Below, piece after piece: positions 1-64,000 of a stretch of DNA of 64,000 bases (positions are counted from its first letter, which is position 1; every line of letters starts with the position of its first letter). Source of the DNA: Blastomonas sp. Lineage in GTDB: Bacteria > Pseudomonadota > Alphaproteobacteria > Sphingomonadales > Sphingomonadaceae. The stretch covers positions 1 through 64,000 of the forward strand of contig NZ_JAUCZC010000006.1 in the NCBI RefSeq assembly GCF_030373265.1. Direction: 5' to 3'. Made by a program: the position numbers and the translations under genes. Under the pieces are notes generated by a model, which worked only from the letters and a program-made list of their open reading frames with translations, had not been told where the DNA came from and did no database searches.

Positions 1-605
1 TCGGCGCAGAGCGACAGCCTACCTCTGACTGCCGCCAATCTTTGCAACAGAGCCATTACCAGCACGCCGTCGCTGGCTGTGCCCAGGGCTGGCGTGGCAT
101 CGGCAAGCCCTGGCGCATACCAGGTTTTGGCGCGAACCCATTCGGGGGTGGCGGGATGCTCGAGCTCCCGCGCAAAGGGTGCGATCAGGGCGCGAGCACC
201 GCGAAACGCCTCGAGATGCGCAGGATCGTCGCGCTGGCCGTTCAACCGGATATAGACCACCGGAACCGAGGCCAGCCGCGCCAGCATCGCCACTTCGACC
301 GAGACATCCACAATCATCAGCGCCGGTCGGGCGTGCTCGATCCACGCGGAGATGCGGGCGACGCGGCTGCGGATGCCCTGATGGTCGAGCGGTGCGTAGT
401 GCAGCGACTCGGGGCGGTTGTCGGCGTGATCCCGGCCATCGAAACCGTGGTCCAGCCGGTCGTCGGCCAGGGCGATGCCTTCCGCGCCGATCCGGCTGCC
501 GAGCAGCGTCACCGGCAAGGATGTTGCATCGCGGATGACACGGGCGCGGGCCAGGTGCCCGGCGCCGTGGTGATGGACGTAATAGCCGATCGGACGCGGG
601 GTCAT
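1..605 (-). CDS. MurG-like glycosyltransferase, C-terminus outside window
   Basis: The first 201 codons of a leftward gene are visible, open to the window edge. The N-terminus has the pattern GYYVHHHGAGHLARARVI, a Rossmann-type start with the G-x-GH signature of MurG/UGT-like (GT-B fold) glycosyltransferases that move a sugar from a nucleotide donor. The ATG at 605 overlaps the stop of the upstream GT2 gene (ATGA), so the two are translationally coupled and form a three-glycosyltransferase operon with the GT4 gene. Acceptor and sugar cannot be told. It could equally be a nucleotide-sugar binding protein without transferase activity, because the C-terminal donor site lies outside the window. 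Confidence 0.75.
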   Translation of the reverse strand, partial: MTPRPIGYYVHHHGAGHLARARVIRDATSLPVTLLGSRIGAEGIALADDRLDHGFDGRDHADNRPESLHYAPLDHQGIRSRVARISAWIEHARPALMIVDVSVEVAMLARLASVPVVYIRLNGQRDDPAHLEAFRGARALIAPFARELEHPATPEWVRAKTWYAPGLADATPALGTASDGVLVMALLQRLAAVRGRLSLCA

Positions 606-1537
606 GCCATCACTTCCAGTGGCATGTCGTGCGGCATCGGGGGCAGCAAGGCCTCGGCGCGGACCATGTGCGCGGGGCTGGCGGCCTGCGCGCGCATACT
701 GCGCCGCCACTCGGCGCGGGCGCGCCAGTGATCGAAATCGGGCATCAGGAGAGGCGCGCTGCCAGCGCCCGCCGTCACCAGCCGCGCCATATCTTCGGCC
801 ATGCCGCCTTCTGCGCGCCCATCGCAGCGGGGCGAGACGTTGACCCAGACATCGGACGGGTGGGCAAGCCTGGCACCTTGCGCGACCGCCGCCATCACCA
901 GCGCGCGGTCCTCACCGCTGGCGATGCGGGGTACACCGCCGCATGCGCGATAGGCCCGAAGCGTGATCGCCAGGCTTGCGCCGGTATGGTCGCCATGGCG
1001 CGGCGGCAGGTCCCAGGCCACCGGGTCGATGGCATCCTCAATCGCGCGCACCCGCTCCCAATATCGGTCCAGCGCGTCGTGCAGAACGGCAGCCCGCACC
1101 GGCAGGCTTTCCAGGGGGTCGATCACGATGCGCCCCCCGACCAGATCGGCGCCCCGCGCCATGCCTGCCGCGATCGCGCTCAGCCAGGTCGCGGGAGGCC
1201 GGGCATCGGCATCGGTGCTCACCAGGATCGCATCGGCATGGTCCCCGAGCAGTTCGGCACCCCGGTCCATCGCCAGCCCGCGCGCCGATCCGGCATGCGC
1301 CTCGCGTGGCGCGAACTGGATGTCGGTCACATCGATGCTGAGCCGTCCCCAATAGTCGGCGCGGCAGCGCTCCAGCACATCGAGGCTGGTGTCGGTGGTG
1401 TTGTTGACCGCGATGGCGACCGGAATCACCCCGGGATAGTCCTGTGCCGCGATCGCCTTGAGCAGCACCGGCAGACGGTCAGCCTCGTTGCGCGCAGGCA
1501 CGCACACGCACAGCGGAGCTGTACCGACGTCACCCAT
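602..1537 (-). CDS. Family 2 glycosyltransferase
   Basis: A 311-residue protein that opens with CVCVPARNEADRLPVLL, the beta-1 strand and base-binding start of GT2 (GT-A fold) transferases, followed by a DAILVSTDADARPP segment that carries the DxD metal/nucleotide-sugar site at about residue 105. No transmembrane helices are evident, so it should act in the cytoplasm on an activated sugar. It overlaps the upstream GT4 gene by 8 bases and the downstream MurG-like gene by 4, so all three are one transcription unit. The role is probably assembly of a surface glycan or glycolipid; the product is unknown. Confidence 0.8.
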   Translation of the reverse strand: MGDVGTAPLCVCVPARNEADRLPVLLKAIAAQDYPGVIPVAIAVNNTTDTSLDVLERCRADYWGRLSIDVTDIQFAPREAHAGSARGLAMDRGAELLGDHADAILVSTDADARPPATWLSAIAAGMARGADLVGGRIVIDPLESLPVRAAVLHDALDRYWERVRAIEDAIDPVAWDLPPRHGDHTGASLAITLRAYRACGGVPRIASGEDRALVMAAVAQGARLAHPSDVWVNVSPRCDGRAEGGMAEDMARLVTAGAGSAPLLMPDFDHWRARAEWRRSMRAQAASPAHMVRAEALLPPMPHDMPLEVMA

Positions 1538-2687
1538 GGGCCATGGCCGCAGAGGCAGGATGGAAGGCCTTGGCCGGATAGGCTTCCGACCGCATCGCGG
1601 GTGGCCGCACGCGCGGCGGAAGAACCTGCGCCTGCATGCGCTCGATCATGCGCGCGTAAATCGCCTCATAGCCGTCGATCATCCGCCCGGCATCGCAGAT
1701 CGCAAAGGCGCGTGCGCGGCACGCCCGCCGGTCGAGCTGCATCGCGGCCAGCGTTGCCAGCGCGAGCGAGCCTGCATCGCCGGGGGTTGCCAGCACGCCC
1801 GAGCCTGGATCGATGATCTCTGGGATCGCGCCGCGCGCAAAGGCCGCGACGGGCACGCCGCAGGCCAAAGCCTCGGCCACCACCAGCCCATAAGGCTCGT
1901 CCCACATCGGCGAGCACAGAAACGCCCGCGCGCCGCCGATCAGGTTGGCGAGATCGGCATGGGCCAGATGCCCCTCGTGCCGGGCATGGGCGCCCAGCCG
2001 CGGCTGGATCTCCTCGCGAAAATAGGTCTCGTCGTGCGCAGGCCCTGCGATCCGCAGCGGCAATCCGACCTGTCGCGCGGCGTCCATGGCCAGGTGCAGG
2101 CCCTTTTCGGGGACGATCCGCCCGTACCAGACCAGATAGGGATCGGCATCGGCGACGGGTCGGAATGCGAAATTGTCGAGATCGATGCCGTTGGGAATCA
2201 CCGCATCGACGCTGCGGACATGCGCCCACTGCCGCTCGATCGATTGCGACACACCCACCAATGCATGATTAGGGGTATCGCTCAACCGGATCCCGCTTTC
2301 GAGCCAGCAGAACGGCGGCGTGTGCAGCGTGGTGATCATCGGCATGGGCAGCGAGTCCGCCATCGAAACCGGCAGATAATGCAGCGAATTGTTGTGGATG
2401 ATGTCGAAATCGCGCGTGCGCAGGCCATTCATCAGCGCAAGATAGGCATGATGCTCGCGAAAGAACGCAACATCGCTGGCTTCGGAAAGCCCCACCCGCG
2501 CGATCGCGGTCTCCGAGCAGATCGCCTCCAGCCCCAGACCGGGGTCGGACCGGGCGGTGGCGAACAGAGTGACCTCGTGCCCGCGCAGCCGCAGCATCTT
2601 GGCGAGCTGGAACGTGTGCATCTCCAGGCCGCCGGCAAATGGCTCGGCGATCGGGTGCTTGAGATGGGAAATGATGCCAATACGCAA
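1530..2687 (-). CDS. Family 4 glycosyltransferase
   Basis: A GT-B fold glycosyltransferase of about 385 residues. Visible marks are the N-terminal IGIISHLKHP with a glycine-rich acceptor loop (EPFAGGLEMH), PNGIDLDNF in the linker, YGRIVPEKG at the start of the donor domain, and the C-terminal E-x7-E region around PYGLVVAEALACGVPV, which binds the nucleotide sugar. I chose a TTG start at 2687 because it places the protein exactly at its beta-1 strand and has GGAG nine bases upstream; an in-frame ATG at 2738 would add 17 low-complexity residues. It is the first gene of the leftward glycosyltransferase operon. Specificity is unknown. Confidence 0.8.
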   Translation of the reverse strand: MRIGIISHLKHPIAEPFAGGLEMHTFQLAKMLRLRGHEVTLFATARSDPGLGLEAICSETAIARVGLSEASDVAFFREHHAYLALMNGLRTRDFDIIHNNSLHYLPVSMADSLPMPMITTLHTPPFCWLESGIRLSDTPNHALVGVSQSIERQWAHVRSVDAVIPNGIDLDNFAFRPVADADPYLVWYGRIVPEKGLHLAMDAARQVGLPLRIAGPAHDETYFREEIQPRLGAHARHEGHLAHADLANLIGGARAFLCSPMWDEPYGLVVAEALACGVPVAAFARGAIPEIIDPGSGVLATPGDAGSLALATLAAMQLDRRACRARAFAICDAGRMIDGYEAIYARMIERMQAQVLPPRVRPPAMRSEAYPAKAFHPASAAMAHG

Positions 2688-3199
2688 CCCAGGAAACTCC
2701 GGAAAAAAGGTCACCCGGCCGCAACGCCAGCGCCGCACCCGAATGAGTGATCATCGATTCTGGTGACGCGTCACCGTTCTGATACGAAGGTGGTGGCCGC
2801 CGCGGTTGCTGGCCTGTGTAACCTTGATCATACCGGCGAAGGCACGATTGGTTGCTTCAGGACGCCGCGACGGTCGTCGCCTCGATTGTGTCGCCATGGA
2901 ACGCGCGGACCAACGCGGTGCCCCCTCAGGCTGGCATATGCCCAAGGATACACAGCGCAGCATCGGCCCGTAACTCTCCCACAGTGCAATGCTCCAACCC
3001 CCGTTTCGCCTCCAGGCGACACGCTTATGAAGGCGCCAGAAGACACATGAAACAGGTGGAAACTCAAGGTTTTAACCTAGGTTAGCGGATGCACGAGCCA
3101 TCGTGGCAAAGCCTCATCCTGGCGCGTCCCGCCGTGGCGCGAGGAACGTTCGAAGGCCGCTCCGGTAGCTTGGATATTCACCACCAAGGGAGAGCTTCC
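2688..3199. other. Intergenic region with divergent promoters
   Basis: About 510 bases between the leftward glycosyltransferase operon and the rightward envelope-stress operon. No convincing reading frame was found on either strand. It holds a perfect 14-base palindrome at 2762-2775, a perfect 12-base palindrome TAACCTAGGTTA at 3073-3084 that overlaps an AGGTT-TT-AACCT arrangement at 3067-3078, and a GGAAC element at 3143-3147 followed after 15 bases by CGGT, a weak resemblance to the GGAAC-N16-CGTT promoter used by alphaproteobacterial EcfG. Confidence 0.5.
2762..2775. promoter_or_regulatory. Perfect 14-bp palindrome GGTGACGCGTCACC
   Basis: The sequence reads identically on both strands. 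It lies 75 bases upstream of the proposed start of the glycosyltransferase operon, where a dimeric regulator would bind. No regulator gene is adjacent, so the binding protein is unknown. The palindrome could also be chance, but 14 of 14 symmetric positions in a promoter region is notable. Confidence 0.4.
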
Positions 3200-3790
3200 A
3201 TGACGACGGAACCGCACAATGCGTCCCCCGGTGCGCGCGGCGCATCGGGAATAGGCGACGAGCTCAAGGATGACGCCGCGCACCTCAAGCATGCGATCGG
3301 GGATCGTGCCAGGCAGGAGGCACAAGCGCGCAAGGGCGAGGCTGCTAACGCGCTGGGATCCGCATCGTCGGCGCTAAACAATGCGGCCGACGAACTTCAG
3401 CGCAATGCCGACGCACCCGACTGGCTGGCCAGTGCGGTCAAGCAGGCTGCCACAAAGATCGATGCGATGGCAGGCCAGATTCAAGGCCGCAACATCGACG
3501 AGATCGGCCAGAACGTCGCCGATTTTGCGCGCAAGAACCCCGGCGCGTTTCTGGCGGCATCGGCTGCCGCCGGATTTGCCGCAGCCCGCGTGCTGCGCGC
3601 CGGCGCGGACAGAAGCCAGGACCACGACACCGGCCCCGAAAATGGCAGCGGCGCGAATCGCAAACCCAACGATACGACAATCCGCACCGGTGGCACCGGC
3701 GAGGCCACCGGCTTTCGCAATGACAACGGCGTCGTGAACGGCGGGCTGGCCGACACGATCGAAAGAGACATCGGCGGGGTGGCGCCATGA
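3200..3790 (+). CDS. Hypothetical envelope-associated protein (YqjD/DUF883-like)
   Basis: A 196-residue, alanine-rich, mostly helical protein. Residues 20-110 look like an amphipathic coiled coil; a short hydrophobic glycine/alanine segment (GAFLAASAAAGFAAARVL) follows at about 120-140, preceded by ADFARKNPG. The layout recalls YqjD/ElaB (DUF883) proteins that anchor to the inner membrane. The ATG at 3200 has GGGAGAG just upstream; a longer frame from 3089 would add an unlikely leader. The gene ends four bases inside the next one and heads a three-gene operon with a holin-like and a DUF3618 protein, a combination commonly seen in stress-induced envelope operons of sphingomonads. Function is inferred only from this context. 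Confidence 0.7.
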   Translation: MTTEPHNASPGARGASGIGDELKDDAAHLKHAIGDRARQEAQARKGEAANALGSASSALNNAADELQRNADAPDWLASAVKQAATKIDAMAGQIQGRNIDEIGQNVADFARKNPGAFLAASAAAGFAAARVLRAGADRSQDHDTGPENGSGANRKPNDTTIRTGGTGEATGFRNDNGVVNGGLADTIERDIGGVAP

Positions 3791-4227
3791 TCGAGCAGCC
3801 GCACGATCCGGCCGCGCCCAGGACCGCTGCCGAGCCGAACATCGTCGATCTGGTCGGTCGTCTCACCCAGCAGGGCGCGCATCTCGCCAAGGATCAGGTC
3901 AGCCTGATGCAAGCCGAGGTGCGCGAAGCTACGCAGGACATCAAGGCCGCCATCGGCGCCTTTGCCGGGGCTGCCGTCATCGGCGTCGCAGGTCTGGGTG
4001 TGCTGTTGATGGGCATCGCCTATTTCGTGGCGCAGGCGCTGGGCAATCTTGCGCTCGGCACCACCATCGTCGGCGTGGCGACGCTGATCCTTGCAGCCAT
4101 TCTGTACGCCGGTGCCAAAAACAAGGTCGCCGCCGCCAACCTCAAGCCCGAGCGCACCATCGACACCATCGAAGACATCCCCGCCGCAGCGACCGGCACC
4201 ATGCACACCTCCGGAGGACGCCCATGA
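3787..4227 (+). CDS. Phage-holin family / YqjE-like membrane protein
   Basis: A 146-residue protein with a cytoplasmic N-terminal helix and two strong hydrophobic segments, at about residues 57-82 and 88-110 (FAGAAVIGVAGLGVLLMGIA and TTIVGVATLILAAILYAG). This is the two-helix pattern of the actinobacterial-holin-X/YqjE family (Phage_holin_3_6), usually chromosomal and not phage-derived. The start overlaps the previous stop (ATGA) and the stop overlaps the next start (ATGA), so the three genes are coupled. A role in envelope or osmotic stress is inferred from the operon; no lysis gene is near. Confidence 0.75.
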   Translation: MIEQPHDPAAPRTAAEPNIVDLVGRLTQQGAHLAKDQVSLMQAEVREATQDIKAAIGAFAGAAVIGVAGLGVLLMGIAYFVAQALGNLALGTTIVGVATLILAAILYAGAKNKVAAANLKPERTIDTIEDIPAAATGTMHTSGGRP

Positions 4228-5048
4228 CCGACTATACCGACCCGCGCAGCCCAGAAGACATCGAGCGCGATATCCGTGCCACCCAGCAAGACATGAGCGA
4301 CACCGTCGAGCAGCTTCAAAGCGAATTCACCGGGCGAAACCTGTTCAACTCGCTGCTCGACAAGGCCGATGAAAACGGCGTGGACGCCCGCTATCTGATC
4401 GATGCCGCCCGCCGCAATCCGCTGGCGCTGGGGATGATCGCGCTGGGCGGGATCTGGCTGGTCAGCGATGCCGATGCCCGCCCGTCCGCGCTGAAGATCT
4501 CATCCGGCCGGGCCGGAGGCGACGATTCGGATCACGGCGTTGGCGACTGGCACTCGGAACATCGCACCTATATCGACCACATGGCCCGGTGCGAGCAGAG
4601 GCCAGACGAGGACGACGCGAGCTATCGCCGCCGCCGGAACCACAATCGGGCGAGCTATTTCATGCTCGAACGCGGCCATGACGAGGACGAGCACAGCTTT
4701 CACCAACGGCTCGACGATGCCACCGAAAAGCTGCGCGAGCGCCGCGACAAAGCCACCGAAAGCGTGCGCAACTTTGCCAGCCAGTCGCGCGACCAGGCTC
4801 AGCATGCAGCGGCCAAGGCGCAGGGCCTGTATCATGACAATCCGTTGATCAGCGGCCTTGCCGCCGCCTTTGTCGGTGCCATTGCCAGCTCAGCCCTGCC
4901 CTCGACCCGCGTCGAGAACCATTATATCGGCGGCGTCGGCGAGACCGCGCTCGATACAGCCAAGGCGGGCCTGCACCAGGCCAGCGAGGAGGCCCTGCAC
5001 CAGAAGGACCGGGTTCTCGACCAGGTCGATAACGCGCTGGGCAGCTAG
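4224..5048 (+). CDS. DUF3618 domain protein
   Basis: A 274-residue protein. The N-terminus (RSPEDIERDIRATQQDMSDT, about residues 8-27) is the typical start of DUF3618, an amphipathic domain found in actinobacteria and alphaproteobacteria. It is followed by a short hydrophobic stretch around residue 75 and another near 210-225 (GLAAAFVGAIASSALP), with a charged Asp/Glu/Arg-rich region between. Helical C-terminal repeats resemble plant LEA-type stress proteins (KATESVRNFASQSRDQAQ), which fits a desiccation or membrane-protection role, but this is inference. It is the last gene of the 3200-5048 operon. Confidence 0.75.
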   Translation: MTDYTDPRSPEDIERDIRATQQDMSDTVEQLQSEFTGRNLFNSLLDKADENGVDARYLIDAARRNPLALGMIALGGIWLVSDADARPSALKISSGRAGGDDSDHGVGDWHSEHRTYIDHMARCEQRPDEDDASYRRRRNHNRASYFMLERGHDEDEHSFHQRLDDATEKLRERRDKATESVRNFASQSRDQAQHAAAKAQGLYHDNPLISGLAAAFVGAIASSALPSTRVENHYIGGVGETALDTAKAGLHQASEEALHQKDRVLDQVDNALGS

Positions 5049-5409
5049 GTCTGCAGGCGGACCGCTGTCGCAGCCCGTCATGCCTATGCGGTTCGTGTCA
5101 TCCTGCGGATCCTTGGTGATCCAGGGATGCACGAGCCCATCGGCGGGGCGGGCAAAGGCGATCTGCGAGTTCGGTCGGCAGGGTGATCGGCGACGGTATT
5201 CGGGGCGCCCCGGACGCGGAGGCGCGTCTGCGCCCTGCCGCCGCTCGGGCCCGAGGTGTAAGGCATAATCACACAAGCACACGCCGCACCAAGCCTGCCT
5301 CGCACCCGCGCGGGAGCATACGCGCCGGTGGGGCAGGCCTCCCTGCAGGCCCGGCAGGACCTGCAGGGATGGGTGCAGACGCGAGCCGCCGGTGGGCGGA
5401 GCTCAGGCC
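5049..5409. other. Convergent intergenic region
   Basis: About 360 bases between the ends of the stress operon (rightward) and the lipoprotein gene (leftward). No supported gene was found. The clearest structure is the stem-loop at 5340-5369. Confidence 0.5.
5340..5369. terminator. Perfect 10-bp-arm stem-loop, possible bidirectional terminator
   Basis: TCCCTGCAGG (5340-5349) and CCTGCAGGGA (5360-5369) are exact reverse complements around a 10-base loop. It lies between two convergent genes, which suits transcription termination or mRNA 3'-end protection. There is no T-run on either side, so a classical intrinsic terminator is not certain. Confidence 0.4.
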
Positions 5410-5790
5410 TTATTGGGGCGGGGTCTGGCGGTCATTCGGGGTGCCGGGGGTGGTTCCAGGAACGCCCGGTTCCATACCGTTCGGCCCGGTCCTGTTGCCG
5501 GTGGTCGTTCCGGTGTCGCCGGTCATCGACCCGGGCGCGGTGCCATCGGGGCCCATCGTGCCATCAGGGCCCATCGTGCCGCCGGGGCCCATCGTGCCAT
5601 CGGGGCCCATGGTGCCGTCGGTGGCCGGGACGCCGTTGCCGTTGGTGGTCGGCATTTCGGTCGGCGCCATCATCGTGCCATCGTCGGTCGCGATCGATTC
5701 ATTCGAATTGGCAGCGCTGTCGGGTTCACTGGTGCAGGCTGCAACAAGTGCCAGCGCGGGCAGGCACAGCATAATCGGTAGACGTTTCAT
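5410..5790 (-). CDS. Small repeat-rich lipoprotein
   Basis: A 126-residue protein with a lipoprotein signal peptide (MKRLPIMLCLPALALVAAC; lipobox LVAAC, Cys19). The mature part is low-complexity: Ser/Thr/Asn-rich, then about four tandem copies of the hexapeptide GPDGTM, then a Pro/Gly/Thr tail. It has no enzymatic motif and is likely a flexible periplasmic or surface-exposed linker-like lipoprotein. AGGAG lies eight bases before the ATG, and a GGAAC-N16-CGTC element lies about 32 bases further up, suggesting EcfG general-stress control. The hexapeptide copy number may vary between strains, as it rests on an 18-bp tandem DNA repeat. Confidence 0.7.
   Translation of the reverse strand: MKRLPIMLCLPALALVAACTSEPDSAANSNESIATDDGTMMAPTEMPTTNGNGVPATDGTMGPDGTMGPGGTMGPDGTMGPDGTAPGSMTGDTGTTTGNRTGPNGMEPGVPGTTPGTPNDRQTPPQ
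5540..5611. repeat. 18-bp tandem repeat, four units
   Basis: Four near-identical 18-base units (consensus GTGCCATCGGGGCCCATC, read on the + strand) run without gaps, with a degenerate fifth unit after them. They encode the GPDGTM hexapeptides of the lipoprotein. Slippage would add or remove whole hexapeptides without a frameshift. Confidence 0.75.
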
Positions 5791-5821
5791 ATTCTTTCTC
5801 CTTCATGAACGGTACTTCCTC

Positions 5822-5846
5822 GACGCGAAGACGATGGGATTGTTCC
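5822..5846 (-). promoter_or_regulatory. Candidate EcfG (general stress) promoter
   Basis: On the minus strand, GGAAC (5846-5842) is followed after exactly 16 bases by CGTC (5825-5822), close to the GGAAC-N16/17-CGTT consensus of alphaproteobacterial EcfG promoters. The -10 end lies about 31 bases upstream of the lipoprotein ATG at 5790. Confidence 0.45.
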
Positions 5847-5922
5847 GATACAATGGCGCGTTGTGGCCCAGACTTGACGCAGGCTAACAAATTCGTTGCA
5901 CGGTGCATCGTATTCAGGCTGG

Positions 5923-6645
5923 TTAGGCATAGACCCTTGATGACCCCGTGCGCGGCTCGGCGCTTTCGGTCTTCATGTCGTCCACGATCGGGTAGCCGCA
6001 CGTTGACGCCAGCAACGCAAGGTCGGGGATCCGCAGCCTGCGGCGGCGCAGCTCGAGCAGTTCGACACCCCGCATCCAGCGCAGGGTCCTGCAGACATGC
6101 ACCGCGGACATTCCGGTATAATCGGCCAGATGCTGCTGCGAGAGCGGAAACGCGCACTCGCCATCGACGGTCTTGCCCCGCTGCTCGCTGCGCAGGTAGA
6201 GCTCGCAGACCAGTTGCGCGAGCCGTTCCGCTGCAGGACGTCGCCCCAATGTCACCATCCAGGCGGTTTGCGCCTCGAGACGCCACAGCGCATCCACCGC
6301 GACGCCTTGCGCGAACGCCGGGTCCGAGCCCAGCCGTTGCTCGACAAGGTCGCGGGTGATCGCCACGGCCCTGACCGGGGTCAGCGCGATCACCGCCTGG
6401 CTTGCCTGGGCGGCGACCAGCCAGCTCAGATCGCACAGGTCTCCCGGCAGATAGAAATGCGAGATATGCTGGCGCCCGTCGGCCATCCGGCTGTAGCGCG
6501 CCGCCCAGCCATCCTGCAGAAGAAAGATCGAATCCGCCCGCCCCCCGCGCCGCACCAGATAGTCATGGCGCTTGAAACGCACCTCATTGCCCGATTCCCG
6601 GATGAGGCCGGACATGGCCTGAAGACTGTGATCCTGTGTCAGCAT
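5923..6645 (-). CDS. Crp/Fnr family transcriptional regulator
   Basis: A 240-residue regulator. Residues 20-130 form a cNMP-binding-type beta-barrel (FKRHDYLVRRGGRADSIFLL; FYLPGDLCDLSW), and residues 165-215 form the C-terminal winged helix (PLSQQHLADYTGMSAVHVCR is the recognition helix region). It lacks the N-terminal four-cysteine cluster of oxygen-sensing Fnr and the full cAMP-binding signature, so its signal is unknown. Such proteins in alphaproteobacteria often respond to redox or starvation. It stands alone between the lipoprotein and aminotransferase genes, all leftward but well separated. Confidence 0.8.
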   Translation of the reverse strand: MLTQDHSLQAMSGLIRESGNEVRFKRHDYLVRRGGRADSIFLLQDGWAARYSRMADGRQHISHFYLPGDLCDLSWLVAAQASQAVIALTPVRAVAITRDLVEQRLGSDPAFAQGVAVDALWRLEAQTAWMVTLGRRPAAERLAQLVCELYLRSEQRGKTVDGECAFPLSQQHLADYTGMSAVHVCRTLRWMRGVELLELRRRRLRIPDLALLASTCGYPIVDDMKTESAEPRTGSSRVYA

Positions 6646-6757
6646 GGGTGGCTCATCGCTCCTTTGCCAACGGCTTAAGGGGCGGTTCCCGTTCGGACCT
6701 TAACGCAGATTGGTATTGCGGAACGAGCGCAGCAGGCCTCGGGAAACGGCGATCCCG

Positions 6758-7930
6758 CTATCCGCGTGACGGCACGCTTGCCAGCCCGGCCAGTGCCTCG
6801 GCCAGGCGGTCGAGCGCGGTCGCCAGGGTCGCGCGATCCTTCGCAAAGCAGAACCGCACCAGATGGGTCGGCGGCGCTTCGGCGTAGAATGCCGAAATCG
6901 GGATGGCTGCGACCTTGGCCTGGTCGATGATCGCATGGCAGAACGCCGCGTCATCCATGACGATGCCGGAGGCGGTAAGATCAACGGAGACGAAATAGGT
7001 CGCGGCCGAAGGCACCGTCGCGAGCCCGATCTCGCGCAGCCCGGCGCAGAAAAAGTCGCGCGAGGCCTGATGATGGTCGCACGCCATCGCGATCCATGCG
7101 TCCTGGCTGTCCAGCCCCTCGGCGACGGCCCATTGCAGGTTGGGCGGGGTGGTGAAGGTGAGGAACTGGTGCGCCTTGGCGAGAACGCGCGCGATCGGCG
7201 GGGCGGCGCACATCCAGCCCACCTTCCAGCCGGTGAGCCCGAAGATCTTGCCTGCCGAACCGATCTTGACCGTCCGTTCGCGCATGCCCGGATACTGCAT
7301 CAGCGATCGGTGCCGCGCACCATCATAGACCAGCGCCTCCCAGACCTCGTCGCAGATCGCGATCAGGTCGTTGTCGGTGCACAGGCTCGCGACCATGGCC
7401 AGGTCGTCCGGATGCGCGCAGGTCGCCATCGGGTTCATCGGATCGTTGAGCACCACAATGCGGGTGCGCGGCGTGACGGCAGCGGCAAGCGCCTGAGCAT
7501 CGATGCGCCAGCTCGACGGATCGAGATCCACCAGCCGTGCCATGCCCCCGGCGCGCTGCACCAGCGGCAGATAGGCGTCGTACAGCGGCTGGAACAGCAG
7601 CACTTCGTCCCCCGGGGTGATCAGCGCGAACAATGCAGCGGCTATCGCCTCGGTCGCGCCGGAGGTGACGACCACCTCGTCGCTATCGAGGTCCAGCTGC
7701 TGATGGCGCCGATACCAATCGCTGACCGCTGTGCGCAGTTCGGGCAGCCCGACCATCGGCGGATACTGGTTCGACCGATGCTGCAGCGCCTCACATGCCG
7801 CCTGGATGACAGCGTCGTTGCGCGGTCCATCGGGAAAGCCCTGGCCCAGATTGATCGCCCCGCTCGCACGCGCCCGCATCGACATCGCCTCGAAAATCGT
7901 GGTCGGCATATCGCGGTAGATCGGGTTCAT
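6758..7930 (-). CDS. Class I/II PLP aminotransferase
   Basis: A 390-residue fold-type I aminotransferase. The N-terminus INLGQGFPDG, the substrate loop NDPMNPMA and the PLP-lysine segment GSAGKIFGLTGWKVGWM are all present, with the CDEVWE aspartate that contacts the pyridine nitrogen. The family includes methionine/kynurenine aminotransferases (YbdL/KAT type), which transaminate aromatic or sulfur amino acids with a 2-oxo acid. I chose ATG 7930, which has AGGAG six bases upstream; the frame extends further upstream without support. It is divergent from the alpha/beta hydrolase at 8189. Substrate is not certain. Confidence 0.85.
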   Translation of the reverse strand: MNPIYRDMPTTIFEAMSMRARASGAINLGQGFPDGPRNDAVIQAACEALQHRSNQYPPMVGLPELRTAVSDWYRRHQQLDLDSDEVVVTSGATEAIAAALFALITPGDEVLLFQPLYDAYLPLVQRAGGMARLVDLDPSSWRIDAQALAAAVTPRTRIVVLNDPMNPMATCAHPDDLAMVASLCTDNDLIAICDEVWEALVYDGARHRSLMQYPGMRERTVKIGSAGKIFGLTGWKVGWMCAAPPIARVLAKAHQFLTFTTPPNLQWAVAEGLDSQDAWIAMACDHHQASRDFFCAGLREIGLATVPSAATYFVSVDLTASGIVMDDAAFCHAIIDQAKVAAIPISAFYAEAPPTHLVRFCFAKDRATLATALDRLAEALAGLASVPSRG

Positions 7931-8080
7931 CGTGGCTCCTGCGTCCATGCCCTTGTGCAGGCCAACGCGCTGCTGAGCCGCCTGTCTATATCGAGCGCTG
8001 CCGATGACGAACAGCGGATGCGTGAGAGCGTGCGGCATCGGTGCGGCGCGCGACGGGGTCGATTCATCACAAACTTCTTG

Positions 8081-8097
8081 TCTATCGATTTAATAGA
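8081..8097. promoter_or_regulatory. TCTAT-N7-ATAGA inverted repeat in divergent promoter
   Basis: A short AT-rich symmetric element in the otherwise GC-rich region between the aminotransferase (leftward) and the alpha/beta hydrolase (rightward). Its position suits an operator or promoter for one of the two genes. No regulator is adjacent, so this is a weak call. Confidence 0.25.
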
Positions 8098-8188
8098 GAA
8101 TAGCTTGCGATGGCTGGGTGATGCTCTTGCAGCTTCAGCCGCACCGGTGCCCAAGCGCCGGTCAAAGCAAACGCAAAGGAGATGTCTG

Positions 8189-8845
8189 ATGTCAGCCTTT
8201 CGTACTCGGGATCTGCAGGAACCCACCATCCTGCTCGTGCCCGGCCTGGACAACAGCGGCCCTGCCCATTGGCAGACCCACTGGGAGCTCCAGTGGCCCA
8301 ACTGCCACCGTGTCGATATGGGCAACTGGTCGCTTCCCAACCGCAATGCCTGGGTCAACCGCCTGAACCTGGCGATCCGCCAGACGCAGGGCCCGATCGT
8401 CCTGGTCGCTCACAGCCTTGGCTGCCACGCGGTCGCCTGGTGGGCCGCGCTCGAACGGCCGACGTCGCATGGCCCTGTCGTCGGTGCGCTGCTGGTGGCA
8501 CCGCCCGAAGTCGACAACGCACCGAGCGACCCCCGGCTCAATGCGTTCGCACCCTCCGCCCGCGGCGTTCTGCCTTTCCCCTCGATCCTGGTGAGCAGCC
8601 GCGACGATACGTATATCGCCCCCGATCGCGCCTATCGCCTCGCCAGCTTTTGGGGCAGCGATCATGTCGATGCCGGGCGTCTGGGCCATATCAATGCGGC
8701 GTCCGATATCGGCGATTGGCCGGCGGGCAAGTCGCTGCTGATGCGGTTGCTCGATGGCGTTGAAGCGCAGTTTGACAGCTCCGCAAGCGCTGCACCGGCC
8801 CTCGCTGGACCATCTGCAGACTGGTCGCGCGACAACAGCCTGTAG
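8189..8845 (+). CDS. RBBP9/YdeN family alpha/beta hydrolase
   Basis: A 218-residue protein with the family's oxyanion start (LLVPGLDNSGPAHWQTHWE), nucleophile elbow AHSLG (Ser near residue 75) and the late DH / GHINAASDIGDWPAG segment that supplies the catalytic His. RBBP9/YdeN proteins are small serine hydrolases of broad esterase or aminopeptidase type. AAAGGAG lies six to ten bases ahead of the ATG at 8189; a much longer frame in the same phase runs antisense to the aminotransferase and is not real. It is monocistronic. Natural substrate unknown. Confidence 0.8.
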   Translation: MSAFRTRDLQEPTILLVPGLDNSGPAHWQTHWELQWPNCHRVDMGNWSLPNRNAWVNRLNLAIRQTQGPIVLVAHSLGCHAVAWWAALERPTSHGPVVGALLVAPPEVDNAPSDPRLNAFAPSARGVLPFPSILVSSRDDTYIAPDRAYRLASFWGSDHVDAGRLGHINAASDIGDWPAGKSLLMRLLDGVEAQFDSSASAAPALAGPSADWSRDNSL

Positions 8846-9082
8846 GGCGATGGTCATGCACGGCGACGTAGCAAGGCGATGGCACCTGCCCCGCCCGCGC
8901 CACGTCGCCGCGTTCGCCCTGCCCAGATCATGACGCTGACTCGCCCCAAGCGTCACGGCGCCCGGGATGCTGACCCCCCGCATCACGAAGACCGTCGATG
9001 TTCGCCCCCTGTCGGGCTGGCAGCCATCTGCATCCTTTCCACCGTGCAGACGTAACATGCTGCAACCACGAGGGGATTTTGT

Positions 9083-10147
9083 TTGAAAGCTGTGACCATA
9101 TTGGCAGCCCTGATTGTTCTGGGCGCCTGCAATTCTGCCCCCGAAGACGCGCCGGCCCGTGAAGCAAAGTCCCAGGCGGCGCCGACGGGATCGCCAACCG
9201 ATTTCGTCGAGGCGACAGAGGCTGCGCCCTATGCAGAGACGCCGGTGCTTCGCGCCCAGGTCATTCTGGACCATCTCGGCTTCTCGCCGGGCGTGATCGA
9301 CGGTGAAGAAGGTCAATCCTATCGTGCGGCGCTACGCGGATTTCAGGCCGCCAACGACCTCGCCGATACCGGACAGCTGGACGAGGCTACGCTCGCCAAG
9401 CTCGGCGAAGGACGCGCCACTGCCGCCACCCGCGTCGTGATCATCCCCGAACAGTTCGCTGCCGGACCTTTCATCCCCGATTTTCCCGCCGATGCCGCGG
9501 ACCAGGCCAAGCTGCCACGGCTGGGCTATCGCAATCTGCTCGAAGCGCTCGCCGAGCGGTTCCACACGACGCCCGAGGCCATCACAGCGATGAACCCGGG
9601 CGTGGCGACGCTGGCGGCCGGCACAGCGGTCCGCGTTCCGAACATCCCCAATGCCGACAGCACGATTCCGGGTGACGATCCGCGCGGCTGGAGCGCAACG
9701 TTGGCCAGCCTGGGGGTCGCGGCGCAGCAGCCCAAGGCCGACAGAGTGGTGGTCGACGAATCGGAAGGCGTGCTCAAGGTGTTTTCTGCCGACGACAGGC
9801 TGATTGCCCAGTTTCCAGCGACCATGGGCAGCAGCAGGGACCCGCTGCCGATCGGCGAGTGGAAGATTCTGGGCGTCAGCCGCAATCCCGATTTCCGCTA
9901 CAATCCAAAACTGTTCTGGGACGTCAGCAATGACAAGGACGCACAGTTGCTCAATCCCGGCCCGAACAGCCCGGTCGGCGTTGCCTGGATCGATCTCAAC
10001 AAGCCCCATTACGGCATCCACGGCACGAGCGAGCCGCACACCATTGGCCGGGCCGAAAGCCATGGGTGCATCCGGCTGACCAACTGGGATGCCGCACGGC
10101 TGGCGCAGATGGTTCAGACAGGCACCGCGGTGACGCTCCAGAAATAA
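9083..10147 (+). CDS. L,D-transpeptidase lipoprotein (YkuD domain)
   Basis: A 354-residue lipoprotein-type L,D-transpeptidase. A TTG start with AGGGG upstream gives a signal peptide ending in the lipobox VLGAC (Cys16). Residues 55-105 are a peptidoglycan-binding domain (LRAQVILDHLGFSPGVIDG...). A LysM-like segment follows (LLEALAERFHTTPEAITAMN). The C-terminal YkuD domain has the catalytic H-x14-17-[ST]HGCIRL signature (HGTSEPHTIGRAESHGCIRL; nucleophile Cys). It should cross-link peptidoglycan (3-3 links) or attach proteins to it in the periplasm. The next gene converges on it from 33 bases away. Confidence 0.88.
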   Translation: MKAVTILAALIVLGACNSAPEDAPAREAKSQAAPTGSPTDFVEATEAAPYAETPVLRAQVILDHLGFSPGVIDGEEGQSYRAALRGFQAANDLADTGQLDEATLAKLGEGRATAATRVVIIPEQFAAGPFIPDFPADAADQAKLPRLGYRNLLEALAERFHTTPEAITAMNPGVATLAAGTAVRVPNIPNADSTIPGDDPRGWSATLASLGVAAQQPKADRVVVDESEGVLKVFSADDRLIAQFPATMGSSRDPLPIGEWKILGVSRNPDFRYNPKLFWDVSNDKDAQLLNPGPNSPVGVAWIDLNKPHYGIHGTSEPHTIGRAESHGCIRLTNWDAARLAQMVQTGTAVTLQK

Positions 10148-10180
10148 TCGGGGTCGACCAAGGCGCCGGCGGTTGCGCGC

Positions 10181-10861
10181 TTACGGATAGCTTGCGGCGA
10201 CGAGCGCAGAAAGGCCGAGCCAGGCGGAGAACATCAGCAGATAGGGCCAGCGGCGTGGCCACAGCCGGGCCACCAGCAGCGTCACGCCCCCGGTCCCGGC
10301 CAGAGCGATCAGGGCCGAGCCTGCGGCGCCTGTGTCGGCACCTGTCAGCGCCGCCTGGATCGCAAGACTGGCCCATTGCGCGGGCAGCAGGACAAGCAGC
10401 CAATCCGGCAAGGCACCCGGCATAGCCAGCGCTGTCGCCACGATGGCAGCCTCGCCGCCGACCACGAACAGCGCGATCCACCAGCCCTTTTCCGATGCGC
10501 TGCGGGCAAAGAGCTTCCCCCGCGCGCCAAAGCTGAAGCTGGCGATGAGGACAGCCAGCCCGGTTGCCAACGGATGGTGCACAGGCGGCGTGCCGAGCCC
10601 CCGCGCCAGCACGATCAGTCCGACGGCTGTCAGCAAAGCCAGTAGCACCCCGACCCACAGACGCCCGGCAGCGGCGGCCGAGATCATGCCGGCCCCCATC
10701 AGCCCGACGGCCAGCACCGGGCCGCCGACCGGCGCCAGCGGCGCGCGCACCTCCGCCAGCATCAGCATCGCCACGGCGGGTGCCACGATCCCGGCGAGCG
10801 CCGCGGCCACCCATGCCCAGATCGGCCGAAACGAAGGTTGCGCGTGCGCCATGGCTTTCAT
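10181..10861 (-). CDS. Polytopic membrane protein of unknown function
   Basis: About 226 residues, made almost entirely of six to seven hydrophobic helices rich in Ala, Gly, Leu and Val, with short basic loops (for example RWPYLL near the C-terminus). No transporter motif is recognised. I use ATG 10861; TTG 10891 and ATG 10852 are alternatives, and none has a strong ribosome-binding site. It is convergent with the L,D-transpeptidase gene and stands alone. It is an integral inner-membrane protein by composition. Confidence 0.65.
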   Translation of the reverse strand: MKAMAHAQPSFRPIWAWVAAALAGIVAPAVAMLMLAEVRAPLAPVGGPVLAVGLMGAGMISAAAAGRLWVGVLLALLTAVGLIVLARGLGTPPVHHPLATGLAVLIASFSFGARGKLFARSASEKGWWIALFVVGGEAAIVATALAMPGALPDWLLVLLPAQWASLAIQAALTGADTGAAGSALIALAGTGGVTLLVARLWPRRWPYLLMFSAWLGLSALVAASYP

Positions 10862-11149
10862 GCAACCGACACTGATCGAAGCGCCCGGCAATGTCGAGCG
10901 GGCACCATCAGATCAAGGCAAGACAAGGCTGACCTCTGTTGCTGCAGGACCACGCCCGCCGCGGCTGTGTCGTGCGATCGGCCGGTGTCAGTGTGCCATG
11001 TCCCGCTGATGGTCCCCGAGTTAACCCGATGTAGAAATCTTTGCGCCAATACAATGGGCCAATTCCAGGTCCCTCGACCCTGCCACGCATGCATGACGAC
11101 ATACGGCAGGCGGTGCGGGGATCGGGCGAATAGCACTGGGCAGATTGGC

Positions 11150-12244
11150 ATGACTGAACTCAAGGTTTCCAGCGATACGTCGGTGTTTGAAGTGCCTGCC
11201 GTCCTGGATGAAAATGGCAAGCTTTCGCCGCAGTGCGCCCGGCAAGCGCTGACGATGATGGATGCGCACGGTCTGGTGATCCTGACCGGCCTCCTGTCCG
11301 ATCCGGAAACGCGTGTCGGCCTGGACCTGATGCGTCAAACCATCGACGATCCGGAACGCAGCCAGTGCGCCTTCGCCAGCGAGACGGATAATCGCTATCT
11401 GCGTCGCGACTTTTGCTCGCTGCCTTCGACCCCGCTTGTCACGAGCTTCGCGGCGACATTGTGCCAGCGCCTCGAGGACGTTTTCCTGGAATATTGCGGT
11501 CGGTCCCGTCCGGTTCTCGAAGTTGCGACATTCACCAGCTATCTGGGGTCATCGCATCAATATATCCACCGCGACCCAAGTGGCGTGATCAGCCTTTTTG
11601 CGGCTGTGGAAGATGTGTCGGAGCAACAGGGCGGGACGGTGTTCGTGCCCGGCACGCACCTGTATGGCGGTTCCGGAAACAGGCATGGCGGCCAGGCCGA
11701 TGCGCTGATGGAGCTGTTTCGCACACGATGCAATTATCGCATCTTTTGGCACAACCTGAAAAAGCTGTGGCGCATGCGCAGGAATGAAGCGGCGGCCCTG
11801 GCTCCGGGTGAATTTATGGACCGGGTGTTTTCGACCAAATGGGATCAGCACCAGCCGAATTTGCTGCGCTTTGTGCTGGGAAAAAACTCCCAGTTCAGTC
11901 TCCGCAAGCTCGGCCCGCGCACGCTGTGGAAGCTCTATCGCCACCGCGATGCCCTCGATAGCCTGTTCAACCTGGTCCAGACGGCGCCGCGCAAGGGGAC
12001 GGTCATTCTCTATCGCAGCGATCTGCTCCATGCCGGGCCTGACAACCGATCGCCCGATCCGCGGCGGTTCTTCGGCATGAGCATCGCGCGCGACGTCCTC
12101 GAAACCAAATTCTGGCACGATGGCTATTCGCCCCACCCGACGTTGATGGCCCATCCCACCAGTCTTGGTGACCTTCTGGAGTCCCCGCCGCTCTGCGCAC
12201 CGCACAGCGTGCCGAACCCCCAGCAGACCGCGTTGGCGGGTTGA
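11150..12244 (+). CDS. Phytanoyl-CoA dioxygenase (PhyH)-like protein
   Basis: A 364-residue protein with the cupin-like pattern of PhyH-type Fe(II)/2-oxoglutarate oxygenases: the HxD pair in SSHQYIHRDPSG (near residue 140), the GGTVFVPGTH segment typical of the family, and the distal His in LLHAGPDNRSPDPRR with an Arg that would bind 2-oxoglutarate. It should hydroxylate an aliphatic or lipid-like substrate, consuming O2 and 2-oxoglutarate in the cytoplasm. The frame extends upstream to 10838, but the first convincing start is ATG 11150. Neighbours give no clue to substrate. Confidence 0.75.
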   Translation: MTELKVSSDTSVFEVPAVLDENGKLSPQCARQALTMMDAHGLVILTGLLSDPETRVGLDLMRQTIDDPERSQCAFASETDNRYLRRDFCSLPSTPLVTSFAATLCQRLEDVFLEYCGRSRPVLEVATFTSYLGSSHQYIHRDPSGVISLFAAVEDVSEQQGGTVFVPGTHLYGGSGNRHGGQADALMELFRTRCNYRIFWHNLKKLWRMRRNEAAALAPGEFMDRVFSTKWDQHQPNLLRFVLGKNSQFSLRKLGPRTLWKLYRHRDALDSLFNLVQTAPRKGTVILYRSDLLHAGPDNRSPDPRRFFGMSIARDVLETKFWHDGYSPHPTLMAHPTSLGDLLESPPLCAPHSVPNPQQTALAG

Positions 12245-12324
12245 TCCGAAGGGTCGGACCCCAAGGCTCCGCGCGGGAAGCATGACGAGCACGGCCGCGC
12301 GCATCGGCATCGCGGGACAGCGTC

Positions 12325-12344
12325 ATTTCGAGATGGCTCGAAAT
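12325..12344. promoter_or_regulatory. ArsR operator 1 (ATTTCGA-N6-TCGAAAT)
   Basis: Perfect 7-base arms around six bases, just upstream of the -35 element TTGACC (12350-12355). The same core recurs at 12374-12391, with centres 48 bases apart. ArsR/SmtB dimers bind such 12-2-12-like or 6-6-6 dyads. Confidence 0.65.
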
Positions 12345-12349
12345 ATATA

Positions 12350-12377
12350 TTGACCTCGCCTCCCCACAGGCTATTTC
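12350..12377 (+). promoter_or_regulatory. Promoter of the ars operon
   Basis: TTGACC at 12350-12355 and TATTTC at 12372-12377, 16 bases apart, form a sigma-70-like promoter. The -10 element lies partly inside operator 2, so repressor binding would occlude RNA polymerase. Confidence 0.5.
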
Positions 12378-12391
12378 GATATTTCTCGAAA
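12374..12391. promoter_or_regulatory. ArsR operator 2 (TTTCGA-N6-TCGAAA)
   Basis: Perfect 6-base arms around six bases, overlapping the presumed -10 and ending 10 bases before the arsR ATG at 12402. Identical arms to operator 1. Confidence 0.65.
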
Positions 12392-12401
12392 GGTGGTGGC
12401 A

Positions 12402-12764
12402 ATGAGCGATCTCGACGTACAGGACTGGGCCGTCGATGCCCTGGGCGCTCTGGCGCATGAGACCAGGCTGGCGGTGTTTCGCTTGCTGGTCAAAGCCGGG
12501 CCCGAGGGCATGATCGCGGGGGCCATTGCCGAGCATCAGCGCGTTCCGCCGTCCACCATGTCGCACCATCTTTCGACGCTGGAGCGCGCCGGGCTTGTGC
12601 AGTCGGAGCGAGAGAGCCGCCTCATCCATTACCGCGCAGATTATCCCGCGATGCGCCGCCTGCTGATGTTCCTGATGCAGGACTGCTGTCAGGGCGCCCC
12701 GGAAATGTGCGGCGACCTGCTGTCCGGACTGACCTGCGACCCCACCCCACCCCAGAACGCTTGA
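12402..12764 (+). CDS. arsR: Arsenite-responsive repressor ArsR
   Basis: A 120-residue winged-helix repressor (SMTB fold): ALAHETRLAVFRLLV opens the domain, and the recognition helix is in VPPSTMSHHLSTLERAG. Three cysteines near the C-terminus, Cys95, Cys96 and Cys103 (QDCCQGAPEMC), sit almost exactly where the Acidithiobacillus-type ArsR has its As(III)-binding Cys95/96/102, unlike the alpha-3 CVC site of the plasmid R773 protein. Binding of As(III) would release two operators upstream. ATG 12402 is preferred to the GTG codons at 12393/12396 by spacing from GAAAGG. It is the first gene of arsR-arsC-acr3-arsH. Confidence 0.9.
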   Translation: MSDLDVQDWAVDALGALAHETRLAVFRLLVKAGPEGMIAGAIAEHQRVPPSTMSHHLSTLERAGLVQSERESRLIHYRADYPAMRRLLMFLMQDCCQGAPEMCGDLLSGLTCDPTPPQNA

Positions 12765-12772
12765 GGATCACC

Positions 12773-13288
12773 ATGGCGGATAAAATCTACAACGTGCTGT
12801 TTCTGTGCACTGGCAACAGCGCGCGCTCGATCCTGGGCGAGGCCGTGCTCAACAAGATGGGCCAGGGCCGCTTCAAGGCGTTCAGCGCGGGCAGTCACCC
12901 CAAGGGCGAGGTCCATCCCATGGCGCTGTCGGTGCTGGGCGGCATGGGCTTCGACACCGATGGCCTGTCCTCCAAGAGCTGGGACGCCTTCTCCGCACCC
13001 GGCTCGCCCGCGTTCGATTTCATCTTTACCGTGTGCGACAATGCCGCAGGCGAATCGTGCCCGGTATGGCTGGGCCACCCGATGACGGCGCATTGGGGGA
13101 TCGAGGACCCCGCAGCGGTTGAGGGCGAAGGCCAGCGCGAAGCCTTCCTCAAGGCGCTGCGCTATCTGTCGAACCGCATCGCGCTGTTCCTGGCGTTGCC
13201 GATCGACAGCATCGACCAGATGGCAATGAAGCAGAAGCTCAAGGACATCGGAACCGCAGAAGGCGCCAGCAGCGGGGCGAGCGCGTGA
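12773..13288 (+). CDS. arsC: Arsenate reductase ArsC, low-molecular-weight phosphatase type
   Basis: A 171-residue protein with the phosphatase loop near the N-terminus ([10 protein letters not shown]-x5-R), which forms the covalent arsenate intermediate, and downstream cysteines in [14 protein letters not shown] that complete the thiol relay of the thioredoxin-linked family. It reduces As(V) to As(III) for export. The C-terminus is longer than in the Staphylococcus protein (about 130 residues). ATG 12773 has GAGG upstream; the frame starts earlier inside arsR but without support. Its stop overlaps the GTG start of acr3. Confidence 0.9.
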
Positions 13289-14370
13289 CAGAGAGCCGCG
13301 GGTCGATCGCGCAGCCATCGCCCGCCACATCACCGCTCGGCGTCTTCGAACGCTGGCTATCCTTGTGGGTGGCGCTGGCGATCGTCGCGGGGATCATCCT
13401 GGGCAACATTGCGCCTGGTGCGGTCTCGGCGCTGGCTGCGCTCGAGGTGGCCTCGGTCAACCTCGTCGTGGCGCTGCTCATCTGGGCGATGATCTATCCG
13501 ATGATGATCGGGGTCGATTTCGCCAGCATCCGCGATATCGGCCGCAAGCCGCGCGGGCTGATCATCACTTTGGTGATCAACTGGCTGATCAAGCCGTTCA
13601 CAATGGCGGCGATCGCGGTGCTGTTCTTCGACTATCTGTATTCCGGGCTGTTGCCGCAGGATGACGCCCAGCAGTACATCGCCGGGCTCATCCTGCTGGG
13701 GGCAGCGCCGTGCACCGCGATGGTGTTCGTCTGGTCGCAGATGACCAAGGGCGACCCTGCCTATACCTTGGTGCAGGTTTCGGTGAACGATCTGGTGATG
13801 ATCGTCGCGTTCGCTCCGATCGTCGCGCTGCTGCTGGGGGTCACCGATATCGTCGTGCCGTGGGAGACGTTGCTGCTTTCGGTCGTGCTGTATGTGGTGA
13901 TCCCGCTGGCGCTGGGCGCGATCACCCGCAAGCGCGTGATCGCAGCGCACCATGATGATGGAACCGCGGTCGATGCCTTCACCGCGAAGCTCAAACCCTG
14001 GTCGATCATCGGCCTGCTCGCCACCGTGGTGCTGCTGTTCGCCTTCCAGGCCGAGACCATCGTCTCCAACCCGCTGCTGATCGTGCTGATCGCGATCCCG
14101 ATCATCATCCAGTCCTACGGTATCTTCGCGATCGCCTATGCCTGGGCGTTCGCGTGGAAGGTGCCGCACAACATCGCCGCGCCCTGCGCGATGATCGGCA
14201 CCTCGAACTTTTTCGAATTGGCAGTGGCGGTGGCGATCGGGCTGTTCGGGCTGTCGAGCGGCGCGGCGCTGGCCACCGTGGTCGGCGTGCTGGTCGAGGT
14301 GCCGGTGATGCTCTCGCTGGTCGCCTTCGCCAACGCCACCCGCGGCCGATTTACAGGGAACGCGGTATGA
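13285..14370 (+). CDS. acr3: Arsenite efflux permease of the ACR3 family
   Basis: A 361-residue inner-membrane carrier with about ten hydrophobic helices. The conserved ACR3 cysteine is in [14 protein letters not shown] (helix 4), and the family's MMIGVDF and [15 protein letters not shown] motifs are present. It exports As(III) using the proton motive force. Translation starts at GTG 13285, overlapping the arsC stop (GTGA), and the stop overlaps the arsH start (ATGA). Confidence 0.92.
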
Positions 14371-15128
14371 CCGAGACGCCAACCTTCCAGCGGCTGCGGC
14401 AGCTTGCCGACGTGGACCACCTGCCCGCGCTCAGCCCCGACTACGCGCACCGCAGTCCGGCGCTGGGGCTTGGCGCGATCGACCCCAAGCCGCGCATCCT
14501 GCTGCTGTACGGGTCGCTGCGCGAGCGCTCCTATTCGCGCCTGGTGGTCGAGGAAGCGGCGCGGTTGCTGCAGTATTTCGGCTGCGAGACCCGGATCTTC
14601 GATCCGCGCGATCTGCCGCTGCCCGATCAGGTCGAGAACGATGATCACCCCGCAGTGGCGGAGCTGCGCGCGCACTCGATGTGGTCGCAAGGGCAGATCT
14701 GGTGCAGCCCCGAACGCCACGGCCAGATCACCGGCATCATGAAGACCCAGATCGATCATCTGCCGCTCGCCTATCAGGGCATGCGCCCCACTCAGGGCCG
14801 TGCGCTTGCGGTGATGCAGGTCAGTGCCGGGTCGCAATCGTTCAACAGCGTCAACACCTTGCGCATTCTGGGCCGCTGGATGCGGATGTTCACCATCCCC
14901 AACCAGTCGAGCGTCGCCAAGGCCTATCAGGAGTTCGACGAGGCCGGACGGATGATGCCGTCGAGCTATTACGACCGCATCGTCGATGTGGTCGAGGAGC
15001 TGGTGCGCTTCACCGTCCTGCTGCGCCCGCATGCAGACCAGCTTGTCGATCGCTATTCCGAGCGCAAGGACAGCGATCAACCGGTCGCAACGCCGGTCGA
15101 GGCCGCCGGGATTGCCCGCGGACAATGA
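14367..15128 (+). CDS. arsH: ArsH flavoprotein
   Basis: A 253-residue NADPH-dependent FMN reductase. The FMN phosphate loop is in [15 protein letters not shown] (about residues 47-61), followed by the ArsH-specific stretch [19 protein letters not shown]. ArsH oxidises trivalent organoarsenicals such as methylarsenite and can reduce quinones or azo dyes. Its presence points to resistance to organic as well as inorganic arsenic. It is the last gene of the operon and is coupled to acr3 by an ATGA overlap; about 200 non-coding bases follow. Confidence 0.92.
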
Positions 15129-15328
15129 TTGTTCGAACAGATCCAACAGCAGGTGGCTGACCGGGCAAAGCGCCCACCCGTCGTCAACCTGCCTGGCCCT
15201 TGCTCTGAGCCGGGTACCGAGCCGTGCGCCTCGCGCCCCGTCAAGCCCGGCTTGCCCCGTCCCGGAAGCTGTGCGAATGCCCCACCCACCCCAAGCGGCC
15301 CACATGCGCATGGACATAAGGAACGGTC

Positions 15329-16633
15329 ATGACCGACAGTCTGAAGGCCAGGTCACTCGGTCTTGATTTTGGCACGACGAACACGGTCGTGGCGCGGGGC
15401 GACGCGGACGGCGGCACGCAGCTTGTCCGGTTCGGAAGCCCACCGTCGGCAAGTGCCGTGTTCCGATCGGCGTTGTGCTTCTGGGAGGACGAGCGGGCAT
15501 GGCAGGGCGTCGCCCACGAGGCAGGGCCATGGGCAATCGAGGAATATCTGCAGTCGCCGCTCGATTGCCGGTTCATCCAGTCGTTCAAGAGCGTGGCGGC
15601 AAGCCCGTTGTTCGAGCGGACACTGATCTACAACAGGCCCTATGGCTTTGAAGACCTTGGCCGGACCTTTCTGCAGCATCTGGTCCACCATGCTGGCGAA
15701 GCGCTGACGGCGCTGCCCGACCGGATCATCATCGGCAGACCTGTGGAATATGCAGGCGCACGCGCCGATGCGCAGCTCGCACGCCAGCGCTACGACCTGA
15801 TGTTCGAAGCGTTCGGCACCGAGCTCATCTATGTCTACGAGCCGCTGGGCGCAGCGCACAGCTACGCGGCCCGGCTCGACAGGCCGGCAACCATCCTGGT
15901 CGCGGATTTTGGCGGCGGCACGACCGATTTTTCGGTGGTCAGGATCGCAGAGCCGAACGCCTCGCGGCGCTGCACGCCGCTGGCGCATGCCGGCATCGCG
16001 ATCGCCGGAGACCAGTTCGACTATCGCATTATCGACCAATTGGTGCTGCCGCTGCTGGGCAAGGGCGGCCAGTACCGATCGTTCGGAAAGGTGCTCGACA
16101 TCCCGGGGGGATATTTCGCGGATTTCGGCAACTGGTCGAGACTGGCGCTGATGCGAAGCCGCAAGACGCTCGACGAGCTGCGCAGGCTGCAGCGTGATGC
16201 CTTGGACCCCGAACAGATCGGCAGGATGATAAAGCTGATCGAGAACGAGCAAGGCTTTGCGCTTTATGATGCTGTCGGCCAGCTCAAACGCGCGCTTTCC
16301 AGCAACGAGGCAGCCAGGTTCGCCTTTAACGGCGGCGGCATTGCAATATCGGCCGATGTCGAGCGCAGCCAATTCGAGCAGTGGATCGCCACCGATCTGC
16401 ACCACATCGAAGCTACCATGGACCACGCCCTTGCCAAGGCGGGCGTGACAACGAGCGACATCGACAAAATTTTCCTGACCGGAGGCTCATCGCTGATCCC
16501 GGCAATCCGCAAGCTGTTCGAGCGACGGTTTGGTCGGGAACACATTGCGACAGGCGATGAGCTGACATCCATTGCCCATGGCCTCGCGCTCATCGGCATG
16601 GAAAGCGATCCGGCCCAATGGGCGGCAGGTTGA
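15329..16633 (+). CDS. Hsp70-family protein, YegD-like
   Basis: A 434-residue protein with the actin-like ATPase signatures of Hsp70: GLDFGTTNTVVA (phosphate 1), VADFGGGTTDFSVV (phosphate 2) and LTGGSSLIPAIRKLF (adenosine). It ends soon after the nucleotide-binding domain, so the substrate-binding domain of DnaK is missing, as in E. coli YegD. It may be an ATP-dependent regulator or partial chaperone in the cytoplasm. AAGGAA precedes the ATG. No DnaJ or GrpE gene is adjacent. Confidence 0.85.
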   Translation: MTDSLKARSLGLDFGTTNTVVARGDADGGTQLVRFGSPPSASAVFRSALCFWEDERAWQGVAHEAGPWAIEEYLQSPLDCRFIQSFKSVAASPLFERTLIYNRPYGFEDLGRTFLQHLVHHAGEALTALPDRIIIGRPVEYAGARADAQLARQRYDLMFEAFGTELIYVYEPLGAAHSYAARLDRPATILVADFGGGTTDFSVVRIAEPNASRRCTPLAHAGIAIAGDQFDYRIIDQLVLPLLGKGGQYRSFGKVLDIPGGYFADFGNWSRLALMRSRKTLDELRRLQRDALDPEQIGRMIKLIENEQGFALYDAVGQLKRALSSNEAARFAFNGGGIAISADVERSQFEQWIATDLHHIEATMDHALAKAGVTTSDIDKIFLTGGSSLIPAIRKLFERRFGREHIATGDELTSIAHGLALIGMESDPAQWAAG

Positions 16634-16665
16634 CGCCCACCGTTCAGTTTCACGGTCGGCAGTGA

Positions 16666-16929
16666 TCAGCGCAACTGGCTGTCCTTGCTGCCCCTGCGAT
16701 TGATCCCTGCGGTGCGCATCTGCTGGTCGCGTTTGGACTGGCACTGGATGCAGGTGCGGATGCCGGGCAGGGCTTTGCGCCGCGCCTGCGGGATATCCTC
16801 GCCGCAATCGTCGCAATACTCTGAACCCTCGCCGAGCGGCAAGCGCGCTCGCGCACTGAGCACGGCGTCCTTCACCGTGTCGTCGATCTGATCTTGGATC
16901 GCACCATCGCGCGCCCAGCCGTTGGCCAT
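16666..16929 (-). CDS. DksA/TraR-type C4 zinc-finger protein
   Basis: An 87-residue protein with the family's helical N-terminus and zinc finger CDDCGEDIPQARRKALPG followed by CIQC (C-x2-C-x17-C-x2-C). Short members such as YbiI lack the long coiled coil of DksA, and here the helix is short too, so an RNA-polymerase secondary-channel role is possible but unproven. The DxxDxA tip of true DksA is not obvious. ATG 16929 has AGGAGA seven bases upstream. It converges with the Hsp70 gene. Confidence 0.8.
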   Translation of the reverse strand: MANGWARDGAIQDQIDDTVKDAVLSARARLPLGEGSEYCDDCGEDIPQARRKALPGIRTCIQCQSKRDQQMRTAGINRRGSKDSQLR

Positions 16930-17203
16930 AGAAATTCTCCTGATCATGACCTACGCGCGGACGGCGAACCGGCTCCGCCTTCACGCAGGTCGCCTGTGCG
17001 CTTGTGCATGTTGCGCCAGCGACAGCCGAACTAAGCAGTCTTGGATCAGAACTTTGGCCGGGTTGATATCGAGATTGTCAAAATGCGTAGGCGCCAAACG
17101 CGGGAAAGCGGCATGCTGGGATACGCAAGGGCAAAGCGCGCGGAGGTCTTTGCGGCAAATTCTATGCGAGCGCGGCACGACGAATACCTGCAGACCTTTG
17201 ACG

Positions 17204-17794
17204 TCAGGCCAAGTGGTTGCCCACGCTCCACCCCTGGCCCGCAAGATAGGTTTCGCCAAACTGACGGGGTGTCTCTTCTAGCGTCGTCGCTAGGCTGTCG
17301 TTCCAGCGGTTGAAAAAGCCGTAGAGCGCGATAACGGAAAGAAGTTCGACGATCTGTTCCTCGTCGAAATGTTCGGCCAGCTGCGCCATCGTCTGGTCGG
17401 TGACACCCGAGGGGGATTGGCCAGCGAGCACCGCAAAGCTGAGCGCAGCGCGCTCGGATGCCGAGAAAAGGTCGCTGCGCTCATAATCCCAGATCGCCGC
17501 GATCTTCTCGACAGTTGCACCGCTTGAGGCGGCATTGCTCGCAGTGTGCGCCGAGCAATACTGGCACCCCGCGGCCATGCTGGCGAGGTAGCCTGCCATA
17601 TATTTGAGGTCAGCAGGAACGCGCCCGGCCCCCATGACGGCAGACCACAATCCAAGCGTAGCCTGCAGGATGTCAGGTCGGTAGCCCAAGGTGGTTATAC
17701 TGCCTGGCAGCTCGGCAAAATCCGCCAGGAAGGGGCTGGTGTCGATGCCACGTTCGGCGAGTTCTTGGAGCGTCAGTGACCGGATGCGTGCCAT
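17204..17794 (-). CDS. AhpD-like carboxymuconolactone decarboxylase family protein
   Basis: A 196-residue, all-helical protein with the CxxC-x2-H signature CQYCSAH (about residue 77), the redox-active pair of AhpD-type alkylhydroperoxidases. Despite the family name, the CxxC form is usually a thiol peroxidase or disulfide reductase and not a decarboxylase. Three bases separate it from the SDR stop, so it is the last gene of the long GntR-controlled operon. It might detoxify peroxide formed in the pathway, or catalyse a step on a lactone; context cannot decide. Confidence 0.8.
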   Translation of the reverse strand: MARIRSLTLQELAERGIDTSPFLADFAELPGSITTLGYRPDILQATLGLWSAVMGAGRVPADLKYMAGYLASMAAGCQYCSAHTASNAASSGATVEKIAAIWDYERSDLFSASERAALSFAVLAGQSPSGVTDQTMAQLAEHFDEEQIVELLSVIALYGFFNRWNDSLATTLEETPRQFGETYLAGQGWSVGNHLA

Positions 17795-17797
17795 GAT

Positions 17798-18565
17798 TCA
17801 GCCTTCCCATTCGCAATTGCCATCGACACCGATGATCTGCCCGGTGACATGCCGTGCCGCGTCCGACGCCAGAAACAACGCCATTTCACCGATTTCCGAT
17901 GGCTGGATCTTGGTTCTCAGCGAGATGAACCCGAGCGCTTCGGCCTCGACCTCGGCAACCGAGGCCCCGCGCGCCTCGGCAGCGCGCCCCATCAGCATCC
18001 GCATCCGTTCGGTATCCATGAAGCCGGGACGGATGCCGTTGACCCGAATTCCTGCCGGTCCGAGTTCACGCGCCAGGTTGCGGGTCATTCCCTCCAGCGC
18101 CCATTTCGATGCAACATAGGCGGTGCGCCCAGGCAGCCCAGTTACCGCCGAGGCGGTCGAGATGTTGATGATCGCCCCACTGCCCGCGCCTTTCATTCCC
18201 GGCACCACTGCGCGCACCATGTGGAACGCGCCCTGGACATTGACCGCAAAGCAGCGTGCCCAGTCTTCGGGGGAATTGGTCTCGACGTCGCCGATCGGCC
18301 CTGCAACCCCAGCGTTGTTGATCAGAACGTCGACCGGGCCGCAGTCGGCTGAAAACGCCTCGACCGCAGCGGCGTCGGCCACATCGACCCGGTAACCAGA
18401 CACCGCAGGGTTTCCGGCGCATGCGGCATCGAGCGCGGTCTGGTCGACATCGCAGATGCTGACCTTCCAGCCCGCATCGGCAAAAACGTGCGCGATGGCG
18501 AGGCCGATGTTGGCAGCACCGGCCGTAACCACAGCGTGGCGCGGCTGTGTTGTGGACTTGCTCAT
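17798..18565 (-). CDS. Short-chain dehydrogenase/reductase
   Basis: A 255-residue classical SDR. The cofactor motif is TAGAANIG (a variant of TGxxxGxG), followed by NNAGVAG, the catalytic Ser in NISTASAVTG and YVASK (Tyr and Lys). Asp at the end of beta-2 (CDVDQ) indicates NAD(H) preference. It should interconvert an alcohol and a ketone. The ATG overlaps the hyuB stop (ATGA), so it belongs to the catabolic operon and may act just before or after the HyuAB step. Confidence 0.85.
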   Translation of the reverse strand: MSKSTTQPRHAVVTAGAANIGLAIAHVFADAGWKVSICDVDQTALDAACAGNPAVSGYRVDVADAAAVEAFSADCGPVDVLINNAGVAGPIGDVETNSPEDWARCFAVNVQGAFHMVRAVVPGMKGAGSGAIINISTASAVTGLPGRTAYVASKWALEGMTRNLARELGPAGIRVNGIRPGFMDTERMRMLMGRAAEARGASVAEVEAEALGFISLRTKIQPSEIGEMALFLASDAARHVTGQIIGVDGNCEWEG

Positions 18566-20325
18566 GCTGCCTGCTCCCGCAATTTTCTGGTCATTTCACT
18601 GTTCAGGCTGCCGTCGCGGTTCGCGACGACGCCGTAGATATCGCGCGCGCGGCCCGCTGAAATCAGCCCTTCAGCCATGTCGCGCAGAACCGTTTCTGCG
18701 GGCCGCTCGAACGGCGATCCGTACCCGCCGCCGCCGCACGAGACCGCGAGCACGCGCTCGCCATCCTCGACATGCACCTGCGCGCAGGCGGCGAGCCGCT
18801 CGCGCGTTCCGTCGACATGGAGAAGATGCTGGTCCGCGCCGCCGCCCGATCCGCCGCCACGCACGCCGACCGGCGCGTTGACATGGCCATCGGAAAGGTA
18901 GCCGATCTCGATCGCACCTCCGACGGGTCCGAACTCGATCTTGGTCGACGGCGCGCCGTTGGTGCGGCCTGCACCCTCGCTGTCGGGCACGAAGGCCCGT
19001 CTGTAGACAAGGATGGGCTGGACGATCTCGGCGTGCTCGACACCATCGATGCAACACAAGCCGGCATTGCCGACATGGCCGACGGTCCACCAGGCATCGG
19101 CAACCGGGCTTGCTGCTCCGCCGCTCATGCCCAGGAAAACCTGGTTGACGAACGCCTTGCCGGTGCGCGGATCAATGCCCGACACAACGCCCGCCGAAGG
19201 CGCGATCACCGCACCGACCTCGGCCATGCCGATGCCGTCATCCAGCGCTGCCAGCGCGGTCTGCACCGAATTGGCGACTCGGTCCGCGATGTTGGTGGTT
19301 GCGGCCGAGCACGAGAACGGATGGATCGGAATGCCGGCAATGCACCCTTCGCGCAGTATCACGTCGATCCGCCGGAATGATCCGGCATTCTTTGGCACCT
19401 GGTAATCGATGCTGTTGAACACGCCGATCATCGCAGCGGTGCGCGCGCAGGCTTCGGAGAGGTTCATCCCGCAGGGCATGCAATCGGGATTGTCGCCCAG
19501 ATCGACCGTCACCCGGCCCGCAGCCGGATCGACAGTGATATGCGAGGTGATCTTCACCCCCTCGGCAGGGAGGCCGGGAAACGGATCATGCGTCGAACTG
19601 CCGCTGACCGACCCGGCCGGCAGGGCGGCAATGGCTTCTGCCATGCGCGCCTCGGAATAATCGAACCATTGCGAGGCGAAGCTTTCAAGCCGGTCCCAGC
19701 CGATGTCATGGGCCAAGGCGGTCAGGTTGCGCTCGCCAACGCGGACTGCGCCGACGGTGGAAAGGTAATCGCCATGCCACTGATGCGGCACGCGGATGCG
19801 CACCTTGCACATGCGGATGATGTCATCGATGTCCTGCCAGCCGCGCTGCACCTGCACCGCGGGGAAGATCAGCGCGCCCTCGTTATAGACGTCGGTCGCT
19901 TCGCCCATATAGGTCGTGGGCTGCGAATTGCCGATATCGGCCTGGTGCGCCTTGGCAAGCAAGGTGAAGCGGTGCCGCCCCTCGCCGTCGAACACCGGAG
20001 CGATCACCGAAAGGTCGGCGGGGTGCGAGCAGCCGTGATAGGGCGAATTGTGCAGAAAGGCATCGCCGGGCCGCTGCACCGGATGGAAGTCCTTTACCGA
20101 TTTGACCATCAGATCCGGCCCGGAAAGCACGTGGATCGGCAGGCTGTCCGCAGCGGTAATCAGCTCGCCGTCGTGTGTCAGGATGCAGCACGAGAAGTCA
20201 CGCGCGCGGTTGAGCACGCCCGATCGTCCGGTACGCAGCAAGGTGTTCGACATCGCGCGCACCACACCATCAAGGCGGCTGCGGAGCACCGCCATTTCTG
20301 CACCGTTGAAGCCTGGCGTCGTCAT
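18562..20325 (-). CDS. hyuB: Hydantoinase B / oxoprolinase family subunit
   Basis: A 587-residue HyuB-type protein: SNTLLRTGRSGVLNRARDFS at the N-terminus, the HPADLSV metal-site region (GCSHPADLSVIAPVF) and GGGSGGG/CGGGGYG glycine loops at the C-terminus are family marks. HyuB pairs with HyuA in ATP-dependent hydantoinases, 5-oxoprolinase, caprolactamase and in acetone/acetophenone carboxylases, where phosphorylated intermediates are used to open a ring or to carboxylate a ketone. ATG 20325 overlaps the hyuA stop (ATGA). The family is sure; the reaction is not. Confidence 0.85.
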   Translation of the reverse strand: MTTPGFNGAEMAVLRSRLDGVVRAMSNTLLRTGRSGVLNRARDFSCCILTHDGELITAADSLPIHVLSGPDLMVKSVKDFHPVQRPGDAFLHNSPYHGCSHPADLSVIAPVFDGEGRHRFTLLAKAHQADIGNSQPTTYMGEATDVYNEGALIFPAVQVQRGWQDIDDIIRMCKVRIRVPHQWHGDYLSTVGAVRVGERNLTALAHDIGWDRLESFASQWFDYSEARMAEAIAALPAGSVSGSSTHDPFPGLPAEGVKITSHITVDPAAGRVTVDLGDNPDCMPCGMNLSEACARTAAMIGVFNSIDYQVPKNAGSFRRIDVILREGCIAGIPIHPFSCSAATTNIADRVANSVQTALAALDDGIGMAEVGAVIAPSAGVVSGIDPRTGKAFVNQVFLGMSGGAASPVADAWWTVGHVGNAGLCCIDGVEHAEIVQPILVYRRAFVPDSEGAGRTNGAPSTKIEFGPVGGAIEIGYLSDGHVNAPVGVRGGGSGGGADQHLLHVDGTRERLAACAQVHVEDGERVLAVSCGGGGYGSPFERPAETVLRDMAEGLISAGRARDIYGVVANRDGSLNSEMTRKLREQAA

Positions 20326-22388
20326 ACGGAGCGTTCCTCGATCAAGATGGTCCCCGGCACCGAGCGCCAGAAGCACGACGCCGGATCGACGACGATGGTG
20401 GTGAAATCGGATTCGATGATTGCCGGGCCGTCGTACACTTGGTCCGCGGGCAGCGCGTCAAGCCGCCACACCGGGGCATCGGCTCGCCCGGTTCCAGCGA
20501 AATACACGCTGCGGTGACCCGCTGGCGACGGATCGGTTTGCGCCATCGCCAGTCGGAAATCGGACTCTCCATCGCGCGCCGAGCATTGCACCCGCGCGCG
20601 CAGGCCGATCAGCTCGATATCCGATGCCGGGTCAACTATGGTGAACAGCCGGAGGTGCTCGGCCTCAAACCGGGCGCGGAAATCCGCGATGGCCACAGAG
20701 GTTGAAAAATCGGGATAGGGCAACGGAACGTCTATTTCCCAAGCCTGCCCCTCATAACGCGCCTCGGCGATGAAATGCGTGTCGCCAGGCCGGCCCGATC
20801 GCACGATGAAGTCCTTGGCACGCGCCGCCAGCCCGGCGACCGCAGCGCTCACCGCTTCGACGTCGAAGCGCGCGGTATTGCTGTGCACAGTCGCGGCAAA
20901 CTCGGCGGTGATGTCGGACATCATTGCGCCTGCCGCGCTCATCGCTGCGCCGGTCTCGGGGATCAGCAGTCGCGGACACCCCAGCCGCCGCGCAATAAAG
21001 GTCGAGTTGAGCCCCGCCGCTCCGCCGCCGCCAATCAGTACCGCCTTGGCCGGATCGATGCCCTGGTTGACGACAAGATCCTGGATCGCCTGAACCATTG
21101 CCTCGGTGGCAAGGTCGACGATCGACCAGGCGGCCTCTTCAATCGATACCCCCAAAGGCTTGGCGATATACGTCTCGATCGCGCCGCGCGCACCGTCGGC
21201 ATCGAGCTGCATCTTGCCGCCGAGGAAGAAGTCAGGGTCGAGATAGCCCAGCACCACGCATGCATCGGTTACCGTGGGCAGAGTGCCGCCGCGCTGGTAG
21301 CACACCGGGCCCGGCATCGCGCCTGCGCTCTGCGGGCCGACATGCAGCAGGCCCGAGGCGTCGACCCGCGCGATGCTGCCCCCGCCTGCGCCGACGCTCT
21401 TCACTTCGACGGACGGATAGCCCGCCAGATGCCCGCGATACGGCTCGCCAATCCACAGGTCGCGGGTCATCGCAACGCGCCCCTCGGCGATGATCGAAAT
21501 GTCATAGGTGGTGCCACCGGTGTCGGCGATGATCGCATTGTCGAAACCACCCTCGCGCAGGGCATAGTGCCGCCCGGCCACCGGGGCCATCGATGGCCCC
21601 GAGTTGATCGCGGAAATCGGCTGCGCGGCGACTTCGCGGGCATCGACCATGCCGCCCGCGCTGGTCAGCACCATCACGCGGCCGGCAAAACCGGCTTTAG
21701 CCAGCCGCGCTTCGAGGCTGCCGAGATACGCGCCCATCAGGGGCTTGAGCGAGGCGTCGATCGCAGCCGATGACGCGCGGCGAAACTCGCGCAGCGTCGG
21801 GTTAACGCTGTGCGACAGGCTGTAGGGCATTTCGGGAAAGCGCGCCGCGATCATTGCGCCGATGCGGTTTTCATGGTCCGGGTTGACCGTCGACCACAGC
21901 AGGGCAACCGCGATCGCTTCGACATCAGCGGCGGCAATCTGATCGAGCACCTGTGCGGTGGCCGCTTCATCAAGCTCGGTCAAAACCTTGCCGCCCGCCA
22001 TGATCCGTTCGGGAACCTCGAAGGTCAGCGCACGCGGCACGTAAGGTTGCGGATAGGCGTGCGCATGGTTGAACGGCTCGGCGCGGCCACCTTCGCGGAA
22101 CAGCAGCATGTCACGATGCCCCGCCGTAACAATCAGCGCGGTGCGCGCGGTGCGTCCCTGAATGATCGCGTTGATCGCATGGGTGGTGCCGTGGATGAAG
22201 CTGTCGCCGCGCGCGAGCAGGTCGCCGAGCGTCAGGCCGCGCGCGTCGGCGGCGACACGCAGCGCGTCGAGCACGCCCGCCACCGGGTCGGACGGCGTGG
22301 TTGCAGCCTTGTGCAGCGTGATCGTGCCGTCATCTTCCTCGACGACAAGGTCGGTGAAGGTACCCCCGGTATCGGTTGCAAAGCGCAT
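20322..22388 (-). CDS. hyuA: Hydantoinase A / oxoprolinase family ATPase subunit
   Basis: A 688-residue HyuA-type subunit with the ASKHA nucleotide-binding elements ATDTGGTFTDLVVEE (start), ADTGGTTYDIS (middle) and LIGGGGAAGLN (adenosine). It phosphorylates substrate or carbonate so that HyuB can complete ring opening or carboxylation. The pair is two-subunit, without the extra subunits of acetophenone carboxylase or the Zn subunit of acetone carboxylase, which favours amide/lactam hydrolysis, but divergent two-subunit carboxylases cannot be excluded. The ATG at 22388 shares one base with the BKACE stop (TGATG). Confidence 0.87.
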   Translation of the reverse strand: MRFATDTGGTFTDLVVEEDDGTITLHKAATTPSDPVAGVLDALRVAADARGLTLGDLLARGDSFIHGTTHAINAIIQGRTARTALIVTAGHRDMLLFREGGRAEPFNHAHAYPQPYVPRALTFEVPERIMAGGKVLTELDEAATAQVLDQIAAADVEAIAVALLWSTVNPDHENRIGAMIAARFPEMPYSLSHSVNPTLREFRRASSAAIDASLKPLMGAYLGSLEARLAKAGFAGRVMVLTSAGGMVDAREVAAQPISAINSGPSMAPVAGRHYALREGGFDNAIIADTGGTTYDISIIAEGRVAMTRDLWIGEPYRGHLAGYPSVEVKSVGAGGGSIARVDASGLLHVGPQSAGAMPGPVCYQRGGTLPTVTDACVVLGYLDPDFFLGGKMQLDADGARGAIETYIAKPLGVSIEEAAWSIVDLATEAMVQAIQDLVVNQGIDPAKAVLIGGGGAAGLNSTFIARRLGCPRLLIPETGAAMSAAGAMMSDITAEFAATVHSNTARFDVEAVSAAVAGLAARAKDFIVRSGRPGDTHFIAEARYEGQAWEIDVPLPYPDFSTSVAIADFRARFEAEHLRLFTIVDPASDIELIGLRARVQCSARDGESDFRLAMAQTDPSPAGHRSVYFAGTGRADAPVWRLDALPADQVYDGPAIIESDFTTIVVDPASCFWRSVPGTILIEERSV

Positions 22389-23320
22389 CAGAAAGTGACC
22401 CTGTCCCCGCCCTTGGTGCCCAGCATTTCGCGCGCCTCTTCGGGTGTGGCGATGGGAATATCCAGCGCATCGAGAATCTGGCGGACCTTGCGCACCTGCT
22501 GCGCGTTGCTGACCGCGAGCTCGCCCTTGCCGATGTACAGGCTGTCTTCCAGACCGACGCGGACGCTGCCACCCACAAGGGCACATTGCGCAAGGAACTT
22601 CATCTGTGGCCGTCCGACGGCGAAGCACGACATGATGTAATCGTCGCCAAACAGACGGTCGGCGGTCTGCTTCATCAGGAAAAAGTTTTCCAGATCCGCG
22701 CCCAGTCCACCCAGAATCCCGAAGATGCCCTGGATGAGGAACGGCGGCTTGATCAGGCCAAGGTCTGCAAAGTGCTTCACGCTGTAGAGATGGCCGATAT
22801 CGTAGCATTCATATTCGAAGCGGGTGCCATGGCCCTCACCCAGTTCGGTCATGATCCTTTCGATCAGCGCGAAGTTGTGGTTGGCGGGAAACCGCTTGGA
22901 GCCCAGCATGAGCTCGCGTTCCCACTCGTGCTTCCAGTCGAACTTGTCGGCAAGCGGCCAGAAGCCGAAGTTCATCGAGCCCATGTTGAGCGAGGTCATC
23001 TCGGGGCTGGCGGCGAGCGGCCCGGCCATGCGGTCTTCTTCGCTGAACCCCGGAGCGCCGCCGGTGGTGATGTTGATGATCGCGTCGGTCTGCTGCTTGA
23101 TTCGCGGCAGGAACTGCATGTAGAGCGCAGGATCGGGCGAAGGCCGTCCGTCGATCGGGTCCCGTGCATGCAGGTGGAGCACCGCAGCCCCCGCCTCGAC
23201 TGCCTCGATCGCCTGCTCGGCAATCTCGTCAGGCGTCACCGGCAGATAGGGCGACATGCTGGGCGTGTGGATCGATCCTGTGACTGCGCAGGTGATGATC
23301 GCCTTACCGGTATGTTTCAT
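22388..23320 (-). CDS. Beta-keto acid cleavage enzyme (BKACE, DUF849)
   Basis: A 310-residue TIM-barrel protein of the DUF849 family. It begins IITCAVTGSIHTPSMSPYLP and has the zinc-binding HxH in VLHLHARDPIDGRPSP. Characterised members (such as Kce in lysine fermentation) condense a beta-keto acid with acetyl-CoA to give acetoacetate and a new acyl-CoA. The neighbouring HyuAB could supply the beta-keto acid, if it acts as a ketone carboxylase, or a precursor of it. TTGGAG precedes ATG 23320. The pocket residues that set chain charge cannot be judged by eye. Confidence 0.88.
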   Translation of the reverse strand: MKHTGKAIITCAVTGSIHTPSMSPYLPVTPDEIAEQAIEAVEAGAAVLHLHARDPIDGRPSPDPALYMQFLPRIKQQTDAIINITTGGAPGFSEEDRMAGPLAASPEMTSLNMGSMNFGFWPLADKFDWKHEWERELMLGSKRFPANHNFALIERIMTELGEGHGTRFEYECYDIGHLYSVKHFADLGLIKPPFLIQGIFGILGGLGADLENFFLMKQTADRLFGDDYIMSCFAVGRPQMKFLAQCALVGGSVRVGLEDSLYIGKGELAVSNAQQVRKVRQILDALDIPIATPEEAREMLGTKGGDRVTF

Positions 23321-23376
23321 CGATTGGCTCCAATTGTATCTAGAAAGGCATGGGCGGCGGCAGATGCCGCGCGGGA

Positions 23377-24711
23377 CTATTCGAGCGTGCGCATCGTTCG
23401 GCCAAAGGCCGTGCGGCTGGCCATGGCCATGGCCGCGCCGAAGCTGGCGACGACGAGGACCATCGCAAGCAACGACAGGTTGAGCTTGTCGGGGTCGCCG
23501 AACACGAAATCGGTGATCGCCCCGACCAGAGGCGGGCCGACGCCGATCCCCACCATCGTCACGATCGCGAGGAACACCGAGGTCACCACGCCGCGCATGG
23601 CAGGCGGGGTGAGCATCTGCACCCCGGCGAGCGATGCCGGCGCGCCCAAGGTCAGCGAGAAATTGAGCAGGCCATAAGCAACAACCGAGGTCACGACATC
23701 GCGGCTGAACGCGAACACCAGCATGGCAGGGATCGCTCCGAGCAGGCCGATTGTCATCACGGGAGCGGCCGGAGACGGCGCACCGTTGCGCGCAAACCGA
23801 TCGGTCAGCCAGCCCCCGCTGAGATGGCCCAAAGGCCCTGCGACGAGAATGACGCTTCCCACCAGCAACCCGGCCTGCGACGGCGTCATGTCGAACAGCC
23901 GAACGTAGAAGGTCGCGCTCCATGCAGCGATGGTCTGGACCAGCAGCACCACGGTGATCGAGGCGGCCACGTGCGGGATATAGGCGCTGCGGTGCGCCCT
24001 GGCATGCGCGACCGCGGGACCGAAGCCTGGCTTGGCGAGCGGATCGGCAACAGGCGCCCGCTTGGGCTCGCGTAACGTCAGCGCGATCACCAGTGCGAGG
24101 GCAAAACCGGGCAGCGCCATGATCACGAACGTGCCCTGCCATGGCGCAAGCTGCCCGATCACCGGCAGCGCAAGGCCCCCCTTGGCCACCAGCAAAGCCA
24201 GCACCGCGCCACCGCCGATCATCGCCGCGCTCTTGCCTAGGGATGCTCCGGTGGTGAACAGCGAGACCGCACGCCCGAGTTTTTCCTTGGGGAAATAGGT
24301 GGCGAGCAGGGACATCGCCGCAGGCACCAGCGCGGCCTCGCCAAAGCCGACGCCCAGCCGCGCGAGGAAGAGCGATCCGAAGCTGTCGGCCAGACCGCAC
24401 AGAGCCGTCGCGATGCTCCACAGCACGATGCCGATAACGATAAGGTTGCGGCGATTGACCTGATCGGCCATCCGCCCGAGTGGGATCGCAACAACGACAT
24501 AGAGAATGACGAAGCCGGTGCCCTGGAGCAGCCCGAGTTCGGTGTCGGAGATGCCCAGGTCGAGTTTCAATGGCTCCATCACCAGGCTGAGCACGAACCG
24601 GTCGACGAACGAGACAAGGTGCGCCACCGCCAGCAGCCCCGCAACATACCACGGGTACCATCCCCGGATGAGCGAGGAGGGCGGAACCAAGCGGGACGAA
24701 ACCGGTTGCAT
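23377..24711 (-). CDS. MFS permease
   Basis: A 444-residue major facilitator with 12 hydrophobic helices. The family loop 2-3 motif GRMADQVNRRNLIVIG, equivalent to GxxxDRxxRR, lies near residue 75, and the pattern matches the hexuronate/organic-acid (Spinster-like) porters of sphingomonads, which often accompany aromatic or ester catabolism. It would carry the substrate or a hydrolysis product across the inner membrane after TonB uptake. ATG 24711 shares a base with the SDR stop. A 56-base gap to the BKACE gene is the largest inside this operon. Confidence 0.85.
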   Translation of the reverse strand: MQPVSSRLVPPSSLIRGWYPWYVAGLLAVAHLVSFVDRFVLSLVMEPLKLDLGISDTELGLLQGTGFVILYVVVAIPLGRMADQVNRRNLIVIGIVLWSIATALCGLADSFGSLFLARLGVGFGEAALVPAAMSLLATYFPKEKLGRAVSLFTTGASLGKSAAMIGGGAVLALLVAKGGLALPVIGQLAPWQGTFVIMALPGFALALVIALTLREPKRAPVADPLAKPGFGPAVAHARAHRSAYIPHVAASITVVLLVQTIAAWSATFYVRLFDMTPSQAGLLVGSVILVAGPLGHLSGGWLTDRFARNGAPSPAAPVMTIGLLGAIPAMLVFAFSRDVVTSVVAYGLLNFSLTLGAPASLAGVQMLTPPAMRGVVTSVFLAIVTMVGIGVGPPLVGAITDFVFGDPDKLNLSLLAMVLVVASFGAAMAMASRTAFGRTMRTLE

Positions 24712-25478
24712 CAGCCGATAGCCGCCGAAATGCCTTCGTCGGCAAGCCAGGTCGCGCCGTGAACGGCACGCGCCTCGTTCGAGAGCAGGAACAGGATCAC
24801 GCCGGCGATCGCATCGGCATCGCTGAAGGCCACACCGCTGGGTGTCATGGCCTGCATCGCGGCAATCGCCTCGGCGTTGTTGCGGACATCCTCGTTCATC
24901 GGAGTGGCAGTGTTGCCCGGCGCGACCGCGTTGACCGCGATGTTCATCGGCGCGAGCTCTGCGGTAAGGGCGCGAGTCATCATCACCACCGCGGCTTTGC
25001 TGGCGCAGTAGAGGGCATGGCTGTTGATCCCGATCAACGCCGCGGTCGAGGCGCAGTTGACGATCCGCCCGCCGCCCCTGCGCTTCATCAGCGGTGTTGC
25101 CGCCACAATGCTGTTCCACAGACCTGTGACATTGATGTCGATCATCCGCGCCGCATCGCCGCCATCGGTGGCGCCAACGGGGGTTGCGTAGAACACGCCT
25201 GCGGCGTTTACGAGCAGGTCAAGCCCGCCCAGATCAGCCTCGACACTGGCCATCAGTGCCGTCATCGCATCCGCGTCGCGGACGTCGGCTTTGTATGGCC
25301 GCGCGTTACCGCCTGCAGCAACGATCGAACTTGCGACCGCATGCGCCTTGTCGAGCGAGGCACTGGCGAGGATGGCGACATCGGCGCCCTCGGCGGCCAG
25401 CGCGCGGGCAACGCATTCTCCGATGCCCGAGCTGCCGCCGGTGACCAGCGCCACCTTGTCTTTGAAACGACCGGTCAT
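24711..25478 (-). CDS. Short-chain dehydrogenase/reductase
   Basis: A 255-residue classical SDR with TGGSSGIG, NAAG, catalytic Ser in NCASTAALIG and YCASK. The acidic residue at the end of beta-2 is missing (ILASAS), so NADP(H) may be preferred. It is similar in size to, but clearly different from, the SDR at 17798, so the pathway probably has two oxidoreduction steps. It overlaps both the hydrolase stop (ATGA) and the MFS start (TGATG). Confidence 0.85.
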   Translation of the reverse strand: MTGRFKDKVALVTGGSSGIGECVARALAAEGADVAILASASLDKAHAVASSIVAAGGNARPYKADVRDADAMTALMASVEADLGGLDLLVNAAGVFYATPVGATDGGDAARMIDINVTGLWNSIVAATPLMKRRGGGRIVNCASTAALIGINSHALYCASKAAVVMMTRALTAELAPMNIAVNAVAPGNTATPMNEDVRNNAEAIAAMQAMTPSGVAFSDADAIAGVILFLLSNEARAVHGATWLADEGISAAIG

Positions 25479-26659
25479 GCGTACACCGCCGCGCTCAGCG
25501 CCGCGCAGCGCTCGCCAAGCCCGCCGCCGGCGCACATGAACGAGGGGCTGTAGCCGAACGAGATCCGGTTTTCCGGATCGGCAAAGCCAAGGGCACCGCC
25601 GGCGCCGGGGTGTCCGAAGCTGCCCGGATTGCTGCCCATCGGCGACATGTTCGGCTCGTTGAGGAAGAACCCGTGGCCATAGCGGAACACACGGTCGGTC
25701 ATCGCGCAGGTGCCGAACCAAGCCTCCGAGCGCATCGCATCGATGATCGCAGGCGATGCCAGCCTGATGCCGTCGAGCGTACCGCCACACGCAAGCGCCG
25801 CATAGACCCTGGCGACGGACCGGGCGTTGCCGTGGCCGTTGCTCGAAGGCATCACGCCCTGGCGATAGGCGGTATCGTTGTAGGGGTCGTCCGAAGGCGG
25901 ACGCTGCCGCCACGCGCGGCCCAGTTTGGTGCTGTGATCGCGGGTCTGGACGAAGGTGTGGCTGTCGGGGTTGGGGATGACATCGGCGACCCGCTCGTCA
26001 TGAGCACCGCGCGTGCCATAGCCGTAATCGGCGCCAAGCGGCTGCGCGACTTCCTCGTCGAAGAAGCGCTCGAGCCTGCGACCGTCGATCCGGCGCACGA
26101 GTTCGCCAAGCAGGTATCCGGCACTGAAGCTGTGATAGCCATGATCGGTGCCGGGCTCCCATTCGGGGACCTGCGCCTCATAGGCGCGGATCATCGCCTC
26201 CCAGTCAAGCCCCGCACCGTCGGGCGCGGCATCGGCGAACAAGAGCCCAGCTTTGCCGGTGATCAGCGTGCGAACGGTGATCTCAGCCTTGCCGCTGCCA
26301 GCGAACTCGGGCCAGTAACGTGCCACTGGCGCGTCCATATCGAGCGCGCCGCGATCGGCGAGCATCCACAAGCACAAAGCCGCCATACCCTTGCCCACCG
26401 ACATCATGCAGATGATGGTGTCCTGCGCCCATGGACGGGTCTGAGCCCTGTCGGACCAGCCGCCCCAAAGGTCGACGCATTTGACGCCATCGCGATAGAC
26501 CGCAACGGCGGCCCCGCGCTCGCCGCGCTCGCGAAAATTGGCTTCGAACGCTTCGCGTACCGCTGCGAATTCTGGGTCGCAATGGCCCGTGACGGGGGCT
26601 TTGATCCGTGAAGTCATCGTTGGGTGGTCACTCTGGCTGGGCAAGGATAGATACACCAT
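25475..26659 (-). CDS. Beta-lactamase-fold serine hydrolase (EstB-like)
   Basis: A 394-residue class C beta-lactamase-fold enzyme. The SxxK nucleophile motif is SVGK (MMSVGKGMAAL), and the Tyr of the YxN-like second motif is in GYHSFSAGYLLGEL. No signal peptide is visible, so it is likely cytoplasmic, which fits carboxylesterases (EstB type) better than periplasmic beta-lactamases. It may de-esterify or hydrolyse an amide in the imported compound. The ATG at 26659 shares one base with the receptor stop; ATG 26617 (start MTSRIK) is an alternative, but all other junctions in this operon overlap in the same way. Confidence 0.8.
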   Translation of the reverse strand: MVYLSLPSQSDHPTMTSRIKAPVTGHCDPEFAAVREAFEANFRERGERGAAVAVYRDGVKCVDLWGGWSDRAQTRPWAQDTIICMMSVGKGMAALCLWMLADRGALDMDAPVARYWPEFAGSGKAEITVRTLITGKAGLLFADAAPDGAGLDWEAMIRAYEAQVPEWEPGTDHGYHSFSAGYLLGELVRRIDGRRLERFFDEEVAQPLGADYGYGTRGAHDERVADVIPNPDSHTFVQTRDHSTKLGRAWRQRPPSDDPYNDTAYRQGVMPSSNGHGNARSVARVYAALACGGTLDGIRLASPAIIDAMRSEAWFGTCAMTDRVFRYGHGFFLNEPNMSPMGSNPGSFGHPGAGGALGFADPENRISFGYSPSFMCAGGGLGERCAALSAAVYA

Positions 26660-28827
26660 CAGTAGGCGGCGCTGAGGCGGATGCCATAGGTCCGCGGCTC
26701 GCCGACCCGTCCAACTATGCCCGAAGCAAAGCTGGCGGTGCTGGTGACATATTCCTTGTCGGCCAGATTGCGCCCAAACAACATCACGCGAAAACCGCTG
26801 TCGCCAAAATCATAGCCAAGGCTGGCGTTGACCAGGCCGTAAGGCGACTGCTGGTCGAGACCGACATTGCCCGCGGTGAAGAACTGGCGGCCGCGGTGGC
26901 TGTATTCCGCACGCCCGATGATCGAGCCGTTGCCGACCGGCAGATCGAGATCGACAAAGGCTGCATAGGCCCATTTCGGCGCAAGGTTGAGCCGGTTGCC
27001 GGACGCATCGAACACGACGTTGCCCGGTGCGAGCGCGGTGGTGTAATTCTTGTAGACCGCATCGAGATACGCCAGGTTTGCACCAATCTGAATTCCCTGA
27101 ACGGGACGCAGCAAGGATTCGATCTCCACCCCATCGACGGTCGCATCGGAAGCGTTGGTGATGTCGATCACGCCCGGTGACAGGAACGACTGCACCTGCA
27201 GATTGGTGTAATCATAATGGAAATAGGTGCCGTTGAGGCGCCACAGCCGATCGAACAGCTCGAGCTTGACACCGGCTTCATAGCTCCACAGCGTTTCGGG
27301 ATCAAAGCCCTGGCTGGCGTTGCGGCTGGCGAAGTTGAAGCCACCCGACTTGAACCCCTTGGTCGCCGAGGCGTAGACCAGCACGTCATCTGCGGGCCGG
27401 AACTCAATGCCGATCTTGGGGGTCCACGCCGAGTAGACGTCGCGCAACTGATAGGTTTCAGGGAAGCCGGGCCGGAAGCCGCCGGTAGTCGCGAAGAACT
27501 GGCTGGCGGTCTGGTCGAAACGCTTGCGCTCGCGGGTGTAGCGCGCGCCGGCAGTCAGGCTGAGACGGTCGGTCAGCGCGTAATTGGCCTGGACGAAACC
27601 CGCGATCGCCGCGGTTTCTATGACCGGCGCAAAATTGGCGCGGACGTTGGCGGCAAAGGTCGTGACCGAAGAGTCCACCTGGATGTTCTCATCGAAATAA
27701 TAGACGCCCAGAATGTACGACAGGTCCCCGAGCGTGCCCGAGAGGTTGAGCTCCTGCGAAAACTGGCGCTGGCCCTCGAATTGATCGGTACGACGGATAT
27801 TGAGCGCAGTACCGTCGGTATCGCCGACCTGCTGCAGCTTGTTGGTGCGATAGCCGGTAAGCGAGTGCAAGGTTGCGCCACCCAGATCGTAGCTCAGATC
27901 AGCTGACGTACCCCATTGCGTACGCTCCGATGCCGAGCGGATATTGAGCGCCACGGTGCGAAAATCGCCCAGCACGCTGTTGGCGACCGGATCGGTCGTG
28001 GGCTGCAGCATCTTTACATAGCCGCCGAGCGCATCGTCGGAGTGGAGGTAGTCGGCGCGCAACACCAGATCGATCCTGCTGTTGGGGGTGAAGCGCAGCT
28101 GTGCGCGGCCGCCGATGGTGTCCTCGTCGTCGATATCGCCGACACCGGGAACGGCGTTGGCAAGAAACCCGTCGCGCCTGGAACGCAGCACCGAGAACGA
28201 GGCGGCGATCTTGCCGGGGACGACGGGTCCGCTGACATAGCCTTCGGCGCGCATGAAATCGTAATTGCCATAAGTGAGCTGCGCACGGGCGCGCATCACA
28301 TCGTCGGGCTTGCGGCTAATGACATTAATCGTTCCCCCGACCGAGTTGCGACCATAAAGCGTGCCTTGGGGGCCGCGCAGCACCTCGATACGTTCCACGT
28401 CGAGAAAGTTGCTCAGATAGCTTCCGGGACGCGCCATATAGATGCCATCGACGTGCATCGTCGACGATGGGTCCGATCCGCCGAAGACGTTGTTGGAGCC
28501 GATCCCGCGGATATAGACCTGCGAGAATGTGGCATTCTGTGTGACCTGAAGCCCGGGAGCGAGCGACACGAGATCGCGAATGTCCTTGATTCCGGCGCGG
28601 TCGAGCGTTTCGGCACTCACAGCGGTCACTGCGAGCGGTGTATCCTGCAATCGGGTCTCACCGGTACGGGTCGCCGTGACGATGATCTCGTCGTCATAGC
28701 CCGAAGCCGAGCGGCCAGGTTCGCGATCAGCAGGGGCGGCTTCCTGGGCGAATGCAGCAGGAGATGCGATGGTGACCGCGATTGCGATTGCAGATGCTCC
28801 CCGCATCGATGCGAATTGGCTGACCAT
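26659..28827 (-). CDS. TonB-dependent outer-membrane receptor
   Basis: A 722-residue receptor: signal peptide ending ASPAAFAQ, TonB-box-like region (DDEIIVTATR), plug domain with the conserved LRGPQGTLYGRNSVGGTIN, and a beta-barrel ending in ...IRLSAAY with a C-terminal aromatic. It has no N-terminal FecR-signalling domain. It imports a ligand too large or scarce for porins, presumably the substrate of the downstream enzymes. AAGGGG precedes ATG 28827. Two GntR operators lie 88-152 bases upstream, so this promoter is directly repressed. Confidence 0.88.
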   Translation of the reverse strand: MVSQFASMRGASAIAIAVTIASPAAFAQEAAPADREPGRSASGYDDEIIVTATRTGETRLQDTPLAVTAVSAETLDRAGIKDIRDLVSLAPGLQVTQNATFSQVYIRGIGSNNVFGGSDPSSTMHVDGIYMARPGSYLSNFLDVERIEVLRGPQGTLYGRNSVGGTINVISRKPDDVMRARAQLTYGNYDFMRAEGYVSGPVVPGKIAASFSVLRSRRDGFLANAVPGVGDIDDEDTIGGRAQLRFTPNSRIDLVLRADYLHSDDALGGYVKMLQPTTDPVANSVLGDFRTVALNIRSASERTQWGTSADLSYDLGGATLHSLTGYRTNKLQQVGDTDGTALNIRRTDQFEGQRQFSQELNLSGTLGDLSYILGVYYFDENIQVDSSVTTFAANVRANFAPVIETAAIAGFVQANYALTDRLSLTAGARYTRERKRFDQTASQFFATTGGFRPGFPETYQLRDVYSAWTPKIGIEFRPADDVLVYASATKGFKSGGFNFASRNASQGFDPETLWSYEAGVKLELFDRLWRLNGTYFHYDYTNLQVQSFLSPGVIDITNASDATVDGVEIESLLRPVQGIQIGANLAYLDAVYKNYTTALAPGNVVFDASGNRLNLAPKWAYAAFVDLDLPVGNGSIIGRAEYSHRGRQFFTAGNVGLDQQSPYGLVNASLGYDFGDSGFRVMLFGRNLADKEYVTSTASFASGIVGRVGEPRTYGIRLSAAY

Positions 28828-28914
28828 GATCGTCCCCTTTTGCTGTCCCCGGCCGTCGGCACGCTTGCCTAGCCGTGACACAGTGTAGACACAGGCCAAT
28901 TCGATAATCAAGTC

Positions 28915-28928
28915 AATCGTCGACGATT
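28915..28928. promoter_or_regulatory. GntR operator 1 (AATCGTCGACGATT)
   Basis: A perfect 14-base palindrome 88 bases upstream of the TonB receptor start. Same 12-base core as four other sites in this island. Confidence 0.7.
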
Positions 28929-28967
28929 TGTCTTATTAGGGTCAAATCTCTGTCAAAACTGCCATTT

Positions 28968-28979
28968 ATTGTCGACGAT
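28968..28979. promoter_or_regulatory. GntR operator 2 (ATTGTCGACGAT)
   Basis: Eleven of twelve core bases match operator 1. It lies 10 bases beyond the gntR stop and 41 bases upstream of operator 1, so two dimers could bind the receptor promoter. Confidence 0.65.
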
Positions 28980-28988
28980 CTTTTCAGC

Positions 28989-29774
28989 TTATGGGTCTTG
29001 CGATGGCGTGAGCAACCGGATGCACCAATCGCAATGATGCAGGATAACGGCTTCGGCGCTCCGCGAGTCGCACTCGAGCAGTGCATCGGTAAGTCTCTGA
29101 TAGTTGATGACATATTGCGGAGCGTGCGCGCCAAGATCGATCGCGGCGACAAGCAGCCGGTTCCAGTATTCGATCTGCATCATGCGCATCACGAAATCGA
29201 TATAGGGCTTTTGCGCGATGCCGTTTGCGACATAATGGAAATTGTTCAGCGCCTGGAAGAAGGCCACTCCCTCGGCAGGGTTGGAAGCCGCGGCGCGGAT
29301 CGCCGACATTGCTGCGCGGATCAGCGCCGGGTTGTCACCTTGCTGCGCACGGGCGGCGGCGGCTTTGAGGCCTAGCGCGGCGATAGGCGCGAGAACCTCA
29401 TACATGTCAGCAAGGTCATGCTGCTCCATCGGACGCAGCACCGCGCCGCGATCCGGAAGCAGTTCGACCAGCCCCTGACCGGCAAGCACCGCTAACGCCT
29501 CGCGCACCGGCGCGCGGCTGAGGTCGAGCTGCTGTGCCACCTCGGCCGCGATGATCCGGCTGCCGGGTGCGAGCTCGCCCCGGTCCATGGCAGCCATCAG
29601 CGTCTGATAAACCCGCTCGACCAGCGACATCTTGAGTTCACCGCCTGCGGTGATCTTCTGGGCTCCGAAAGGCCTCACCGGAACCTTGGGCTTTGCCGGG
29701 CCGGATTTCTTCGACGCGGCCCGCTGTTTTGCGGCGAGCTTGCCCTTGGGTTCGCCTGTTGTCGTCTTGCTCAC
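28989..29774 (-). CDS. GntR-family (FCD) transcriptional repressor
   Basis: A 261-residue regulator. After a Lys/Ala-rich leader of about 45 residues, the winged helix runs from VERVYQTLMAAMDRGELAPG to LVELLPDRGAVLR (recognition helix SRAPVREALAVL), then an all-helical FCD effector domain. FCD regulators of this kind sense pathway acids. I chose GTG 29774 because GAGGA lies seven bases upstream and because it leaves the operator at 29790 outside the coding sequence; an in-frame ATG at 29822 would place the operator inside it. Its gene precedes the receptor on the same strand, with operators on both sides, so it controls itself, the operon and the divergent malonate genes. Confidence 0.88.
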   Translation of the reverse strand: MSKTTTGEPKGKLAAKQRAASKKSGPAKPKVPVRPFGAQKITAGGELKMSLVERVYQTLMAAMDRGELAPGSRIIAAEVAQQLDLSRAPVREALAVLAGQGLVELLPDRGAVLRPMEQHDLADMYEVLAPIAALGLKAAAARAQQGDNPALIRAAMSAIRAAASNPAEGVAFFQALNNFHYVANGIAQKPYIDFVMRMMQIEYWNRLLVAAIDLGAHAPQYVINYQRLTDALLECDSRSAEAVILHHCDWCIRLLTPSQDP

Positions 29775-29789
29775 TGGATGTCCTCGTAG

Positions 29790-29801
29790 ATTGTCGACGA
29801 T
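29790..29801. promoter_or_regulatory. GntR operator 3 (ATTGTCGACGAT)
   Basis: Identical to operator 2. It lies immediately upstream of the proposed gntR ribosome-binding site, a position for autoregulation. Confidence 0.65.
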
Positions 29802-29866
29802 CCGTCCTCGTAACTCACTCATGATGTAATCACCAGTGGCAGAGACGTTTGGAAGCAGAGGGGACT

Positions 29867-29878
29867 ATCGTCGACGAT
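29867..29878. promoter_or_regulatory. GntR operator 4 (ATCGTCGACGAT)
   Basis: A perfect 12-base palindrome in the divergent region between gntR and the malonyl-CoA synthetase gene. Confidence 0.7.
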
Positions 29879-29916
29879 TATTGCGGTATGGAAGTTTCAA
29901 ATAGATTGAAATTGGC

Positions 29917-29932
29917 ATATCGTCGACGATAT
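29917..29932. promoter_or_regulatory. GntR operator 5 (ATATCGTCGACGATAT)
   Basis: The longest copy, 16 of 16 symmetric, about 107 bases ahead of the malonyl-CoA synthetase start, in an AT-rich patch likely to hold its promoter. Confidence 0.7.
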
Positions 29933-30038
29933 TGCACTCTCGGGTTGACAGGGGCGCATGGTGAAGCCTAGTCAGTGTCCACCAGCGGCCCGCCGGTACC
30001 CGGACAATGCCGTGATGTTGACAGGAGCCAGCGGGCGC

Positions 30039-31538
30039 ATGACCGATACAAGCCTTACCGCAGCGCTGGTGGCGTCGTTCGACCATGTCGCTGACCGGAT
30101 TCTGATCGCGCAGGGGGATCGAACGCTCAGCGGCAGGCAGCTGCGCCTGGCTATGGACGATGTCGCTGCGCGGCTGATGAAACTGGGCGTCGCGCCGGGC
30201 GACCGGGTCGCGGTACAGGCGCCCAAGTCGATTGACCTTGTTCTGCTGTATCTCGGTTGCCTGCGGCTGGGCGCGGTCTATCTTCCCCTCAATGACGCCT
30301 ATCGTCCTGACGAGATCGGCTATTTTCTGGGTGATGCCGAGCCCGCCTTGTTCATCTGCGCACCCGATGCCGCAGCCGGGCTGCAACAGTCGGGATGCCT
30401 GCCCAATGCGCTGTGCCTCCACACGCTCGGCCTGGATGGCGAAGGCTCCTGGCACGCGGTTGAACCCTCGCTTGCCGGCTTGCCCCCCGGTCCCACGTCG
30501 CCCGACACGCTCGCTGCAATCGTCTACACCTCGGGAACCACCGGACGTTCGAAGGGCGCGATGATCAGCCAGGGAAATCTGCTCGCAAACGCCCGCGATC
30601 TCGCCGCAGTCTGGCGAATCAGCGCGGAGGACACATTGTTGCACGCTTTGCCGCTATACCATATCCACGGGCTGTTCGTCGCGCTGCACCCACTGCTGCT
30701 GGCGGGCGCACGGATCGACCTGATGCCCAGTTTCGATCCTAGGCTGGTCCTCGAACAGCTTGGCGGCGCCACCATCTTCATGGGTGTACCAACCTATTAT
30801 ACCCGGTTGCTCTCCATGCCGGAACTCAACCGCGATACGACCCAGCACGTCCGCCTGTTTGTCAGTGGTTCGGCACCGCTGACCCCAGTCACTTTCGCTG
30901 CTTTTGGCGAGCGGACAGGGCGCAGCATTCTCGAGCGCTATGGCATGACCGAATGCGGCATTATCTGCTCCAACCCGCTCGATGGTCAAAGGCTGCCCGG
31001 CGCAGTGGGGCAACCGCTGCCGGGGTATAGCGTTCGCCTCGCCGACAAGGCCGAGACCGGTGTGCTCGAAGTCAAAGGACCCAGCCTGTTTTCAGGCTAT
31101 TGGCGGATGCCCGAAAAGACGCGCGAGGAGTTTCGTGACGACGGTTACTTCATCACCGGGGACATCGCCACGATTGATGCCGACGGGGTGGTCCGAATCG
31201 TTGGTCGCGACAAGGACATGATCATTTCAGGAGGGCTGAACATCTATCCGGTCGAGATCGAAGCGCTGATCGAGGCGATGGACGAAGTCGGCGATGTCGC
31301 GGTGGTCGGGGTGCCGCACGCCGATTTCGGTGAGGCGGTGCTGGCGGTGGTGTGCCTCAAACCGGGCCGTGTGCTCGAGGCAACCGGGATAGTCGATCGC
31401 CTCCGCGGACAGCTGGCCAGTTACAAGCTGCCCAAGGCCGTCGCGTTTGCACCTTCCCTGCCCCGCAATGCGATGGGCAAGGTGCAGAAAGCCGAGCTGC
31501 GGCGTGTGCATGCCGAACGTTTCGTCCCATGCGTCTGA
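30039..31538 (+). CDS. matB: Malonyl-CoA synthetase (MatB-type AMP-forming ligase)
   Basis: A 499-residue acyl-adenylate ligase. Visible core motifs are YTSGTTGRSKGAMIS (ATP loop), ERYGMTECG (A5), TGDIATIDADG, GRDKDMIISGGLNIYPVEIE (hinge) and PRNAMGKVQK with the catalytic Lys. The size and overall order match MatB/ACSF3, which activate malonate or methylmalonate with ATP and CoA. Malonate is favoured because the next gene encodes malonyl-CoA decarboxylase. ATG 30039 gives a normal MatB N-terminus; the frame is open back to ATG 29958. It overlaps the next gene by 10 bases and is divergent from gntR, with operators 4 and 5 upstream. Confidence 0.85.
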   Translation: MTDTSLTAALVASFDHVADRILIAQGDRTLSGRQLRLAMDDVAARLMKLGVAPGDRVAVQAPKSIDLVLLYLGCLRLGAVYLPLNDAYRPDEIGYFLGDAEPALFICAPDAAAGLQQSGCLPNALCLHTLGLDGEGSWHAVEPSLAGLPPGPTSPDTLAAIVYTSGTTGRSKGAMISQGNLLANARDLAAVWRISAEDTLLHALPLYHIHGLFVALHPLLLAGARIDLMPSFDPRLVLEQLGGATIFMGVPTYYTRLLSMPELNRDTTQHVRLFVSGSAPLTPVTFAAFGERTGRSILERYGMTECGIICSNPLDGQRLPGAVGQPLPGYSVRLADKAETGVLEVKGPSLFSGYWRMPEKTREEFRDDGYFITGDIATIDADGVVRIVGRDKDMIISGGLNIYPVEIEALIEAMDEVGDVAVVGVPHADFGEAVLAVVCLKPGRVLEATGIVDRLRGQLASYKLPKAVAFAPSLPRNAMGKVQKAELRRVHAERFVPCV

Positions 31539-32818
31539 GCCTGCCGTTCCTCACTAAGGCGCAAGCAGTGCCCGACCTTCTTGCCAGGGTCCAGCAGCTA
31601 TCACTCGGCCTGCTGGAGAGCTGCGGCGAGACGCAGGGAACCCTGACTGCGACCCGGCTGGCAGAAGCGCTGGCAACGCTCGATGAGGCCGCCGAAATTG
31701 CCTATAGCCACTGGCTGGTTGAGCAGCTTGGTCCCGACCCTGCAACGCTCGGCGCCAGCGTGGATCAATGGTTGAAACGGCCTGATGCCGAGGGGGCAGC
31801 ACAGCTGACGCGCAGCGCCGAGCCGCGTCGCCAAGAGCTGCTGCGGCGGTTGAATGCCGCGCCCTGCGGAACGAGACATCTGGTGACCTGGAGAGCGCGT
31901 CTTCTGCAACAGCTATCCCAAACCCCTGCACTGGCGCCGCTGGAGGCTGATCTCAAACACCTGCTTGCATCCTGGTTCAACCGCGGCTTCCTGGAGCTGA
32001 GGCCGATCACCTGGGATAGCCCGGCGCGGCTGCTCGAGCGACTGATCGAGCATGAAGCGGTCCATAATATCGCGGGCTGGTCGGATCTGCGCGGACGGCT
32101 GGAGGGTGACCGGCGCTGCTACGGTTTTTTCCACCCCGCGCTACCCGACACTCCTCTGATTTTTGTCGAGGTGGCTTTGACCGACCATGTCAGCTGCGCG
32201 ATTGCGCCTTTGCTGGATCACCCGGCGCACCGTAGCCCGCCCGATCAGCCCAGCACCGCGATCTTTTATTCGATCAGCAACTGCGAACCCGGGCTGCGCG
32301 GACTGCAATTCGGCAACTTTCTGATCAAGCAGATCGTTGCCGATCTGAAAGTCGAATACCCCTCGCTGACGACGTTTGCAACGCTATCTCCCATTCCTGG
32401 ACTGACCCGCTGGCTCAAGGCTGGCGGGCGAGATCTGGGGCGCGATGGCGACGATCCCCGCAGGCTGTGTGCGCTGTACCTTACCGGAGCAAAGCCTGAT
32501 GGAAGCCCCGGAAAGGCTTCCGATCCGGTTGCTGCATTCCATCTGGGCAACGGGGCAGAGCTGTGGCGGATCAACAGCCATGCCGATCCATCAGCCAAGG
32601 GGTTGGCACAAAGCGAAGGCATGATGGTCAACTATGTGTACCGCGAGCAGGATCTTATCAACAACCACGAACAGTTTGCACAGCATGGACGCGTGACGCG
32701 TTCGCGCGAAGTCAGCGCCTTGATCGCCGGACCGGCTACGCCGGCATGGCGCTGGACGTGGCCTTGGGGCCATACGCACCCGTTCCCACACTCGCAGGAG
32801 AAGTCGCTATGCCGATGA
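31529..32818 (+). CDS. matA: Malonyl-CoA decarboxylase
   Basis: A 429-residue protein of the MCD family: helical N-terminus, then EAVHNIAGWSDLRGRL, CYGFFHPALPDTPLIFVEVAL, FYSISNCEPGLRGLQFGNF (catalytic Ser region) and MMVNYVYREQDLINNHEQF (His region). It converts malonyl-CoA to acetyl-CoA and CO2 in the cytoplasm. With MatB it turns malonate into acetyl-CoA, so malonate is the expected product of the neighbouring pathway or a nutrient in its own right. It overlaps both matB and the thioesterase gene by 10 bases. Confidence 0.92.
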   Translation: MRLSLPFLTKAQAVPDLLARVQQLSLGLLESCGETQGTLTATRLAEALATLDEAAEIAYSHWLVEQLGPDPATLGASVDQWLKRPDAEGAAQLTRSAEPRRQELLRRLNAAPCGTRHLVTWRARLLQQLSQTPALAPLEADLKHLLASWFNRGFLELRPITWDSPARLLERLIEHEAVHNIAGWSDLRGRLEGDRRCYGFFHPALPDTPLIFVEVALTDHVSCAIAPLLDHPAHRSPPDQPSTAIFYSISNCEPGLRGLQFGNFLIKQIVADLKVEYPSLTTFATLSPIPGLTRWLKAGGRDLGRDGDDPRRLCALYLTGAKPDGSPGKASDPVAAFHLGNGAELWRINSHADPSAKGLAQSEGMMVNYVYREQDLINNHEQFAQHGRVTRSREVSALIAGPATPAWRWTWPWGHTHPFPHSQEKSLCR

Positions 32819-33222
32819 TCGAAACCTATCGCGGAGTCGCCTTCCCCTGGCTGTGCGACCAGATGGGGCACCTAACAACCTTTCGCTATGTCGAGATGTT
32901 CGATGTCGCATCTTATCATCTGATGCACGCGCTGGGCGACCGGCCAGCAGCGCAGGCTGGCGAGCTGGGCTGGGCGGACGTGAACCACTCGATCGACTAT
33001 AAGTCTGAGGTGGCCATTGGTGCTCTGCTTCTTATCCGCAGCGGCGTCGTCCGTACCGGGCGCAGTTCGATCGTCACCCGGCACATCATGACCGACCCCG
33101 ATGCTGGGGTTGAGCACGCCGTTCTGACAGCCACCACAGTCCGGTTCGACCTTGTTGCGCGGAAATCAGCGCCGTTACCCGATCTTATTCGCGCAGGGTG
33201 CGAGGCGTTGCATATCGCGTGA
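32809..33222 (+). CDS. Hotdog-fold acyl-CoA thioesterase (YbgC/4HBT type)
   Basis: A 137-residue hotdog protein. The N-terminal motif WLCDQMGHLTTFRYVEMFD matches the D-x2-GH pattern of YbgC/4-hydroxybenzoyl-CoA thioesterases, where the Asp is catalytic. It would hydrolyse a short or aromatic acyl-CoA to the free acid, perhaps releasing CoA from a BKACE product or preventing CoA trapping. GGAG lies eight bases before ATG 32809. It is the last gene of the matB operon. Confidence 0.8.
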   Translation: MPMIETYRGVAFPWLCDQMGHLTTFRYVEMFDVASYHLMHALGDRPAAQAGELGWADVNHSIDYKSEVAIGALLLIRSGVVRTGRSSIVTRHIMTDPDAGVEHAVLTATTVRFDLVARKSAPLPDLIRAGCEALHIA

Positions 33223-33645
33223 ATCAGCCTTGTCTGGACCCTTTGATCGACGTTCTGACAATTACACTTGTGGCCAAGAGAATGGCCGTGGTCAGGGCTC
33301 CGATTGCAAGGATCCCCGGTGGCGTCAGGCTTACCGCGAAGAAAAACTGGGGACGCGCGATCTCGATGACCAATGTCTGATTTCCGATGGCTTCAGGCAT
33401 GCAATTCCAACGGACGAAACGAACGGCAGTTCCGGCCCTCAAGCTGCGGTTGCCAACGACCGTCTCACCCATCTTCCCAAGCGCGTGCCACGTCGGCCAG
33501 AAACCTGGCGCAGGCCGAGATCGAATCTCGACTGGCAGCAGCGCTCAGGGCAGGAAAGCCACCAGAGCTTTGACCCGAGATACGGGCTGACTGACCAGCG
33601 CAAGAAAGCGCCGAAGTCTCAGGTTGCGCCTCAGGACGACACGGT
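33223..33645. other. Convergent intergenic region, no clear gene
   Basis: About 420 bases between the thioesterase and the TraB-like gene. A short leftward frame (about 33224-33400) could encode a 58-residue peptide with one hydrophobic helix (PPGILAIGALTTAILLATSV), but its ribosome-binding site is weak and it has no recognised family. No terminator with a T-run was seen. Confidence 0.4.
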
Positions 33646-34572
33646 TCACCGCCATGGCGGTCCGGCAACATCAAAGCCGCGGGCTTCAAGCTGGTCGAGC
33701 ACGCCTTGCTTCTCGGCAAGCACCCCCAAGGGCACGACCGCCAGCGTCACACCTTCCGTGCTGGACGCCTCGCTGATCAATCGGGTCCATTGATCGCGGA
33801 TTTCGCCGCCCAGGTCCTCATCGGCCCACGGCCAGCACGTGTTGAGGGCAATTTCGAGCGGATTGGTCATCACTGCCGGAATATCGAATTCGCGCCAGTC
33901 GTTCCCGCGCGCCTCGATGATCGACTGCCCTGCTTCGGTCGCGCGCATCGCGGCTTCCAGACAGGGGATGTGGCTGGCGGGCGCAGCCGCCGCCAGATTG
34001 TCCAGCAGATCTTCACCGCGAAACCGCTCGGGCCGGACGATCGGTATATCGGCCCGCCTGGCGGCCTTTTGCACGATGTCGGTGGCGTCGTCGGTCGTGT
34101 CGCGGTCGAAATCCAGCCGACGTGCCAGCAGGTCGAACGAAGACATCAGAAAACTGCCGCGATCATAGTCGGCCTTGTACTGCGTCTCGAGCGCAGCCAG
34201 GCGGCTGCGCTGCTCCACGGTCAGATAGTCCGCCGCTACCCGCCCGTCGGGCAGTTTGGTGAAGCGTCCACCGCGAAAGATCAGGCGCAGGACATCGCCG
34301 GGCGAGAACTTGGGAGCGGCCCGCAGGATCACCCGGCTGGCTTCCAGCGCGGCGTCGCGCAACCGCTCGGGCTCCCATGGCGTGGACTTGGGAACCGCGC
34401 GGATTTCACCTACCAGCAGAACCGTTCCGGTGGGCGTATCGATCGTCCACATCGGCGCACCCGAGCGCTTCGCGCTGACGACGATCTCGGCCTCGGTCTG
34501 GGGTGCCTGGGCGAGCGCGGGCGCCGCGCACAGCAGCATCGGTGCAACGAGGGACAGGAACCTTGTCTTCAT
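33646..34572 (-). CDS. TraB/GumN-like secreted protein
   Basis: A 308-residue protein with a signal peptide (KTRFLSLVAPMLLCAAPALAQ) and the TraB/GumN layout: a beta strand WTIDTPTGTVLLVGEIRAVP, helical middle, and a C-terminal VTLAVVPLGVLAEKQGVLDQLEARGFDV. The first motif of catalytic members is GxxH; here it reads GEIR, so the metal-binding His is absent and enzyme activity is doubtful. It should be periplasmic. ATG 34572 directly precedes the signal peptide. The gene stands 99 bases from the receptor that precedes it on the same strand. Confidence 0.7.
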   Translation of the reverse strand: MKTRFLSLVAPMLLCAAPALAQAPQTEAEIVVSAKRSGAPMWTIDTPTGTVLLVGEIRAVPKSTPWEPERLRDAALEASRVILRAAPKFSPGDVLRLIFRGGRFTKLPDGRVAADYLTVEQRSRLAALETQYKADYDRGSFLMSSFDLLARRLDFDRDTTDDATDIVQKAARRADIPIVRPERFRGEDLLDNLAAAAPASHIPCLEAAMRATEAGQSIIEARGNDWREFDIPAVMTNPLEIALNTCWPWADEDLGGEIRDQWTRLISEASSTEGVTLAVVPLGVLAEKQGVLDQLEARGFDVAGPPWR

Positions 34573-34671
34573 GGCCACGGCCTTATCGATCAGCGAATAG
34601 ACGACACATGAACCGGATGACGCAAGATCGCCATCTGCAAATCGCATGAAAAAGGGCCAGAAGCTGGAGGA

Positions 34672-37152
34672 TCAGAAGCTGGAGGCAAGCGTCAGGCCGA
34701 AAGTGCGCGGGTCGCCGGGCTGTCCGGCGATCAGGCCGGTGTTGCCGCCGGTGTTGGCCGCGAGTTGCTCGAAATAGTTCACGTCAAAGGCGTTGCGCAC
34801 CCAGGCGAAGACGTTGAGCCCGTCATCGGTGCGATAGCCCAGCCGGAAGTTGGTGAGCGCATAGCCATTGATGTCGGTGTAGATCGAGCGCGAGGGGTTC
34901 GACGAGAATTTCGAGCGGTAGTTGCCGTCGAACCCGATATAGGCAAAGCCGTCGAGCCCGAAAATCGAGGCCGGCGCATTGGCCTCTGCACCATAAGAGA
35001 ACGCCCAGTTCGAGATACCGGGCAGCCATTGGCCCGAGATATCGCAGTTGGCCGGGCTCAGCGCACCGGGCACCCCGGGGGCACCGGGCACCTGTGTCCC
35101 GGTGACGGTGGTGCCGCCGGCCAGTTCGGGCGGGCATGGGGCGTCGACGAAGCGGACATATTCGTGGTCGGTATAGGCGCCGCTGACATAGGCGTTGAAC
35201 CGCTCCGAGGGCCGCACGCTGAAGTCCGCCTCGATCCCGCGCACCCGAACCTTGCCCGCATTGGCGAGGTAGCCGCGCAGCACGCCCAGCTGGCCGTTGT
35301 TGACCGTCGCCTGATAGTCTCCGATCTCGGTCCAGAAGCCGGCAAGGTTGAGCGTCGCGCGGCGGTCCCAGAATTGCGTCTTCAATCCCACCTCAAAATG
35401 ATCGACCTTCTCGGGCGCGACCGCGCCTGCCGCGAGCAGCGGGTTGCCCGCCGCGTCATTGGGCACGCCCGACAGGTTGATGCCGCCGGTCTTGAACGTC
35501 TTGGCATAGGTTGCATACGCGCGGACATCGTCGGAGACGCGATAGGCCAGGGTCAGGTCATAAGACAGGTTCCAGTCGCTGAATTCGGGTTCGAAGAACT
35601 GCGGCGCGAGCACCCCGCGCTGCGCGACAATCCAGGGATCGTTGGCGAACGGCCCGTTGAAGGTGACCAACTGGCGGGTGCCGTTCGAGGCGGTTCCCGT
35701 CACCACCGAGTTGTACGATCCGGTCTTCTTGTCGTAATTGATGCGGATGCCCGGCTGGATGGTCAGGGCATCGGTGACCTTCCAGCTGAGCTGGCCGAAG
35801 GCGGCGACGCTGGTGTTCTTGAAGCCGATATCGTTGTTGGCAACCAACCCGTTGAGCACCGCCGGGTTGTTGGCGAGCGCGCTGGTCGGGTTGAGCAGCC
35901 AGCGGCTCGCGGCCGGCCCCTGCTCCTGGATGCCCTGGGTGTCGATGGTCTGATAGAAGCCGAACACGCCTGCGACGAAATCGATGCGCTCGCCCAGTGA
36001 TCCGGCATAGCGCACTTCCTGCGTGAACTGCTCCTGCTGCGAGGGGTTGTTGACCTTGAGCGTGATCGGCAGGCCGGTGAAGTCGCGGTCGTTCGAAGGG
36101 GTCCAGTCCCAGAAGCGCCAGGCGCTGACTGAAGTCAGCGTGCCGGGGCCGACATCCCATTCGAGCTTGAGCGATGCACCACCCAGGATGCTCTTGGCGC
36201 TGAGCTCTGCATCGACATCGGTCACCCGGTCGAACGCGTCGAGGCTGGGCGGGGCATAGCCGAACGCCGCCGACAGCGCGGGGAACTGGCGGTTGGCCGG
36301 GCGCTGGGTGCTGCCGTAGCGCGCATAGATCTGCGCGCAGCATTCGGGGTTCTGGCGGTTGTAGTCGCCCGCCAGCGTCACCTTGAGGGAATCGCTCGGC
36401 TTCCACAGCAGCGTGCCGCGAATCCCCAGATTGTTCAATTCGTTCACGTTGGTGCCGGTGGCGACGTTGAAGATCGTGCCCCGCCGATCGGTGGTCGCAA
36501 CCCCGAAACGCACAGCGACAGTGTCAGACAGCGGCCCGGACACCGATGCCTTGGCCTGGCGGAACTCGAGATTGCCTGCGGTGACCTCGGCGCGGCCCTC
36601 GAAATCGAAGCTCGGTTCCTTCGAGGTGATGTTGATCGCGCCCGCAGTCGTATTCTTGCCGTAGAGCGTGCCCTGCGGCCCGCGCAGCGTCTCGACCTGC
36701 GCGATATCGAGGAAATCGAGCGTCGCCACCGCCACCCGGCCGACGAAGACATCGTCGATATAGATGCCGACACCCTGTTCGATGCCGTCATTAGTGAGGC
36801 CGAACGGCGCGCCGAGCCCGCGGATGTTGATCGCCGAATTGCGCGGGTTGGAGGAGTAGAACTGCAATGTCGGCTGCAATTGCGTCAACCGGCTGACGTT
36901 GAAGCTGCCGGTGTTGTCGAGCGTGGTCACATCGACCACCGAGAGCGCAATCGGCACGTCCTGCGAGGATTCGTCGCGGCGGCGGGCGGAGACGATGATC
37001 ACGTTGCCGGGCTGTTGCTGGACCTCTTCGCCCGCATCCGGCTGGGCGTTGGCTGCGGTGGCCTCCGTATCGGCCGCGAGCGCCGGCACCTGCGATGCAA
37101 GAGCGATGGCCAGCGCAGCAAAGGACGAACGGGCGGCAAAAGACATGGACAT
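34672..37152 (-). CDS. TonB-dependent outer-membrane receptor
   Basis: An 826-residue receptor. It has a signal peptide ending VPALAAD, a TonB-box-like VIIVSARRRDESSQDVP, a plug with LRGPQGTLYGKNTTAGAIN and a long barrel ending in FGLTLASSF. In sphingomonads such receptors import glycans, aromatics, sulfur compounds or siderophores. The genes preceding it on the same strand, a DUF2292 peptide and an SLC13 permease, suggest a sulfate-ester or sulfonate ligand. Start ATG 37152, with ATG 37146 just inside. Confidence 0.85.
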   Translation of the reverse strand: MSMSFAARSSFAALAIALASQVPALAADTEATAANAQPDAGEEVQQQPGNVIIVSARRRDESSQDVPIALSVVDVTTLDNTGSFNVSRLTQLQPTLQFYSSNPRNSAINIRGLGAPFGLTNDGIEQGVGIYIDDVFVGRVAVATLDFLDIAQVETLRGPQGTLYGKNTTAGAINITSKEPSFDFEGRAEVTAGNLEFRQAKASVSGPLSDTVAVRFGVATTDRRGTIFNVATGTNVNELNNLGIRGTLLWKPSDSLKVTLAGDYNRQNPECCAQIYARYGSTQRPANRQFPALSAAFGYAPPSLDAFDRVTDVDAELSAKSILGGASLKLEWDVGPGTLTSVSAWRFWDWTPSNDRDFTGLPITLKVNNPSQQEQFTQEVRYAGSLGERIDFVAGVFGFYQTIDTQGIQEQGPAASRWLLNPTSALANNPAVLNGLVANNDIGFKNTSVAAFGQLSWKVTDALTIQPGIRINYDKKTGSYNSVVTGTASNGTRQLVTFNGPFANDPWIVAQRGVLAPQFFEPEFSDWNLSYDLTLAYRVSDDVRAYATYAKTFKTGGINLSGVPNDAAGNPLLAAGAVAPEKVDHFEVGLKTQFWDRRATLNLAGFWTEIGDYQATVNNGQLGVLRGYLANAGKVRVRGIEADFSVRPSERFNAYVSGAYTDHEYVRFVDAPCPPELAGGTTVTGTQVPGAPGVPGALSPANCDISGQWLPGISNWAFSYGAEANAPASIFGLDGFAYIGFDGNYRSKFSSNPSRSIYTDINGYALTNFRLGYRTDDGLNVFAWVRNAFDVNYFEQLAANTGGNTGLIAGQPGDPRTFGLTLASSF

Positions 37153-37284
37153 TTGGAAGGACCCCCAGGGATGGAAGTGCTTCCGGCTGTCCGGTCGGCA
37201 CGCTGTAACAGTGGTTGCGTCAGAAAAGGCCTCGAAAAAACGCCGGCCCGGTCTCCCGGTCCCGGCAGTCGAGGGATGGGGCTA

Positions 37285-37452
37285 TCAGGAAAAGCGCTGG
37301 CGTTCGGTGACGTCCATCTGGACCAGCCTGCCATCGTGCACGGTCAGCGTGACCGCTCCGAAGCGCAGTTTGGCAATCGCTTCGGCGATCGCAGACATTG
37401 GCACGGACGCGGCAGCAGCAGGTGGGGCATCAGCGGATTTTGAAGGAGGCAT
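37285..37452 (-). CDS. DUF2292 small protein (YezD-like)
   Basis: A 55-residue protein. IAEAIAKLRFGAVTLTVHDGRLVQMDVTERQRF is the whole DUF2292 domain, a small fold found near sulfur-assimilation genes in many bacteria. Its biochemical role is not established. ATG 37452 has GGGAG nine bases upstream. It lies between the SLC13 permease and the TonB receptor on the same strand, which together suggest one sulfur-uptake locus. Confidence 0.75.
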   Translation of the reverse strand: MPPSKSADAPPAAAASVPMSAIAEAIAKLRFGAVTLTVHDGRLVQMDVTERQRFS

Positions 37453-37487
37453 GAGGCGAAACTCCCTGTGAAAACTGGTGCGGACCG

Positions 37488-37499
37488 GCTGCATGCAGC
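37488..37499. promoter_or_regulatory. Perfect palindrome GCTGCATGCAGC upstream of DUF2292 gene
   Basis: A 12-base perfect palindrome 35 bases before the DUF2292 start. Nearby, TCTACCG occurs twice in direct repeat (37525-37531 and 37554-37560), 29 bases apart, each with a T-rich flank. The region is a plausible operator zone for a sulfur regulator, but the binding protein is not in the window. Confidence 0.3.
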
Positions 37500-37658
37500 A
37501 TGGCCCGCAGACACAGAGCTATTCTCTACCGTTTCAGTTGGCAAGATAGTTTTTCTACCGGGGGTGGGTATCTGCGGCAGATCGTGCGGCGCCAGCGGCT
37601 GGCCGCATGCGCCCGAGCCTGCGCTGGATCGAGCGTATGCGTGCAATCCGGCACGCTG

Positions 37659-39464
37659 CTAGAAGATCAGATAGATCGATGCGGAAGCCGCCAGACCGAC
37701 CACGACGTTCATCGGAATGCCGATCTTAAGAAAGTCGGAGAAGCGATAGTCCGCCGCCGCATAGACCATGGTGTTGGTCTGATACCCGATGGGCGTGGCA
37801 AAGCTTGCCGACGCGGCCAGCATCACGGCGACCAGCAACGGCCTGGGATCGATCCCCATATTGGCTGCGATGCCGATGACGATCGGGGTGAGCAGGACCG
37901 CCACCGCGTTGTTGGTCACAGCCTCGGTCAGCAGCGAGGTCAGCGCATAGACCGCGAGGATCAGCAGAAACAGCGGCGCGGTGGTCAGCATCGGTGCGAC
38001 CGCCCCAACGATCAGATCGACGCTACCGGCATTCTGGAACCCGGTGCCGATCGCCAGCATCGCGAAGATGAGAACGAGCAGGCTTCCGTCGATCGCGGCC
38101 CACGCTTCGGCGGGGTCGATGGTGCGGGTGATCAGCACCACCGCCACCCCGATGATCGCGAGGCCCTCGATCGGCATCACCCCGAGTGCGGCTGCCAGCA
38201 CCGTTGCCAACAGCGTCAGCACCGCAATCGGCGCCTTGGCGCGCCGATAGGGCGTCGCCTTGGCAGCGGCGATGCCAGCAAGGTGGATGTTGTCCTGAAG
38301 CTGGGCGAGTTCGGGCGGTCGCGCCGCGATCAGCAGGGTGTCGGCAGCGCGCAGCCGCGCGGTGGGCATATCCGGGCCGGGCAGATGCCGCGCGCGGGAA
38401 ATCCCCAGAATGCGCACCCGCAGCCGCGACAACATCGGAATTTCGGCGAGATGCCGCCCGATGCTGGGATGGGTGGGCGCGATCGTCGCTTCGTACAGGG
38501 TCACGTCCTCGGGACGCTTGTCGCCGTGTAGCGCCAGTCCCCCACCCAGCCCGGCCAGCCCGGTTTCGAACCCCTCGCCCGAGGCAAACGCCGCCAGCTC
38601 GTGCGGCGAGGCTGCAATCACCAGCCGGTCGCCCGCCTCGAGCACGGCGGTCTCGAAGCCCTTGCGCCGAACGTCGCCCTGCCGCTTGAGCCCCAGAATG
38701 CGTGCCCGTTCGGGCTTGAGCGCCGAGATGTCCTCGATCGCCTTGCCGATCATCTCCGAATCCGGCCCCACCAGCAATTCGGACAGGCACTCGTGCGCGT
38801 CGCTGTCGGCGGCAGCGCTTTCGGGACGGTCGGGCAGCAGCCGGGGGCCGAGCAACAGCAGCAGCAGCGCGCCGGTGAGCGCCGTGATCAGCCCCACCCC
38901 GGTGATTTCGAACACCCCGAAGGCAGGCTGGCCAAGCCCGCGCGCGACACCATCGACCAGCAGGTTGGTCGATGTTCCGACCAGCGTCAGCGTTCCGCCG
39001 AGGATCGCCAGATAGGACAAGGGGATCAGCAGCCGCGTCGCCGAAATGCCCAGCGCCTTGCCCAGCTTCTTGACGATCGGGATCATGATGATGACCACAG
39101 GCGTGTTGTTGACGAACGCCGCAGCCCCCAGCGTTCCGCCGAAGACCTCGGCCATGACGCGCCTGGGGTTGCTTTCGGCACGGCGGATCAGCAGTCCCAT
39201 CACCGCCTCGATCGCGCCGGTGCGCACCAGCGCCCCCGACAGCACGAACAGCGCACCGATCGCCAGCGGGGCGGAGTTCGAGAACACGCCGCGCACATCG
39301 GCGACCGACACATAGCCCAGCACCATCACCACCGCCGCCCCGGTCACCCCGACGACCACCGGCGGAAACCGCTCGGTCATGAACGCCGCGAAAATGGCAA
39401 TCAGCAGCACCAGACCGATCTGGGCGCTGTAGATGTCGATCAATTGAACAAGCGTGTCGAGCAT
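37659..39464 (-). CDS. SLC13/DASS permease with two TrkA-C domains (SAC1-like)
   Basis: A 601-residue membrane protein: about five helices, then a cytoplasmic part with two TrkA-C (RCK_C) domains at about residues 215-290 and 305-380, then about six more helices. The transporter halves carry FVNNTPVVIIMIPIV and TEAVTNNAVAVLLTPIV, the paired NNT/NNA motifs of the DASS/SLC13 fold. This split architecture is that of SAC1/SLC13-like anion permeases, which often carry sulfate, but other divalent anions such as dicarboxylates are possible. ATG 39464. Likely works with the DUF2292 protein and the receptor. Confidence 0.85.
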   Translation of the reverse strand: MLDTLVQLIDIYSAQIGLVLLIAIFAAFMTERFPPVVVGVTGAAVVMVLGYVSVADVRGVFSNSAPLAIGALFVLSGALVRTGAIEAVMGLLIRRAESNPRRVMAEVFGGTLGAAAFVNNTPVVIIMIPIVKKLGKALGISATRLLIPLSYLAILGGTLTLVGTSTNLLVDGVARGLGQPAFGVFEITGVGLITALTGALLLLLLGPRLLPDRPESAAADSDAHECLSELLVGPDSEMIGKAIEDISALKPERARILGLKRQGDVRRKGFETAVLEAGDRLVIAASPHELAAFASGEGFETGLAGLGGGLALHGDKRPEDVTLYEATIAPTHPSIGRHLAEIPMLSRLRVRILGISRARHLPGPDMPTARLRAADTLLIAARPPELAQLQDNIHLAGIAAAKATPYRRAKAPIAVLTLLATVLAAALGVMPIEGLAIIGVAVVLITRTIDPAEAWAAIDGSLLVLIFAMLAIGTGFQNAGSVDLIVGAVAPMLTTAPLFLLILAVYALTSLLTEAVTNNAVAVLLTPIVIGIAANMGIDPRPLLVAVMLAASASFATPIGYQTNTMVYAAADYRFSDFLKIGIPMNVVVGLAASASIYLIF

Positions 39465-39793
39465 GAGTGGGGATAGCCTTGGGATCGCCGGGCACCGGTG
39501 CGCGGCCAACCCCTTTGGCACGCGGCCCCGCCTGCACACCAGCGCAAAACTCCCCCCGTGTCCGCCGCAGCCGCCTCAGTTGCCGTGTGGCATCGGCATC
39601 CGGAGCGGCAGGGTGGCGGCCAGGGGCCCGCGGCGGGCGCCGGTGCGCGGCGTCTGGTCCAGGCGGGCGGACCGGGATCCACCGGATCGAGCCGGGGGCC
39701 AGCCGGCGACAAAAGCACGGCCGCGTCCCCCCTTTGCCCGGTCTGGCGCGGCCTCAGCAGGTCACCACGTGCACCGCGCCTTCGCCCGATCGG
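39465..39793. other. GC-rich intergenic region
   Basis: About 330 bases upstream of the SLC13 gene and downstream of the ankyrin gene. Very GC-rich with several short GGCC/CCGG self-complementary runs. Long frames exist on both strands, but they look like composition artefacts with no recognisable protein. Confidence 0.5.
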
Positions 39794-41098
39794 TCACTTG
39801 AGCGAGCGAAGATAATCGATCGCGCCCCTATTGATGTTCGCGCTCTCGTACATTTCGAGCGCCGTGCGGCCGTCGGGTCCGGTTGCATCCTTGTCCGCCC
39901 CTGCGGTGACGAGCAGGCGCAGTACCGATGCGGGCTGGTTGGCTTTGGCTGCAATCGTCAGCGCTGTGTCGCCATTGGCGAGCTTCGGAACCGGCTTGAG
40001 GCCATAGTCCTCGATCAGCAGACGAATGGTCTGCGGCCCGCTCTTGTAGGCATCTGCACTTTCCAGGGCCACCATGAGGGCGTTCGCTCCATCCCGGTTG
40101 ACGGCGTGGACGTCGGCGCCTGCACCGGCAAGCAGCCGGATCAGCGCGGGCGCATGCGTCTGCGCCTTGCCGGTCACGATGAAGGCGGTATTGCCCAGAT
40201 TGTCGGTCGCGTTGACGTCCTGCCCCATATCCAGCAGCAGCTTTGCAACCTCCGCGCTGTTCCGGCCCGCCCTGACGAGCGCGGTCGCGCCGTTCTGGTC
40301 GCGGCCATCGACCTTCAACCTTTGGTCCAGCAGAAAGCGCAGGACCTTGGCGTTGGGGTTGTTCTCGGCGGCCAGCATGGCGGCGTTCAGGCCATCCTTG
40401 CCGACCTTGTTGATGTCGCTGTGCTTGGCCAGATGCACCACGACGTCATAGGTGGGGTTGCGCCAGGCTGCATTGAGAAACGGATCCCAGCCATTCTTGT
40501 CGTCGGTGTCGTAACGCAGGCCGAGCGAATGAAAGAACTCGAACAGATGCACATACTGCGCGCGCATCGCGGCTTCATGCATGGCCGTCCGGCCGTTGAC
40601 GTCGCGGTTGTTGACGTCGACGCCGGCCTTGATCAGTTCCCGGTAGACCTGCAGATCGGGTTGCAGCCGGGTGGCGTGGGCAAAGGCGTTGCGCCCGGTT
40701 CCATCGAGCGCGTTCACATTGACGCCCGCGTGCGCCAGCACCAAGCGCACCGCCTCGGGCGTGCCCCCCTTGGTGACCCAGAAGATCGCCTCGCGCCCCT
40801 CAAGCTGCGCTTCGGTCAGCTTGGCACCGTTGTCGATGAGGAACTTCCAGACATCCTCTTTGGCCATAGAATTCCCGGCGCGAACGAGCACCGAGGAGCC
40901 GTGATGGTTGAGTTCGTTCAGATTGATGCCGCGGTCCAGCTGGGTCTGGATTTCCGCCACGGTCAGCGGGACGAACCAGTTCTCCGGAATGTTGAGCGGT
41001 GTGTCGCTGTTGGCGCTGGCGGGCATCGCTGCCATGGTCAGCCAAAGCGCTGCCACGGTGCGCGCAACTGATAAGGTGAAGGCTTGGGGCTTCATCAT
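39794..41098 (-). CDS. Secreted ankyrin-repeat protein
   Basis: A 434-residue protein with a signal peptide (ALWLTMAAMPASAN) followed by about ten ankyrin repeats. Typical units are NGRTAMHEAAMRAQYVHLFE and NGATALVRAGRNSAEVAKLL, with the DxxGxTAL turn. Ankyrin repeats bind proteins; a periplasmic partner of the TonB receptor is likely, since the gene sits 51 bases after it and such receptor-ankyrin pairs recur in proteobacterial iron loci. No catalytic domain is present. Start ATG 41098, with a second ATG at 41095. Confidence 0.82.
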   Translation of the reverse strand: MMKPQAFTLSVARTVAALWLTMAAMPASANSDTPLNIPENWFVPLTVAEIQTQLDRGINLNELNHHGSSVLVRAGNSMAKEDVWKFLIDNGAKLTEAQLEGREAIFWVTKGGTPEAVRLVLAHAGVNVNALDGTGRNAFAHATRLQPDLQVYRELIKAGVDVNNRDVNGRTAMHEAAMRAQYVHLFEFFHSLGLRYDTDDKNGWDPFLNAAWRNPTYDVVVHLAKHSDINKVGKDGLNAAMLAAENNPNAKVLRFLLDQRLKVDGRDQNGATALVRAGRNSAEVAKLLLDMGQDVNATDNLGNTAFIVTGKAQTHAPALIRLLAGAGADVHAVNRDGANALMVALESADAYKSGPQTIRLLIEDYGLKPVPKLANGDTALTIAAKANQPASVLRLLVTAGADKDATGPDGRTALEMYESANINRGAIDYLRSLK

Positions 41099-41149
41099 GG
41101 TCTTTGTAACTCCGGGTAGCCGATAGGGAATGATCGTGGGAATCCGAAC

Positions 41150-43426
41150 TCAAAGGAACAGGTAGCGCAGTTCGACAAAGGCTGAGCGGGGGCGGCCTGG
41201 ATAATGCCCGCTGCGGACCAGAAAGCCCGAGGCGGCATAGGTCTTGTCGAGGATGTTCTCGACCCGGAACATCGCTCGGATCGGACCTTTTTCGTAGATC
41301 AGAGATCCATCGAAGATCATGTAGGGCCGGACGGTCTGGCCATCGACGCTCAGCCGCCGCGAGACATAATCCCCCCCTATCGCCGCCGCGAGACCCAGTT
41401 TTGGCAACTGGTACCGGGTCCAGAACCCCAAGGTGTGCTTGGGCGCATTGGCGAAGCGGTCGCCCACGCTGTCGCCGATGTCCCCGGCACCGCTGACGAA
41501 GCCCTCGGTGATCCGCGTGTCGTTATAGGCGTAGTTGGCGGTCACCACCCAATTGGGGGTAATATCGGTGGCAAGGTCGAATTCGAACCCCTTGCTGACC
41601 ACTTCGCCGGCAGCGATCAGATCATCCACCCCGTCGCCACCGACATCGCCGCGCGGATCGTTCTGCAGCACATTGGTGCGCCGGATCCGGTAGACCGCAC
41701 CAGCGGTCTGCACGCGACCATTGAACAACGCGGTCTTGAAGCCGCCTTCAAAGATATCGCCCGAGGTCGGATCGAACGGCCCTCCGGTCAGCGGCGTCTG
41801 GGATCCGGGGCTTTGCGGCTCGAAGGTGGTCGCATACTGACCGAAAACGCTGATCTCTTCGTTCAGGCGATAGACCGCTCCGAACCGGTAGCTCCAGTTG
41901 TCGCCGGAAAAGACCTCGCCGTTGACATCGTCGCGATAGGAATCGTAGCGGATGCCGGCGGTCAGGATGACAGGGCCCAGAGACAGTTCATCCAGCGCAT
42001 AGAAACCCTCGCGTTTGCTTTCGATGGCGTTGGACGTCTGCGGGCCGTCGATATAGGTTGCGCTCACGCCGGGTTGATACACCGGATCGAACAGGCTGAT
42101 CGGCGAAGGCAGGCCCGGCGTTGGGCGGGTGTTGCCGCGCAGCCGGCTGGCAACCCGCGATTCGGTTATCGTGTAGCGGTCAAATCCCAGCAGCACCCGG
42201 TTCTTGACGGTCCCGCTGATCTCGGCCGACCAGACCGCATTCGCGCCATAGGACCAGCTTTCCTGCTCGCGCTGCTGTACGCGGAATTCGCGGCGCACGG
42301 CATCGATGGCCCCGTCATTGTTGGTATCGAGCAGGGCGTTGAGCTCGTGATAGCGCTGCTCTTCCTCGCCGTCGTTGTACCGCACAGTGGCGTCCAGCAC
42401 CACGTTGGCGAACGGCTTTGCTTCTATCCGGCCTTGCAGCACGTCGGACTTCATCTTCAGGAAATCATCGGGTTCGTTCGCGTTCCAGCGCCGGCTGGTC
42501 AGGAAACGGCCCTCGTCATCCACCGGCACCCCGCGCAGGCGGGCGGCGTTCTGCTTCTGGTCATAGCGGGTGGCCTGAAAGATGATCCTGGTATCGCCGG
42601 TGTTGTAGGCAAGCCCGCCATCGGCAATCAGGGTTTCCTGCGAGGCATTGAACCGCAGCAGCCCGCGGTCCTCGTAGAAGAGACCCCCGCGAGCGGAAAA
42701 CCCGCCTCCCAAGCTGCCATTGGCTTCGGCCAGACCGCCATATCTGCCAGCGGTGCCGCCGATGATTCGCACCTCGGCCTCGGACTGCTCGGTGGGCTTT
42801 TTCGTGACATAGTTGAACAGGCCCCCCGGCGCGCCTGGACCATACAGCATGCCGGCCGGCCCCTTGAGGAACTCGACCCGTTCCACATTGAACAGCTGGG
42901 GAACCGCAAAGCCGGCGTTGGGGTCGCCGCGCAGGCCGTCGTAGAAGATTTCTTCCTGGCGAAACCCGCGCGCTGCGACGCCTGCAAAGCTGTATAAGCT
43001 GACGCCGGAAATATTGCGGTACAGGTCCTGCGCATCTCGCGCGCCCTGATCCTCGATGAGCTGGTTTGTGATCGTCGTGACCATCTGGCTCGATTCGAGC
43101 GGCGTGGTCGACAACTTTCCGACCAGCACTTCCTGCACGCGATAAAGCTGCTGTGCGCGCCCGGTGACGATGATGGTGCCTTCGGGCTGATCGTCATCCG
43201 TAGCCGGTGCCGGCTGCTGTTGCGGGTCGGAGCTTTGTGCCGCAGCGCCGGGAAGGGTGCCAACCGCCACAGCGGTGATCACGCACCCCCCTTTCAACGA
43301 TGCCAGCATGCGCCCGAGCAATGGTGACATCTTGCCCCGATTGGGCGTCACCGACAGGCCCGTCGGGGGCATCGGCAAAGCGTTGCGATGCAGGCGGGCG
43401 GTCGAAATCTCGTGATGATGTCGCAT
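41150..43426 (-). CDS. TonB-dependent siderophore receptor
   Basis: A 758-residue receptor of the ferrichrome/ferric-coprogen class: TIIVTGRAQQLYRVQEVLVG, the plug segment FLKGPAGMLYGPGAPGGLFN (typical of siderophore receptors), and a barrel ending in RSAFVELRYLFL. Its N-terminus has a long leader before the signal peptide; ATG 43426 has AGGGG nine bases upstream. It is divergent from a two-component system whose regulator probably controls it, and is followed by an ankyrin gene. The ligand is probably a ferric siderophore or ferric citrate, in view of the CitMHS carrier near by. Confidence 0.87.
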   Translation of the reverse strand: MRHHHEISTARLHRNALPMPPTGLSVTPNRGKMSPLLGRMLASLKGGCVITAVAVGTLPGAAAQSSDPQQQPAPATDDDQPEGTIIVTGRAQQLYRVQEVLVGKLSTTPLESSQMVTTITNQLIEDQGARDAQDLYRNISGVSLYSFAGVAARGFRQEEIFYDGLRGDPNAGFAVPQLFNVERVEFLKGPAGMLYGPGAPGGLFNYVTKKPTEQSEAEVRIIGGTAGRYGGLAEANGSLGGGFSARGGLFYEDRGLLRFNASQETLIADGGLAYNTGDTRIIFQATRYDQKQNAARLRGVPVDDEGRFLTSRRWNANEPDDFLKMKSDVLQGRIEAKPFANVVLDATVRYNDGEEEQRYHELNALLDTNNDGAIDAVRREFRVQQREQESWSYGANAVWSAEISGTVKNRVLLGFDRYTITESRVASRLRGNTRPTPGLPSPISLFDPVYQPGVSATYIDGPQTSNAIESKREGFYALDELSLGPVILTAGIRYDSYRDDVNGEVFSGDNWSYRFGAVYRLNEEISVFGQYATTFEPQSPGSQTPLTGGPFDPTSGDIFEGGFKTALFNGRVQTAGAVYRIRRTNVLQNDPRGDVGGDGVDDLIAAGEVVSKGFEFDLATDITPNWVVTANYAYNDTRITEGFVSGAGDIGDSVGDRFANAPKHTLGFWTRYQLPKLGLAAAIGGDYVSRRLSVDGQTVRPYMIFDGSLIYEKGPIRAMFRVENILDKTYAASGFLVRSGHYPGRPRSAFVELRYLFL

Positions 43427-43545
43427 GTCAGATCCCCTCATGTCCTGCGCTTTGGCGGCAGGTATCATGGCATTCCTAGCGTCCTTTGCTGTCACGAACC
43501 TATCGCGTCATCAAATTGCCACGGGCCGCCAATCGCCTTGCCAGC

Positions 43546-43584
43546 CCGCAAATAGCGGCGCTAGTATCGCCGCAAATGGCTGCG
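43546..43584. promoter_or_regulatory. Direct repeats CCGCAAATRGCKGCG, likely response-regulator box
   Basis: Two copies of a 15-base element (43546-43560 and 43570-43584; 13 of 15 identical), 24 bases apart start to start, with a weaker half copy CCGCCAATCGCC at 43526-43537. Direct repeats about two helical turns apart are what OmpR-type regulators bind. They lie between the divergent receptor and response-regulator genes. Confidence 0.45.
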
Positions 43585-43613
43585 CGCCAAAGCACGGCCG
43601 GAACGGAGAGCGG

Positions 43614-44288
43614 ATGCGCATTCTCGTCGTTGAGGACGACGCCGATCTGGCCGATGCCGTCACCCGGCATCTGCGGCGCGACGGTCATGCCGTCGACTGG
43701 GAGCATGACGGCGAAAGCGCGGACGACATACTGGGGTATCAGCAATACGATCTGGTGCTGCTCGACATCGGGCTGCCCAACATGAGCGGGTTCGATATCC
43801 TGCGCCGGTTGCGGTCACGCGGACACGCGACGCCTGTCATGATGCTCACCGCCCGCTCGGAAGTCGAAGACCGGGTCGATGCGCTGGACGTGGGGGCGGA
43901 CGACTATCTGCCAAAGCCGTTCGACTTCAGGGAGTTCGATGCGCGCTGCCGGGCTCTCTTGCGCCGGGCGCAGGGCTTGGCCTCCAATGTGACGACGGTG
44001 GGCCGGCTGGTGTTCGATCGGGCCGCGCGCAGCGCCCGGATCGGCGATGAGGAGTTGCACCTGCCCAACCGGGAATTCCGTCTGCTGGAGATCCTGATCG
44101 GCAGGCTTGGCAAGGCCATCAGCAAGGAGCAGATTTCTGCGCAGCTGTTCGATTTCGACGACGAAGCCGGCATGAACGCCATCGAACTCTATGTCGGACG
44201 CCTGCGGCGAAAGCTGGGCAGCGCCATCACCATCCGGACGATCCGCGGGTTCGGGTATATGGCCGAGGCTGGCGACGGCAGTGCTTGA
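43614..44288 (+). CDS. OmpR/TctD-type response regulator
   Basis: A 224-residue regulator. Receiver domain: RILVVEDDADLA, phosphoacceptor Asp in LVLLDIGLPNMSG, Thr in MLTARS and Lys in LPKPFDF. The C-terminal winged helix follows (LPNREFRLLEILIGRLGKAI ... ELYVGRLRRKLG). ATG 43614 is preceded by GGAGAG; a longer frame begins inside the opposite gene. It is followed by a histidine kinase and a solute-binding protein, so all three form one operon that likely senses and regulates uptake of a citrate- or iron-type ligand. Confidence 0.88.
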   Translation: MRILVVEDDADLADAVTRHLRRDGHAVDWEHDGESADDILGYQQYDLVLLDIGLPNMSGFDILRRLRSRGHATPVMMLTARSEVEDRVDALDVGADDYLPKPFDFREFDARCRALLRRAQGLASNVTTVGRLVFDRAARSARIGDEELHLPNREFRLLEILIGRLGKAISKEQISAQLFDFDDEAGMNAIELYVGRLRRKLGSAITIRTIRGFGYMAEAGDGSA

Positions 44289-44295
44289 AAGGGCG

Positions 44296-45672
44296 ATGTC
44301 CCTTCGCCTGCGGCTCGCCCTGATGACCGCAGCGCTGTTTGCCTTGGGGATGGTTGCACTTTATCTGGCGGCGCGATCCTATGCGCTGGTGGCGGCGGAC
44401 AGATCCTATGACCGGCTGCTGGCAGGCTCGGCCCTGTCGATTGCAGAAACCATCTCGGTGTCCAGAGGCCAGGTGTCGGTCGATATCCCCTACGCCGCAT
44501 TGGACATGCTCTCGGCGGCGCCCGATGACCGCGTATTCTATTCGGTGACCCGGCCCGACGGAAGGGTGATCACGGGATATCAGGACATCCCGGGCCTCTC
44601 GCCCGCGCCTGGACCGCGCGCGCGCATGAATGCCGCAGGACCCAGCTTTTTCGATGCCCAGTATCGCGGCGAGAACGTGCGCTTTGCGGTCCTGGGCCGG
44701 CAGATTGCCTCGGCAGGAGGCCCGGGCTGGGTCTGGGTCCAGGTTGGGCAAACCCGGCTGGCACGCGAAAGCCTGCAGCAGGAGCTGGTTTTGCGCGCGG
44801 TGGCGCCGATCATCCTGATGACGGTGCTGGCGCTGGCGCTGGTGTGGTTCGGCATCAGTGGAGCCCTGCGCCCGCTCCGCCAGATCGGGCACGAGCTGGA
44901 GCGGCGCGAGCCCCGCGATCTCAGGCCCCTGACCGCGCCTGTGCCGTCGGAAATCGCGCCGATGATCCGATCGATGAACGGTTTCATGCACCGGCTGCAA
45001 GGAAACATCGATCGCCTGCAGACCTTCATCGCCGACGCAGCGCACCAGATGCGCACGCCGCTTGCCGCATTGCTCGCACAGGCCCAGGTGGGCCGCGACG
45101 GCAACGCCGAAGAGCTGAGGGACACGCTCGAGCGGATCGAGCGCAATGCCTCCAGGCTGACGCGCCTCGTCAACCAGCTGCTGAGCGACGCTGCGGTCCA
45201 GTATCGCGCCAATTCCGGACGGTCGGAACGGTTCGACCTGCTGGAGACGCTCCAGGGCATCGTTCGCGGCGCCGTTCCGCAGGTGGGGGACAGCGATCTC
45301 AGGTTGAAATCGAGCATCCAGGCAGCGCCTTTCACGGGCGACCCGGTCCTGATCGGGGAAGCGGTGAAGAACCTGATCGACAATGCCCTGCGCCATGGTC
45401 CCGGTGCGGACGGAGAGGTCCTGATCCGTCTCGACGCGATCGACGCGGGATATCTTCTGGCGGTCGAAGACCGCGGCCCGGGGATTTCGGATGCTCTCAA
45501 GCCGGAGGTGTTTGCGCGCTTTGCCCGCGGCCCGTCCGGGGCGACAGGCGCGGGGCTGGGGTTGTCGATCGCCAAGGAAGCGATCGAATGCCATGGCGGA
45601 AGCATTGCCTTGCTCGACCGGCCGGGCGGAGGATTGCGGGTGGAGATGCAGCTTCCGGCGGTCTGGACATGA
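44296..45672 (+). CDS. TctE-like sensor histidine kinase
   Basis: A 458-residue inner-membrane kinase. Two helices flank a periplasmic domain of about 140 residues (2CSK_N-like, as in TctE/QseC). The dimerisation helix has FIADAAHQMRTPLAAL (phospho-His), then NLIDNALRHG (N box), DRGPGISDAL (G1) and GAGLGLSIAKE (G2). TctE-type kinases sense tricarboxylates or metals. ATG 44296 starts just after the regulator stop; GTG 44281, overlapping the stop, is an alternative. Its stop overlaps the next ATG (ATGA). Confidence 0.87.
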   Translation: MSLRLRLALMTAALFALGMVALYLAARSYALVAADRSYDRLLAGSALSIAETISVSRGQVSVDIPYAALDMLSAAPDDRVFYSVTRPDGRVITGYQDIPGLSPAPGPRARMNAAGPSFFDAQYRGENVRFAVLGRQIASAGGPGWVWVQVGQTRLARESLQQELVLRAVAPIILMTVLALALVWFGISGALRPLRQIGHELERREPRDLRPLTAPVPSEIAPMIRSMNGFMHRLQGNIDRLQTFIADAAHQMRTPLAALLAQAQVGRDGNAEELRDTLERIERNASRLTRLVNQLLSDAAVQYRANSGRSERFDLLETLQGIVRGAVPQVGDSDLRLKSSIQAAPFTGDPVLIGEAVKNLIDNALRHGPGADGEVLIRLDAIDAGYLLAVEDRGPGISDALKPEVFARFARGPSGATGAGLGLSIAKEAIECHGGSIALLDRPGGGLRVEMQLPAVWT

Positions 45673-46772
45673 GACCTGTTGCGCTCATCCTTGCGGTCCT
45701 GATCGGCGGCTGCGCCGAACCCGACCACCGGGCGCCGGCCGCCTCGGACCAATCCGTGCTGACGATCTACAGTTCGACCGACACCGATGTGTTCGAACCT
45801 GTCCTGTCCGAATTCGAGAGGCTTCACCCCGACATCGATGTGCAGTTTTTCGAGCAAGGCGCCAAGGCGCTGTATCTGGGCGCGGTCAATACGCCATCGG
45901 GCCAGCCCGGGCGGGCGGATATCCTGATCAGCAGTTCGATGGATCTCCAGACCAAGCTCGTCAACGACGGATATGCGATGCCGCATGTATCGGCCGATAC
46001 GCTTCGCCTCCCGGACTGGGCAAGATGGCGCGACGAGGCGTTCGGCTTCACCATCGAGCCGGCCGTGATGGTCTACAGCCGGCGCCTGATGAAGGGGCGC
46101 GCGCTGCCGCGCTCGAGGCCCGAGCTGATCAGGGCACTGGGGGACGATCCGGATTTCTGGCGCATGCGCATCGGCACCTACGATCCCGTGCGCAGCAGTG
46201 TCGGCTATCTTCTGATGTCCCAGGATTTCCGCAACAGTTCGGACACCGCCTCGCTGGTCACGCTGATGCAGCAGGCGCAGATCCAGACCGCCGACACCAC
46301 GCTGGAACTTCTCGAACGGATCGAACGTGGCGAGCTTGTTCTGGGCTATAACGTGCTCGAATCCTATGCTCGGTCCCGCCAGGCCGCAGGCGCCGCCCTG
46401 ATCATCGTGTATCCGGAAGACTATGCGCTGGCTTTGGCACGAACCGCCGTCATCCCCAAAACCGCGTCCAACCCGGCGGCCGCGCGCAAGTTTCTGGACT
46501 ATCTTGTGTCCCCGCAAGGCCAGGCAACCCTGACCCGGCGCTCGCGGCTGAACGGTGTCCTGTCGCAAACCGAACCTGCAGGGCGCGAGCCGCCGCCGGG
46601 CGGGCCGATCCGGCCGATCTCGCTCGGGCCCGGGCTGCTGGTCTATCTCGACCAGCAGAAACGCGAACGCCTGCTTTCGATCTGGCTCGGTCGCGACCTG
46701 AAGCCGGGTGAAGCCGCCTTGCTCAGCCGGTTACCCAAGGGAACAGGCCTAGCAAAAGCCCGGCAGCCATGA
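45669..46772 (+). CDS. Extracellular solute-binding lipoprotein, no permease nearby
   Basis: A 367-residue protein with a lipoprotein signal (lipobox LIGGC, Cys15) and the periplasmic-binding fold of the FbpA/ModA-like class (VLTIYSSTDTDVFEPVLSEFERLHP at the start, then PAAARKFLDYLVSPQGQ near the end). Such proteins usually deliver Fe3+ or an organic ligand to an ABC permease, but none is present. Its coupling to the kinase (ATGA) suggests it acts as the ligand sensor for the kinase. It is convergent with the citrate carrier and overlaps it tail-to-tail by 50 bases. Confidence 0.82.
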   Translation: MRPVALILAVLIGGCAEPDHRAPAASDQSVLTIYSSTDTDVFEPVLSEFERLHPDIDVQFFEQGAKALYLGAVNTPSGQPGRADILISSSMDLQTKLVNDGYAMPHVSADTLRLPDWARWRDEAFGFTIEPAVMVYSRRLMKGRALPRSRPELIRALGDDPDFWRMRIGTYDPVRSSVGYLLMSQDFRNSSDTASLVTLMQQAQIQTADTTLELLERIERGELVLGYNVLESYARSRQAAGAALIIVYPEDYALALARTAVIPKTASNPAAARKFLDYLVSPQGQATLTRRSRLNGVLSQTEPAGREPPPGGPIRPISLGPGLLVYLDQQKRERLLSIWLGRDLKPGEAALLSRLPKGTGLAKARQP

Positions 46773-48105
46773 GGATCATGCAGATCATGACGGCCCATTT
46801 CAGACAAAACCGCTGATGATCGGCAAAGTCCACGCCCGCAAGGCCGGCCAGCAGATAGGTTGATGGCACCAGCGGGCTGAGCAGGTGCACCGGCTGACCG
46901 ATCAGCGATGCCCGTGCCATTTCGGCGTGCGATATGCCGTATTCCGCCCCCGCTTCGGCGATGATCGGCATGATCCCGAAATAGAAGGCATCGTTGGAGA
47001 TGAAGAAGGTGAACGGCAGGCTGGCCAGCGCCGTGATCGGTGCAAGATAGGGGCCGTATTCGTCCGGGATCGCCGCAAGGAAGCTTCTCGACATGGCATC
47101 GACCATGCCGGTTCCGCTGAGAATGCCGGTAAAGATGCCCGCTGCAAAGATAAGCGACACCACCGCGATGACGTTCTGGGCGTGCTCGGCAACACGCCGC
47201 CGCTGTTCCTCGACACGCGGATAGTTGATGACCAGCGCAACCGCAAAGCCGATCATGAAGAGCACCGGGAGCGGCAGGATGTTGGCGATCAGTCCGGTCA
47301 TCAGCGCCGTTGTCAGCGCGGCATTGACCCACAACAGCCGGGGCCTGCGCAGGTCTTCCTGCGGATCTGCCGGGACGCCAGCCGCATCGCCGGAGCCAAC
47401 CACATCCCGGATCGACCCATCTGGGCCCAGGCCGACTTTTTGCGCGCGCGGGGACGGGTCTGCGAACGCATGCGGGCCAAGCTGGAGATGGGGAAGTCTT
47501 CGGCGCTCGCGAATGCCCAGATAATAAGCCAGGCCGAACACGCCGATGATACCGGCGATCATGGCGGGGATCATCGGGACGAAAACCTCCGACGGGTCGA
47601 CCTGCAGCGCGCTGGCCACCCGCGCCAGCGGTCCGCCCCAGGGGGTAAGGTTCATCACCCCGCTGGCCAGCATCGTGACGCAGGTCAGGCTGAGCGCACT
47701 CATCCCCAATCTGCGGTACAACGGCAGCATCGATGCCACGGTGATCATGTAGGTGGTCGATCCATCACCATCCAGCGAGACGGCGGCAGCGAGCACGGCA
47801 GTACCGACGACGACTTTCATCGGGTCGCCGCCAACCAGAGCCAGGATGTACCGCACGATCGGATCGAACAGCCCGGCATCGATCATCACGCCGAAATAGA
47901 GGATGGCAAACATCAGCATGACACCGGTCGGCGCGAGCGTCCGGATGCCCTCGAGCATCATCGGGCCAAGCCTTTCATCGCCGAAGCCGCCAACAATGGC
48001 AAAGATCAGCGGGACGACAATGAGCGCTACCATGGGGGAAAGGCGCTTGGTCATGATCAGGACCATGAAAGTCACGACCATGCCGAAGCCAAGAAGCGTC
48101 AACAT
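46723..48105 (-). CDS. CitMHS-family citrate:cation symporter
   Basis: A 460-residue membrane protein of about 12 helices with the CitMHS marks SLDGDGSTTYMITVASMLPLY and FISNDAFYFGIMPIIAEAG. CitMHS carriers take up citrate complexed with Mg2+, Ca2+ or Fe3+ using protons. ATG 48105 has GAGG upstream. It is convergent with the solute-binding protein and divergent from a siderophore receptor, so the citrate uptake and iron uptake functions are likely linked. Confidence 0.87.
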   Translation of the reverse strand: MLTLLGFGMVVTFMVLIMTKRLSPMVALIVVPLIFAIVGGFGDERLGPMMLEGIRTLAPTGVMLMFAILYFGVMIDAGLFDPIVRYILALVGGDPMKVVVGTAVLAAAVSLDGDGSTTYMITVASMLPLYRRLGMSALSLTCVTMLASGVMNLTPWGGPLARVASALQVDPSEVFVPMIPAMIAGIIGVFGLAYYLGIRERRRLPHLQLGPHAFADPSPRAQKVGLGPDGSIRDVVGSGDAAGVPADPQEDLRRPRLLWVNAALTTALMTGLIANILPLPVLFMIGFAVALVINYPRVEEQRRRVAEHAQNVIAVVSLIFAAGIFTGILSGTGMVDAMSRSFLAAIPDEYGPYLAPITALASLPFTFFISNDAFYFGIMPIIAEAGAEYGISHAEMARASLIGQPVHLLSPLVPSTYLLAGLAGVDFADHQRFCLKWAVMICMILMAAGLLLGLFPWVTG

Positions 48106-48280
48106 CCTATCATCCTCTGCACCGTACGTTTCCTCCGCCAAGGGCGGGCAAACGGTCATTTGGAGGCCGCGTTGCCGCCGCCTCCCGGCTTGTCTGGCAG
48201 GTTATCCTGTCGTGGGTCTGTCAATGCGGACCAGGATGGTCTTTTCGTGAATCCCCCGAAATCCGCCCGCCGCAGATTCT

Positions 48281-48299
48281 GGAAATGATATAAAATTAC
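48281..48299. promoter_or_regulatory. Candidate Fur-type box
   Basis: GGAAATGATATAAAATTAC matches 11 of 19 positions of the classical Fur box and is part of the imperfect dyad AATG-N11-CATT (48284-48302). It is the only strongly AT-rich patch in the region between the divergent citrate carrier and the siderophore receptor. Alphaproteobacterial iron regulators vary, so this is tentative. Confidence 0.35.
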
Positions 48300-48388
48300 A
48301 TTGACATATCCGGCAGCGACCTGCGAAGGGGCGCTGCGTCCCGGTGGGGAATTCCTTGCGGAGCCGGGCACGAATGGGGAGTTTTGAC

Positions 48389-50539
48389 ATGCTGCGGTAC
48401 GCATCTGGCGTTGGATTGGTCACGGGGCTGACGGTCGTTGCCCTGGGGGCATCCCCGGTGTTTGCAGCCGACACCACGGAAGACGCTCAGGCCTCCGAAC
48501 AGGCCATCACCGTCACCGGCGTGCGCCAGGCGTATCGCGGTGACTTTGCGCTGTCGGAGATTCCGCAGGCGATCGCGCAGATCGACGAAGCCGCGGTCAA
48601 GGCCAACAACTTTCTCCGGCTCGCCGACGCGCTCGATCTCAATGCCTCGGTGTCCCGCCAGAATTCGCTCGGCGGCCTGTTTGACAGCTTTGCGGTGCGC
48701 GGCTTCACCGGCGACGAGAACATCCCGACCGGCTATCTGGTCAACGGCTTCAATGGCGGACGCGGTTTCGGCGGCCCGCGCGATGTTGCCGGTCTGGAGC
48801 GGATCGAAGTGCTCAAGGGCCCCGCTGCGGCATTGCTCGGGCGCGGAGAGCCCGGCGGCACGGTCAACCTGGTGACCAAGCAGGCCGAGATCGGGCGCAC
48901 CTTCGGCAGCGCATCGATCCAGTACGGCAGCTTCGACCGCGTGCGCACCGAAGCCGACTTCAACCTGGCGCTGTCGGGCGGACTGACGGCGCGGCTGATC
49001 GGCTATGCCGAAGACGGAGACACGTTCCGCGACACGGTGCACCAGCGCCGCTGGGGCTTCCTGCCCTCGATCGGACTGGCGATCGGGCCCAACACCCGCG
49101 TGACCTATGATTTCGAATGGACGCGGGCCGAGACGCCCTTCGATCGTGGCATCGTGGTGCTCGATGGGGATTTCAGGACGGTGCCGCGCTCGCGCTATCT
49201 GGGAGAGCCGGGCGACGGCGACCACGTCGCGCGCGCCACGGGGCATCAGCTTCGCGTTCAGCACGACCTCAACGATCGCTGGAGCGTGCAGGTGGGTGCA
49301 AGCCTGCGCGATACGCTGCTGACGGGCTTCTCGTCCGATGCAGAGCTCGCCACCGCGCGCCAGAAGCTGTTCGTCGACGGCCGCTCGCTGTCCCGCCAGC
49401 GCCGCTCGCGCCGGTACGATTCGCGCCAATGGGTGGTGCGGGCCGAACTGTCGGGCGCATTCGAGACCGGATCACTGCGCCACCGCGTCCTGATCGGGGC
49501 CGACCGCGACCAGTTCGACAACGACCAGCAATTCGGCCGTGTGCGCCCTCCGGTGGTGAACGCGGCGACAACCGACCGCGCCGGCTATGTCCTCGATATC
49601 CTGAACCCCGTCTACGGGCGCTTCCCGCTGCCGACCCCGGGCCCGCAGAACGACCGCCTCGACGTGCAGCGATCGACCGGCATCTTCCTCCAGGATCAGA
49701 TCGAACTGACCGACCGGTTGCAGGTGCGGATCGGCGGCCGCTATGACGATGTCAACCTCCGCACGCTCAACCGCCTGTCCGGCGTCGACAGTCGTCGCAG
49801 CAAGGCGCGGTTCAGTCCGCAAGCGGGACTCGTCTATCGCCTGAGCACGCCGATCACGCTGTATGCCGCGTATGGCGAGGGCTTCCGCGCCAATATCGGC
49901 ACCGATGTCGCAGGCGGCATCTTCGATCCCGAAACCAGCCGGTCGAAGGAGATCGGGATCAAGGTCACCGCGCTCGACGGCAGGTTGAATGGCACGCTGG
50001 CGGTGTTCCAGCTCGACAAGAACAACGTCCTTGCCAGCGACACCGGAAATCCCGGTTTCTCGGTGGCCATCGGCAAGGCGCGCAGCCGCGGCATCGAATT
50101 CGATCTGGCGGGCCAGCTGCCGGGCGACATCGATGTCATCCTCAGCTACGCTTATATCGACGCCGAGGCGCGTTCGACGCTGCTCGAACCCAATTTCAAC
50201 TTCCAGATCCGTCCGGGCGATCCGCTGATCAACATTCCCGACCACAATCTCAACGTCCAGGCGAGCAAGCGCTTCACCATCGCGGGCGCAGAGGCGCAGT
50301 TGGGCGCGGGGGTGCAATATGTCGGCGAACGATCGGGCGAGACCGGCACGGCCTTTGCCTTGCCCGCGCACACGCTGGCGCGCGTGTTCGGCGAGATCGA
50401 GCCGATCGAGGGCGTGACTGTGTTCGCGGCGGTTCAGAACCTGTTCGATGCGCGCTGGTACGCCAACAGCTACTCGCCGCTCTGGGTCCAGCCCGGCACC
50501 CCGCGCACCGCGTCGATCGGCCTTCGGACAAGCTTCTGA
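48389..50539 (+). CDS. TonB-dependent siderophore receptor
   Basis: A 716-residue receptor: signal peptide ending ASPVFAAD, TITVTGVRQ-type N-terminus (QAITVTGVRQAYRGDFALSE), plug motif LKGPAAALLGRGEPGGTVN, and a barrel ending in TASIGLRTSF. Its plug resembles ferric-siderophore receptors of the FpvA/FoxA class without the signalling domain. ATG 48389 has GGGGAG eight bases upstream. A Fur-like AT-rich element lies about 90 bases upstream. It is monocistronic. Confidence 0.87.
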   Translation: MLRYASGVGLVTGLTVVALGASPVFAADTTEDAQASEQAITVTGVRQAYRGDFALSEIPQAIAQIDEAAVKANNFLRLADALDLNASVSRQNSLGGLFDSFAVRGFTGDENIPTGYLVNGFNGGRGFGGPRDVAGLERIEVLKGPAAALLGRGEPGGTVNLVTKQAEIGRTFGSASIQYGSFDRVRTEADFNLALSGGLTARLIGYAEDGDTFRDTVHQRRWGFLPSIGLAIGPNTRVTYDFEWTRAETPFDRGIVVLDGDFRTVPRSRYLGEPGDGDHVARATGHQLRVQHDLNDRWSVQVGASLRDTLLTGFSSDAELATARQKLFVDGRSLSRQRRSRRYDSRQWVVRAELSGAFETGSLRHRVLIGADRDQFDNDQQFGRVRPPVVNAATTDRAGYVLDILNPVYGRFPLPTPGPQNDRLDVQRSTGIFLQDQIELTDRLQVRIGGRYDDVNLRTLNRLSGVDSRRSKARFSPQAGLVYRLSTPITLYAAYGEGFRANIGTDVAGGIFDPETSRSKEIGIKVTALDGRLNGTLAVFQLDKNNVLASDTGNPGFSVAIGKARSRGIEFDLAGQLPGDIDVILSYAYIDAEARSTLLEPNFNFQIRPGDPLINIPDHNLNVQASKRFTIAGAEAQLGAGVQYVGERSGETGTAFALPAHTLARVFGEIEPIEGVTVFAAVQNLFDARWYANSYSPLWVQPGTPRTASIGLRTSF

Positions 50540-50590
50540 CGCGCCAGCGCCTGGCCGGCGCACCAGGCACCGCGATGACCCAGGCGCGCA

Positions 50591-50617
50591 GGTCCCGTCC
50601 TAGCGCCGGTCGGGACC
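50591..50617. terminator. Stem-loop between convergent genes
   Basis: GGTCCCG (50591-50597) and CGGGACC (50611-50617) are exact reverse complements around 13 bases. It lies between the convergent siderophore receptor and racemase-family genes, but has no T-run. Confidence 0.35.
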
Positions 50618-50628
50618 AGGGGTAACGC

Positions 50629-51285
50629 CTATCGTGCGCCTGGGTCCGTCCCGCCCGCCATTGCTGTGAACAGGTCCCGCGCCGCCATAGCAGGCGTCGT
50701 CAACACAGGCCTTGCGTAGCGTAGCTCCAGCAGCGGCGCAGCGCGCGCGATGCTGAATTGGGCCAGCGCGAAGCAATCGACCTGCTCGGCGTGCTCGCTT
50801 GCGGCCTGGCACACAAGCGCATCGTGCTGGGCTCCATCGCCTCGGCGCAGGGCATCGAGCGCGCCTTTGGCGAGGATCAGGCGCAACCGTTCGGGGTGCT
50901 CAAATTCCTGCGCCATTGAGTGCAGAGTCGGCTCGAAGCTGGCGACAAGTCCGATTCTGGCATACCGATTGGCCGACCGGATCATGGCCTCGTTGGGCTT
51001 GCGCACGATCAGCCCGGGATGGGTGGAGCCGACAAGGTCGATCTGGCGCCCGAATGCCGAGCAGGTGAACAACACTGCGCCCGCCTGCAAGGCGATCGCG
51101 TAATCGGTCAGCGCCAGGAATCGCCGATCAAGCTCGGCCTCGATCTCTGGTCCCCCCGCTGCTCGATCCACGGCCAAAGCGCTGTCAAGCAGGTCAAACG
51201 GCTGCGCCTGGGGAAACTCCCGCGCCAGCGCCAGACGGATGGGCTCGATCGATTCCTGCATGGCATGTATGAGTGCAACCCTCAT
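50629..51285 (-). CDS. Asp/Glu/hydantoin racemase family protein
   Basis: A 218-residue protein of the Asp/Glu racemase fold: ALIHAMQESIEP at the start, first catalytic Cys in LFTCSAFG, then VGLVASFEPTLHSM. In the C-terminal half the second cysteine is replaced (VLTTPAMAARDL), so a two-base racemase mechanism is unlikely; one-cysteine members act as isomerases, decarboxylases or hydrolases. GGAGGGG precedes ATG 51285. It is divergent from a TonB receptor operon with an aminotransferase and gamma-glutamyltransferase, so it likely works on an amino acid. Confidence 0.75.
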   Translation of the reverse strand: MRVALIHAMQESIEPIRLALAREFPQAQPFDLLDSALAVDRAAGGPEIEAELDRRFLALTDYAIALQAGAVLFTCSAFGRQIDLVGSTHPGLIVRKPNEAMIRSANRYARIGLVASFEPTLHSMAQEFEHPERLRLILAKGALDALRRGDGAQHDALVCQAASEHAEQVDCFALAQFSIARAAPLLELRYARPVLTTPAMAARDLFTAMAGGTDPGAR

Positions 51286-51412
51286 CGCGCCCCTCCGTGA
51301 TTAGATTGTTTCAATAAACTGCTTGATGATACGTCTATTGCATATTCATTATTTTGTGGCAATATTCCTTGCGACTCGGCTGATCGCGTGATCGAAAGAG
51401 GGGGGAGATACA

Positions 51413-53902
51413 ATGACTGCAAACACGAGCCTTTTCATCGCCGCATCGATGATCGCGCTGGCCGCCACACCGGCTTTCGCGCAAAGCGAACGCCCGAATG
51501 TCGCCAATGAAACAGATGTTGTAGAACAGCCTACCGACGGCGACCTCGTCGTCACCGGGTCGCGCGTGGCCCGCAGCCGTCTTGATACTCTCGCACCGGT
51601 CGATGTCATCGACTCGCCCGATCTCGTCAAACAGGGCACACCTGAACTGGGCCAGGCCCTGGCCAACATGGCGCCATCGATCAACTTCCCGCGCCCTGCG
51701 ATTGCAGATGGCACCGATCACATTCGGCCTGCCGTGTTGCGCGGCCTGTCGCCGGATCAGACGCTCGTGCTGCTCAATGGCACGCGTCGGCACGCCTCGG
51801 CGCTGGTCAACGTCAACGGTACCGTGGGCCGAGGCTCTTCGGCGGTTGATCTGAACGCCATTCCCGTCATTGCCGTCGACCGGATCGAAATCCTGCGCGA
51901 CGGCGCATCGGCGCAATACGGTTCCGACGCGATTGCCGGCGTCATCAATCTGCGGCTGCGCGAAGCCCGCGAGGGCGGCGGCTTTCAGGTGAATTCGGGG
52001 ATATTCCATACCCATGTTCGCGAGGCGCGTGATCCCGACGGGCGCAATGTGACGGACGGTCACAATATGTCCATTGCAGGCTGGCAGGGTTTCGCAATCG
52101 GAGCAGAGGGCTTTTTGACCCTGTCAGCCGAGTACATCAAGCGCAACCCCACCAACCGCAGCGGCCTCGATCCACGCGTCACGCCAACCCGCGTCACGGC
52201 GCGTTTCGGCGACCCCGAACTGGAAACCAAGACCGTGTTTGCCAATTTTGGCATGCCTGTCGGCGACATGTGGGAGATCTATGCGACGGGCGGCTATCAG
52301 CATCGGGACGGCGAATCGGCCGGTTTTCGGCGGATAGAGCGCGATATCAACAACATCGATCTGCGCACCGGCCGCCCGATCATCCCGGACGGCTTTCTGC
52401 CGAGGATCGGCATGAAGGTCAGCGATCTTAGCCTGGGCGGTGGGCTGCGAGGGGACGTCGGAGGCTTTAAGGCCGATTTCAATGTCACCTATGGGCGCAA
52501 TGCGATCGACATATCGACGCTGAACACGCTCAATGGCTCGCTGGGCCCGGCATCTCCGCGTGATTTTTATGCCGGCAAGCTCACCTACGACCAGCTGACC
52601 GCAGGTGTCGATGCGGTCCGCAGCTGGGATGTGGGGCTGGCGCGCCCTCTGGCACTCGCATTGGGCGCAGAATACCGGCGCGAAGGCTATGCGATCGGCG
52701 CAGGCGAGCCGGCGTCCTACGAATATGGGCCCGATCGTGCAGGTGGCCGCGCGGCGGGAGCCCAACTGTTTCCAGGCTTTCGCCCCGACAACGAAATTGA
52801 CGCCAATCGGGACAGCTATGCGGTCTACGCGGAACTGGATGCGGGTGTGACCCCGTGGTTCGATCTGGCGATCGCCGGGCGCTATGAGGATTATTCGGAT
52901 TTCGGGTCAACCGCCAATGGCAAGGTGTCGGGGCGGATCGAATTCATGCCGGGTCTGGCCTTGCGCGCGACGGCATCCACCGGGTTTCGCGCGCCCAGCC
53001 TGCAGCAGCAGAACTATCGATCGACCGTCCCGGTCTTCCGCGTGATCAACGGGGTCAGTACTCCGGTCGAAACCCAGACCTTTCCCGTAACGGACCCGGT
53101 TGCCATCGCGCTCGGCGCGCGGCCCCTCGAACCGGAAAAATCCACCAATTTTTCTGTCGGAGGGGTCTTTGCAAGCGGCGGGTTCGAGCTGACCATCGAT
53201 GCCTATCAGATCAAGATCCGTGACAGGATCGTGCTGTCGGAGAATATCCTGGGGCAGGCACCCGGAGCGCCCGGCGCGACGCCGACCCAGATTGCGATCT
53301 ACAATCTGGTCAACACCACTGGCGCGACGACCATCTATGCCGGCGGGCGCTTCTTCATCAACGGTGTGGATACCACCACCCGCGGGATCGATATCGTGGC
53401 CCGTTACCGGATCGCAACCGGCAGCGCCGGGCGGTTCGACCTGTCGGCGGCTGCGAATTTCAACGAAACGACAGTTGATCGCGTGCCGACGACCGCCCCC
53501 CTGGCTGCGTTGCCCGTACCCCCCGATCTCTTTTCCAGAACCAACCTGCTGGCGTTCGAAGAAGGCACGCCCGGGCACAAATATGTGTTGAGCGCGGACT
53601 GGGAATCGGCGTCGGGTTTTGGCCTGCTCGCGCGGCTGAACATCTACGGCAGCGTGCTCCATGCTCTGAATGACCCGGCGCTTGATGCTGAAACCGGTCG
53701 ACGCGCGCTGCTCGACATGGAGGCGCGGGTGCAGGTGGGCGATCAGCTCACGTTCGCGCTGGGCGGATCCAACATCACCGACACTTACGCAAGGGCATTG
53801 CCGGCCGCGCGCAACGTGCAGGGCGCGATCCCGTTTTCAAGCTACTCGCCCTTTGGCAACAATGGCCGCTATCTGTACGCTCGCGTTGCCGTCAACTGGT
53901 AG
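51413..53902 (+). CDS. TonB-dependent outer-membrane receptor
   Basis: An 829-residue receptor. Signal peptide (ALAATPAFAQ), TonB-box-like GDLVVTGSRVARS, plug with ILRDGASAQYGSDAIAGVIN and the VLLNGTRRHASALVNVNG segment of the sphingomonad/Xanthomonas receptor subfamily, and a barrel ending in RYLYARVAVNW. This class is often linked to peptides, sugars or aromatic compounds, not iron. GGGGGAG precedes the ATG. It heads an operon with RpiR, aminotransferase and gamma-glutamyltransferase genes, so the ligand may be a gamma-glutamyl or other peptide. Confidence 0.87.
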   Translation: MTANTSLFIAASMIALAATPAFAQSERPNVANETDVVEQPTDGDLVVTGSRVARSRLDTLAPVDVIDSPDLVKQGTPELGQALANMAPSINFPRPAIADGTDHIRPAVLRGLSPDQTLVLLNGTRRHASALVNVNGTVGRGSSAVDLNAIPVIAVDRIEILRDGASAQYGSDAIAGVINLRLREAREGGGFQVNSGIFHTHVREARDPDGRNVTDGHNMSIAGWQGFAIGAEGFLTLSAEYIKRNPTNRSGLDPRVTPTRVTARFGDPELETKTVFANFGMPVGDMWEIYATGGYQHRDGESAGFRRIERDINNIDLRTGRPIIPDGFLPRIGMKVSDLSLGGGLRGDVGGFKADFNVTYGRNAIDISTLNTLNGSLGPASPRDFYAGKLTYDQLTAGVDAVRSWDVGLARPLALALGAEYRREGYAIGAGEPASYEYGPDRAGGRAAGAQLFPGFRPDNEIDANRDSYAVYAELDAGVTPWFDLAIAGRYEDYSDFGSTANGKVSGRIEFMPGLALRATASTGFRAPSLQQQNYRSTVPVFRVINGVSTPVETQTFPVTDPVAIALGARPLEPEKSTNFSVGGVFASGGFELTIDAYQIKIRDRIVLSENILGQAPGAPGATPTQIAIYNLVNTTGATTIYAGGRFFINGVDTTTRGIDIVARYRIATGSAGRFDLSAAANFNETTVDRVPTTAPLAALPVPPDLFSRTNLLAFEEGTPGHKYVLSADWESASGFGLLARLNIYGSVLHALNDPALDAETGRRALLDMEARVQVGDQLTFALGGSNITDTYARALPAARNVQGAIPFSSYSPFGNNGRYLYARVAVNW

Positions 53903-53961
53903 AAACACCCACAAGAAAGTCGGTGCGCAGAACCCGACGGTCCTGCAGGAAGGGGATTAGC

Positions 53962-54852
53962 ATGAAAGATGCGCCGCTCAGTCAACGGCTCATTGGCGCC
54001 TATGACGATCTGTCGCCGCAAATGAAGCTTGCTGCGCGGTTCATCCTCGATCGCCCGAGGGATGTCGCGTTGCTCTCGATGCGCGAACAGGCCCGGTTGG
54101 CGGGTGTTCGCCCGGCAACCATGACCCGGCTGGCGCAGCAGCTCGATCTGGAGGGCTATGACGCAATCCGCGCGCTGTATGCCGATGCCGTGCGCGATGG
54201 CGCGTTTGACTTTGCCCGCCAGGCCGACCGCAAGCTCGGCGACCAGAAAATGAAGGGCGACCAGGGTTTGGCCGCCGAAATGGCTGTGGTGCTTGCCAGC
54301 CAGGTCGCCCATCTTGCTCAACCCGACGGCCGCGAGGCGATCGCTGCGGCCGCCGAATGCGTTGCTTCCGGTCGCCGGATCTATTGCCTCGGCATGCGCT
54401 CGAGCTTCGCAGCCGCATGGCACTTCCATTATGTGCTGTCGCTGGTGCGCGAGGGTGTCATCCTGCTCGACGGAATGGCGGGCACCGGCATCGACAGCCT
54501 GCGCAACGCCGCCTCGGACGACGTGCTGCTGGCCGTCAGCATCAGCCCTTATACCCGCGCCACGGTGGAGGCTGTGGATTACGCATCATCGAGGGGCGTG
54601 CGCGTGATCGCGATTACCGACAGCGCCGTGTCGCCGATTGCCGATGCGGCGGAGCACTGCATTCACATCTCCACCGAAAGCCCCTCGTTCTTCCACGCCA
54701 TGGCGCCGGCCTTTGCCGCAGCCGAAATCCTGGCATCGGTCGTCGCCGGGCGTGGCGGCACCAATGCGCTGGCCACGCTCGAGCAGGCCGAAGCGCAGCT
54801 CAACACCCTCGAAGTCCATTTCGACCCGCGAAAGCGCAGAAAGAACATATGA
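53962..54852 (+). CDS. MurR/RpiR-family regulator
   Basis: A 296-residue regulator. N-terminal helix-turn-helix (FILDRPRDVALLSMREQARLAG... ATMTRLAQQLDLEGYD) and a C-terminal SIS domain (about residues 120-270; GRRIYCLGMRSS, VLLAVSISPYTRATVEAV). SIS domains bind phospho-sugars or, in some members, amino-acid derivatives. AAGGGG lies before ATG 53962. It probably controls the operon it sits in, including the aminotransferase whose start overlaps its stop (ATGA). Confidence 0.87.
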   Translation: MKDAPLSQRLIGAYDDLSPQMKLAARFILDRPRDVALLSMREQARLAGVRPATMTRLAQQLDLEGYDAIRALYADAVRDGAFDFARQADRKLGDQKMKGDQGLAAEMAVVLASQVAHLAQPDGREAIAAAAECVASGRRIYCLGMRSSFAAAWHFHYVLSLVREGVILLDGMAGTGIDSLRNAASDDVLLAVSISPYTRATVEAVDYASSRGVRVIAITDSAVSPIADAAEHCIHISTESPSFFHAMAPAFAAAEILASVVAGRGGTNALATLEQAEAQLNTLEVHFDPRKRRKNI

Positions 54853-56180
54853 CCCACATCCTTCACCGCTCCATTGCAGCCAGACTGCCTGTGGCCGTGG
54901 GCGGGACCGGCATCGAGGTAATCGATGCCGAAGGCCGTCGCTATATCGATGCCTCGGGGGGCGCAGCGGTGTCTTGTCTCGGCCACGGGCATGCTCGCGT
55001 CACGGAGGCGATGCACGATCAGATCGATCGGCTGGCATATGCCCACACCAGCTTTTTCACGACCGAAACAGCCGAGCGTCTCGCCCAGCGGCTGGCAGCG
55101 GATGCGCCGGGCAATCTCGACTACGTCTATCTGGTGTCCGGCGGTTCGGAAGCGGTCGAGGCAGCGCTCAAGATGGCGCGGCAGTATTTCGTCGAAAAGG
55201 GCGAGCCGCAGCGCCGCCACATCATCGCCCGGCATCAAAGCTATCACGGCAACACCTTGGGGGCGCTTGCCTCTGGCGGGAATGAATGGCGCCGGGAACA
55301 ATTTGAACCGTTGCTCATCGACACCCATCACATCGACCCGTGTTATGCTTATCGGCACCAGGCGACGGGAGAATCCGACGCCGACTATGCCCTGCGCGCC
55401 GCCAGCGCGCTGGAAGAGCGGATCCTTGCTTTGGGCGCCGAAAGCGTCATCGCCTTTGTCGCCGAAACGGTCGTCGGGGCAACCGCAGGGGCCGTGCCTC
55501 CGGTCGGTGATTACCTCAAGCATATCCGGTCGATCTGTGACCGCTATGGCGTGCTGCTGATCCTCGATGAGGTGATGTGCGGCATGGGGCGTACCGGCAC
55601 GCTGCACGCCTTTGAGCAGGAAGGCGTGGTCCCCGACATCCTGACCGTCGCCAAGGGGCTGGGCGGTGGATACCAGCCGGTGGGCGCGGTCCTGCTGGGA
55701 GGCCATATCTACGACGCGTTTCGCGACGGATCGGGCTTCTTCCAGCATGGACACACCTATATCGGGCATCCTGTCGCTGCAGCGGCTGCGCTGGCGGTGC
55801 AGGATACGATCGTCCAGGACGACTTGCTGGCCAATGTCGTCGCCATGGGTGACCGGCTCGCGGCAGGTCTGGTCCAGCGCTTTGGTCAGCACCAGCACGT
55901 TGGCGACATCCGCGGTCGGGGCTTGTTCCGCGCGATCGAACTGGTGGCCGATCGCGATTCGAAGGCGCCGTTTGCACCTGACAGAAAGCTGCATGCCGCG
56001 ATCAAGCAAGCCGCGATGGCCCGCGGGCTGATGGTCTATCCCATGGGCGGGACCATCGATGGCCGACGCGGCGACCATGTGTTGCTGGCCCCCCCCTTCA
56101 TCGTCACACCCGATCAGATCGACACGATCGTCGAACGACTGGGAGAGTCCGTCGACGCCGCGATCGCAGGCGCCTTGTGA
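54849..56180 (+). CDS. Class III PLP aminotransferase
   Basis: A 443-residue fold-type I aminotransferase of class III (omega-amino acid type): IDASGGAAVSCLGHGH, VSGGSEAVEAALKMARQY, LILDEVMCGMGRTGTLHAFE (Asp that contacts PLP) and DILTVAKGLGGGYQPVGAVL (PLP Lys). Such enzymes transaminate gamma-aminobutyrate, ornithine, putrescine, beta-alanine or diamines. With the neighbouring gamma-glutamyltransferase, a gamma-glutamyl-amine or GABA-type route is a reasonable inference. ATGA overlap with the RpiR stop; the stop overlaps the next GTG. Confidence 0.88.
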   Translation: MTHILHRSIAARLPVAVGGTGIEVIDAEGRRYIDASGGAAVSCLGHGHARVTEAMHDQIDRLAYAHTSFFTTETAERLAQRLAADAPGNLDYVYLVSGGSEAVEAALKMARQYFVEKGEPQRRHIIARHQSYHGNTLGALASGGNEWRREQFEPLLIDTHHIDPCYAYRHQATGESDADYALRAASALEERILALGAESVIAFVAETVVGATAGAVPPVGDYLKHIRSICDRYGVLLILDEVMCGMGRTGTLHAFEQEGVVPDILTVAKGLGGGYQPVGAVLLGGHIYDAFRDGSGFFQHGHTYIGHPVAAAAALAVQDTIVQDDLLANVVAMGDRLAAGLVQRFGQHQHVGDIRGRGLFRAIELVADRDSKAPFAPDRKLHAAIKQAAMARGLMVYPMGGTIDGRRGDHVLLAPPFIVTPDQIDTIVERLGESVDAAIAGAL

Positions 56181-57763
56181 TTGTAATGACTCGCCGCGCG
56201 ATGGTCGCGGGGAGTGGCGCGCTTGTCGCGGCCTGCGCACCGGCAAGACGGCCTTCGCTCAAGACCGGCACGGGGTTCGCAGTGTCGACCAACCACCCGC
56301 TGGCCACGCGCGCGGCCGAGGAAATGAAACTGGCCGGTGGCGGTGCCTATGACATGATGATCGCGGCGCTGGCGATGTCCTGGGTGGTTGATCCTGCCAA
56401 TTCGAGCCCGTTCGGACGCATCCAGGGCGTGAATGCCGCGAGCAGCCGGATCGATACCATCCATGCAGCGACGATGCTGCGCGACGTGCCAGCTTCCACG
56501 GTGCCGGTTCCAGGATGCATCGCCGCGATCGATCTGTGCCACAGCCAGCAACGGTTGAGCCTGCCCCTGGCCCAGGTGCTGGCCCCAGCTGTCGCCACCG
56601 CCCGGCAGGGCCACCGGGTTGGCGACACGCTCAAAGCCATATTGGCAACCACCGCCGATGCATTGGATGCCGGGCTGCGCAGCATTTATCTCGACGACCG
56701 CGGCCGTCCGCTCGATATCGTGCGCAACCCGCAAATGGCCGATCTCATTGAAATGTTCGGCGACTCACCAGACGCCTCTGCGTTCTGGACGCGCCTGAAC
56801 GCGGCGCATTCCATCCCCTGGTCACACACGGAGCTGATCGCCAACCAAGCGCGATTTGGTCAGCCTCTGACCCATCTGGTGGCCGGGCTTGGCCAGCTGC
56901 ATAGCACCGCGATCATCGAGACATGGGGGCCATGGACGATGCTTGGCGTCGCCATTCTGGCCCGGCTCAACGAGGCCGGCCTGCTCAGGCACCCGGCTCA
57001 GGCCGCCGAAGCCTATGCGGTTTCAACCATCCTGCTGCTCGAACGCGTGCCGTTTCATGTCGGCACGCTGGAACCCAAGGCGGACGCCCCGAACGCTGAC
57101 ATCGATCTGGATCGCGAGGCACAGGCCATTGCCCGCCAAACGATCGCGCTGGTCGAGGGGACGCGTGCCGATCTGTGGAGGACGCTCGATGCGACCTATT
57201 TCGGTACCGAGGCGAGCCATACGGATGATCGCAACACGACGCATTTCTCGGTTGCGGAGGGTGCCGGCATGCTCGCCTGGACAACGTCTGTCGGCCCGTG
57301 GTTCGGATCACGGCGAAGCGTTGCTGGCGCCGCTCTGGGCTATAGCTATGCGATGCGATCGGGACGGCGCTATCGCGGCCAGACGCACGATGGGACTGAA
57401 CTTGCGCCGATAATCATCACCCGGGCGGAGACGCCTTCGCTGGCGATCGGCGCGGCAGGCAGCGAGCGGATATTGGGCGCGTTGACCTGGGTTCTTGCGC
57501 AGGCGATCCGTTCCGGCGGCCATGCGGACTACGAGACGCTGATGCGGCTGCCGCGGCTCTTCCCCAAGGACGGCGCGCTGCGGATGCATCTGGACATGCC
57601 GGCAGACGTCCGGGACCACCTTGCTGCGCGCGGTTTTGCGATACAGCTGACCGATTATGACGTGAAGCAGCATCTTGGAATTATCAATTTCGTCGCGCGC
57701 AGCCAGGCAGGCGATTATTACGCCGGAGCCGATCCCTCGTCGAGAGGCTCGGCTTTACCCTGA
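56177..57763 (+). CDS. Divergent gamma-glutamyltransferase
   Basis: A 528-residue Ntn-hydrolase of the gamma-glutamyltransferase family. The self-cleavage/nucleophile motif is NTTHFSV (Thr354), where the enzyme would split into two chains, and the N-terminus VSTNHPLATRAAEEMKLAGG follows the family. The usual glycine-rich stretch after VVDP is replaced by ANSSPFGRIQGV, and the canonical substrate Arg region is not recognisable, so substrate may differ. The N-terminus has twin Arg (MTRRAMVAGSG) and a lipobox-like LVAAC, suggesting export and lipid anchoring in the periplasm. GTG 56177 overlaps the previous stop; ATG 56186 is an alternative. Confidence 0.8.
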   Translation: MIVMTRRAMVAGSGALVAACAPARRPSLKTGTGFAVSTNHPLATRAAEEMKLAGGGAYDMMIAALAMSWVVDPANSSPFGRIQGVNAASSRIDTIHAATMLRDVPASTVPVPGCIAAIDLCHSQQRLSLPLAQVLAPAVATARQGHRVGDTLKAILATTADALDAGLRSIYLDDRGRPLDIVRNPQMADLIEMFGDSPDASAFWTRLNAAHSIPWSHTELIANQARFGQPLTHLVAGLGQLHSTAIIETWGPWTMLGVAILARLNEAGLLRHPAQAAEAYAVSTILLLERVPFHVGTLEPKADAPNADIDLDREAQAIARQTIALVEGTRADLWRTLDATYFGTEASHTDDRNTTHFSVAEGAGMLAWTTSVGPWFGSRRSVAGAALGYSYAMRSGRRYRGQTHDGTELAPIIITRAETPSLAIGAAGSERILGALTWVLAQAIRSGGHADYETLMRLPRLFPKDGALRMHLDMPADVRDHLAARGFAIQLTDYDVKQHLGIINFVARSQAGDYYAGADPSSRGSALP

Positions 57764-58109
57764 GGGGCCCGTCGCGGCCCTGCTCACCTGGAACGCCCCT
57801 CGCCTGCGCACCCGATGCCGCCGCGTTGATGGTGCGGCGCGGCACGGTCGGCGGCCCTTCGACAATCCCGCGTTCGCGGTATGCGCGGCACCGCGCCTTT
57901 GGCCAAGATGATGGCTAGCCGGGGGGCCGATACGGTCATGGCAGGCCGCTGACCCTCCGAACACGAGATCCATGGCTTCTTTTGCGACTCGGGGAGCCAT
58001 GGGGTGCAAGCAGACGGTGATGGTCACCCGCGATTGATACAACGTCTGCTTGCACCATCGTTCCGGTCGTAACGCGGCTCGCTGCTGTCCGCCAGACGCC
58101 AGGGCGGCT
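57764..58109. other. Convergent intergenic region with two stem-loops
   Basis: About 350 bases between the gamma-glutamyltransferase and histidine kinase genes, which converge. No coding sequence is supported. Two perfect inverted repeats, at 57970-58002 and 58003-58056, stand directly side by side. Confidence 0.55.
57970..58056. repeat. Two adjacent perfect inverted repeats
   Basis: First hairpin: CCATGGCT (57970-57977) with AGCCATGG (57995-58002). Second: GGTGCAAGCAGACG (58003-58016) with CGTCTGCTTGCACC (58043-58056), perfect 14-base arms around 26 bases. The two hairpins abut at 58002/58003. They lie between converging genes, so they may act as a REP-like 3'-end stabiliser or bidirectional terminator. 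No copy is seen elsewhere in the window. Confidence 0.6.
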
Positions 58110-59945
58110 TCAGGCCGCAGGAATGCGCAGCACGACCCGCGTCCCCTTGCCCCCCGTTTCGATCGCCAGCGTCCCGCCGATCGCCCGGGCGCGCGTTTCC
58201 ATGTTCGAAAGGCCCCGCCCCCGTTTCCACAAGACAGGGCCGGGCCGGCCGTCATCGGCAATGACGATCTCGACCCCGCCGGTGGCGAGAGGCGATATGG
58301 CCAAGGTCACCACCTGCCCGCCCGAATGGCGCACCGCATTGTTGATCGCTTCCTGCATCACGCGGTAAACTGCAAGAATGGTGCCCGGGGCCAACATGAT
58401 CGACTGGCCGTCGAGCGCGTTCGACCACGCCAGGCGCATGCCCGCGGCGCGCAGCTTGGTCTCCGCGCGCTCGCGAAACTGGCCCAGCGCGATGTCCATC
58501 GTGTCGCCGACCGAATCCAGGCTGTCGATCAGCAGCCGCAGGTCGTCGATCGCCTGCTCCACGGTGCGGGTGATCATCTGCCTGGGGCTGGTCTCGTCGC
58601 GCGAGAGCATCAGCACCGACAGCAGCTGCCCGCCCATGCCGTCATGCATGTCGCGCATGATCCGGCTGCGCTCGCCCTGCACTGCGGCCTCGGCTTCGCG
58701 CTGGCGCAGCAGTTCGGCGGTGGCTTCCAGCTCCGCCTGCTTGGCGGCGATGCGGGCATCGAGCAGAGCATTGGCGTCCTCCAGACGCCGCGAGAGCATC
58801 CGCCCCCGGCGCACGATCCCCAGCAGCAGCAGAACAGCCAGCGCAAGCACGCCCAGCGGCGCGATGTTGAGGTTCAGCGGATTGACCTGGATGCTGTCGA
58901 TAAGGTCGGCCAGGCTGATTGACGGCACAAGCAGCACCACGGCAGCATCGGCTGCCCATGCTTGAAGGTCAGTCCTGAGACCGCGAAGGATGCTGGCCAC
59001 AATGGCGATGTTGGCAAGCGATACCATGCCGATTTCGAGCATGTTGCGCATCAGCGCGGGCATGCCGTCGGTGGTAAAGGCCGCGGCCGCGATGAGGACG
59101 AAGAACACCGGTGCGAGCGCGATCAACACCCGGTCGTGCCGCGGACCGCCGGGAAACCAGCGATCCGCCAGCGCGACCAGCCCCGCGAAGGTCGCAAGCA
59201 GGGTCATCTGCCCGGCGGCGCCGTAGACCGCCTCGCTCGACGGAGTCAGGATGTCGACCTGCCACAATCCGCCCAGCGCCATGCCGGTGAACGCCAGCGC
59301 GGCGGCATAGGCCTGCTGGCGATAGGCGGAATTGCCCGCTGCCAGCAGGCACGAGCCGGCGCCAAAAAGCCCCAGCACCATAAGGCCGAGAGCGGGCAAC
59401 AGCGATTGCAGCCGCCACTGGCGGATGGCCACGTCGATGGCGCCCGGCGGAGCGGCGATCAGCGCGGCAAGATAGGCGCGGCAGCATTCGCGGCGGACAT
59501 CGAGCGCGATGCTGTTGCGCCCCGCGCGCAGAAACCCTGCAGGTACCACCCATTTGCCGCCGAGCCGTCCCCCGCGCCACGCCGGCGTATCCGACAGGGG
59601 AATGATCTCGCCGTTGACCGCGAGCCTTGCCCAGCGATTGTAGCGCGGCGCGAACACCACCAGCCCGGCTTCGGGTCGATCGAGCACGACCGTTCCGACG
59701 AAACGCGCTGCGCGCCCCTCGCCGAGATAGTAATTGGGACGCCCCGCAGCCTCGCGCGGCCGGCCGTCCGCGCCCATCAGAACAACATCGGTTACACGGT
59801 GCCGTTCGAACACCGGGTCAACCACATGTGGCCGCACCAGCAGCGCGACACCCCAGAAGACAGCCTGAACCGCAACGATCCAGATGATGAGACGAACCGT
59901 GCCCGCGCGCGCGAATCCATTCGGCTGCACCACAGGACGAGTCAT
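58110..59945 (-). CDS. NarL-type sensor histidine kinase
   Basis: A 611-residue membrane kinase. One N-terminal helix (about residues 17-37), an extracytoplasmic beta-rich domain to about 185, then six to seven hydrophobic helices (185-385), a short coiled coil, and the HisKA_3 domain with [18 protein letters not shown] (phospho-His). The ATPase domain has NAVRHSGG and [18 protein letters not shown]. The sensor layout resembles 7TMR-DISM kinases, but the ligand is unknown. The start overlaps the response-regulator stop (ATGA). Confidence 0.85.
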
Positions 59946-60688
59946 CGCCCTTCCATCTTGATGAGGCCGCTGTGGATCGCCTCGAACACCGCCTCGGAGC
60001 GCGAGTTGACTGCCATCTTCTGATAAATCGCCTTCACGTGCGAGACGATGGTATGGGGCGAGACGCCCAGGATCTCTGCAGCTTCGCGCTGGGTAAACCC
60101 GCGCGCCAGCGTTTCCAGCGTTTCGCGTTCGCGCGCGGTCAGGCCGTAATCCTCTGGCGTGATGCCGGATGGCGGCGGCTCGGCCACGGCGCTCGGCCTA
60201 GGGGGCTCGCGGAAGGCACGCAGCAGCTGCGCCGCGGCCTTGGGGCTGATCGGCACGCCGCCGTCGCGCGCGGCGCGGATGGCAGAGGCAAGCTCGGCAG
60301 GGCCGCTGTCCTTGAGGATGAACCCGTCCGCGCCGACCGCAAGCGCGTCGCTCACGGTCTTGCGGTCGCCGAACACGGTGAACACCAGCACCTTGGCCGC
60401 CGCCTCGCTGTGGTGGATCGCCGCGATCAGCTCGAGCCCCGAGCCATCGGGCAGGCCAAGATCGACCAGCACGATATCCACCCCGGCCGCCGCGCCGCGC
60501 AGCGCCGCCTTCGCGGCGGACAGACAGTCGGCCTCGCCCACCACCAGCATGTCGGGCTCGCGCCTGATCCGGTCGATCAGGCTTGCACGCAGGATGGCAT
60601 CGTCCTCGACGATGAAGATACGGCACGCCTCCCCGGCGCGCGAGGATGACGACGGGTCCGCCGGTCCGGTGTGTGTGCTGTCATCCAT
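59942..60688 (-). CDS. NarL/FixJ-type response regulator
   Basis: A 248-residue regulator. Receiver: [11 protein letters not shown], phosphoacceptor Asp in [12 protein letters not shown], Thr in VFTVFG and Lys in FILKDSG. C-terminal LuxR helix-turn-helix: [20 protein letters not shown] then [22 protein letters not shown] 60688 gives a 27-residue leader before the receiver; the frame is open further upstream but without a clear start. It is coupled to its kinase by ATGA. Targets are not visible. Confidence 0.88.
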
Positions 60689-60701
60689 AGCGGCAACCTT
60701 C

Positions 60702-60968
60702 TTAACGAGCCTGCATGGCGCTTCCAATCTTGGATTGCATGGGAGGCAGACAGCCGCACCCGTGCGCCTTCGCGGCCATCTGCGTTGGGTGCAAACGGGG
60801 ACCTTGCGGCCCGTCCATGCCGGCCGGAACTTCCCAGGCGTTGCGGATCGCCCGGTCGCTGCCCGAGGTGTGAATCGGGCTGCTGGCGAGCAGTGCCGCG
60901 GGCCCTGCAATCACCATCATGCAGGCGGCAATGCCTCCGGCAGCATGGGAATCGCAGCGATCGGTCAT
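60702..60968 (-). CDS. Small hypothetical membrane or secreted protein
   Basis: An 88-residue frame that ends 13 bases before the response-regulator start. It has a hydrophobic segment at about residues 10-28 ([19 protein letters not shown]) and a C-terminal half with CGC and several Met. AGGA lies about nine bases before ATG 60968. No family is recognised. It could be a real small exported protein in the kinase operon, or just an open frame in GC-rich DNA. Confidence 0.4.
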
Positions 60969-61156
60969 GGGTCATGTTCCTGTGTCGGCGCCGCGCCGGT
61001 CTCTCGTACGAGGATGTTAGCGGCCTGCGCGCGCGCCTGCCTCCCGCGTTTGCGGGATGCGCTCGGCGGCGCGCTGGGCGTGGTTGCACAGCGCGAAGGC
61101 ACGCCCGGCGGCTGCCCGTGATGGGCACGCCGATCGGGGAGCGCCGGCGCGTCCGT

Positions 61157-63046
61157 TCAGCCGTATTTCAGGGCCCCTGCCCGTTCCCGCGCCAGCAGCC
61201 CGGCAAAGGCGCGCGCGTCGACCGGGCGGCCCCAGTAATAGCCCTGGCCAGCATCGAAGCCGATCTTGCGAACGATATCGGCCACGACCTCGTCCTCGAT
61301 GCCCTCGACGACCGAGCGGATTCCCAGGCCCTTGGTCATGTGCTGCATCGCCTTGAGCACTTCGATGCGCGGATCACCCGGGTGCAGCCCCAGCACGAAG
61401 CTGCGATCGATCTTCAGGGTCTGGACATCGATCTCGAGCACGCTGTTCAGGCTCGCAAAACCGGTGCCGAAATCATCGAGCGAAATCGCAACCGACATGT
61501 CCGACAACTGCTTCAAGACCTTGAGGTTGAGCGATCCGTCCTGCAGCGTGATGTTCTCGGTCACCTCGATCTCGAGACAGCGCACCGGCAGCTTGCAGCG
61601 GTGCAGCGCGTTGTGCACCTCGAGCACGAAATCAAAGGTCGCCACCTGGAGCGGAAACGCGTTTACCGCGACGACAAGATCGAGCGAGAAGCGCCGGTTC
61701 CATTCCGCAACCTGCCTGCAGGCCGTATCGAGGACCCAGCGCCCGACCTTGCGGGACTGATCCAGGCCGCACAGCACATCGATGAAATCGGCCGGCATCA
61801 GCAGCCCGCGGGTCGGGTGCTGCCACCGCAGCAGCGCCTCGACCTTGATGATCGCACCGCTGTGCAGGTCGACAATCGGCTGGTATGTCAGGACAAAATC
61901 CTTGTCGGGCCTGGCCGCCAGCAGATCCTGCGCGGTTTCGTGCCGCTGAAGCGCCAGCTTGCGCAGGTCCGGGCTGTAGGCGCAGGTTTTTCCCTTCTCG
62001 ATCTTCGAGGTGAGCACCGCAAGGTCGGCATTGGCGGCCAGCACGTCTGCGGTGGTGCCATCGCGCGGCGCTACCGTCAGCCCTGCGCTCATGTCGATCC
62101 GCGTGTTCTGGTCGCCCAGAATGAACGGTTCGATCAGCGCCTGCCGCATGTGTTCGATCACCTTGTGCATCGCGCGTTCGGCGTTCCGGTCGTTGAGCAC
62201 AACCGCAAACTCATCCCCCCCGATCCGGTAGATGTCGACGCCGTCGGTCCTGACCACGGCCCAGCGCTGGACGATCTGGCTCAACAGCCGGTCGCCTTCG
62301 GTATGCCCGTATTTCTCGTTGACGCTCTTGAAGCGGGCGAGGTCGATCATCGCGACACTGGTCTGGGTCTGCTGCTGTTCGCCGCACTCCAGCGCCGACT
62401 TGATGGCAAGATGGAAGGCCCGCCGATTGGGTGCGCCGGTCAGATCGTCGTGCATCACCAGATGGCGCAACTGCGTCACCGCCTCTTCAAGCTCGGTCTT
62501 GGTGCGGACGATTTCGCGGTTGGCCGCGGCGCGCGCCAGGATCGATCCCACCGCCCCTGCCACCGCAATCAGGATGCGCAGCACTTCGGACGAAAACGGG
62601 CTTGCGATCTTGACCTGATCAAACCCGACAAACCCCATGATGGCGCCGTCCCACTGGACCGGAACCAGCAGGATGCCGACGATGCCCTGCATGGCGAGCA
62701 GCTCGCGCAGATCGGGGTCCAGATCGAGCGCATCGATGGAGGGCACATGCAGCGGCTCTCCGCGCTCGAATCCCTCCCGCCAGGGAGCGATGATGTCCAT
62801 CGTCATGTTCTGCAGAACATCGATCATCGGGGCCACGCCCTGGCTGCACCACTCATGGGTGTTGTCGAGCAGGTCGCAGGCCTTGCGCTGAAACACATAG
62901 GCGCGATCGACGCCGCTCAGATTGCCCATTCCTGACAATATCTTGTCGATCGCCGAGTCCGCATCGCACACATGCGCCGAAATGGCGTCGGCGAGAATTT
63001 CGACGACGTGAGCCTGCTGCGCAAAACTGTTGGGTGTCACGGCCAT
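61157..63046 (-). CDS. GAF-GGDEF-EAL cyclic-di-GMP protein
   Basis: A protein of about 629 residues: GAF sensor (about 20-175), GGDEF domain with intact IGGDEFAVV (about 275-283) and EAL domain with KVEALLRW, EVTEN, DDFGTG, KIDRSF and VVEGIED. The EAL residues look complete, so c-di-GMP phosphodiesterase activity is likely. In the GGDEF domain the metal-binding region reads IDLARFKSVNEKYGH, where two usual acidic positions differ, so cyclase activity may be reduced. ATG 63046 is used; GTG 63040 has better spacing to AGGAG. No membrane helix; it is a soluble protein. Confidence 0.87.
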   Translation of the reverse strand: MAVTPNSFAQQAHVVEILADAISAHVCDADSAIDKILSGMGNLSGVDRAYVFQRKACDLLDNTHEWCSQGVAPMIDVLQNMTMDIIAPWREGFERGEPLHVPSIDALDLDPDLRELLAMQGIVGILLVPVQWDGAIMGFVGFDQVKIASPFSSEVLRILIAVAGAVGSILARAAANREIVRTKTELEEAVTQLRHLVMHDDLTGAPNRRAFHLAIKSALECGEQQQTQTSVAMIDLARFKSVNEKYGHTEGDRLLSQIVQRWAVVRTDGVDIYRIGGDEFAVVLNDRNAERAMHKVIEHMRQALIEPFILGDQNTRIDMSAGLTVAPRDGTTADVLAANADLAVLTSKIEKGKTCAYSPDLRKLALQRHETAQDLLAARPDKDFVLTYQPIVDLHSGAIIKVEALLRWQHPTRGLLMPADFIDVLCGLDQSRKVGRWVLDTACRQVAEWNRRFSLDLVVAVNAFPLQVATFDFVLEVHNALHRCKLPVRCLEIEVTENITLQDGSLNLKVLKQLSDMSVAISLDDFGTGFASLNSVLEIDVQTLKIDRSFVLGLHPGDPRIEVLKAMQHMTKGLGIRSVVEGIEDEVVADIVRKIGFDAGQGYYWGRPVDARAFAGLLARERAGALKYG

Positions 63047-63116
63047 CTCCTGCAACCGTGCCAGTCCTTAACGGCATCCGTCTAAGGTTTGGTTAAGCCG
63101 CCACAGGCCAGATCCG

Positions 63117-64000
63117 TCACGCTCCTGCAGGTGATCCTGCGTCCTGGTTTTCTGGGACCGCGATCGGGGTGGCGGCGCAGACGGTGCGCAGCGCCTGTTT
63201 GAGGCCTTCCTCGATCGTGGGGTGATAGAACGGCATCTCGAGCAGCTGGGTCGCGGTCATCTTCTGCTGGATCGCCCAGGCCAGCAGATGGCCCAGATGC
63301 TCGCCCGCCGGGGCGACCAGATCGGCACCGATCAGCACGCCATCGGGCGCGGCGGCATACAGCGTGAGCGCGCCTTCGTTGCGCACCTCGACCCGCGCGC
63401 GGCCCTGGTCCGAAAAGTCGGCGGTGCCGCTGACCGCGCCATCCTCTTCCGCCTCGCCGATGCTGACCACCTGCGGATCGGTGAAGGTGATGCTGAACGG
63501 CACATAGCGATCGGTGTGCACCGGCGCCGGAAAGGCCGCAGCATTGCGCCCCGCGATCGCGCCATCGTGCGACGCCTCGTGCAGCAGCGGCCAATCGGCG
63601 GCGACGTCTCCGGCCAGAAAGACGTTGCTGTCGCCGCAGCGCATGGTCGATCGGTCGTGACAGGGCACGCCCTTGTCGTCCGTCTTCAGCCCTGCCTTGT
63701 CGAGCGCCAGCCCGTCGAGCACCGGGGGGCGTCCCACTGCCACCAGCACATGGTCGAACATCGCCTCGCCCTCGCTGCTGCCGCTCCAGCGGATGCAGAC
63801 GCCGTCGTCGGCGGGCTCGGGCGTGACATCGACGCCAAGATGCACGTGCACATCCCGTTCGATGATCTCGCGCAAGGCCTTGTGGACGCGCTCGCAGCGC
63901 ACCTTGGCCATGGTTTCGGACTTGTCGAACAGCGCGACGTCGACCCCCAGCCGGGCGAAGGCCTGCGCCAGCTCGAGCCCGATCGCGCCCGATCCGACCA
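63117..64000 (-). CDS. Dihydrolipoamide-dehydrogenase-family flavoprotein, N-terminus outside window
   Basis: The last 294 residues of a class I pyridine-nucleotide-disulfide oxidoreductase. Visible are the NAD(P)-binding GSGAIGLELAQAFARLG, ATG-type FDHVLVAVGRPP, the FAD-binding NVFLAGDVAADWPLLHEA, the dimerisation domain and the C-terminal active-site FYHPTIEEGL (His/Glu dyad). The redox-active Cys pair near the N-terminus lies beyond the window, so lipoamide dehydrogenase, mercuric-reductase-like and soluble transhydrogenase-like members cannot be separated. Confidence 0.85.
   Translation of the reverse strand, partial: VGSGAIGLELAQAFARLGVDVALFDKSETMAKVRCERVHKALREIIERDVHVHLGVDVTPEPADDGVCIRWSGSSEGEAMFDHVLVAVGRPPVLDGLALDKAGLKTDDKGVPCHDRSTMRCGDSNVFLAGDVAADWPLLHEASHDGAIAGRNAAAFPAPVHTDRYVPFSITFTDPQVVSIGEAEEDGAVSGTADFSDQGRARVEVRNEGALTLYAAAPDGVLIGADLVAPAGEHLGHLLAWAIQQKMTATQLLEMPFYHPTIEEGLKQALRTVCAATPIAVPENQDAGSPAGA

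Follow-up and report, generated by a model that had tools for sequence, protein, structure and literature searches.

The acetophenone carboxylase Apc of Aromatoleum aromaticum resembles the island analysed here in pairing HyuA- with HyuB-type subunits, in their ATP motifs and in a proposed step from a ketone to a β-keto acid (PMC5214803). As far as that source describes it, Apc comprises alpha', gamma and epsilon subunits as well, and a CoA ligase gene adjoins it, whereas the island has two subunits with a gene for a β-keto acid cleavage enzyme (BKACE) next to them. The published criteria in the same text assign a HyuAB of two genes and no gamma subunit to the hydrolase type. The Hpe and Acv acetovanillone pathways share with our proposal the carboxylation of an aryl ketone to a β-keto acid and the later release of an aromatic acid, but the portions describing them (PMC9618137, PMC13101465) give a phenol kinase and a biotin-dependent carboxylase instead of HyuAB; SYK-6 appears there to finish via VceA and VceB, which are not homologous to HpeE and HpeF. 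In the oxidative deoxyribonate pathway, an SDR is proposed to make the β-keto acid and BKACE to split it into acyl-CoA and acetoacetate, as we propose here. Unlike the island, it involves neither HyuAB nor a TonB receptor nor malonate genes in the consulted description (PMC6365646), and we rejected deoxyribonate degradation for want of HyuAB in that account. BKACE15 of Paracoccus denitrificans (8RIO/8RIP/9HNF), a close relative of the island BKACE at 352 bits, accepts β-ketohexanoate and 3,5-dioxohexanoate, with an aromatic context inferred by its authors (PMC11961710). CsTAL cleaves 3,5-dioxohexanoate and serves anaerobic phloroglucinol breakdown (PMC10470551). Unlike the island, neither is linked to HyuAB in the portions of these two papers that we drew on.

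Layout of the island

The island occupies positions 17204–33222 of the window, the 64,000-nucleotide stretch of Blastomonas sp. DNA analysed here. Pfam and NCBIfam searches together with ORF coordinates detected every family that the earlier note had listed for it, from TonB receptor through thioesterase. Most neighbouring genes overlap or lie no more than about 60 bases apart, an operon-like spacing. An Rfam scan of the whole 64 kb gave no match.

In order of transcription, the minus-strand arm begins with a GntR/FCD regulator (28989–29822; PF00392, PF07729; its start is uncertain, with 29630 possible) and a TonB-dependent receptor (TBDR, 26659–28827; PF00593, PF07715). These are followed by EST, a β-lactamase-fold esterase-like hydrolase (25475–26617; PF00144) whose nearest solved structures are the carboxylesterase 5gmx and the fenoxaprop-p-ethyl hydrolase 7y3z, by the SDR-family dehydrogenase SDR1 (24711–25478; PF00106) and by an MFS carrier (23377–24711; PF07690). 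The 310-residue BKACE/DUF849 enzyme (22388–23320; PF05853, 320.5 bits, cut-off 24.8) comes next, then HyuA (20322–22388, 688 residues; PF01968, PF05378, PF19278), HyuB (18562–20325, 587 residues; PF02538, 372.7 bits, and alignment to CapB), a second SDR-family dehydrogenase, SDR2 (17798–18565; PF13561), and a putative CMD/AhpD-like protein with a CQYC motif (17204–17794; PF02627, 43.9 bits) that is present at 8/9 near loci.

The plus-strand arm encodes the malonyl-CoA synthetase MatB (30039–31538; NF005702), malonyl-CoA decarboxylase (MCD, 31529–32818; PF05292, PF17408) and a 4HBT-family thioesterase (32815–33222; PF13279). Scored from a possible upstream start at 29958, MatB reaches 631.9 bits against a cut-off of 558, and its best solved relative is the malonyl-CoA synthetase 4fuq; the sole NCBIfam match of the thioesterase is weak (24.4 bits). 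This arm has no dedicated malonate carrier, and a TraB-family gene (33646–34647) lies past the thioesterase.

Conservation of the two arms and a shared palindrome

The gene order GntR–TBDR–EST–SDR1–MFS–BKACE–HyuA–HyuB–SDR2 was the same at 9/9 near loci, the window included. Carriers of this run include Sphingosinicella soli DSM 17328, Sphingomonas jinjuensis YC6723 (L052) and Rhizorhabdus wittichii RW1, which we took genome G220 to be because the BKACE coordinates are identical. Literature searches on RW1 gave no link between this cluster and Swit_3055–3066, described as expressed on dibenzofuran, or the oxoprolinase Swit_4143. A phylum scan gave 3/398 genomes including the window's own, a gain of only two.

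The malonate pair is optional, with MatB at five and MCD at three of the nine near loci. Of the loci compared, the window and the congeneric G336 alone have the divergent malonate arm in full. This weakens the reading of the earlier note, which had named a lack of co-conservation of the two divergent arms in relatives as evidence against it. In G253 the malonate genes are rearranged downstream, with thioesterase, MCD and MatB in line. S. jinjuensis has thioesterase followed by MatB, the only member of the pair seen there, and L053 shows a divergent MatB alone on an arm cut by the contig end. At G044 there is a partial MatB match in a genome without MCD; we took a 3150-residue frame at that locus as a chance frame around the partial AMP-binding match. 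The flanks fetched for G220 and G221 contained no malonate-arm genes. In five near relatives (G253, G044, G220, L052 and L053), the thioesterase is found at the distal end of the HyuAB–BKACE arm; it is tied to this run as much as to the malonate pair.

The palindrome ATYGTCGACRAT occurs six times in the 64 kb, against 0.02 expected, and all copies cluster around the GntR regulator gene. One operator-like pair lies ahead of the TonB receptor (28916–28979; copies at 28916 and 28968, 52 bp apart) and another between GntR and MatB (29867–29930; copies at 29867 and 29919, 52 bp apart). A further operator-like copy within the TonB receptor gene (28457–28468) is kept at 9/9 near loci, and the last lies in the GntR ORF at its 5' end (29790–29801). 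Because operator-like pairs with the same spacing precede both divergent arms, the single regulon that had at first been assumed gains sequence support, with the GntR/FCD regulator as the predicted binder of the palindromes.

HyuAB, BKACE and their neighbours

HyuA carries the ATP-binding motifs DTGGTFTD, DTGGTTYD and AGAMPGP, and alignment of HyuB to CapB places the metal tetrad at D43-H101-D104-H127, with an HNSPYHG subfamily motif. The HyuA motifs DxGGTxTD, DxGGT and PGP and the HyuB tetrad D-H-D-H, as in the alpha- and beta-type subunits of acetone and acetophenone carboxylases, are present in the window and at 17/17 loci. The tetrad is thus found in all 17 BKACE-linked HyuB, and it occurs also in L114. 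NSPYHG is likewise present in the window and at 17/17 loci, where the compared characterised members have ND; this ND before the metal HxxD is our own criterion from the solved chains compared, not a published one. Among 34 HyuB rows, 31 have NSPY (one as NSPYEG) and three NDP (the second copy in L097, L087 and the BKACE-linked L114). HyuA and HyuB are adjacent, in that order, as two genes only and of hydantoinase length, the arrangement of hydantoinases and caprolactamases. Caprolactamase is the nearest family, although its cut-offs are not reached (CapA 526.3 and CapB 256.3, both against 1000); the acetophenone carboxylase scores are lower (ApcC 312.1 and ApcD 67.0, both of 1500), and CapAB is the best PDB match for both subunits. 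A single HyuA is encoded, and no counterparts of the alpha', gamma and epsilon subunits of the Apc type were recognised. No four-cysteine gamma subunit was recognised by eye among 16 small frames with at least two CxxC motifs (window 16000–34500 and the 17 loci); one of these frames looks DksA/TraR-like and lies outside the island (16666–16947), and the rest were judged by eye to be chance frames. As HyuAB departs from the subunit make-up that the published criteria ask of a ketone carboxylase, the lactam route that the earlier note had offered as its second option is still a candidate.

In the HyuA tree, BKACE lies close to 16/17 HyuA genes of one clade (support 93/90). The BKACE label needs 5 changes on this tree against 14.0 for shuffles, with 0/500 shuffles as low. 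Counting a match to any of five BKACE queries, 19/42 HyuA rows have BKACE within the fetched stretch, and the 23/42 without it there count against a carboxylation reading. L056 and L059 were submitted to the tree but had no stretch of more than 550 residues, L057 and L058 were left out, and L094 duplicates L055. The class scan covers 20 fetched of 47 listed matches besides the window's own, mostly the higher-scoring ones; from the 38 plasmid records that matched HyuA, 8 were fetched (H1–H7, H13), and two HyuB matches at 39% (G174 and the second copy in G220) were left out of the fetched set. In the three stretches fetched from 159 plasmid records with a BKACE match, no HyuA is annotated. The synteny of hyuAB with DUF849 that had been put forward for checking recurs where the gene order differs and where the BKACE is a distant one. 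In L086 and L106, a distant BKACE subfamily (33–36% identical to the window's) occupies the equivalent position, and therefore the reaction, rather than the ancestry of one gene, seems to be kept. Many HyuAB loci have SDR1 next to EST or to HyuB. SDR2 relatives pair with BKACE also in loci without HyuAB, so SDR2 alone may make the β-keto acid. Among the papers listed by our literature searches, none joined a hydantoinase with BKACE.

By its score, the island BKACE falls in the 3,5-dioxohexanoate type (NF053538, 475.8 bits, cut-off 430), while it stays below the cut-off of the amino-acid-cleaving type (211.9, cut-off 382); its solved relatives are 3e02, 3e49 and 8rio. A literature search on dioxohexanoate gave mainly unrelated papers. 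The protocatechuate 4,5-dioxygenase alpha subunit, intradiol dioxygenase, LigB and HgmA all went unmatched in the window's genome (95.8% complete), and therefore an aromatic product would not be mineralisable by those routes in this host. Protocatechuate cleavage in the host itself is thus unsupported by its assembly. G044 likewise lacks the 4,5-dioxygenase alpha subunit and intradiol dioxygenase.

Accessory genes at single loci bear on the chemistry. A gamma-carbonic-anhydrase-like gene follows HyuB in Cupriavidus pinatubonensis (L110), and another ends the SDR2–BKACE–HyuA–HyuB–SDR1 run of L086. Relatives of gamma-carbonic anhydrases include thioesterases (PaaY). The two genes score 200.6 and 169.3 with the gamma-carbonic-anhydrase model (cut-off 250, not reached) against 113.6 and 120.8 for PaaY; these scores favour the anhydrase, and we keep the PaaY-like identity as a caveat. 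In Rhizobium sp. BT03, BKACE and HyuAB are accompanied by genes annotated as thioesterase and 3-oxoacid CoA-transferase. LigF-like GST genes occur in two loci; that of L107, between HyuB and a thioesterase, has LigF as its best solved relative (112.7 bits, the next 70.8). In Niveispirillum, the cluster adjoins a protocatechuate operon in which genes of the LigU, LigK, LigA and LigB types pass their cut-offs, together with LigI- and LigJ-like genes.

A candidate pathway, its alternatives and known systems

The link between HyuAB and BKACE, together with these accessory genes, favours a route from ester through alcohol, ketone and β-keto acid to acyl-CoA and acetoacetate. The earlier note had proposed much the same sequence; the accessory genes speak for it, and the missing ketone-carboxylase subunits against it. 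We tentatively read the island as import, ester hydrolysis, alcohol oxidation, HyuAB carboxylation and BKACE cleavage under one predicted GntR regulator, with a probability a little short of even. An esterified secondary alcohol would likely be imported and hydrolysed, and the freed alcohol likely oxidised to a ketone, which in some relatives may be an aryl ketone. The likely next step, which has just under an even chance, is carboxylation of the ketone by HyuAB at the expense of ATP and bicarbonate, and BKACE would likely cut the resulting β-keto acid, taking acetyl-CoA and yielding acyl-CoA and acetoacetate. The 4HBT thioesterase could free the acid from acyl-CoA, and acetoacetate might be re-activated by CoA-transferase-family genes, which are encoded elsewhere in the window's own genome. 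Malonate would perhaps come from a malonyl half-ester cleaved by the esterase, and MatB and MCD would turn it into acetyl-CoA, the BKACE co-substrate. The families, the gene order, the palindromes, the recurring HyuAB–BKACE link and the metal and ATP motifs are observed, whereas we infer the substrate, the order of steps, the carboxylation, the source of malonate and the regulator's binding. A search for menthol or menthone carboxylation found no literature.

The carboxylation step has a rival that we consider somewhat unlikely, in which HyuAB acts as a cyclic amidase driven by ATP. The enzyme would open a lactam or imide to an amine-bearing β-hydroxy (or β-keto) acid, SDR2 would oxidise this, and BKACE and the thioesterase would release an amino or other acid and acetoacetate. 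The hydantoinase-sized subunit pair, the CapB tetrad and the scores nearest caprolactamase agree with it, and SDR2 relatives beside BKACE even without HyuAB would fit a β-hydroxy acid dehydrogenase. Aminotransferases do occur in some HyuAB loci (L112, L113, L114) and amidase-like frames were seen by eye near L106 and L108; these frames also count against carboxylation. However, of the three loci with aminotransferases, two are without BKACE, and the HyuA of the other is distant (44% identity), whereas the conserved run at the nine near loci has no aminotransferase, deaminase or amidase. NSPYHG in place of the ND of compared hydrolases and the BKACE type also argue against an amidase, which would leave the gamma-carbonic-anhydrase-like genes with no evident role.

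The malonate genes invite other readings. The left arm could be self-standing, with MatB–MCD an ordinary mat module that arrived next to it and became co-regulated by operator duplication, the chemistry not being shared. MCD is missing from 3/7 cluster genomes, G150 has MatB–MCD–GntR at a separate locus without a full palindrome, and the MatB-side palindromes are found in the window and G336 only, all of which would suit such an arrival. Yet MatB stays with the cluster in varied arrangements (divergent, and as in G253, S. jinjuensis and L053), and MCD, rare in the family (15/397 genomes), is enriched in cluster genomes (4/7 against 11/390; Fisher test treating genomes as independent and ignoring shared descent). 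We regard a separate module as unlikely. Far less probable is that BKACE cleaves 3-oxoglutarate-like acids, although its family chemistry on 3-oxoglutarate would yield malonyl-CoA for MCD, whose gene overlaps those of MatB and the thioesterase; MatB would then only rescue malonate lost to the thioesterase. A thioesterase beside MatB would make this a futile cycle, the BKACE scores as a neutral-side-chain type, and several cluster genomes lack MCD. Among other candidates, barbiturate or pyrimidine use was rejected as the run has no ureidase or amidohydrolase, and a fumonisin-type cluster as it has no aminotransferase; carnitine degradation was rejected as well.

Returning to ketone carboxylation, a broader and more doubtful proposal is that HyuAB of the NSPYHG branch is a new two-subunit, biotin-free and gamma-less ATP-dependent ketone carboxylase feeding BKACE. 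In Alphaproteobacteria and some Betaproteobacteria, it would serve an aerobic route for aryl or otherwise hindered ketones that carboxylates and then cuts with acetyl-CoA, here malonate-fed and under one operator. If so, the common HyuAB labels 'N-methylhydantoinase' and '5-oxoprolinase' would, for one clade, conceal ketone carboxylases. These would supply BKACE with substrate naturally, and aryl ketones (e.g., lignin-derived) would have a route without kinase and biotin carboxylase and without oxygen-dependent Baeyer-Villiger enzymes. Even if HyuAB is a lactamase, the palindromes, the co-occurrence and the named strains make the substrate question directly testable. The caprolactamase CapAB (6YRA), in the part of its description used here (PMC8453981), shares with HyuAB two subunits of similar lengths, the metal tetrad and the ATP motifs. 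The island HyuAB nevertheless scores far below the CapA and CapB cut-offs, has NSPYHG in place of the HNDP region and lies in a catabolic setting with BKACE. In matABC-type malonate operons, MatB, MCD and a GntR/FCD gene are adjacent. The island has these features, MatB and MCD with a GntR/FCD gene adjacent, but differs from such an operon in that its plus arm is without a carrier gene and that the palindromes join it to the catabolic arm.

The two arms and their palindromes

All thirteen genes named for the island (17204-33222) in the earlier note were found where it had placed them, as judged by profile matches and coordinates. The minus arm is tightly packed: SDR2, HyuB, HyuA and BKACE lie end to end or with overlaps of a few bases, and MFS, SDR1 and the esterase form a separate second set of this kind. 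BKACE scored above its Pfam cut-off and above the NCBIfam cut-off for 3,5-dioxohexanoate-cleaving enzyme, and MatB scored above the malonyl-CoA synthase cut-off, with a malonyl-CoA synthetase as its top solved relative. The esterase belongs to the beta-lactamase family, and its nearest relatives among solved structures are carboxylesterases. HyuA shares 93% identity with a protein from a Blastomonas sp. MAG and 92% with one from Blastomonas fulva, which makes a Blastomonas-like sphingomonad the probable source. No more genes of the island's kind were found among the remaining frames tested in the window; these encode, among other things, regulators, TonB receptors and citrate-type carriers. 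Before the island, 10646-14370 codes for a protein matching phytanoyl-CoA dioxygenase (39.1 bits; cut-off 22) and for a carrier of the SBF family (bile acid symporters). The region at 34672-53902 resembles a tricarboxylate uptake region: besides four TonB receptors it encodes two citrate-type carriers (37659-39575, 46723-48201) and, at 43419-45672, a 2CSK_N sensor kinase together with a response regulator.

To follow the arms, we used 397 genomes of the family Sphingomonadaceae, own genome included. BKACE with at least 85% identity was present in seven of these, all with the same gene run, and two further near loci were taken from public contigs (Sphingomonas jinjuensis and an uncultured bacterium). 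Joint conservation of the two divergent arms had been set as a test in the earlier note. This held for the HyuAB-BKACE arm, as GntR, TonB receptor, EST, SDR1, MFS, BKACE, HyuA, HyuB and SDR2 were present at all nine near loci, but not for the malonate genes: MatB adjoined the cluster at five of the nine (window, its congener G336, G253, S. jinjuensis and the uncultured bacterium, the last cut by the contig end) and MCD at three (window, G336 and G253). CMD was missing only in G220 (taken as Rhizorhabdus wittichii RW1; 8/9), and the thioesterase in G150 and G221 (7/9). Genome G044 had a partial MatB match (171 of 499 residues), and G150 (taken as Sphingosinicella soli, locus L051) had MatB, MCD and GntR, but on a different contig. 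HyuAB of S. soli shares about 91% identity with that of the window. MCD was found in 15 of the 397 genomes (three via short fragments) and in four of the seven cluster genomes, an enrichment with a one-sided Fisher value of 4e-5, or 7e-4 with the two congeners counted once, relatedness being ignored in both.

Upstream regions of the nine loci were compared by script. The palindrome ATYGTCGACRAT occurs six times in the 64000-base window, always within 28457-29930, versus 0.02 copies expected from shuffles; six copies were reached in none of 100 shuffles. One pair (28916 and 28968) lies before the TonB receptor and another (29867 and 29919) between GntR and MatB, with single copies at 29790 and within the TonB receptor gene (28457-28468). 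A looser pattern, with W at both ends, was applied across 1.17 Mb of fetched loci. With this pattern, both the receptor-side pair and the receptor-internal site were present at all nine near loci. The pair is spaced by 52 bases at five loci, 53 at one, 62 at two and 63 at one, two classes that differ by about one helical turn. The MatB-side pair was found in the window and G336 only. There were three stray matches (L052, the S. jinjuensis locus, at 19370; L100 at 18826; L112 at 6625), not counting extra copies at the GntR 5' end (loci L032 and L033/L051) and on the MatB side of L032. The single regulon proposed earlier is supported in the window by operator-like pairs before both arms, with the GntR protein as their predicted binder. 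At each of the nine near loci, 421-468 bases separate the receptor-internal copy from the closer of the two promoter-pair sites. This copy could take part in DNA looping; alternatively, it may be kept only because the plug-domain peptide encoded there is conserved.

Association of HyuAB with BKACE

When the same 397 genomes were searched with HyuB, and so without reliance on BKACE, 12 matches turned up in 10 of them. Ten matches had at least 50% identity (that in G282 partial), and nine of these adjoin BKACE. At class level, 27 of the 385 genomes sampled (own included) gave a HyuA match, and BKACE was present in five of the 20 neighbourhoods fetched (L090, L103, L106, L107 and L108). The HyuA tree of 42 rows contains one clade of 17 with 16 BKACE-linked rows (support 93/90, branch not starred), and 23 rows of the tree are without BKACE in the stretch fetched. 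On this tree the BKACE label required 5 changes versus 14.0 in shuffles, a value as low being reached in none of 500. No paper with both hydantoinase/oxoprolinase and BKACE terms was found among the matches listed in the open-access literature.

Gene order varies at the more distant loci. At L086 (genome G021) and L106, BKACE lies between SDR2 and HyuA and is 33-36% identical to that of the window; L086 reads SDR2, BKACE, HyuA, HyuB, SDR1 and a gamma-CA-like gene. On plasmid p2 of Cupriavidus pinatubonensis, BKACE and two SDRs are divergent from HyuA, HyuB and gamma-CA. The two gamma-CA-like proteins share 48% identity and score higher with the gamma-CA model than with PaaY, yet below the gamma-CA cut-off; such a gene was not found at any other locus searched. 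Rhizobium sp. BT03 has BKACE, SDR, ABC carrier, thioesterase, HyuA and HyuB, with CoA-transferase A and B one gene further. A GST lies beside HyuB in L107 and L103 (56% mutual identity), and more distant GSTs occur in L106 (36%) and L037 (32%). The top solved relative of the L107 GST is LigF, and its match to the NCBIfam beta-etherase model is weak (25.9 bits).

Other arrangements were also observed. G253 carries a second, diverged HyuAB-BKACE copy (L085; HyuB 66%, HyuA 53%); past the TonB receptor of this copy, an SDR2 relative lies on the opposite strand. Ten loci from other Alphaproteobacteria, several of them MAGs, have two different HyuB in tandem without BKACE (L054, L055, L056, L059, L060, L093, L094, L096, L099 and L100). 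The pair follows one HyuA where the stretch includes HyuA, and an esterase and two SDRs come next in eight of the ten; these loci possibly encode a three-subunit enzyme. HyuA adjoins an SDR2-like gene in L101 (3292-5358) and L104 (8969-11080), and no HyuB turned up in the stretches fetched for these two. A Sinorhizobium chiapasense plasmid (L115) carries SDR-HyuA-HyuB without BKACE, near genes annotated as M81 family metallopeptidase and 'acetyl-CoA carboxylase biotin carboxylase subunit family'.

Possible aromatic context in relatives

In Niveispirillum cyanobacteriorum, the run is followed by frames scoring above cut-offs as oxalomesaconate tautomerase, LigK, LigA and LigB-type extradiol dioxygenase. 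Two further frames are taken as putatively LigI- and LigJ-like from their gene neighbourhood; the profile scan yielded for them one sub-cut-off match, to a sulfomuconolactone hydrolase relative, and otherwise no family. G277 (locus L038) has a BKACE-SDR2 pair without HyuAB near LigI, LigU and LigK homologues, and in R. wittichii RW1 three genes of interest lie at most ~11 kb from the thioesterase, encoding a LigXa-like Rieske protein, a LigB-family protein and an aldolase like RraA/LigK. For BKACE15, an aromatic context was inferred by its authors (PMC11961710). Together with the LigF-like GST and the Lig genes, this suggests aryl ketones as substrate in some relatives.

Four ring-cleavage families (PCA 4,5-dioxygenase alpha, intradiol dioxygenase, LigB family and HgmA) were searched in the window's genome and not found. 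As none of the four was found there, the aromatic reading is kept outside the main claim for this host, for which it is a lead. The same genome has two ring-hydroxylating oxygenase alpha matches and two CoA-transferase matches. Among eight cluster genomes, LigA was found in three and intradiol dioxygenase in five; G000 and G044 had neither.

Possible carboxylation or hydrolysis by HyuAB

BKACE needs a beta-keto acid, as established for the family (BKACE15; PMC11961710). Here its gene is accompanied by those for two SDRs and for a carbonyl-activating enzyme that depends on ATP. Carboxylation of a ketone by HyuAB would yield an acid of this type. It would require no nitrogen handling, and none of the genes conserved across the near loci handles nitrogen, which argues against the alternative that HyuAB is a hydrolase opening a lactam. 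The gamma-CA-like partners of the variant loci would fit a supply of bicarbonate and have no evident role in lactam opening. However, published subunit criteria (PMC5214803) point towards the hydrolase type, a small-frame scan judged by eye gave no gamma-like subunit, and both HyuA and HyuB score nearest caprolactamase. Weighing context against subunit criteria, scores and motifs, we tentatively favour ketone carboxylation, at a level just short of probable, and keep lactam opening as a less likely alternative. As the thioesterase and MatB would form a futile cycle, malonate would be handled as the free acid.

The metal tetrad is kept in HyuB of the window and of all 17 BKACE-linked loci compared, and the three HyuA ATP motifs are kept with small changes only. 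At one position of HyuB, the BKACE-linked but distant locus L114 has ND. ND is also found there in the aligned chains of CapB, N-methylhydantoinase, Apc and Acx, whereas the HyuB clade of the window carries the motif NSPYHG.
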